IMG/VR virus record: IMGVR_UViG_3300025687_000421
Coordinates: 1-20,803 of that record
Source of the DNA: a virus
Length of the DNA stretch: 20,803 nucleotides
Direction: 5' to 3' (one strand)
Numbering within the stretch: the first letter of the stretch is position 1; each line of letters begins with the position of its first letter. Under the pieces are notes generated by a model that saw nothing but the letters and a program-made list of their open reading frames with translations, was not told the origin of the DNA and did no database searches. Shown one piece after another: positions 1-20,803 of this stretch. The translations under genes and the position numbers were made by a program.

Positions 1-235
1 CTTCACACCATTTTAAAATATAAGGGTAAAGACCTACATATATTTGGCCTGTTGCATAAGAAAATAAACGAATTTTTCCATCCCAAACTCTATTTCTAAA
101 CTGAGGCATAAACTTAAAACCAGGAACCTCAAAAGTAAAATACTCTCCTAGTTCTCGTCTAATATCAGCGTCAGCCTCTATTTTTAAATAGACTTCATTT
201 TTTTTATCAATAATAATATATTTTACGGTTGTCAT
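1..235 (-). CDS. uvsW: UvsW-like DNA helicase, N-terminal fragment (cut by window edge)
   Basis: Only the first 78 codons are present; the gene runs off the left edge. The start is the ATG at 235 (protein begins MTTVKYIIIDKKNEVY). Residues about 20-75 resemble the N-terminal domain of T4 UvsW: an acidic, aromatic stretch, then FEVPGFKFMPQFRNRVWDGK and IRLF, matching the T4 pattern F-x-A-D-G-Y-x-F-N-P-R-F-R-x-G-N-W-D-G-R-I-R-L. In T4, UvsW is a superfamily 2 helicase that unwinds R-loops and branched DNA and helps move replication from origin-dependent to recombination-dependent mode; its N-terminal domain contributes to DNA binding. The helicase motifs themselves lie outside the window. The nearby uvsY gene supports the call. 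No good Shine-Dalgarno is visible before the ATG. Confidence 0.85.
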   Translation of the reverse strand, partial: MTTVKYIIIDKKNEVYLKIEADADIRRELGEYFTFEVPGFKFMPQFRNRVWDGKIRLFSYATGQIYVGLYPYILKWCE

Positions 236-262
236 AGAAACATAACGAGATGATATAAACTA

Positions 263-940
263 TCAATCTACTATTTTATTTAGGTTTCTATAACTAGCTG
301 GTAATCCTAATAAAGGTCTACCGTCATAGACATTTTGAAACTGTCCATCTATTTCATTGTAATGTAAAAATAACTGTGCGTGATTTAGTCCAGGATATGG
401 TTCTCTCCAATGTTCTACTTCACAACCTCTATATACAATAATATCACCAGGTTTCATATGTAAAGGAGTTCCTTTACCACCATCTTCTTTTGAAATAAAC
501 ATTGGCCAGTTCCAATCTTTGTGTTCTTTGGATAAATTTGAAGTGTCATATCCTAAACAAAGAGTTGCTGATATTTCACAACTTGGTCTGTCTTTATGTC
601 TTTTTAAATCATTATTTTGAACATATAATCTATGGTAAGAATAAGTTGGCATTAATTTAATACCTGTTAGATATTGTAATTTTGTTGTACCTAATTCTAA
701 AACAGAATCCATAATAGGATCGCCATATAAACTAAACGCTCCAGGTGCTTGAGTATCATTAAATTTACCCCAACGATCTTCGTCATAAGGACTTCTTTGT
801 CTTTCAAACCATTCTAATCTTTTAGCATTATTTTTAACGTGATTGTATAAAATTTCACAAGCATTTGTATCAATAAATCCTGTTGAAAGTAAATAACTAT
901 TGTCTTTAAAAAATTTAGCTGACTTTTCGTTAAATTGCAT
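263..940 (-). CDS. 2OG-Fe(II) dioxygenase-like protein (225 aa)
   Basis: Probable 2-oxoglutarate/Fe(II)-dependent dioxygenase with a double-stranded beta-helix fold. The iron triad appears to be H115-x-D117 (in RHKDRPSCE) with distal H177 (in EVEHWREPYPG). A YHRLYV strand precedes the first motif, a CEISATLCLGY strand follows it, and MKPGDIIVYRG stands just before the distal His, as usual for this fold. The 2OG-binding basic residue is less clear than in the neighbouring genes. A Shine-Dalgarno AGGAGA sits 5 nt before the ATG and overlaps the TAG stop of the upstream dioxygenase gene, so the two are probably translated together. This protein is distinct in sequence from the next two dioxygenases, so it is not a recent duplicate. 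The substrate is unknown; modification of virion protein, nucleotide or host metabolite are all open. Confidence 0.72.
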   Translation of the reverse strand: MQFNEKSAKFFKDNSYLLSTGFIDTNACEILYNHVKNNAKRLEWFERQRSPYDEDRWGKFNDTQAPGAFSLYGDPIMDSVLELGTTKLQYLTGIKLMPTYSYHRLYVQNNDLKRHKDRPSCEISATLCLGYDTSNLSKEHKDWNWPMFISKEDGGKGTPLHMKPGDIIVYRGCEVEHWREPYPGLNHAQLFLHYNEIDGQFQNVYDGRPLLGLPASYRNLNKIVD

Positions 941-948
941 AATATCTC

Positions 949-1710
949 CTATCTAAATGGTTTTCCATTTACCCACAATACTAAAGAATATCTAGTCCCC
1001 TTAGTTACAGGTGTAACTTGATGAAATTGAAAAGAAGGAAATACTACTAAAGATCCTTGATCTTTTATTTCTTCACAAGTATGAAATCTATTTGGAGCGT
1101 GAGGACCGTAATCAAATTTTAAATATCCTCCCTCATAAGAATTGGCAGGACTTAGATTAACAGTAATGCTTATTTTTCTCACTTTACCTACTAAATCATA
1201 ATTAGTAGTAAATTTATATTTTTTATTTTCATAATCTTCTTTAGGTGTTATTCCTGGAATGTATCTTCTATAAGCTCCGTAATAATCTGAATCACCATCT
1301 GAATGCCAACCATAAAAACCGCCTTTTTCATATACAGTAAATTGTGCTGGTTCAAAAGTATCATAATCCCAATTCCAAGTTGTTCTTTCATTAGCTATGT
1401 CTAAAAAATGTTTTAATTTTCTAAAAATCCATTCTTCACTTAACCAACCTACTTTACTATCTCTAACATAATATTTTTCTTCTTTATAATCTTTATCGGC
1501 TTTCTTAATTTCTTCGGTTGTGACATCTAATTTAGGTCCTTTAAATTCTTTATCAGCACCTTTGTATATACCACCGTGTACAGTACCATAAGGACTTCCA
1601 CCTTTAGCTACTCTATTATTAATGTCTTCTTTTCCAAGTCTAATAATTTCATTACACTCATCAGGTGTAAAAGCACTTTTAAAATAATAAAATGTATCGT
1701 ATAATTGCAT
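949..1710 (-). CDS. 2OG-Fe(II) dioxygenase, prolyl-hydroxylase/PKHD type (253 aa)
   Basis: Full dioxygenase signature: H136-x-D138 (YGWHSDGDSD), distal H230 (FPSFQFHQV) and the 2OG-binding R240 (VTKGTRYSLVLWV). The strand YEGGYLKFD (about 192-200) is typical of the prolyl 4-hydroxylase alpha-subunit/PKHD-type family. The C-terminus is clearly paralogous to the next gene upstream (1724-2284): both have PSF-x2-H-x-V-x-PVTKG-x-R and end in a G-x-PF-R/K motif, which suggests an old tandem duplication. The reaction would couple oxidative decarboxylation of 2-oxoglutarate to hydroxylation of an unknown substrate, probably in the cytoplasm. No Shine-Dalgarno precedes the ATG. Instead an exact late box TATAAATA ends 5 nt before it, so the mRNA may start at the AUG. 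Confidence 0.85.
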   Translation of the reverse strand: MQLYDTFYYFKSAFTPDECNEIIRLGKEDINNRVAKGGSPYGTVHGGIYKGADKEFKGPKLDVTTEEIKKADKDYKEEKYYVRDSKVGWLSEEWIFRKLKHFLDIANERTTWNWDYDTFEPAQFTVYEKGGFYGWHSDGDSDYYGAYRRYIPGITPKEDYENKKYKFTTNYDLVGKVRKISITVNLSPANSYEGGYLKFDYGPHAPNRFHTCEEIKDQGSLVVFPSFQFHQVTPVTKGTRYSLVLWVNGKPFR

Positions 1711-1715
1711 AGTCT

Positions 1716-1723
1716 TATTTATA
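1716..1723 (-). promoter_or_regulatory. T4-type late promoter box TATAAATA, 5 nt before ATG
   Basis: Exact minus-strand TATAAATA directly abutting the TAA stop of the gene at 1724-2284 and followed by AGACT then the ATG at 1710. In T4 the late box spans about -13 to -6, which would place +1 on the A of the ATG. Confidence 0.7.
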
Positions 1724-2284
1724 TTACTTAAATGGATCTCCTACAGCCCATCCAACTAATACCTTTCTTATTCCTTTAGTAACAGGTTTGACTCTATGCC
1801 ATACAAATGACGGAAAACTAATTATAGTACCCATACTAAATTGTTTGTTAAATTTATAATATAAATGTTTTTCAGGTTTAGGATTTGGATAAGATAACTC
1901 AAATTCACCACCCTCATAATCTTCATTCAAACATATGGTAAAACTTATTTTTCTAATTGTATTGTCTTTATAAGGTTGTTTATGGCTATCTATATGCCAA
2001 TCATAATGATTACCTACCTCGTAAATAGTATATTGTAGAGGTTCAAATTTTTGTAATTGAAAATTCCATTTACTTCTTTGATTGTGTGTTTGAATAACTT
2101 TACTTATTTCTTTTGAAATTTTTGGAGAATTTAACCATTTAATTTTAGAGTTTCTATTTTTTACATTACCATCTTGTATCGTGCCTTCTTGTATTTTTAC
2201 TTGTCCTGCTATATCTTCAACTTGTTTACAAAAGTCTTTATCAAAGTAACCGATACTTAAACAATGATTATATTCCAAATACAT
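1724..2284 (-). CDS. 2OG-Fe(II) dioxygenase, prolyl-hydroxylase/PKHD type (186 aa)
   Basis: The iron ligands are H97-x-D99 (YDWHIDSH) and H163 (FPSFVWHRV), with 2OG-binding R173 (VTKGIRKVLVGW); the strand DYEGGEFEL (122-130) matches the prolyl-hydroxylase-like fold. It is a paralogue of the 253-aa gene downstream but shorter in the N-terminal half. An ATG 30 nt further upstream (2314) is open, but I chose 2284: it has AGGAG at a 7-nt spacing and forms a TAATG stop-start overlap with uvsY, a junction style used elsewhere in this window (7380, 17812). This start implies translational coupling to uvsY, so the enzyme may be made earlier than the purely late genes. Substrate unknown. Confidence 0.85.
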   Translation of the reverse strand: MYLEYNHCLSIGYFDKDFCKQVEDIAGQVKIQEGTIQDGNVKNRNSKIKWLNSPKISKEISKVIQTHNQRSKWNFQLQKFEPLQYTIYEVGNHYDWHIDSHKQPYKDNTIRKISFTICLNEDYEGGEFELSYPNPKPEKHLYYKFNKQFSMGTIISFPSFVWHRVKPVTKGIRKVLVGWAVGDPFK

Positions 2285-2712
2285 TAAATTGCTCCTGAAG
2301 TAAACCTTTTCCACTCAATAGCGTTTTTAATTGTAAATGTTCTATTTGATATTTGTCTAATTGTTCTATCTAAAAAATCAACAGTTGTATCTAAGTAATC
2401 AAGTTTTTGTTTTGATTTTATTAGTTCTTCGTCTGCCTCTAAGTATTTGTCAATATCTGTTTTTAATATTTTTAAATCAAATGGTTTTTCTGCATATACT
2501 TTAGGTTCAGCTTTGCCTGTATAATATTCCCATTTACTCCTTCTCAATGAATAATAATCTGTATTTGCCTTACTTAACATTAACTTAAACTTTGTTAAGT
2601 ATTTCATATACTTGTTATGTAATTGAGGTGTTTTAAGAGATTCTAAGTCTAACTCAGTATCGTTAATTTTTAAATCGTTATCTGCTTCGTTTTGTAATTG
2701 TTCTAAATCCAT
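2284..2712 (-). CDS. uvsY: UvsY-like recombination mediator (142 aa)
   Basis: Small, charged, mostly helical protein matching T4 UvsY (137 aa) in length and layout: MDLEQLQNEADNDLKI at the N-terminus, a central DYYSLRRSKWEYYTGKAEP (T4 has a comparable aromatic DYYSGRG stretch), and a C-terminal DFLDRTIRQISNRTFTIKNA resembling the T4 tail that ends in SRGFAIKHIQDMRAFE. UvsY loads the UvsX recombinase on single-stranded DNA coated by gp32, and so supports recombination-dependent replication and repair. Neither UvsX nor gp32 is in the window, but uvsW is just downstream, as in the T4 uvsW/uvsY cluster. A sigma70-like promoter lies in the 58-nt gap before it (see 2740-2768), suggesting expression before the late phase; the RBS is a modest AAGGTA. 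The stop overlaps the next start as TAATG. Confidence 0.88.
   Translation of the reverse strand: MDLEQLQNEADNDLKINDTELDLESLKTPQLHNKYMKYLTKFKLMLSKANTDYYSLRRSKWEYYTGKAEPKVYAEKPFDLKILKTDIDKYLEADEELIKSKQKLDYLDTTVDFLDRTIRQISNRTFTIKNAIEWKRFTSGAI
2292..2296 (-). promoter_or_regulatory. Shine-Dalgarno deciding the start at 2284
   Basis: Minus-strand AGGAG located 7 nt before the ATG at 2284, inside the end of uvsY. It favours this internal Met over the in-frame ATG at 2314, which has no comparable site. Confidence 0.7.
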
Positions 2713-2739
2713 AATTTAATTTACCTTTTTATTCACTTC

Positions 2740-2768
2740 ATTATAACACAAAACCTGAAAAAAATCAA
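2740..2768 (-). promoter_or_regulatory. Sigma70-type promoter with extended -10 upstream of uvsY
   Basis: On the minus strand, TTGATT (2768-2763), a 17-nt spacer, then a perfect TATAAT (2745-2740) preceded by TGT, an extended -10 of the TGn form. It fills the gap directly after the stop of the tail-tube-like gene at 2771 and lies 28 nt before the uvsY ATG. Every other clear promoter here is of the late TATAAATA type, so this one probably drives early or middle expression of uvsY and the genes behind it by host RNA polymerase. No MotA-like box was identified. Confidence 0.65.
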
Positions 2769-2770
2769 GC

Positions 2771-3394
2771 TTATGTGTGAGTTACTGTTGTTGTAGATGA
2801 TCCTACATTTGCAAATTTATATATTTGATATTTAAATACACAATTTACTGTTAAGTAATTTACGTCTGTGGCCTGTTGATTATACTGTAAAGGTCCAATA
2901 GATATAGGAAATAAATCTGAAAATCTTATTTCCACAACTGGATTGTTCTTACTAGTTAATATCATTAAGGTAGCATCGGAGAGAGTGGATCCTGCGTTAG
3001 GAGCGCCATATTTTACTTTTCCTATCTCTCTACTCACACTACCTGAAGATGTTGGGAATCTATCTGTATTTGCATTTGACAAAGCTGCGTATTCTGTGTG
3101 ATCTGTTGGAAATCCTAATCCTGTTAACCAGTTATGTAATTCCTGATAGTTTTCTAAGTTTTCATCTACAAGAAAAGTAACATCTAAATCCTGATATGTT
3201 AGTTTTTCACCAGGAACAGGTATGTCTTTTAATGGTGTTCTTTGTTCTTGGAAATTTAATGAAATGCCAGGTACATTAATAGCTGTGCAAAAGTATTCTA
3301 CTTTTGGTAGTTTGATTATATTAAATTTAAACTGTGTAGGACTAGCATAGTCTATTTTTGTAGGCTGTCTTGTATATGAATTTGTTACTGTCAT
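2771..3394 (-). CDS. Tail-tube-fold virion protein (gp19/gp54-like, 207 aa)
   Basis: Probable tail protein. The first 100 residues follow the layout of gp19 in this same phage (10189-10716): PTQFKFNI then PKVEYFCTAINVPGISL, a charged loop, PVPGEKLTYQDLDVTFLVD, and a helix LENYQELHNWLTGLGFP. gp19 has ANQFKVTM, DLAFLCRSTQIPAMTI, IKIAGDRTFADWSITVYND and FRLRNAFERWQNGI at corresponding places. The C-terminal strands also match, FKYQIYKFA here against FKYQYFETN in gp19. In T4 the tube fold is shared by gp19 and the tube initiator gp54 (about 320 aa); this protein is much shorter than gp54, and a tail-completion role (gp3-like) is also possible. A late-like box CATAAATA ends 5 nt before the ATG, with no Shine-Dalgarno. 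Confidence 0.65.
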   Translation of the reverse strand: MTVTNSYTRQPTKIDYASPTQFKFNIIKLPKVEYFCTAINVPGISLNFQEQRTPLKDIPVPGEKLTYQDLDVTFLVDENLENYQELHNWLTGLGFPTDHTEYAALSNANTDRFPTSSGSVSREIGKVKYGAPNAGSTLSDATLMILTSKNNPVVEIRFSDLFPISIGPLQYNQQATDVNYLTVNCVFKYQIYKFANVGSSTTTVTHT

Positions 3395-3399
3395 AATAC

Positions 3400-3407
3400 T
3401 ATTTATG
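3400..3407 (-). promoter_or_regulatory. Late-promoter-like box CATAAATA, 5 nt before ATG
   Basis: One mismatch from TATAAATA. It lies 1 nt after the TAA of the 78-aa gene and is followed by GTATT and the ATG at 3394. The spacing matches the boxes at 1716, 3651 and 16460. Confidence 0.5.
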
Positions 3408-3408
3408 C

Positions 3409-3645
3409 TTATTGTGGTAGTGTTTTTGACTCACCAAGTTTGATTATACCCTCTATAACCGTGTTAATATTACCATTTTCTTCTAGTTTTTCAATACAAG
3501 GTTTCTCTTGTGTAGTCTTTTGATCTTTCTCACATAATGCTTGTTCAGGTTTATCCTTTTCACAAGCATTTACCCAAGTAAAAGCTATTAACATTAGTAA
3601 CACTATTAAGAATATGTAAAGGTATTGTATGAGTATTTTTTTCAT
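3409..3645 (-). CDS. Small exported or membrane-anchored cysteine-containing protein (78 aa)
   Basis: I do not recognise a family. The N-terminus is a clear signal or membrane segment: MKK, then about 20 hydrophobic residues (ILIQYLYIFLIVLLMLIAF), ending TWVNAC at Cys28. VNA|C suits signal peptidase I; it is only a weak lipobox because Asn is at -2. The rest is charged with two more cysteines (38 and 50) and a possible helix NTVIEGIIKLGES. It stands just after the gp23 terminator and just before a tail gene. Possible roles are an inner-membrane or periplasmic accessory, such as a spanin-like or superinfection-exclusion protein, but none is shown. The start has no Shine-Dalgarno; a TAAATA motif ends 5 nt upstream. 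Confidence 0.65.
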   Translation of the reverse strand: MKKILIQYLYIFLIVLLMLIAFTWVNACEKDKPEQALCEKDQKTTQEKPCIEKLEENGNINTVIEGIIKLGESKTLPQ

Positions 3646-3650
3646 ATTAT

Positions 3651-3658
3651 TATTTAGG
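3651..3658 (-). promoter_or_regulatory. Degenerate late-promoter-like box CCTAAATA, 5 nt before ATG
   Basis: Two mismatches from TATAAATA, at its first two positions. It lies immediately after the T-run of the gp23 terminator and is followed by ATAAT and the ATG at 3645. The position, right after a terminator and at the repeated 5-nt spacing, argues for function more than the match does. Confidence 0.35.
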
Positions 3659-3660
3659 CC

Positions 3661-3691
3661 AAAAAAAAGGGCGGGTTTTTATGCCCGCCCT
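3661..3691 (-). terminator. Strong intrinsic terminator after gp23
   Basis: On the minus strand, an 8-bp perfect stem AGGGCGGG / CCCGCCCT with an 8-nt loop, followed by a run of T residues. It begins 33 nt after the gp23 stop. The stem is GC-rich in a very AT-rich region. It should end the head-gene transcript and separate it from the genes below. Confidence 0.93.
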
Positions 3692-3723
3692 CTTAATATT
3701 GTTCAAGTGAACAAACTTAATTA

Positions 3724-5067
3724 TTACATTAAGTTCGCAACTTGTACTCGTCTGTAGTATCTGTTGCTGTTAGCAGAACCAACACCGTTGATTGAAGCAG
3801 CACCTGATCCAGCATTTTCAGCAAATGGGTTTGCTTGCATACCGTATCTAGTTTTGAATCCAATCTTAGGTTGGAAAGTGTCCTGACCAACTGCTCTGAC
3901 CATTTGTAGTGGTACATATGGGCAGTAGAAAATACCAGCGTCATATTGAGATGTACCTTTGTAACCTACTACGAAATATTGTTTCGCAGTTGAGTTAGCT
4001 GAGTACGGATCAATGTACACTTTGTATCTTCCGTTTAATACACCAGCGAAAGTATTTCCAGTGTCGTCAACGCTTAAGTTGTTGTTTAAAGCTGGAGCGT
4101 AATCTAATACACCTGCCATTTGTAAAGCACTAGCAACATCTGAAGAAGTGATTAGGATGTTACCTTTTCCTCTTCTTGTTTCTTGTGCGATAGCATTTGC
4201 TTCTCTCTCAACTTGGAACATTAAACCTTTGAATCTTTCAACAGACCATCTTCCGTTTGAGTCTGTATCTAAATCAAAGATACCTGCATTTGTTACGTTA
4301 CCTGTTTGAGCACCAATTTTAGCCACTTGATAAATTGTTCTTACAACTTCTCTATTGATTTCCGCAAGGATTTCAGCAGATAAGATGTTCGCCAATTCAG
4401 TTTCAGCGTCTAATCCGTGGATTGCTTTAAGGTCTTGTGCAAGTTCCATTGTGTATTCTGCTTTAAGAGCTCTCGATTTAGCAGTCACAGTTGATTTCTC
4501 AATTGAGAACGCCATTTCAGCAAAGCTGTTTCCAGAAGAATCACCTAAAGCTTCAGCAGTAGCTGTTGCCATAGCAGAACCAGTTGAATAAGCACCTGCT
4601 GGTGAGTCATTCAATAGTGCTGGGTTTGTACCTGCGTGAGTTGAGTTAGCATCAATACCTGCTACAGTTGAATCTCCAGCTGCGTTTCTAGCAGAGAAGT
4701 CTGTATCAGCTTCATTGAATAAAGCCTCAGTTCCGTTTTGAGAAGCATATTTAGCTCTCATAGCGAAAATTAGACCTGTTGGTCCAGTCATTGGTTGTAC
4801 GCCTGCGATATCGTAAGCGATAAGATTTGGCATTGCTCTTCTTACCAATGAGATCATAATTGGATCCCAATTTTGTACGTAAGAAGCGTCTGTGCTGTTT
4901 TGTGGAGCAGCTTCAGACATAAACGCTCTATCTTCTCTTATAGCTCTTTCTTGGTTTTCCAAGATAACAGCAGTGACCGCATTCCTATAACTATCCGTTA
5001 CTTTTGGGAGTTCTGGATGCTCAAGGACGGGCTGCCATTTTTTTATTAGTTGTTCTGATAAATACAT
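3724..5067 (-). CDS. 23: gp23 major capsid protein (447 aa)
   Basis: HK97-fold major head protein that forms the hexamers of the T4-like shell. Recognised from the N-terminal block SYVQNWDPIMISLVRRAMPN and LIAYDIAGVQPMTGPTGLIF, the middle helix-rich segment with LSAEILAEINREVVRTI, and the C-terminal block DTFQPKIGFKTRYGMQANPF. It is shorter than T4 gp23 (521 aa). T4 gp23 loses an N-terminal propeptide to the gp21 protease after a glutamate. Candidate sites here are FMSE|AAP (after E52) or IRE|D (after E45), inferred from the hydrophobic-x-Glu rule. It is the last gene before the terminator, with a strong RBS AAAGGGAGA, as expected for the most abundant protein. No separate vertex protein gp24 gene is visible. 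Confidence 0.95.
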   Translation of the reverse strand: MYLSEQLIKKWQPVLEHPELPKVTDSYRNAVTAVILENQERAIREDRAFMSEAAPQNSTDASYVQNWDPIMISLVRRAMPNLIAYDIAGVQPMTGPTGLIFAMRAKYASQNGTEALFNEADTDFSARNAAGDSTVAGIDANSTHAGTNPALLNDSPAGAYSTGSAMATATAEALGDSSGNSFAEMAFSIEKSTVTAKSRALKAEYTMELAQDLKAIHGLDAETELANILSAEILAEINREVVRTIYQVAKIGAQTGNVTNAGIFDLDTDSNGRWSVERFKGLMFQVEREANAIAQETRRGKGNILITSSDVASALQMAGVLDYAPALNNNLSVDDTGNTFAGVLNGRYKVYIDPYSANSTAKQYFVVGYKGTSQYDAGIFYCPYVPLQMVRAVGQDTFQPKIGFKTRYGMQANPFAENAGSGAASINGVGSANSNRYYRRVQVANLM

Positions 5068-5086
5068 TTGTTTTTATCTCCCTTTA

Positions 5087-6229
5087 TTATTTGTTAGACA
5101 ATTTAATGTCTTTTGTTTTGCTGATAGCGGCCGTGTATGCTGACATAGCTGATGTCATATCAACATCTCCTGTTTCGCCCTCGGTCACGTTATCAATTTC
5201 ATTTGTTGATGAAATTTCTTTTTGTCCAAAGTAAGACTCTTTAATTGTACTTACTTTTTTCTTAAATTCATCTGCATTAGAATACTCAACTTCTTCTGCA
5301 AGTTTGCTGAATTTTTCTTTTTGAGTGTCAGTTAAAGAAGATGATACTTCGTCTAAAATATCTTTCTTAGTTAAATGGCCATTCGTTTTTGATAATTCAA
5401 CATTCTTTTCGATTTGCTCATTCAATTTCTTGTTAAGCTCTTCGATTTGTGAAGCTTGATCTTCCAACACATCATATTTTTCGTCTGGTACATTTATATA
5501 ATGATCTTCAAATAATTTTTTCAGACCAGATATAAAGTCTTCAGCGATTTCGCCTTTGATACCTCTTTCTATAGCGATCTCGTTTTGTTTCATCCATTCC
5601 TCAACTACGTAGTTCAGGTAAGAGTCAACTTTTTCTACAAGTTCCGCTTTAGAAGATTCGGTTTCTTCTTTCAATTTCTCAGCATAATCAGCTTCCATTT
5701 TTTCTTTTGCTTCTGCAATTCTAACTTTTACAGCAGATTCAAAAATAGTTGCCGCTTTTGCTTTAAATTCTTCAGTAAGATTTTCGTCACCGATTAATGC
5801 TTTCACATCATCTGATAAGTCGATTTCTTCTTTTTTCATATCTTTCTTATCGTGGTAACCTTCTTCTTTTTCTTGTTTCTTTTTCAAAGCATCCAAGGCT
5901 GCCTTTGGCATTTCTCCCTCAGTCACTTCTTCTTTTTCTTCCACTTTCATACTTTCGCCAGGATTAGCAACTTTAGTTACACCAGCGTCTGTGTCTGGTT
6001 TACCACTTGCATCGCCATCGTCAGCTTTAGCATTTACAGCGTCAGAAACTTTTTTATTTTTCTTAGTAGCGTCTGGATTGCTGTCAGTTGGTTTAACAAC
6101 TGCTGATCCTAAATCTTCAGCTTCGTTAGAAAGCTTTGTTGATTCAGGTGCTACAGCATTCTTTTTCGGAGCATCAGCGTCTGAATTTGCTGCTGCTTCA
6201 ACTACTGTATTTTGCTTTTCTGTAGCCAT
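5087..6229 (-). CDS. 22: gp22 prohead scaffold core protein (380 aa)
   Basis: Internal scaffold around which gp23 assembles; in T4 it is degraded by gp21 during maturation. Residues 1-135 are low-complexity and rich in Ala, Asp, Glu, Lys and Ser, probably disordered. From about 137 (IDLSDDVKALIGDENLTEEF) the protein becomes helical and coiled-coil-like, with the conserved-looking core VVEEWMKQNEIAIERGIKGE (208-227), then FISGLKKLFEDHYINVPDEK and a Glu/Lys/Leu heptad region to about 290. It is longer than T4 gp22 (269 aa), mostly through the N-terminal segment. Order gp21-gp22-gp23 supports the call. The start has AAGGAG at good spacing, and an exact late promoter box lies 56 nt upstream. Confidence 0.9.
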   Translation of the reverse strand: MATEKQNTVVEAAANSDADAPKKNAVAPESTKLSNEAEDLGSAVVKPTDSNPDATKKNKKVSDAVNAKADDGDASGKPDTDAGVTKVANPGESMKVEEKEEVTEGEMPKAALDALKKKQEKEEGYHDKKDMKKEEIDLSDDVKALIGDENLTEEFKAKAATIFESAVKVRIAEAKEKMEADYAEKLKEETESSKAELVEKVDSYLNYVVEEWMKQNEIAIERGIKGEIAEDFISGLKKLFEDHYINVPDEKYDVLEDQASQIEELNKKLNEQIEKNVELSKTNGHLTKKDILDEVSSSLTDTQKEKFSKLAEEVEYSNADEFKKKVSTIKESYFGQKEISSTNEIDNVTEGETGDVDMTSAMSAYTAAISKTKDIKLSNK

Positions 6230-6252
6230 TGAGAATACTCCTTTTTATATTA

Positions 6253-6266
6253 TTAATTCGAATTAA
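6253..6266. repeat. 14-bp perfect palindrome in the gp22 leader
   Basis: TTAATTCGAATTAA reads the same on both strands. It lies between the late box at 6286-6293 and the gp22 RBS. It could be a protein-binding site or a weak RNA hairpin; chance is plausible in AT-rich DNA. Confidence 0.4.
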
Positions 6267-6285
6267 AAATATCTCTTTTACTAGA

Positions 6286-6293
6286 TATTTATA
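6286..6293 (-). promoter_or_regulatory. Late promoter TATAAATA for gp22-gp23
   Basis: Exact minus-strand TATAAATA in the 81-nt gap between gp21 and gp22, 56 nt before the gp22 ATG. No late box precedes gp23 itself, so this is the nearest promoter for the scaffold-capsid pair that ends at the 3661-3691 terminator. Confidence 0.8.
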
Positions 6294-6310
6294 ATTTCTT
6301 TACCTTTTAA

Positions 6311-6955
6311 TTACAGTTTTTTTATAAAATCCTCGAATATTTTTGCTTTTTTCTCAGCTAATTCGTGTCTTTTAGTTTTAATTAGTTCCATTTTCCAAGA
6401 TTCTACATCTTGTTCAACAAGAACACCATTGTTCCATACCCACTCTTTGCCTTCCATAATACCTTCTACGAAAGCGTCTGGAGCTGATGGATCTGCAACT
6501 ATGTCGGCAGCAGTAGCTAAATAGAAATCACTCCCTACGTAATTACCACCATTTTTTGATTCTAATGAACCCATACCACGTGAAGAAACGCCTAACTTAG
6601 CGCCTTCATCAATAAGACTTTTTACAATCTTACCATATGGAGTGTCCATTATCTTCGCCTCACCAATAAAGTTTTTTCCCTCTGGATATAGTTTCTTAAT
6701 CATATGCGAAACTCTTTCCAAATTGACAGTTGGTCCGTCTGGATGACCTAGTTCACCAAATGCTCTACTTTTATTGATAAATTCTGCGTTATAACGTTTA
6801 ACTTCTTTTGTTAATACGTCTGACGGATAAATTCTTCCGTTTCTATTTTTGATGTCCGATTGTAAGAATATACCTTTGATTTTATATTCTTTTTTACCGT
6901 TATTTTCTTCTACTAGATAAGTAGCTTCATTAATTTCTTCTCTAATAAGTTTCAT
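6311..6955 (-). CDS. 21: gp21 prohead maturation protease (214 aa)
   Basis: Serine protease of the T4 gp21/herpesvirus-assemblin-like type that cleaves the scaffold and the capsid propeptide inside the prohead. Visible landmarks are FLQSDIKNRNGRIYP (31-44), the catalytic-His segment GELGHPDGPTVNLERVSH with H71, the nucleophile segment LGVSSRGMGS with S124 or S125, and DIVADPSAPDAFV (151-163), where D151 or D155 may complete the site. Length matches T4 gp21 (212 aa). The C-terminal lysine-rich helix (about 190-214) may target it to the core. The RBS is GGGAG within a purine-rich leader 22 nt long behind an exact late box. Confidence 0.93.
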   Translation of the reverse strand: MKLIREEINEATYLVEENNGKKEYKIKGIFLQSDIKNRNGRIYPSDVLTKEVKRYNAEFINKSRAFGELGHPDGPTVNLERVSHMIKKLYPEGKNFIGEAKIMDTPYGKIVKSLIDEGAKLGVSSRGMGSLESKNGGNYVGSDFYLATAADIVADPSAPDAFVEGIMEGKEWVWNNGVLVEQDVESWKMELIKTKRHELAEKKAKIFEDFIKKL

Positions 6956-6977
6956 CTTTTCTCTCTCTTGCTCCCTA

Positions 6978-6985
6978 TATTTATA
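6978..6985 (-). promoter_or_regulatory. Late promoter TATAAATA for gp21
   Basis: Exact minus-strand TATAAATA, 2 nt after the stop codon of the 130-aa gene and 22 nt before the gp21 ATG. Confidence 0.78.
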
Positions 6986-6987
6986 AT

Positions 6988-7380
6988 TTATCTAAATTCT
7001 ACAACAATTGTGTAGTTATCTCCTGTAGCAAAATTCTTAGTTGACAATAATACATCACCTGTAGGTGTTGTTGCATTGTTTGTAATTTCATCACCTGCAG
7101 CTCTTAAATCCCAATATCCGTTACCAGATAATAAAACTGCCGTACTATTTGTAGCACCTGCCCATATTAATTCAACTGCTGATTTGTTGTTAGATGTATT
7201 AATAGAAAACCATATTTTAGATATTTTTCTATTACCGTCAGTTGACATAAAAGTTGTTTCAGAAGCGTCAACTTTAGTTACGTTTGTTTCACCAGTACCA
7301 TCCGATAAATTTGTAAGTTTAGTTACAAATTTTACACCAGAAGTATCAGCAATTGTTTGTGTTGTTACTGTATCAGCCAT
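6988..7380 (-). CDS. Small beta-rich virion-type protein, paralogue 3 of a tandem triplet (130 aa)
   Basis: No named family recognised. It shares a layout with the two genes upstream: an N-terminal strand region, then RKISKIWFSI (51-60), AVELIWAG (68-75), AVLLSGNGYWDL (81-92), and a terminal hydrophobic strand after GDVLLST (YTIVVEFR). The common core is I-x-x-I-x-Y/W, then a V/L-x-L/V-x-W/F strand, then L-S-G-x-G-x-Y/W. Small size, Thr/Asn/Gly-rich strands and no helical heptads suggest a compact beta-sandwich such as a capsid decoration protein or a short structural adaptor. Location between the prohead core genes and the gp21 protease supports a head role. Its start forms a TAATG overlap with the 120-aa gene. 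Confidence 0.75.
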   Translation of the reverse strand: MADTVTTQTIADTSGVKFVTKLTNLSDGTGETNVTKVDASETTFMSTDGNRKISKIWFSINTSNNKSAVELIWAGATNSTAVLLSGNGYWDLRAAGDEITNNATTPTGDVLLSTKNFATGDNYTIVVEFR

Positions 7381-7742
7381 TAGTTATATCCCGATTCTTT
7401 ATGTGCCTCTATTACTAAATTATATTTGGCAACATTAGAGTCACTATCTAATAAAATGTTACCAATAACATCTTTAATTTTTTCTTCACCTGGTTTTAAA
7501 CCATAGTTACCACGTCCTGACAATACAACTTTAGTAGTATTATCATTTTCAAAATAAACTGTTACTTCTCCTGTACCTATAATTTCATAAGCAATATTAG
7601 CTATTGAAACTTTAGGTTCACTTGAAGCATTATTTGAATTGACAACATCAACCAATAATTCACCTACTTCTTCACCTACTCCATTTGAGTTAACAATAAT
7701 ATGAAAATTATTATCAACAACTTTAGTAGTTGTTATTGTCAT
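7380..7742 (-). CDS. Small beta-rich virion-type protein, paralogue 2 of a tandem triplet (120 aa)
   Basis: The shared core is VSIANIAYEI (45-54), VTVYFEND (60-67), KVVLSGRGNYGL (71-82) and a C-terminal GNILLDSDSNVAKYNLVIEA (94-113), each matched in order by its neighbours. It is more acidic than the other two. It begins MTITTTKVV, close to MAITTKILS of the gene upstream, which supports duplication. Only 7 nt separate it from the upstream gene and no good Shine-Dalgarno is visible, so it may depend on translational coupling; its own stop overlaps the next start as TAATG. Function unknown; head decoration or internal head protein is the leading idea. Confidence 0.75.
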   Translation of the reverse strand: MTITTTKVVDNNFHIIVNSNGVGEEVGELLVDVVNSNNASSEPKVSIANIAYEIIGTGEVTVYFENDNTTKVVLSGRGNYGLKPGEEKIKDVIGNILLDSDSNVAKYNLVIEAHKESGYN

Positions 7743-7749
7743 AAATTAA

Positions 7750-8124
7750 TTAATCGTTTTCACCCATTCCGATTTTTTGCAATGTTAACAATGCGTAACC
7801 AGTAGCAGATACAGTTACACCTTCAATATCACCGCCTGTAGCAGTTGTATTAGTAGCTGTATTTTTAATTACAGCACCGTAATATATTCCTGCACCTGAC
7901 AAGTTAATTGCGTCAACATCTGCTGATGCACCTTTGAATTGTAATTGTAATCTACCACTTAAACCGTAGTTGATATGAGTAATATGTAATTTAGCGCCGT
8001 TAGCGTGTCCACTCAAACCACTTGCGTCAACAGCCGTAGCTGTAGTAGCAGTGTCATTATCAAAAGTGAGCAATACTTTGGCGTGTGTTTTTGTATCAGA
8101 TAAAATCTTTGTTGTTATAGCCAT
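7750..8124 (-). CDS. Small beta-rich virion-type protein, paralogue 1 of a tandem triplet (124 aa)
   Basis: First of the three similar genes in transcription order. Core motifs are LHITHINYGL (46-55), LQLQFKGA (59-66), DAINLSGAGIYYG (71-83) and a final strand ATGYALLTLQKIG (107-119). It has a good RBS (TAGGAG, 9-10 nt before the ATG), unlike its two partners, so it may be the entry point for ribosomes on this mini-operon. Extra Ala/Thr/Gly content gives loops typical of virion beta proteins. No catalytic motif, signal peptide or membrane segment is seen. Confidence 0.75.
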   Translation of the reverse strand: MAITTKILSDTKTHAKVLLTFDNDTATTATAVDASGLSGHANGAKLHITHINYGLSGRLQLQFKGASADVDAINLSGAGIYYGAVIKNTATNTTATGGDIEGVTVSATGYALLTLQKIGMGEND

Positions 8125-8131
8125 AGTTTCT

Positions 8132-8377
8132 TTACACTCCTAATTGTTCTTTTGTTTCTTTATCAAAGTAATCTTCGATTTCCTTTTTGTTTACATTATG
8201 AAATTCGGCAATTTTTTCTATCGCATTTTCAAAATTGAAAATTAAATTGCCATCATTCTTAACTAATTTAAGAACGTCATTTATTGCCTCTTTCATAATA
8301 GGCGATAAATTATTAAAACTTTCTGTATCTAATAAATAATTTTCTTTTATTAGATTACTGACCTTGTTCAACGTCAC
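8132..8377 (-). CDS. Small prohead-region protein with probable GTG start (81 aa, gp68-like position)
   Basis: The frame is open to an ATG at 8458, but that part lies inside the prohead core gene and encodes Gln/Leu-rich shadow sequence. Convincing protein starts near NLIKENYLLDTESFNNLSP and continues with MKEAINDVLKLVKNDGN and a helical C-terminus ending KEQLGV. I place the start at GTG 8377, with AGAGG 6 nt upstream and a 23-nt overlap with the preceding gene. TTG at 8371 and ATG at 8296 (54 aa) are alternatives, the latter without an RBS. T4 has gene 68 at this location, but no sequence similarity to it is clear to me. A helical, charged composition fits a prohead core component. Confidence 0.55.
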   Translation of the reverse strand: MTLNKVSNLIKENYLLDTESFNNLSPIMKEAINDVLKLVKNDGNLIFNFENAIEKIAEFHNVNKKEIEDYFDKETKEQLGV

Positions 8378-8639
8378 CTGCAACCTCTGGTTCTGGTGTA
8401 GCTGCTGGTTCAGCACTTTGTTGCATATCAGCAGGTACAGTTTCAGGCGAAGGATCAATTACTTCTGGTTTTGGGTCAGAAAAAGAGGCCGCTTGAAATA
8501 AATTAGAAGCCATATCTTGTCTTTTAACTTCTAAAGCGTCGCCTACTTTTGCTCTTAAAGCATCCTTAAATGCTTCACCAGCTTCAGCATTAGCGCCTGT
8601 TGATAATTTATCTATAAAATTTTTTACTTCTTCACTCAT
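8355..8639 (-). CDS. Prohead core protein, gp67-like position (94 aa)
   Basis: Small acidic protein directly after the portal gene, where T4 has the prohead core gene 67. The N-terminal half is helical (MSEEVKNFIDKLSTGANAEA then FKDALRAKVGDALEVKRQDM), a pattern I associate with short prohead core proteins of marine T4-like phages. The C-terminal half is Pro/Glu/Ala-rich and probably disordered, ending DVEQGQ. It would join gp22 inside the prohead and probably be processed by gp21. It has a strong RBS AGGAG and an exact late box only 10 nt before the ATG. Confidence 0.72.
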   Translation of the reverse strand: MSEEVKNFIDKLSTGANAEAGEAFKDALRAKVGDALEVKRQDMASNLFQAASFSDPKPEVIDPSPETVPADMQQSAEPAATPEPEVAGDVEQGQ

Positions 8640-8649
8640 TTTATCTCCT

Positions 8650-8657
8650 TATTTATA
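8650..8657 (-). promoter_or_regulatory. Late promoter TATAAATA fused to the RBS of the prohead core gene
   Basis: Exact minus-strand TATAAATA that contains the TAA stop of the portal gene and is followed at once by AGGAGATAAA and the ATG at 8639. With T4 spacing, transcription would start within or just after the Shine-Dalgarno. Confidence 0.7.
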
Positions 8658-10152
8658 ACGTTTCATTGGAATTTGTTGGGGCTGCAATAATTCCATCGTC
8701 AATTTCTTTCTTAATTTGTTTATCAATATCTTCCATTTCTCTTTCGTCTTGTTTAAGTATATTCTTTCTTACATACTTAACAGAATAGTATTTACCAACA
8801 TAATCTCTCATTTCATTAGCTAATGCTAATCTTTCTCTCATCATTTCTGTGTTTTTTAACTCAGCAAAATGACCATCTTTTAAGAAATCATATTGAATAT
8901 GAGCTGCGATTGTACCCCAATCTTCTTCAGCAATCACTCCTTTTAATACTAATTGTGTTCTTAAAATATCATTAAATAGTTCAGTAAATTTTCTTCTTAA
9001 TCTTTGAACAAATTTAGTAAATTTTAATTCATCTCTAGTAATTTCAGCTGCTCTTCCTAAATTAAATCCTGAAGAGGCTTCCATTCTACTTACAGGCACA
9101 TTTAAACTTCTATAAAGTTTCTTTTGGAAGTATTCAATGTCAGTGATCTCACCTAAGTTTTGACCACCAGGTAAAGTTGTTATTTCAGTTCCTCTACCAC
9201 CTTCTCTACGAGGTAACCAGTAATCTTCTAACATATTCATATAATTACGGTCATCTCTTATTTCACCTGTAGCTGCGTCATAGACAAGTTTGTTTCTATA
9301 TCTTGCCATAACATCTCTTAAATATTGTTCAGCTTTTCCTTTTGGTAAATTACCTACATCAATATAAAAAATTCTTCTTTCTGGTGCTCTAGCAATTCTA
9401 TAAATTACCACAGCGTCTTCAATCATTCTTAACTGATTGACAGGTTTAATTGCCTTATGTAAGTAAGACAACACCATATTTTTATTTTGGTCAATTAGAC
9501 CAGAGTTTGTATATGCAATAGTATCAGAAGCAATTTTAATACCTTGACCTGCTGTTGCATTTGCTACACCTCTTTCATTGTAAACATAATATTCATTAAA
9601 TTCGTTTATTATATCTAACGATCCTTGAGTTCTGTTTTTTCTAACTTCTCTAACTTTTTTTACTTTTCTAGGATCCAGATATTTTAATTCTAACAATCCT
9701 GTTCTAGGATTTTCTCTATCAATAATTTTTTGATAATACATACGACCATCAACATACCATCTTCTAAAGATGTCGTGGCCTTTTGTGTTGAATTGCATTA
9801 ACCTTAATATATAACTAAACTCGTCTTCTATTTTTCTTCTCACTTCATTGCCGAAAGGTAAGTTGTTCAAAACACATCTTACAGGTTCCTTATCACCCTC
9901 AACTACAATAGCTTCATTAACTATATCATCTATAGCTGTGTCGCACTCGGGGTGTAAAGATATTTCTCTATATCTCCTAATAAGATCGGCTTCGTTCTTT
10001 GCTGTACCTTCAATGTCCAAATATTGACCGAAGTAACCGCCTGTAGCGGCGACGGTTGTTGCACCGTCATCCGCTACTGGAATACTAAAGTTTTGTTTTG
10101 GATCATCTTTAGGCTTTACTCTTGTTATTTGAAAACCAAATAATTCTGCCAT
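8653..10152 (-). CDS. 20: gp20 portal vertex protein (499 aa)
   Basis: Dodecameric portal through which DNA enters and leaves the head, and the nucleator of prohead assembly on the inner membrane in T4. Recognisable blocks include LIRRYREISLHPECDTAIDD near residue 65, KYLDPRKVKKVREVRKNRT, RMIEDAVVIYRIARAPERRI, DRNYMNMLEDYWLPRREGGR followed by GTEITTLPGGQNLGEI, and FQKKLYRSLNVPVSRM. Length is near T4 gp20 (524 aa). The N-terminal MAELFGFQITRVKPKDDPKQ is typical of the short variable leader in marine relatives. It has a clean RBS AAGGAGA. Order gp19-gp20-core-gp21 is as in T4. Confidence 0.95.
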   Translation of the reverse strand: MAELFGFQITRVKPKDDPKQNFSIPVADDGATTVAATGGYFGQYLDIEGTAKNEADLIRRYREISLHPECDTAIDDIVNEAIVVEGDKEPVRCVLNNLPFGNEVRRKIEDEFSYILRLMQFNTKGHDIFRRWYVDGRMYYQKIIDRENPRTGLLELKYLDPRKVKKVREVRKNRTQGSLDIINEFNEYYVYNERGVANATAGQGIKIASDTIAYTNSGLIDQNKNMVLSYLHKAIKPVNQLRMIEDAVVIYRIARAPERRIFYIDVGNLPKGKAEQYLRDVMARYRNKLVYDAATGEIRDDRNYMNMLEDYWLPRREGGRGTEITTLPGGQNLGEITDIEYFQKKLYRSLNVPVSRMEASSGFNLGRAAEITRDELKFTKFVQRLRRKFTELFNDILRTQLVLKGVIAEEDWGTIAAHIQYDFLKDGHFAELKNTEMMRERLALANEMRDYVGKYYSVKYVRKNILKQDEREMEDIDKQIKKEIDDGIIAAPTNSNETL

Positions 10153-10188
10153 AAAATAATCTCCTTATACTAATACTTATCCTTGTGG

Positions 10189-10716
10189 TTAAGTAGTAGT
10201 ATTTGTTTCAAAGTATTGGTATTTGAAAACAATATTAAACTGCTCAATAGCTGTTTGTTCGTCATACGTTAAGTCAATTGTACCAACTTCAGTAGGGAAA
10301 GCCCCTCTCAAAGTGTAAGACTTAATTGTATTTCCGTTTCTATCTAAGTGGTCAATAAATGCGTCCACTTGATAGTCAGCTGGGTTAGTTAAACCCTCAT
10401 TGTCAGTCATATTATTAATACCATTTTGCCATCTTTCAAATGCGTTTCTCAATCTAAAGTTTGTGTCATTATAAACAGTGATCGACCAATCTGCAAATGT
10501 TCTATCACCTGCAATTTTGATTGATCTACCTCTAAATTTGACATCAACTTCACCGATAGTCATTGCTGGTATCTGTGTTGATCTACATAAGAAAGCAAGG
10601 TCTTCTATTTCGCCACCAACTTGTGCGTAACCAGGAAAAGGCATAGTCACCTTAAACTGATTGGCTCTAGCGCCACCGCCAGCAAGTTTAGCTTTGAAGT
10701 CATTAATGTTTGCCAT
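10189..10716 (-). CDS. 19: gp19 tail tube protein (175 aa)
   Basis: Forms the inner tail tube as stacked hexamers. The sequence has the tube fold: MANINDFKAKLAGGGARANQ and FKVTMPFPGY at the start, DLAFLCRSTQIPAMTIGEVD, RGRSIKIAGDRTFADWSI, the helix FRLRNAFERWQNGI, and late strands GAFPTEVGTIDLTYDEQTAI and FKYQYFE. Length is close to T4 gp19 (163 aa). It follows the sheath gene by 22 nt with RBS AAAGGAG. The protein at 2771-3394 appears to be a divergent paralogue. Confidence 0.94.
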   Translation of the reverse strand: MANINDFKAKLAGGGARANQFKVTMPFPGYAQVGGEIEDLAFLCRSTQIPAMTIGEVDVKFRGRSIKIAGDRTFADWSITVYNDTNFRLRNAFERWQNGINNMTDNEGLTNPADYQVDAFIDHLDRNGNTIKSYTLRGAFPTEVGTIDLTYDEQTAIEQFNIVFKYQYFETNTTT

Positions 10717-10738
10717 TTTTTATTCTCCTTTTCTAATC

Positions 10739-12661
10739 TTAGCTAGCTACTTCTTCAAAAGAAACGCCAGTTCTGGTTGCTACAAATGATAATGTGATAA
10801 AGTTGATACTTCTTGCTGGTTTCACAAAGATTTCAGCAATAAATTCATTTCTATCAATTACATCACCTGTATTGTTAGTTTCATCACACACTACTAAGAA
10901 GTCTGTGATACCTCTTCGCCCTTGTACTTCTCTTAGGAAAGGCTCAACTATATTTCTAAAGTTTGCTCGAGTAAACTCATCATTAAACTCAAACAATTGG
11001 AATTTAGAAGCAGTTGAGATTGCCTTCTCTAAAGTAATAAACAATCTTCTTACGTTGATTCTATCAAAAGCTGATGGAGCACTTAATCCAGTTTTATCAC
11101 CGAATAGTACAGTACCTTGTCCTGGGAAAGTTACCACAGGATTGATTCTGTTTCTATAAAGATCATCTCTTTGTGTTTTATTTGGATTGTATGCTAACTT
11201 AACTGCGCCTCTAACATTTCCTCTGTTAAGGCCAGCTGGTGAATACCAACTATCTGCGATTAAGTCTGTTCTAGCAGCTAAGCCTGCCATATCACCATTT
11301 AACGGTACATATCTATACACATCACTATATCTGTCGTACATATATTTGTATCCACTATCGAATACAACATATGAAGATGAAGATATGCTTGAATAGAAAC
11401 TAATAATATTATTAGTTTGTGTGTTAGCACTTGTAACGTTTACAACGTCTGATCTCTCTGGAGATACAAACGCTATAGCGTCTTTTCTATTTTCTGCAAT
11501 TGTGATAAGATTATCAATATGTGTTGCGTCACAAGCTCCTGCTACGATTAAACCAATGTCAACAGTTTGACTGTCTTCAAATTTTTCATAAGCAGTTTTC
11601 TTTTGACCTGTAGTTACAGTCGAACCATTAGAACCATTTGATAATGATTCATCTGTCGGTGTAGTTACAGCAGTAAAAGTTATACCAGCAGCCGCACTAC
11701 CCCAGTTTGTACCACTTGAGTTGTGATCCATCCAGAAAACGTATTGTGATTTTCCAAACAATACATCAGCGTAGTAGTTAGTATCTCCTTGTGGAGATTT
11801 TGCGTCTGAAGCTTTAGAAGCTTTTTCAAAAACTTCTAAAACAGTATTTGGTGTACCTGAAATAACTCCGTCTTCGTCAATAACGATTACGTGTATTTCA
11901 TCATTAGCACCACTTCTTGCTGAAACGTAAGGTGAAGTTCCTGGAGCACCTGATACTAAATCATAATATCTCCATCTTCTTTTTACGTTAGCGCCATCTG
12001 TTAATGCAACGTGTAATCCGCCTGAACCTGTATCGGCTCTAACGAAAGTAATAGCAGGTGAAGACACAGTAGTTACTCTATATTTGTAACCATCATAGTC
12101 TGTACCTGCAGCTGTTGTAGAAAATTCTACAATGTCGCCCACGTTAATACCAGTTGTACTTGTTAAAGTTATAGTAGTATCGCCTACTGCTGTGCTTGAA
12201 TCGTTAACTGTTGTTTTTGCAGCTTCTTCATAAGCAGTTGCACTAGGACAAGTTGCTACTTTTAGAGAATTACCCCAAGCACCTGCTGTTTTAGCAGCAA
12301 ATGTTCCTACAGCCGCTTGGCCAGTAGAGTAATTATCCGTATAATCTTCATTGTTTTTAATTTGTATTGCACTACCGCTTGAAGTTGCGTTAGTCAATCC
12401 AGTGTTAGTTGCTCGTACTACCCTTAAAGCGTTAGAGTATTGTAGGAAGTTTGCAGCTGAAAACCAGTCTTCAAAGTTTGTTGAATTTGGTTTTCCAAAC
12501 GTTTCTACTAATTCTTGTTCGCTTGAAACCGTTACGATTTCATCTAAAGGTCCTTTTTCAAATTGTCCTGCAAATGCACCAACACTTGTTGATACAGCTG
12601 GAATAACTCTAGTAAGGTCTCTTTCTTGTACGAGAACGCCTGGTGATACTTGAAATGCCAT
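10739..12661 (-). CDS. 18: gp18 contractile tail sheath protein (640 aa)
   Basis: Contractile sheath protein, similar in size to T4 gp18 (659 aa). The N-terminal block MAFQVSPGVLVQERDLTRVI, TSVGAFAGQFEKGPLDE and ELVETFGKP is typical of the family. The C-terminal third carries DRINVRRLFITLEKAISTAS, FEFNDEFTRANFRNIVEPFL and RRGITDFLVVCDETNN, and ends with FVKPARSINFITLSFVATRT, the conserved core that contacts the tube. Residues about 90-340 are Thr/Ser/Gly/Ala-rich and correspond to the variable outward domains. It has a strong RBS AAAAGGAGAA and a 97-nt leader after a late box, which also contains a tiny ORF and a hairpin (12678-12752). Confidence 0.95.
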   Translation of the reverse strand: MAFQVSPGVLVQERDLTRVIPAVSTSVGAFAGQFEKGPLDEIVTVSSEQELVETFGKPNSTNFEDWFSAANFLQYSNALRVVRATNTGLTNATSSGSAIQIKNNEDYTDNYSTGQAAVGTFAAKTAGAWGNSLKVATCPSATAYEEAAKTTVNDSSTAVGDTTITLTSTTGINVGDIVEFSTTAAGTDYDGYKYRVTTVSSPAITFVRADTGSGGLHVALTDGANVKRRWRYYDLVSGAPGTSPYVSARSGANDEIHVIVIDEDGVISGTPNTVLEVFEKASKASDAKSPQGDTNYYADVLFGKSQYVFWMDHNSSGTNWGSAAAGITFTAVTTPTDESLSNGSNGSTVTTGQKKTAYEKFEDSQTVDIGLIVAGACDATHIDNLITIAENRKDAIAFVSPERSDVVNVTSANTQTNNIISFYSSISSSSYVVFDSGYKYMYDRYSDVYRYVPLNGDMAGLAARTDLIADSWYSPAGLNRGNVRGAVKLAYNPNKTQRDDLYRNRINPVVTFPGQGTVLFGDKTGLSAPSAFDRINVRRLFITLEKAISTASKFQLFEFNDEFTRANFRNIVEPFLREVQGRRGITDFLVVCDETNNTGDVIDRNEFIAEIFVKPARSINFITLSFVATRTGVSFEEVAS

Positions 12662-12677
12662 TAGGATTCTCCTTTTA

Positions 12678-12752
12678 TTAATTAGCTAATTTTAACATAT
12701 ATTTTAAATCAAAAATCGTAAGTTTTCTTACGTCCATATTCAAACTTTTCAT
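12678..12752 (-). CDS. Possible 24-residue leader peptide upstream of gp18
   Basis: ATG-initiated ORF in the 111-nt gap between gp17 and gp18. It begins MKSLNMDVRKL, continues through a short amphipathic helix-like stretch and ends LKLAN with TAA. It ends 16 nt before the gp18 ATG, just before that gene's Shine-Dalgarno. The start lies 6 nt after an exact TATAAATA, with no Shine-Dalgarno, the same arrangement as several real genes here. A 6-bp hairpin lies within codons 7-12. It may be a real micro-protein, a regulatory leader peptide for gp18, or a chance ORF; conservation in relatives would decide. Confidence 0.4.
   Translation of the reverse strand: MKSLNMDVRKLTIFDLKYMLKLAN
12717..12732 (-). 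repeat. Perfect hairpin CGTAAG-AAAA-CTTACG in the gp18 leader
   Basis: A 6-bp perfect inverted repeat with a 4-nt loop, followed on the minus strand by ATTTTTG. It could be a weak terminator for read-through from gp17, an attenuator, or an mRNA-stabilising element. The stem is short and the T-run is broken, so termination would be inefficient. Confidence 0.5.
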
Positions 12753-12758
12753 TACTAC

Positions 12759-12766
12759 TATTTATA
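12759..12766 (-). promoter_or_regulatory. Late promoter TATAAATA for gp18-gp19-gp20
   Basis: Exact minus-strand TATAAATA 6 nt after the gp17 stop and 97 nt before the gp18 ATG. It is also 6 nt before the 24-codon ORF. It probably drives the sheath-tube-portal series. Confidence 0.8.
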
Positions 12767-12772
12767 AAATAC

Positions 12773-14410
12773 TTAACTTTCGCCTCTTCTAATAGTGACA
12801 GGAGACCATTTTGTACCATACTCATCTATAGTATCTTGTTCTTCTTCAGGCGTTCCATCGTCAATAAACCCAAAAGGCGCCATATCTTGCTCTATTAAAT
12901 TCTCTTGTTCCGCATATAGTTTTGAACGTACATCAACATTAGTTAATTCTTTAAAATATCTTTGATTTGATAACCAACCAAATACCACTAAACAAGTCAT
13001 TAAGTCATCATTACAGCCTTCTTCAGCTTTAAATGAATTGTGTACTCTGGTAAAAGTTGACATCTCCTCTACAATATTAAAATCATTAATTATCATCTTA
13101 TCGGATTCTATAATTGTTTTAATATTAGCACAACCTATTTTTTTAACTTGTTTGGTCATACGAACACCTATTTGACTACCTCTTCCACTAAAACCAGCAC
13201 CTAGTATTTGTCCTGCTCTTCCTTTTTGTACTGTCATCATCATATTATCATACTCTAATTCATAATGAAGACCGTCTGATATTTGAGCACCTAGGTCATT
13301 CACTTCAACCAATATATGTGCGTGATTAAAAGCATTACAAGCCTTTTGTATCATATGAGGAAATAGTAAAGGTTTTACATCACTACTTCTATACTTTGCT
13401 ACAACTCTATAAGGCAATTGTGTAACATCAAATATTATAAAAGCTGAGTAATCTTTTCCTATACCTCTTGCTACGTCAACTGTACAAACATAATGATGAC
13501 CTTTAACTGGTCTTTCAAATACATCTAAACCACCACTTGATTCAATAGCGTCTTTATAAGGTATCATTTTAATTTTAGCAGGTGATATAAGAGTATCTAC
13601 TGATCCTAAAAACTCACACTCAAACTCACTAGCAAATTGTTCTTTACTTGTATTTCTTATTGTAGCTTCTTTCCATTCTTCATCTCTACCTGGCACCTCA
13701 GACCAATGCACTTCTATAGGCAAATAATCATTTTTTTTATTAATTGCATCCATCCAAAGTTTGTAGTACATATTCATTCCGTGTGGTGTAGATACAATAA
13801 TCATTTTTGTTTTTTTACCTGATGATATTGTAGGATAAACTGAACTAAAAAATTGTTCTGCAATGGTGGCTGGTACGAAAGCAAACTCGTCAAGGAATAT
13901 TATGTTATAAGAACCTCCTCGAATTGCACTTGAAGATGTAGCAGCTGCAACCACTTTACTACCATTTTCTAATTCAATATTTCCTTTGTTCCAATTCAAA
14001 ACACCTTGTTGTAAAAATTTTGGTATATTTTCATATGCAAGTTGTAAACGACCTAATATATCTCTAGCAGTATTTGATTTATTGGCTAGTATGGCAATGT
14101 TTGAATTTGGATTAAATAAAGCATAATGTAATAAGTATGAAATAGTTGTTGTTGATTTACCTGATTGTCTAGGAAGTTTACAGATTGTAAATCTATTATC
14201 GTGTATTGTTTGTACTATTCTTTTTTGAAAATCATACATTTTAAATGGTACAAGACCCTCATCTAACGATACTATTCTCACATAGTTTTCCATAAAATAT
14301 AAAGGATCTTTAGCACACTTTTGATATTCTAAAATTTCTTCTTTAGTATATTCGTGCTTAACATTAACCTTTTTTAAATTAGGGTTACCTAAGTAAACTT
14401 CGTTATTCAT
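12773..14410 (-). CDS. 17: gp17 terminase large subunit, packaging ATPase-nuclease (545 aa)
   Basis: Motor that pumps DNA into the prohead and cuts the concatemer. ATPase domain: the Q-motif-like region FKMYDFQKRIV (56-66), Walker A PRQSGKST (80-87) with K85, Walker B NIIFLDEFAF (169-178) with D174 and catalytic E175, and coupling motif VSTPHG (206-211). Nuclease domain, RNase H-like: D312 in CTVDVARGIGKDYSAF, E369/D372 in LVEVNDLGAQ, and D468/D469 in EEGCNDDLMTC, matching the acidic triad of T4 gp17. It is shorter than T4 gp17 (610 aa) at the N-terminus. The start overlaps the end of the upstream dioxygenase gene by 8 nt, with RBS AGGAT. The partner gp16 is unusually separated from it by three accessory genes. 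Confidence 0.96.
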   Translation of the reverse strand: MNNEVYLGNPNLKKVNVKHEYTKEEILEYQKCAKDPLYFMENYVRIVSLDEGLVPFKMYDFQKRIVQTIHDNRFTICKLPRQSGKSTTTISYLLHYALFNPNSNIAILANKSNTARDILGRLQLAYENIPKFLQQGVLNWNKGNIELENGSKVVAAATSSSAIRGGSYNIIFLDEFAFVPATIAEQFFSSVYPTISSGKKTKMIIVSTPHGMNMYYKLWMDAINKKNDYLPIEVHWSEVPGRDEEWKEATIRNTSKEQFASEFECEFLGSVDTLISPAKIKMIPYKDAIESSGGLDVFERPVKGHHYVCTVDVARGIGKDYSAFIIFDVTQLPYRVVAKYRSSDVKPLLFPHMIQKACNAFNHAHILVEVNDLGAQISDGLHYELEYDNMMMTVQKGRAGQILGAGFSGRGSQIGVRMTKQVKKIGCANIKTIIESDKMIINDFNIVEEMSTFTRVHNSFKAEEGCNDDLMTCLVVFGWLSNQRYFKELTNVDVRSKLYAEQENLIEQDMAPFGFIDDGTPEEEQDTIDEYGTKWSPVTIRRGES

Positions 14411-14975
14411 TTTGTTTGTATCCTAACCATCCTGTTATAATGTATTTCTCTTTATTTGCAATTATACCTCTATGTGTATGTGTCCAATCTGAAGGCCATA
14501 TTAGAGTTACACCTTTAACAGCATTCATTTTCATATTTTGATATAAAAATTCAGTACCACCATTTTCAACTGTATTCAAGTATGTCATAAAAGCAAATTG
14601 TCTATTAACTGATTTTATGTTTGTTCTTTCTGAGTGCCAAGTTTTAAATCCACCACCTGGAACATATTTTTGAATATTAAATGTTTCTAATATATTAAAA
14701 GCATCAAACTCTGGAGAAATATTATATCTTACTTTAAATTTTTCAATAACACCATTTAATTCATTTAAATATTTATCAATAGGGTATACATTGCAATTTT
14801 TAGGATCAAAAGACATATCAATACTTTCTTTTGAATTTTTATCTACAATAGCACCTCTTTTTTTATTTAATACTATACCCTCAAAATGAAATGCCTCATT
14901 CTTATTAAAAAAACTTATTAAATCATCACATAAGTTTTCGTCAACCTTATTTCCATATATAAAAGTTTCAATCAT
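14403..14975 (-). CDS. 2OG-Fe(II) dioxygenase-like protein with HxE motif (190 aa)
   Basis: A beta-helix dioxygenase fold is suggested by YVPGGGFKTWHSERTNI, in which H114-x-E116 replaces the usual HxD. It is followed by RQFAFMTYLNTVENGGTEFL and then VKGVTLIWPSDWTHTHRG, with distal His at H166 or H168. The expected Arg after the distal His is not obvious; a Lys in ANKEKYIITGW may bind 2-oxoglutarate. HxE is tolerated in some family members, so activity is likely but not certain. It overlaps gp17 downstream by 8 nt and the ParB-like gene upstream by 8 nt, so all three are probably co-translated. Substrate unknown. Confidence 0.75.
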   Translation of the reverse strand: MIETFIYGNKVDENLCDDLISFFNKNEAFHFEGIVLNKKRGAIVDKNSKESIDMSFDPKNCNVYPIDKYLNELNGVIEKFKVRYNISPEFDAFNILETFNIQKYVPGGGFKTWHSERTNIKSVNRQFAFMTYLNTVENGGTEFLYQNMKMNAVKGVTLIWPSDWTHTHRGIIANKEKYIITGWLGYKQNE

Positions 14976-15264
14976 TTAAAATTATCCCTTCTATGTGAGT
15001 ATATCCTAATTGTATAGCTGCTTGTATTCTTTGACTACCTTTATGCAAACTAAATTGTTTTTCTATATATGGTTGTCCATTTGCACCCATTCTATGAATA
15101 GGAGATATTTGATGTTTGTAAACTTCTACTGGAAAAATCATATCTTCACCGTCTAATAATTCTTTTAAAGGTTTCATTGATTTAATATAAGTTAAGTCAC
15201 TTATTTTAAATGTTTTAATTTTTTTACCTTTAAATTCTGATACATTACACTTTAGTATTTTCAT
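14968..15264 (-). CDS. ParB/sulfiredoxin-like domain protein (98 aa)
   Basis: Small protein resembling the ParB N-terminal (ParB/Srx) fold: FPVEVYKHQISPIHRMGANG (44-63), then LHKGSQRIQAAIQLGYTHIE (73-92), which matches the typical G-x-x-R-x-x-A-A-x-x-L-G-x-x-x-I pattern with G76 and R79. ParB family members bind CTP through this region, and some relatives are nucleases or kinases; which applies here is not known. It is too short to hold the helix-turn-helix and dimerisation domains of a chromosome-partition ParB. It overlaps genes on both sides (20 and 8 nt) and stands between two dioxygenases just before gp17. A role in packaging or in supporting the neighbouring oxygenases would be guesswork. 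Confidence 0.55.
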   Translation of the reverse strand: MKILKCNVSEFKGKKIKTFKISDLTYIKSMKPLKELLDGEDMIFPVEVYKHQISPIHRMGANGQPYIEKQFSLHKGSQRIQAAIQLGYTHIEGIILND

Positions 15265-16045
15265 AAAAATGTTTTATTCTTAACATAAGTGAATTATCAA
15301 AATCTTCTTTATCTCTAATTTTGGATAATGGTTTTTTATCTACTTTCAATCCTTGTACAAAAAATACAATGGTTAATCTATTATTATCACCTGTAATAAA
15401 GTTATTTGCTTTATGAAAATAACGACTATCATATATTATCATTCTATTATAGATATTTTTAACATTAATAGTTTCATAAAATTTATTATTAAAATTTTGT
15501 ATCGCATTTATATAATCAGTATCAGATATTTTTCCATCTCCATAAAATGCTTTTTTTTCTTCATATTGATTGAAAAAACTTATGTCTTTTTCAAATTCTG
15601 GTTTTATTCTAAATAGAGATGTTCCTGAATCAGGATCAGCATTAGGTGTTAAATAAATTACACCTGCAACATCACTACTTGTATCTATATGCACCCAACC
15701 CTCATTTTTAGGACTTTTTTTATCAGTATCAAATGGATCTATTACTGAATAAGTAACAGAACTATCTCTCCAAGAAAACTTTTCATATCTAAGATTAAAA
15801 TATGTAGATAAAGCTTTTAAAATTAATGTTGTAGAAAAATGACTATCTATTGTATGTAAAGGTGGAGACCTATAACCAGGAAATTGACCCTCTAAAGTTT
15901 TTTGCATAGGCAAATCATTTGCCCATTTTCTTATAATATCAGGTTCTGAAAAAAAGTTATCTATAACAGCTGGAAAAAATTCAGCACTTTCATTTATATT
16001 TTTTTCAGTTGGATTGTGTTCATAACTATTTTTCATCTTCATCAT
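15245..16045 (-). CDS. DUF6445-like 2OG-Fe(II) dioxygenase (266 aa)
   Basis: Layout resembles the DUF6445 family, proteins with a dioxygenase-like fold: FFPAVIDNFFSEPDIIRKWA near the start, FPGYRSPPLHTID (55-67), GWVHIDTSSDVAGVIYLTPN with H119-x-D121, SGTSLFRI, then NRMIIYDSRYFHKANNF with distal H211 and R223 in NNRLTIVFFV. All four expected active-site residues are present. The first ATG (16045) lies inside the gp16 gene and gives a 20-nt overlap; Met at 16042 and 16036 are also possible, and no clear RBS distinguishes them. The gene is somewhat more AT-rich and Asn/Lys/Ile-rich than the structural genes beside it, which fits later acquisition. Confidence 0.72.
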   Translation of the reverse strand: MMKMKNSYEHNPTEKNINESAEFFPAVIDNFFSEPDIIRKWANDLPMQKTLEGQFPGYRSPPLHTIDSHFSTTLILKALSTYFNLRYEKFSWRDSSVTYSVIDPFDTDKKSPKNEGWVHIDTSSDVAGVIYLTPNADPDSGTSLFRIKPEFEKDISFFNQYEEKKAFYGDGKISDTDYINAIQNFNNKFYETINVKNIYNRMIIYDSRYFHKANNFITGDNNRLTIVFFVQGLKVDKKPLSKIRDKEDFDNSLMLRIKHFYENTKV

Positions 16046-16454
16046 CTTTCTTATTCAACATTTTTTGTAATTCACTTGTAGAACCTACAAATAAAGCATT
16101 TTTAATATTTTGACTTGTACTTGATTTTCCAGGTAAAGATTTTAAATCTTTTAATTTTTTCTGTAAATCTTGTAATTTATCAATTGTACCCGCAACTTGA
16201 CCTATAAGTTGTCCAGCGACCTCATAAGCTCTAGGGTGTTGGCCTTCTTTTGCAATATCTAATATTCCATCAATTGCTTCTTGCCCTCTTTCAATAAGAT
16301 TATAATAGTTTTCTCTACTATATTCATAATCTTTATCTACATCAGGATTTTCTTTATCTTCTTTTCTAGGAACAGGTGGTGTAAACTCCTTTTTTTCTAC
16401 AGGAGGTGTATCACTTAATCCTAATATTTCATTTACTTTATCTTCTATACTCAT
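16026..16454 (-). CDS. 16: gp16 terminase small subunit (142 aa)
   Basis: Regulator of the packaging motor: it recognises DNA and stimulates the gp17 ATPase. Alignment by eye to T4 gp16 (164 aa) is good: [20 protein letters not shown] against T4 [35 protein letters not shown] against SPRHMEVFATLMGQM, and [18 protein letters not shown] against NIQNATVFMGSPTELM. The middle is a coiled coil (about 85-110) that should form the oligomer. The N-terminus is Pro/Glu/Lys-rich and probably flexible. There is no Shine-Dalgarno; GATAAATA, which contains the stop of the upstream gene, ends 5 nt before the ATG. Confidence 0.9.
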   Translation of the reverse strand: [142 protein letters not shown]

Positions 16455-16459
16455 AATGC

Positions 16460-16467
16460 TATTTATC
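16460..16467 (-). promoter_or_regulatory. Late-promoter-like box GATAAATA, 5 nt before the gp16 ATG
   Basis: One mismatch from TATAAATA; it includes the TAA stop of the upstream dioxygenase gene and is followed by GCATT and the ATG at 16454. Chance overlap of a stop codon with A/T-rich sequence is possible, but the 5-nt spacing repeats elsewhere. Confidence 0.5.
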
Positions 16468-16987
16468 TAAATGTATATACTGCTACCAATCTTCTACCTT
16501 TTTCGGGCAAATAAGCATAATGATCTTTATGACCAAAACATACACCTAAAAACTTTTTTGGTTGTGTTGTTTTAAAAATTGTTTTATCATCATTTAATAT
16601 TACTGTAGAACCACCTTCAAAATCATTTAAATATATTAATAATTGATTGTGTGGAAAATTATGATCTTTATGTATTTGACTTTTTTCTAAACCAATATTC
16701 ATTGTAAGGTTAACACTAATTCTTAAAATCTCTTTATATTCTATATTATGTTTTTTTGTAAAACAATTTAACATCTCAGAAAAAATTTCATATGCACTAG
16801 AATTTATACCATCATTATCATTTCTATCTTCAGGTCTAATTAATACGTTATGTACTAAAAAACCTAAATCATCATTTGTAACTGCTGAGGAGTTCCAATA
16901 AAAAGGAAATTTATCTGTTAGTATAACACTATCAATAAATCGTTTATGACCATCTTCTAAAAAATTATCATCTTCAATATACATCAT
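16463..16987 (-). CDS. 2OG-Fe(II) dioxygenase-like protein (174 aa)
   Basis: H106-x-D108 (QIHKDHNFPHNQLLIYLNDF) followed by EGGSTVILND is the first iron-binding half of the fold. PKKFLGVCFGHKDHYAYLPE supplies the distal His (H156, or H153) and GRRLVAVYTF supplies R165/R166 for 2-oxoglutarate. The N-terminal half (1-85) is variable and has no recognisable domain. It lies between gp15 and gp16, where T4 has no extra gene. Either Met1 (16987) or Met2 (16984) may be the start; there is no Shine-Dalgarno, and an exact TATAAATA ends 6 nt before Met1. Expression is therefore probably late, alongside packaging genes. Confidence 0.75.
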   Translation of the reverse strand: MMYIEDDNFLEDGHKRFIDSVILTDKFPFYWNSSAVTNDDLGFLVHNVLIRPEDRNDNDGINSSAYEIFSEMLNCFTKKHNIEYKEILRISVNLTMNIGLEKSQIHKDHNFPHNQLLIYLNDFEGGSTVILNDDKTIFKTTQPKKFLGVCFGHKDHYAYLPEKGRRLVAVYTFR

Positions 16988-16993
16988 ATAAAA

Positions 16994-17001
16994 TATTTAT
17001 A
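16994..17001 (-). promoter_or_regulatory. Late promoter TATAAATA, 6 nt before ATG
   Basis: Exact minus-strand TATAAATA in the 21-nt gap after gp15, followed by TTTTAT and a double ATG. With T4 geometry +1 would fall one base before the first AUG. Confidence 0.7.
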
Positions 17002-17008
17002 CTAGTTA

Positions 17009-17812
17009 TTAATCATCACCACCGTCTGTAGTTGTGTAAGATTTACCATCTGAATAACTTGTAATTGTAGTTGTAAATCCAAAGTCATCATCTGGATCAG
17101 CTGAAGTTGGATTAGGAGTTATAACTATTCTTTGTTCTCTCGCTTTATTTGTAGTATCTGTATCAGTATATAAGTCTGATTGTGTTTGTCTAATAACACC
17201 TTGTGTCGAAGCAGGACCAAATAGATATGTTTTTGCTGTAAAACTCAATGTATAGATAACTGCTCTTCTTGTAGTAAAGTCGCCATTATAACTATCATCA
17301 TATTCAACACTATTTAAAATAATAGGTACATCTCTTTTAATATTTAATTCTGGTATTAAATTTAAAGTAACAGTGTAATCAGGTTGAAAATATGGCAATA
17401 TCTGTTCTACGATTTGTAAACCGTTTTCAGCAGTTGCTGTAAATACACTTAAAGTATATGTTATATTATATGGTACAGGTGTGTAATTATAATCATAAGA
17501 ATCATTTGCACCTGTTTTTACTCTTTTAAATTTTTGTACTCTTGTTAATTTTCTACTAGCGTCATAAGAAATACCACTAATTTCAAAACCCATACGAGGT
17601 AACGTAACAGCAAATTCTCTATTATCTAAACTCGCTTGTTGATCTAATCTAACTAAAAACTTTTCTTTTGGTCCATATGCTAAAGGGACTCTTATACTTT
17701 GTGTAACAGTACCATTTGCGTCTGTCGTTTTACATTGTATATTATTAAACAGTGTACCAAACGCCACTGTTAATTTTCTCATACCCTCATTATAATAAAA
17801 TCTATTAAACAT
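17009..17812 (-). CDS. 15: gp15 tail terminator / proximal tail sheath stabiliser (267 aa)
   Basis: Hexameric ring that caps the finished tail and joins it to the neck; length is close to T4 gp15 (272 aa). Recognised from MFNRFYYNEGMRKLTVAFGT and LFNNIQ, RVPLAYGPKEKFLVRL (about 42-57), LPRMGFEISGISYDASRKLT, YTPVPYNITYTLSVFT, and the later strands YDDSYNGDFTTRRAVIYTLS and FTAKTYLFGP. The C-terminal 45 residues are Thr/Asp/Ser-rich and probably flexible. The start overlaps the gp14 stop as TAATG, with AGGAGAT upstream, so gp14 and gp15 should be made in a fixed ratio. Confidence 0.92.
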   Translation of the reverse strand: MFNRFYYNEGMRKLTVAFGTLFNNIQCKTTDANGTVTQSIRVPLAYGPKEKFLVRLDQQASLDNREFAVTLPRMGFEISGISYDASRKLTRVQKFKRVKTGANDSYDYNYTPVPYNITYTLSVFTATAENGLQIVEQILPYFQPDYTVTLNLIPELNIKRDVPIILNSVEYDDSYNGDFTTRRAVIYTLSFTAKTYLFGPASTQGVIRQTQSDLYTDTDTTNKAREQRIVITPNPTSADPDDDFGFTTTITSYSDGKSYTTTDGGDD

Positions 17813-18603
17813 TAATTAAAATCTCCTGGATCACCAAAAGGGTTAGCTTCAGTGAAATCTAATATATCATCTGAGGTATCTATTGTATCAAAACCTGCTT
17901 CAGTTTCAAAATCATTATTATTTGAATAAGTTGATTGTGTTTGAATATCATAAGTTTCTAATAACATATATTGACTTTCATTATCAACACTTAGGTTTTC
18001 TAATAATATAGAACCTGTTTCAGCCTCTAATGATACTTGATGTGCTAATTGACTTAATGAATAAGTATCTTCAGCTTCATCAATTGTGCCAACACCTGTG
18101 TTAAGTTCCTCGTTACTGTACTCCCAACGTGTTACTCTAAGTTTATAAACTGGTAAATTTCCTAATTGAAAGAAAGGTGATTGATCTTCAACAAACTGAA
18201 TTTCAAAAAAACTGTTCATTAAAGGCATATAAACAATATCACCCTCATTTGGTCGGCCTTCTTTAATTAATGTTGTTTTTGAATCAACTAATTGGTCAAA
18301 TCTTCTTTTAGCAATTGTAAATGTAGTATCTTCTCTAATCTCTAAACCAAACTTATTAATTAATTCTTGTTGGCCTGCAAAACCTTCAGTTGTTTCCATA
18401 TATGCTTCGATTGGAAAAGCACTATTAAATTTACTAGCAACATCTTCGCCTAGTATTAAATCTTTATTAACTAATGTTCGTGGTAAATAATAAATGTCGT
18501 GGCCGTATTGTCTTAAGCCTTCTATGATTAAATCTTCGTGTAATCTTTGTTCAGCTGTATTACCTATGCCGTTCCCATTTTGAAAGTAATGATTGACTGG
18601 CAT
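17812..18603 (-). CDS. 14: gp14 neck protein (263 aa)
   Basis: Head-completion protein that, with gp13, seals the filled head and provides the tail-docking site. Similar in size to T4 gp14 (256 aa). Markers are VNHYFQNGNGIGNTAEQRLH at the start, IEGLRQYGHDIYYLPRTLVN, EGRPNEGDIVYMPLMNSFFE, and FFQLGNLPVYKLRVTRWEYS. The C-terminal 80 residues are acidic and Asn/Glu/Asp-rich. It starts 4 nt after gp13, with GGGATAA as a weak RBS formed by the end of gp13, and overlaps gp15 at its stop. Confidence 0.92.
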   Translation of the reverse strand: MPVNHYFQNGNGIGNTAEQRLHEDLIIEGLRQYGHDIYYLPRTLVNKDLILGEDVASKFNSAFPIEAYMETTEGFAGQQELINKFGLEIREDTTFTIAKRRFDQLVDSKTTLIKEGRPNEGDIVYMPLMNSFFEIQFVEDQSPFFQLGNLPVYKLRVTRWEYSNEELNTGVGTIDEAEDTYSLSQLAHQVSLEAETGSILLENLSVDNESQYMLLETYDIQTQSTYSNNNDFETEAGFDTIDTSDDILDFTEANPFGDPGDFN

Positions 18604-18607
18604 AGCA

Positions 18608-19420
18608 TTATCCCATCATAAAATTTGGCATTAATTCATAGTTATCTCTTATCTCTTTTTCAAGTTTTTGAATATCATCTTGTGCTTCATTAAATATTTT
18701 TGAACCATTTAATGTTACATTACCTATCATAGTAACGCCGTCAAATTTTGATAAGTTAGCACCCCATTGTCTTTTAAATAAAGCAGTTACATATCTTTTT
18801 AACCATATGTCATTAAATACATCTGTGTAAGTTGAAGGATCTAATTTACGGTAACAATCAATAATAATATATTCATCTGTTTCAATATCATTCACCCAAT
18901 CCATATCAATGTATAATCTATTATCGTGTTGATTAAATCTAATAGGTTTCATACCCACTAATATTTGATCTAAGAAATCTAAGTGTCTTAATACCATATC
19001 GTAATTAATAATTGATGTAGAAGTAAAATCATATAAATCATTTAAACGCAATTGATACCTTACATCAAACATATTCATACTTGCTTTGTCTGTAAAAGGA
19101 AATATATTAGTAACTGATAAAACAGTTTCAGGTACTACAAGATAATTATTAGCTTCATACCAAGTTGTACTTACAGAATTTTTTGTGGAAGTTTCAGTAT
19201 TAGGTGTTATTGCTGATAGTCTTGTTTTATCAGCAGCAGTTAATTTATATTTGAGATATGTTCTTCGAATACCGTCATAATGGTATTGAGCATAAAATTG
19301 TAACGCTTCATCTATTCTATCCTCTAATTGATCGTTGTCAACGTTTATTTCAATTACAGGTTTACCTAGTGTTCGTAAAGCGTATTGTTTTAAATTTTCT
19401 CTTGTAGCTGGTGTTGCCAT
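18608..19420 (-). CDS. 13: gp13 neck protein (270 aa)
   Basis: Head-completion/neck protein binding the portal after packaging. Recognised from RENLKQYALRTLGKPVIEIN and DQLEDRIDEALQFYAQYHYD near the N-terminus, the region FTDKASMNMFDVRYQLRLND and LYDFTSTSI, and the C-terminal LKRYVTALFKRQWGANLSKF plus a final helix QDDIQKLEKEIRDNYELMPN. It is shorter than T4 gp13 (309 aa). The start has AAGGGA upstream and a 25-nt leader after an exact late box. It heads the gp13-gp14-gp15 series. Confidence 0.92.
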   Translation of the reverse strand: MATPATRENLKQYALRTLGKPVIEINVDNDQLEDRIDEALQFYAQYHYDGIRRTYLKYKLTAADKTRLSAITPNTETSTKNSVSTTWYEANNYLVVPETVLSVTNIFPFTDKASMNMFDVRYQLRLNDLYDFTSTSIINYDMVLRHLDFLDQILVGMKPIRFNQHDNRLYIDMDWVNDIETDEYIIIDCYRKLDPSTYTDVFNDIWLKRYVTALFKRQWGANLSKFDGVTMIGNVTLNGSKIFNEAQDDIQKLEKEIRDNYELMPNFMMG

Positions 19421-19445
19421 TATTCATATCCCTTGTTTACTCTAC

Positions 19446-19453
19446 TATTTATA
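19446..19453 (-). promoter_or_regulatory. Late promoter TATAAATA for gp13-gp14-gp15
   Basis: Exact minus-strand TATAAATA in the 47-nt gap after the 216-aa fibre-like gene, 25 nt before the gp13 ATG. Confidence 0.8.
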
Positions 19454-19467
19454 ATTAAATAATAGTA

Positions 19468-20118
19468 TTATCCGAGAGCAATGGCTTGTGCAATAGCAAA
19501 ATTAGTTGAAGCTTTAGAATCTAATTGTGTTTGAATAGCACTTGTAACCCCATTTAAATATTGAAATTCAGTATTAGATACTGATCCATCGGCTAATTTT
19601 GTAGCATTAATTCCACTAGATAATTCACTATCGCCAATGTTGGTAATTGTGTTATTACTAGCATTTATTGTTTTATTGGTAAGTGTGTCGGTACTACCAG
19701 CAAGTATATAACTTTGTAAGTCAGAAATATTTGCCTCGGTAATTGTAATTGTGTTTGAAGCACTATTAATAGTTTTATTAGATAAAGTTTGTGATGTACT
19801 TGTAAATAAAGTATCTATTTGTGCTAAAGTAATTCTACCCTCAGACCCACCATCAGAAGCTAAAAGTTGATCTGTAGTTGCTAAAGTAACACCTGTTAAA
19901 TCTGTAGCGCCATCAATATTTACGATAGCTTCAACGTTTCCATATTCTAAAGCAGTACCGCCGCTATTAACTTTTAAAACCTGACCTGCTGAACCTAGTG
20001 TCGCTACACCAGTTCCACCATATGCGTAATCAATAAATTCGCCTGATTGAAACTCTGCTAAACCTGTAGCATTGCCCTCACCATCGAAAACCGTTCTTAT
20101 AGGTACTTTTGCTGCCAT
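19468..20118 (-). CDS. Fibre- or whisker-like virion structural protein (216 aa)
   Basis: Repetitive Thr/Ser/Asn/Gly-rich protein typical of phage fibres. Repeats: SQTLSNKTINSASNTIT (109-125) and TDTLTNKTINASNNTIT (143-159). YGGTGVATLGSAGQVLKVNS (33-52) is a segment common in marine phage fibre-like proteins. FQYLNGVTSAIQTQLDSKAS (185-204) is a motif often seen in trimeric phage fibres. It lies immediately before gp13, where T4 has the whisker gene wac, so a neck-whisker analogue is possible by position only; a short tail fibre or baseplate protein is the alternative. It has a strong RBS AAGGAG. Confidence 0.75.
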   Translation of the reverse strand: MAAKVPIRTVFDGEGNATGLAEFQSGEFIDYAYGGTGVATLGSAGQVLKVNSGGTALEYGNVEAIVNIDGATDLTGVTLATTDQLLASDGGSEGRITLAQIDTLFTSTSQTLSNKTINSASNTITITEANISDLQSYILAGSTDTLTNKTINASNNTITNIGDSELSSGINATKLADGSVSNTEFQYLNGVTSAIQTQLDSKASTNFAIAQAIALG

Positions 20119-20136
20119 ATATAATTCTCCTTAATC

Positions 20137-20144
20137 TATTTATC
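20137..20144 (-). promoter_or_regulatory. Late-promoter-like box GATAAATA upstream of the 216-aa gene
   Basis: One mismatch from TATAAATA, 18 nt before the ATG at 20118 and just before the Shine-Dalgarno, in the 41-nt gap after the upstream fibre gene. Confidence 0.5.
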
Positions 20145-20159
20145 CATTTTTTTTATTCA

Positions 20160-20803
20160 TTAAAACTGAAATAATGTAAATTGGCTACTAGCTGATCCAC
20201 TTGCCAAAGTAAATGTATGGTTTTTTTGAAAAACCGTTGATTGTGAACCTGCACTAAATTTGAAAGTCGCTGCTGCTGTACTTAAACCACTAGTTTGTGT
20301 AAATAATGATACATTTCTCACTGCTAATCCTGTTGTTGCGTCAGCAGAAGCAATAGTATCAGCACCAACTTTTGATCCTGTTGGTAAAGTTGCACCAGTA
20401 GCAGATATTAAAATTTGTCCTGTTCCATCACCTGAAATAGTTGCACCGTTAAGGTCAATAGTATTACCTGATAGGTAAACATCTCTCCATCTTCTTTCTG
20501 GTGAACCTAAGTCATAAGTTAACGTTGTTAAAGGCTCTAAATTAGTAATAAATCTAGCATTTACTGAAATTGTATCTTCAGTAGAGTCGCCTGAGTTTAC
20601 ACCTAATGTAATATTGCCTCTTAGTGTTGCTGTTCCTGATACATCTAAATTACCTGTACCAGTAATATTTGCAGCTCTAATATTTGAATCTGTTAAAGTT
20701 AAATTTCCTGTACTAGCGCCTGTAAATGAACCTGTACCAAAAGTTATTTCATCTGTTGATTCGTCCCAACCGATAAAAACATTATCACTATCTCCTCTTT
20801 CTA
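20160..20803 (-). CDS. Tail-fibre or structural protein, C-terminal fragment (213 aa visible, cut by window edge)
   Basis: Open from the right edge to TAA at 20160-20162. The visible protein is beta-repeat-like: DSDNVFIGWDESTDEITFGT, then alternating short strands such as NIRAANITGTGNLDVSGTAT and LRGNITLG, then TYDLGSPERRWRDVYLSGNT. This Y-x-LG-S-x-x-R-W-R-D-x-Y-L-S-G motif recurs in fibre-like proteins of marine T4-like phages. The final part is Ser/Thr/Ala-rich and ends FTLFQF. It probably forms the shaft or tip of a trimeric fibre, so it may contribute to host recognition. The start and total length are outside the window. Confidence 0.75.
   Translation of the reverse strand, partial: ERGDSDNVFIGWDESTDEITFGTGSFTGASTGNLTLTDSNIRAANITGTGNLDVSGTATLRGNITLGVNSGDSTEDTISVNARFITNLEPLTTLTYDLGSPERRWRDVYLSGNTIDLNGATISGDGTGQILISATGATLPTGSKVGADTIASADATTGLAVRNVSLFTQTSGLSTAAATFKFSAGSQSTVFQKNHTFTLASGSASSQFTLFQF

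Follow-up and report, generated by a model that had tools for sequence, protein, structure and literature searches.

Late transcription in phage T4 is directed by gp55-, gp33-, and gp45-dependent promoters whose box, TATAAATA, is reported to cover positions -13 to -6, and transcription is expected to begin 6 nt downstream of it (PMC1524935). The same box occurs in the pelagimyophage DNA described here, and a homolog of the late sigma factor (gp55) annotated in Pelagibacter phage Mosig was found in all eight phages searched, including the three cultured relatives Mosig, HTVC008M, and Melnitz. The difference from T4 lies in the distance between box and start codon: the shortest spacing in T4 is 12 nt and none of its 26 linked boxes ends exactly 5 nt before an ATG (N5), whereas 19 of the 75 linked boxes of the three cultured relatives do so. 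The marine cyanomyoviruses, which belong to the same family, Kyanoviridae, also share the box (given there as NATAAATA), but in four cyanophages 130 of 140 linked boxes lie at 15 to 60 nt, a Shine-Dalgarno sequence (SD) accompanies 27 of these 130, and N5 spacing is seen at 3 of the 140. Late promoters of phage Aeh1 are described as using a CTAAATA variant that begins at -12 (PMC1524935). This variant is used in pelagimyophages too, whereas the sole match to the N5 pattern in Aeh1 sits inside gp20.

Leaderless mRNAs, of which that of lambda cI is the textbook case, provide a further comparison. The N5 genes resemble leaderless bacterial and phage mRNAs in their predicted start on the AUG and their lack of an SD; they differ in being a class of virion-structure genes that is tied to one phage-specific late promoter type and lies beside a leadered class. 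The literature matches listed, read as titles and the starts of abstracts and including few subscription papers, contained none that deals with leaderless late mRNAs of T4-like phages.

Late boxes in a pelagimyophage fragment

The window (the whole stretch of DNA analyzed, 20,803 nt, from IMG/VR record IMGVR_UViG_3300025687_000421) is a fragment of a T4-like pelagimyophage whose nearest cultured relative is Mosig. TATAAATA occurs seven times on its coding strand and not once on the other strand, and TATAAATA-like boxes on the coding strand precede tail, head, and packaging genes (Table 1). The original prediction, made from the letters of the window, named six boxes ending 5 or 6 nt before an ATG and proposed that the genes behind them give leaderless late mRNAs. 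All six boxes lie at the positions given for them, on the minus strand, and the observation is largely right: four (1716, 3400, 3651, and 16460) show the exact N5 spacing to the ATG of genes encoding 78 to 253 aa, the start assigned to the 12759 box is probably wrong, and the 16994 box has too few homologs to judge. The predicted leaderless class comprises gp16, the tail tube protein, the 78-aa ORF, and the oxygenase at 949 to 1710, that is, one oxygenase and not the two first proposed.

The 3651 box has the N5 position claimed for it, but its sequence is CCTAAATA rather than NATAAATA; CTAAATA behaves like ATAAATA in relatives. The spacer behind the 1716 box is AGACT, with T at -1, and the 16460 box shares sequence with the stop codon of the gene upstream. 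No PHROG or Pfam match at E 0.001 was found for the 78-aa ORF. The 174-aa protein gave no Pfam match and is, from its HxD...R pattern, probably a 2OG-Fe(II) oxygenase.

Table 1. Coordinates of late boxes, associated genes, and hairpins in the window
Feature	Position	Strand	Details
2OG-Fe(II) oxygenase, 253 aa, predicted leaderless	949..1710	-	phrog_61 E 1.8e-23; PF13640 E 5.1e-13
Late box TATAAATA	1716..1723	-	N5 before ATG at 1710; predicted +1 = A of ATG
Tail tube protein, predicted leaderless	2771..3394	-	phrog_45 E 1.2e-35
Late box CATAAATA	3400..3407	-	N5 before ATG at 3394
78-aa ORF, predicted leaderless late gene	3409..3645	-	relatives in 70 viral loci
Late box CCTAAATA, CTAAATA variant	3651..3658	-	N5 before ATG at 3645
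Terminator-like hairpin and T-run after gp23	3661..3691	-	T-run ends 2 nt before the 3651..3658 box
Late box of gp22, TATAAATA	6286..6293	-	leadered, N56
Late box of gp21, TATAAATA	6978..6985	-	leadered, N22
Box TATAAATA of core gene 8355..8639	8650..8657	-	N10; AGGAG between box and predicted +1
gp18 tail sheath, SD AAGGAG	10739..12661	-	SD in 64/64 distinct upstreams
Hairpin CGTAAG-AAAA-CTTACG in gp18 leader	12717..12732	-	
Late box of gp18, TATAAATA	12759..12766	-	predicted leader 92 nt
gp16 terminase small subunit, predicted leaderless	16026..16454	-	phrog_445 E 4.7e-49; PF11053 E 8.1e-9
Late box GATAAATA	16460..16467	-	N5 before ATG at 16454
174-aa protein	16463..16987	-	phrog_274 (label DNA endonuclease V) E 2.4e-24
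Box TATAAATA	16994..17001	-	N6 before ATGATG at 16987
Late box of gp13, TATAAATA	19446..19453	-	leadered, N25
Late box of 19468..20118, GATAAATA	20137..20144	-	leadered, N18, SD AAGGAG

Spacing between late box and start codon

In the window, AGGA, GGAG, or GAGG was taken as an SD and boxes were linked to starts within 60 nt. Identical contexts were counted once, genes of fewer than 60 codons were not called, boxes that lay deeper than about 25 nt within another called gene were disregarded, and homolog matches with less than 45 nt of upstream sequence or falling short of the N terminus were skipped. Loci L168 and L333 (contig nearly identical to the window) were excluded from the metagenomic context, homolog-spacing, terminator, and gap counts and were retained in the homolog SD counts (gp18 64/64, gp13, gp21, tail tube, and gp16) and in the 16994 homolog count.

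The N5 share of linked boxes in the three cultured relatives exceeds that of T4 and the cyanophages combined (3/166; Fisher p 2.7e-8) and is accompanied by a share of 33/143 in metagenomic loci anchored on gp17. Across 310 metagenomic loci with 382 distinct linked ATAAATA boxes, 131 boxes are at N5, 1 is at N4, and 6 are at N6; neither these counts nor those of the terminators given below are independent events, since 140 of the 163 metagenomic N5 genes come from the three gene families used as scan queries and many terminators follow gp23. The sharp short-spacing peak that the original prediction expected in related genomes is therefore present at N5 alone, and 5 to 6 nt as a single class was rejected. 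In the relatives, N5 spacing was found for 32 of the 89 CTAAATA boxes linked to a start and for none of the 16 GTAAATA or 36 TTAAATA boxes.

Twenty permutations of ATAAATA gave no start at 5 to 6 nt in the window, and permuted motifs gave at most two such starts in any genome; overlap between some permuted hexamers and the real box gives these hexamers peaks at other spacings. In HTVC008M and Mosig, 14 of the 15 N5 pattern matches inside annotated stretches end on an annotated start codon. Of 11 matches in RB49, KVP40, Aeh1, and T4, 7 were inspected; in no case does the match end at an annotated start codon. Neither GTG nor TTG was found as a start codon at N5 in ten sets, in which these codons rarely start a gene at any spacing.

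Conservation of the spacing in individual genes

Retention of the spacing in homologs varies by gene. It is firm for the tail tube protein, where 80 of 85 distinct metagenomic upstreams have the box at N5, 5 lack a box, and none has another spacing. For gp16 it is partial (n = 91: N5 in 41, another spacing below 15 nt in 9, no box in 41, and none at 15 to 60 nt), as it is for the 78-aa ORF (n = 30: N5 in 14, N6 in 2, other spacings below 15 nt in 8, 15 to 60 nt in 1, and no box in 5), many of whose homologs have the box directly after a T-run. N5 spacing is not conserved for the oxygenase at 949 to 1710, whose viral scan yielded 8 loci: among 28 distinct metagenomic upstreams, 1 has N5, 1 another spacing below 15 nt, 10 a box at 15 to 60 nt, and 16 no box. 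The DNA end protector gp2 has N5 in Mosig, HTVC008M, and Melnitz (3/3). N5 is absent from homologs of gp13 (0/38), gp21 (0/47), and gp20 (0/24).

The 12759 box was rejected as a leaderless start, as the ATG 6 nt on opens a frame of a mere 24 aa and the distance to the ATG varies in relatives. The box was found in all 79 distinct metagenomic gp17-gp18 gaps, where the next ATG, 1 to 28 nt away (N6 in 16, N9 in 15, and N1 in 10), begins a frame of 1 to 26 codons. The leaderless call is most likely a miscall, and the box is most likely the conserved promoter of leadered gp18. In 10 of the 16 N6 gaps a window-like frame of 16 to 24 aa is opened, so a short leader peptide may exist in this subgroup and the rejection is less than a full refutation. 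For the 16994 box, just two distinct homologous upstreams with an ATG were found and neither contains a box; its start is putatively leaderless or preceded by a very short leader.

Shine-Dalgarno sequences and the leadered class

Genes with a more distant late box were stated in the original prediction to carry an SD. In the window this holds for three of five such boxes (gp22, the core gene at 8355 to 8639, and 19468 to 20118) and fails for gp21 and gp13; the SD of the core gene precedes the predicted +1, so that its late transcript would be without one. In the cultured phages, the SD falls inside the predicted transcript at 48 of 52 boxes at 15 to 60 nt, and the proposed split between leadered and leaderless genes is clear there and looser in metagenomic loci (62/91). 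Under a strict definition, 13 of 37 gp13 homologs and 9 of 47 gp21 homologs have an SD. An SD core was found upstream of 1 of 70 ATAAATA-N5 starts of the tail tube gene and 0 of 38 of gp16, an absence that is partly forced because the box occupies the SD site; SD absence was for this reason rejected as independent proof of leaderlessness. The original interpretation is supported, and leadered late genes coexist with predicted leaderless (box-N5-ATG) late genes in the same SAR11 phages, a group of T4-related phages from the ocean.

Sequence context of N5 starts

The -1 base is T at 97% of the 130 metagenomic starts of the ATAAATA-N5 type and at 94% of the 33 with another TAAATA box at N5; the corresponding shares are 31% among 616 SD genes and 46% among 727 other genes. 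In the cultured phages, 19 of 20 N5 starts have a pyrimidine at -1. The -1 base lies outside the predicted leaderless mRNA.

A terminator-like hairpin and T-run directly precede 39 of 163 metagenomic N5 boxes versus 5 of 1,063 SD genes. The window contains such an element after gp23, whose fold on the minus strand has -25.6 kcal/mol (z -4.6); the scan listed the hairpin (9 pairs, 7 of them G-C) on the plus strand only, and the minus-strand T-run was read from the sequence. Divergent N5 pairs are separated, ATG to ATG, by 26 bp in HTVC008M and 29 bp in metagenomic locus L027. These terminators and divergent pairs leave no room for a leader.

Model and alternatives

The sequences show an N5 spacing that is retained across several gene families, together with the T at -1, the terminators and divergent pairs without leader room, and the gp55 homolog in three cultured relatives; the position of +1 is carried over from T4, and we infer that gp55 reads the boxes and how the mRNAs are translated. 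In the proposed mechanism, an [AC]TAAATA late promoter would be fused to the start codon through a fixed 5-nt spacer with the consensus GTA(T/A)T. Host RNA polymerase carrying gp55, the late sigma factor of the phage, would read the box and begin RNA 6 nt past it, on the A of the ATG, a start that the T at -1 may help to fix. The late mRNA would then have AUG as its 5' end and no SD, and would have to use leaderless (5'-AUG) initiation. The remaining late genes would retain a leader, nearly always with an SD in the cultured phages. The probability that gp55-type late promoters begin RNA on the A of the AUG at N5 genes is put at roughly 0.85.

With the +1 position borrowed from the T4 rule, the boxes could be late promoters whose RNA starts 1 to 4 nt before the ATG, giving an ultrashort leader that would be functionally near leaderless; this is improbable. 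In the cultured phages, the sixth base past the leadered boxes (n = 45) is A in 73%, G in 11%, and C in 0%, which favors a start on the A of the ATG, as does the T at -1 of metagenomic N5 boxes; past 219 leadered metagenomic boxes, A at the sixth base (63%) is not set apart from its neighbors (62% and 60%). A Y-R step at leadered boxes is modestly best at +6 in the cultured phages (49% versus 42% at +3), and its frequency at +3, which exceeds that at +6 in the metagenomic loci (46% versus 33%), speaks for the shorter distance.

Transcription from far upstream could also serve the N5 genes, the box adding little and the lack of an SD reflecting the box sequence only. Many upstream genes are close and codirectional, and the boxless gp16 homologs fit such read-through, but hairpins right before N5 boxes and the divergent pairs argue against it for those genes and the tail tube gene keeps its exact spacing, which makes it very unlikely as the main route. 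We give still less weight to the view that the A/T run acts in translation initiation, for instance as an S1-binding enhancer, and not as a promoter. The run does occupy the position of a ribosome-binding site in A/T-rich genomes, but the same box lies 15 to 60 nt upstream of other late genes that have their own SD, may directly follow a terminator, and recurs in the 26- to 29-bp divergent gaps, and an enhancer would have no need of a spacing of exactly 5 nt. Chance proximity of box and ATG in an A/T-rich genome probably explains 12759, given its variable ATG position, and possibly 16994. For the N5 class it is contradicted, and as a general account is the least credible of all: permuted motifs, the reversed pattern, T4, and the cyanophages show no peak, and the motif as a chance feature was rejected.

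A possible role for bS21, and implications

A bolder extension of the leaderless reading would have two late translation channels, in which the phage-encoded ribosomal protein bS21 shifts host ribosomes towards 5'-AUG initiation on leaderless virion mRNAs; we regard it as improbable. bS21 is encoded by each of the three cultured phages that have a clear N5 class and was not found among ten further T4-like phages, of which one is represented by an incomplete single-cell record. Common ancestry could be enough to account for this match, and the strong SDs retained by gp23 and gp18 also count against the proposal. Escherichia coli ribosomes carrying HTVC008M bS21 are reported to have about 5% activity in a GFP translation test, which its authors attribute to a need for further factors or to incompatibility with the E. 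coli ribosome (PMC6375957).

A study of pelagimyophage genomes reports no success in predicting middle and late promoters (PMC7029224). The box together with the N5 rule provides candidate late promoters for SAR11 phages and supports their start codons. It also points to compression of regulatory DNA, through fusion of promoter and AUG with a T at -1, terminator-promoter-AUG cassettes in which as little as 14 nt separates the T-run from the AUG, and back-to-back promoters within 26 bp. The predicted leaderless mRNAs form a defined set in cultured phage-host pairs, in which leaderless translation in SAR11 would be directly testable.

The window and its late-promoter boxes

The window is a fragment of a T4-like myovirus (20,803 bases, 32% G+C) in which every called gene lies on the - strand. 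Its terminase shares 75.7% identity with that of Pelagibacter phage Mosig and 64.0% with that of HTVC008M, and its genes encode head, neck, and tail proteins together with several 2OG-Fe(II) oxygenases. The protein encoded at 16463-16987 contains an oxygenase-like HxD...R pattern yet carries the PHROG label of DNA endonuclease V, which is probably wrong. All six T4-type late boxes originally predicted to stand directly before start codons are present; four of them end exactly 5 nt before the ATG (N5) and one ends 6 nt before it (N6), whereas the sixth, at 12759 upstream of the tail sheath gene (gp18), is probably not a start-codon box.

Coordinates of late-promoter boxes, gp18 leader features, and bS21 genes
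Feature	Genome	Position	Strand	Description
Box	Window	1716	-	N5 before 2OG oxygenase gene (949-1710)
Box	Window	3400	-	N5 before tail tube gene
Box	Window	3651	-	CTAAATA variant, N5 before 78-aa ORF
Box	Window	16460	-	N5 before gp16
Box	Window	16994	-	N6 before ATGATG
24-aa frame	Window	12678-12752	-	MKSLNMDVRKLTIFDLKYMLKLAN; starts 6 nt past gp18 box
Small hairpin	Window	12717-12732	-	gp18 leader; compared in relatives
bS21 gene	Mosig	9983-10132		
bS21 gene	HTVC008M	91237-91392		
bS21 gene	Melnitz	34209-34367		

A fixed spacing between box and start codon

Of the 9 linked ATAAATA boxes in the window, 3 are at N5, and none of 20 permutations of the motif gave a start at N5-6 there. The cultured relatives Mosig (6/27), HTVC008M (8/17), and Melnitz (3/22) also place ATAAATA at N5, in contrast to T4 (0/26), Syn9 (0/15), S-PM2 (0/24), P-SSM2 (1/34), and AG-345-F15 (1/29). 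With [AC]TAAATA, the counts are 19/75 in the three relatives versus 3/166 in T4 plus four cyanophages (Fisher p = 2.7e-8). The 310 metagenomic loci (2.09 Mb) contain 382 distinct linked boxes of the ATAAATA type, of which 131 are at N5. This fraction is inflated because N5 genes served as queries for part of the loci; the gp17-anchored subset, not selected via N5 genes, gave 33/143. The peak expected at 5 to 6 nt is sharp at N5 but does not extend to N6 (6 boxes, with 1 at N4), and a broad mode follows from 15 nt up.

The 163 metagenomic N5 genes with an [AC] box fall into 15 families, with sizes of 78, 39, and 23 plus twelve small ones. The spacing was predicted to persist in homologues, and among distinct metagenomic upstreams it does so for the tail tube (exactly N5 in 80/85) and, in part, for gp16 (41/91) and the 78-aa ORF (14/30) but not for the oxygenase at 949-1710 (1/28). 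The gp16 upstreams lacking N5 have no box (41/91) or another spacing below 15 nt (9/91), and none has a box at 15 to 60 nt. No N5 box was found among distinct metagenomic upstreams of gp13, gp20, gp21, gp23, gp18, or the core gene.

In the cultured phages, the tail tube gene is at N5 in Mosig and HTVC008M, and the DNA end protector gene is at N5 in all three. HTVC008M also has head closure gp4 in this class, along with genes for a tail tube cap, a baseplate wedge protein, a 2OG oxygenase, and a tape-measure-like protein. Several more N5 genes belong to no named family. Where HTVC008M and Mosig are annotated, the N5 pattern has 15 hits, and 14 of these end on the annotated start codon. A csgF-annotated gene (HTVC008M 7562-8038) and a gene for a large phrog_35576 protein (11972-13807) each start at an N5 box, as does the phrog_35576 gene of Melnitz (start 53573; L114:13573-15624).

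Predicted transcription start on the A of the ATG

Late boxes of T4 are described as spanning -13 to -6 (PMC1524935); by analogy, N5 would put +1 on the A of the ATG. In the metagenomic loci, T occupies -1 in 97% of 130 ATAAATA-N5 starts and 94% of 33 other TAAATA-N5 starts, compared with 31% of 616 genes with a Shine-Dalgarno sequence (SD) and 46% of 727 others, and 19 of 20 N5 starts in cultured phages have a pyrimidine there. Such a preference is consistent with initiation at a pyrimidine-purine step, a well-established habit of bacterial RNA polymerase.

A terminator-like hairpin and T-run lie directly upstream of 39/163 N5 boxes (28 within 2 to 7 nt) versus 5/1063 SD genes, although the 39 cases are not independent events, because many come after gp23. 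The 3651 box of the window is likewise directly behind such a structure. Divergent genes provide a second tight arrangement: gp2 and gp4 of HTVC008M (18914-18945; locus L104) have 26 bp between their ATGs, and a pair in locus L027 (4450-4484) has 29 bp between start codons, each with an N5 box per strand. Judged from these layouts, neither the stretch behind a terminator nor a divergent gap leaves space for a normal-length leader. Behind leadered boxes, the sixth base is A in 73% of cultured-phage cases (n = 45); at 219 metagenomic leadered boxes it is not distinct from its neighbors, and +6 is not the best position for a pyrimidine-purine step, both of which count against the predicted start six bases past the box.

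Leadered genes and the gp18 leader

The proposed split between leadered genes with an SD and leaderless genes was assessed by scoring AGGA, GGAG, GAGG, or AAGG inside the predicted transcript for boxes 15 to 60 nt before the start. An SD is present in 48/52 cases in the three cultured phages and 21/23 in T4 but 62/91 in gp17-anchored loci; under a stricter rule it is frequently absent, being present in 9/47 gp21 and 13/37 gp13 homologues. Cultured relatives thus show a strong split, and the wider set a looser one. Unlike the cultured set, four cyanophage genomes rarely have an SD at leadered late genes (27/130). Geometry partly accounts for the lack of an SD at N5 starts. At window 8640-8657 (TATAAATAAGGAGATAAAATG), the late box is followed by an SD that precedes the predicted +1, and only readthrough RNA would therefore contain this SD.

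The gp18 box, proposed as a leaderless start, is retained as ATAAATA in all 79 distinct gp17-gp18 gaps from metagenomes. The distance to the following ATG varies from 1 to 28 nt, however (16 cases at N6, 15 at N9, and 10 at N1), and the frames that begin there have 1 to 26 codons; an SD precedes gp18 in 64/64 distinct upstreams. Frames of 16 to 24 aa similar to that of the window occur at N6 in 10 of the 79 gaps. A leader peptide is possible in the N6 subgroup, because these make up 10 of its 16 cases. The 24-aa frame overlaps the leader hairpin, and this overlap alone may cause the likeness. Many of the 78 distinct leaders compared carry the hairpin, about 25 to 33 nt past the box, with stems CGTAAG/CTTACG, CATAAG/CTTATG, TGTAAG/CTTACA, and CGTAT/ATACG. 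These variants suggest compensatory changes, and the hairpin may be an element of the sheath mRNA leader.

Relation to known systems and candidate factors

The T4-type late promoter and leaderless translation are each already known, and phage transcripts are described as often leaderless in one paper (PMC5312081). A pelagimyophage survey mentions unsuccessful prediction of late promoters (PMC7029224), and the paper on Melnitz gives a count of 15 late promoters in passages that leave aside how far these lie from start codons (PMC9004378). Among the matches listed, no title or abstract opening described a separate class of T4-type late promoters fused to the start codon at a fixed distance.

All 8 phages searched encode a homologue of the late sigma factor annotated in Mosig, and we infer that it reads these boxes. 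Ribosomal protein bS21 is encoded by all three phages in which the N5 class is clear, and a search of ten further T4-like phages did not find it. When the phage collection was searched by tblastn, 31 records matched, comprising the cultured trio, other Melnitz records, Kolga and Aegir (both SAR11 phages), Pseudomonas phages of about 285 kb, and a mixed remainder that is mostly unannotated. Speculatively, bS21 might aid leaderless initiation in phages with the N5 class.

Follow-up and report, generated by a model that had tools for sequence, protein, structure and literature searches.

A cassette of small paralogous proteins in the head operon of a T4-like virus: candidates for head decoration with an exchangeable first component

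Genes and signals between the portal and protease genes

The DNA analysed here, a stretch of 20,803 nt (the window), is a head and tail gene block on the minus strand of a T4-like pelagimyophage close to the Pelagibacter phages Mosig EXVC030M and HTVC008M (Kyanoviridae), and these relatives indicate that the host probably belongs to the ocean's commonest bacteria. In the direction of transcription, the head genes comprise the gene 20 portal (8653..10152; PHROG 213, E-value 4e-215), a 94-aa ORF in the position of gene 67 (8355..8639; weak match to PHROG 2088, E-value 0.006), an ORF of about 79 aa from a TTG start in the position of gene 68 (8132..8371; homologues of 79-80 aa), the genes for proteins A, B and C, the gene 21 prohead protease (6311..6955; PHROG 207, E-value 8e-80; Pfam Peptidase_S77, E-value 1.5e-32), the gene 22 scaffold and the gene 23 major capsid protein (3724..5067; PHROG 138, E-value 6.5e-169). 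The 67 and 68 identities, and with them the prohead core assignment of the 94-aa product, are given by position. In T4, the interval between genes 20 and 21 holds 67 and 68 alone. Here it also contains three adjacent minus-strand ORFs of 130, 120 and 124 aa, present exactly as the original prediction had claimed; transcription, however, runs from the 124-aa gene to the 130-aa gene, which corrects the order of its listing. We refer to them as A (7750..8124), B (7380..7742) and C (6988..7380). All three were recognised from their ORFs, homologues and paralogy, and A and C also from AlphaFold2 models. No RNA families or tRNAs were found within the window. Directly after gene 23 lies a 78-aa ORF (3409-3645, minus strand) with a hydrophobic N-terminal stretch and several cysteines. 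Judged by sequence alone, genes resembling Fe(II)/2-oxoglutarate oxygenases or prolyl hydroxylases (263-940, 949-1710, 1724-2314, 14403-14975, 15245-16045 and 16463-16987, minus strand) appear dispersed among the window's head and tail genes.

The T4-type late promoter -10 motif TATAAATA is found on the minus strand directly upstream of the 67-position ORF (8650..8657) and again between C and gene 21 (6978..6985), and a scan of the window detected no exact copy between these two sites. The window has seven exact matches, every one of them on the coding strand and just upstream of a gene; seven is not unusual against the 5.5 expected by chance, and it is the one-sided strand and placement, rather than the count, that carry a suggestive signal. 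From this placement, A, B and C would be made late, in a unit starting with the 67-position ORF, and gene 21 could be transcribed separately from the 6978-6985 site. Promoter detection methods for cyanomyophages reportedly performed poorly in pelagimyophages (PMC7029224), and TATAAATA may be usable as a promoter motif in this group.

Regarding translation, A is preceded by a Shine-Dalgarno-like AGGAG (8137..8141, minus strand) about 12 nt ahead of its ATG, no Shine-Dalgarno sequence precedes B, and the start of C overlaps the stop of B (TAATG). Of 124 B-C junctions in relatives, 108 show an overlap of 1 or 8 nt, which supports translational coupling between the two. The proposal that only the first gene has a good ribosome-binding site and that the others are coupled to it agrees with the signals of A and B and with the B-C overlap, but a Shine-Dalgarno-like sequence precedes C in 183 of 243 relatives.

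Paralogy and predicted fold of A, B and C

Each of the three proteins has at least 80 relatives in viral contigs, mostly at 70-90% identity, and C alone has 513 in IMG/VR. Median dN/dS against relatives was 0.118 for C, 0.144 for B and 0.138 for A, compared with 0.14 for genes 20 and 23, so that the values of the three genes (0.12-0.14) resemble those of portal, capsid and tail-tube genes. Given the many relatives and these ratios, we conclude that A, B and C are real genes.

The shared motifs that had been pointed out in the three products are present in the order claimed in A (ITHINY, LQLQF, LSGAGIY), B (IANIAY, VTVYF, LSGRGNY) and C (ISKIWF, VELIW, LSGNGYW), except that strand one of C ends in F where Y or W was claimed. 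To compare whole families, we used profiles built from 36 aligned sequences of C, 29 of B and 15 of A. In hhalign comparisons, C and B matched at 97.3% (E-value 2e-11), C and A at 96.9% (1e-10) and B and A at 96.3% (2e-9), each pair being collinear from end to end across about 115 columns. As controls we used D and E, which are likewise small and encoded at the same locus in relatives; they scored 0.1-0.4% against A, B and C. The suggested paralogy of A, B and C is thus upheld, with probabilities of 96-97% and E-values of 1e-9 to 1e-11 against less than 0.5% for the controls; for the same reason, D and E are not supported as further paralogues. Scans of A, B and C against Pfam, PHROGs and NCBIfam returned chance-level matches alone and no family with a function, PDB sequence searches likewise gave chance matches alone, and tblastn with A matched no phage record.

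AlphaFold2 predicted a single jelly-roll-like beta-sandwich for both A (pLDDT 86.5, pTM 0.82) and C (pLDDT 88.9, pTM 0.83), with a similar succession of strands when the models were compared without direct superposition. Each input was the joint alignment of all three families, from which the row of a named phage record (L004) had been dropped; a joint alignment could draw the models together, and their agreement should be read as support rather than independent proof. Monomer prediction is consistent with a similar fold for A and C, the two proteins that it covered. Both models match the same viral predicted structures with query-normalised TM-scores of 0.72-0.84, the common matches being A0A6J5KR59, A0A6J5T4N4, A0A6J5KI81, A0A6J5PNQ9 and A0A6J7VP37, all uncharacterised Caudovirales proteins. 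Among solved structures, the best matches were beta-sandwiches of many kinds: A matched the STIV turret (Z 8.2), the HFTV1 turret (7.2) and Ena2A (7.2), and C matched Ena2A (7.4), CBM29 (6.9), the HFTV1 turret (6.3), 7eel_H (6.1) and 7dn2_1 (6.0). Z scores of 6-8 lie in a common-fold range in which cupins, CBM29 and Ena fibres score equally, and the models accordingly point to a general fold and not to a family. A reading of the proteins as cupins or other enzymes was rejected, as cupins have conserved metal-binding histidines and no histidine occurs among the invariant columns of the A, B and C alignments.

A cassette with an exchangeable first slot

The original prediction had envisaged a three-part complex of fixed stoichiometry and proposed a search for the same triplet in other phages. 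We examined 260 contigs that carry both a 67/68 anchor and gene 21, most of which had come from searches with A, B or C, which biases the frequencies. The usual order opens with one first-slot protein, which is A or one of the unrelated proteins D (about 83 aa) and E (about 84 aa); B follows or is missing, and C comes next. The commonest arrangements were A-C (85 contigs), D-B-C (69), E-B-C (28) and A-B-C with variants (25), followed by E-C (12), D-C (9), A without the others (8, checked separately), D without the others (4), loci with no member (4) and rarer forms. The triplet does occur in other phages, but as a minority form (25 of 260) and not as a fixed unit, and with other combinations this frequent the fixed three-part complex was rejected. 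C, by contrast, was the last jelly roll in all 243 loci carrying it.

In a second census anchored on gene 21 alone (60 loci), 23 loci had A, 31 had D or E, one had both and seven had neither; A and D/E exclude each other (Fisher p 2e-9, a statistic that ignores relatedness). A tree of 103 gene 21 sequences requires at least 18 changes of the first slot among A, D and E, compared with a mean of 39 after shuffling, and 12 changes between A and D/E. The first slot is hence inherited yet repeatedly exchanged, and this exchangeability suggests a common task or a common place for A, D and E. The cassette is absent from the cyanophages S-RSM4 and ACG-2014f and from Sinorhizobium phage phiM9, which have one or two short ORFs there, and two more distant marine relatives (L343 and L350) have the 67-position ORF alone in the interval.

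Other genes were also seen within the cassette. In L087 and L145, a 2OG-oxygenase-like gene, again judged by sequence alone, separates C from gene 21. Inserted DNA that separates B from C (L315:1188-3431, also in L319) encodes a 344-aa lipoprotein together with small secreted or membrane proteins; the L315 lipoprotein looks like an amino-acid-binding transporter component (AapJ-like), which would place host-type transport genes in a head operon. Five contigs (L340, L341, L344, L346 and L353) have a K/D/E-rich protein of 137-146 aa between A and C, with a dockerin/EF-hand-like loop (Dockerin_1, E-value 0.006, below the cut-off).

In five contigs (L075, L308, L309, L311 and L337), E is fused to a LamG-like domain. 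The fused domain matches Laminin_G_3 with E-values of 2e-5 to 3e-3, below Pfam's curated cut-off, and the fusions match PHROG 10356, 'virion structural protein', with E-values of 1e-13 to 3e-15. Homologues of C also extend beyond T4-like phages: they occur in a non-T4 group, in the spring-water phage record MW202796 and in 53 contigs related to it. In the four loci of this kind that we read closely (L004, L382, L411 and L418), one or two genes separate the homologue from the major capsid gene upstream of it, and tail- or fibre-like genes come next downstream of it in the non-T4 phages. The window's C matched L004 by tblastn with an E-value of 0.01, which is weak alone, but the homology is firmer through HTVC008M, whose C was matched by the L004 protein with an E-value of 1e-4. 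These two matches are independent of the 99.3% match of profile A1 to L411, a value helped by the presence of L411's relative L004 inside the profile.

Candidate head decoration proteins and their known counterparts

Considering these data together, we favour, with moderate confidence, an interpretation of A, B and C as proteins that decorate the outer capsid, the first component being exchangeable. As paralogous single-jelly-roll-like proteins produced late alongside the head proteins, they would bind the outside of the mature gp23 capsid as cement or turret-base proteins, presumably at the gp23 hexamer centre or three-fold site, and serve a stabilising or adhesive purpose. C, the near-constant component, would be the best candidate for the anchor and B an optional paralogue, while the first slot would swap A for the unrelated D or E; via E, some phages could put a LamG-like lectin domain in this slot, presumably on the head surface. 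We infer virion presence, outside location, oligomeric state, binding site and purpose from several observations that favour decoration. The genes lie in a head gene module, in a unit with a late-promoter motif upstream, between core genes and gene 21; the models of A and C are small, compact and beta-rich, and their nearest solved structures include virion surface proteins; cassette members are replaced or absent in related phages. Decoration is favoured as well by the C homologue shortly after the major capsid gene in non-T4 phages, by the co-occurring LamG-like fusions of E with their virion structural match, and by purifying selection as strong as on core head genes. The original case for decoration, made from location and composition, thus stands as the best available reading, given the late head operon, the low charge and the beta fold of A and C. 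It is weakened by the placement of A, B and C among inner-core genes instead of adjoining gene 23, by structural scores in the common-fold range, by the lack of a functional family match and by a LamG similarity below cut-off. A tentative extension, which we hold to be unlikely, would turn the cassette into a multi-part head spike, in which C, alone or with B, forms a jelly-roll base seated on the gp23 lattice, and A, D, E or the E-lectin fusion is plugged into the first slot and swapped between lineages to alter head-surface adhesion.

The same modules would also suit virion proteins located elsewhere, such as components of a neck, collar, whisker or fibre base close to the portal or tail. 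Fibres and baseplates commonly contain jelly-roll and lectin-like modules, pelagimyophages possess carbohydrate-binding structural proteins of unknown place (PMC7029224), and the non-T4 homologues have their tail- or fibre-like neighbours. We nevertheless judge this location improbable, since the cassette of the T4-like phages lies within the block of head-core genes, a long way from those for neck and fibres, and C is conserved at about 81% (median), like gp23, which is unusual for adhesins. Still less probable is that A, B and C are internal head proteins, either core parts or packaged proteins delivered into the host as are the T4 internal proteins. Their genes probably share a transcript with the 67/68-position core genes and lie beside the protease gene, but the DEKR fraction of the three proteins is 0.16-0.24, compared with 0.30-0.40 in core proteins, and the predicted beta-sandwiches of A and C are not those of charged core proteins. 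They have no N-terminal propeptide with the gp21 cleavage motif L/I-x-E (PMC9026906), which reaches at most 27% in any column of A or B and 67% in C, there near the end of the last strand. Low charge and the lack of a conserved gp21 site outside the last strand of C therefore disfavour an inner role, as do the lectin-like domain that the linked E can bear and the homologue that phages with another type of head carry beside their major capsid gene. Least probable of all, a non-virion late accessory role, as assembly helpers or host-acting proteins, would fit the absence of any function by similarity and the unrelated cargo that the interval also takes (the L315 lipoprotein, the L087 oxygenase-like gene), but C stays next to gene 21 across large divergence with dN/dS equal to that of head genes, most slot variants are small and look beta-rich, and the long E forms match a virion structural family.

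Pelagimyophages occur widely in the ocean, and we know of no solved structure of a pelagimyophage head. If decoration is correct, likely outer head proteins of these phages would be identified, several decoration proteins would have arisen by gene duplication, and a head operon that is conserved in other respects would contain a one-position exchange site, with a lectin-bearing version among those exchanged.

Of the solved structures, the best score for A was to the jelly roll of the STIV turret protein C381 (4ind; Z 8.2 over 98 residues, rmsd 3.0), which differs in being a three-jelly-roll protein of an archaeal virus of another capsid lineage, and the similarity probably reflects just the shared general fold. 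The HFTV1 turret (PDB 8qpg chain TD, from its length the turret base protein gp30) is, like A and C, small and single-domain. Across 91-95 residues it scored Z 7.2 against A and 6.3 against C, with 14-15% identity; these scores tie with Ena, PirA and CBM29 and are not clearly above unrelated jelly rolls. As a precedent for the proposed binding, the turret base forms a hexamer seated on the capsid hexamer at the head surface (PMC12494034). Two chains taken from their length as cement proteins, 7eel_H of cyanophage Pam1 and 7dn2_1 of Helicobacter phage KHP30, are comparable to C in size and beta-sandwich (Z 6.0-6.1) at 10-12% identity, without demonstrated sequence relation. The Pam1 and KHP30 cement proteins, a second precedent, are trimeric, bind outer three-fold sites and have a fold called Ig-like (PMC9698820). 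T4 Soc and Hoc, to which the proteins had been likened, could be analogues only in function, in decorating the outside of a gp23 capsid. The fold of Soc is a beta-tadpole (PMC9698820), and neither Pfam nor PDB sequence searches gave a meaningful Soc or Hoc match to A, B or C, although absence from such a list is not proof.

The closest counterparts are found in the two cultured phages. We found no published virion proteomics, structure or description of these proteins in a literature search, and the members in both genomes, neither of which has the full A-B-C, are all annotated 'hypothetical protein'. Mosig EXVC030M encodes E-B-C between portal and protease (Mosig_00039/00040/00041; C 83% and B 41% identical), HTVC008M encodes a divergent A and a C of 50% identity in the same interval (gp086/gp087), and both thereby offer concrete gene targets for testing.
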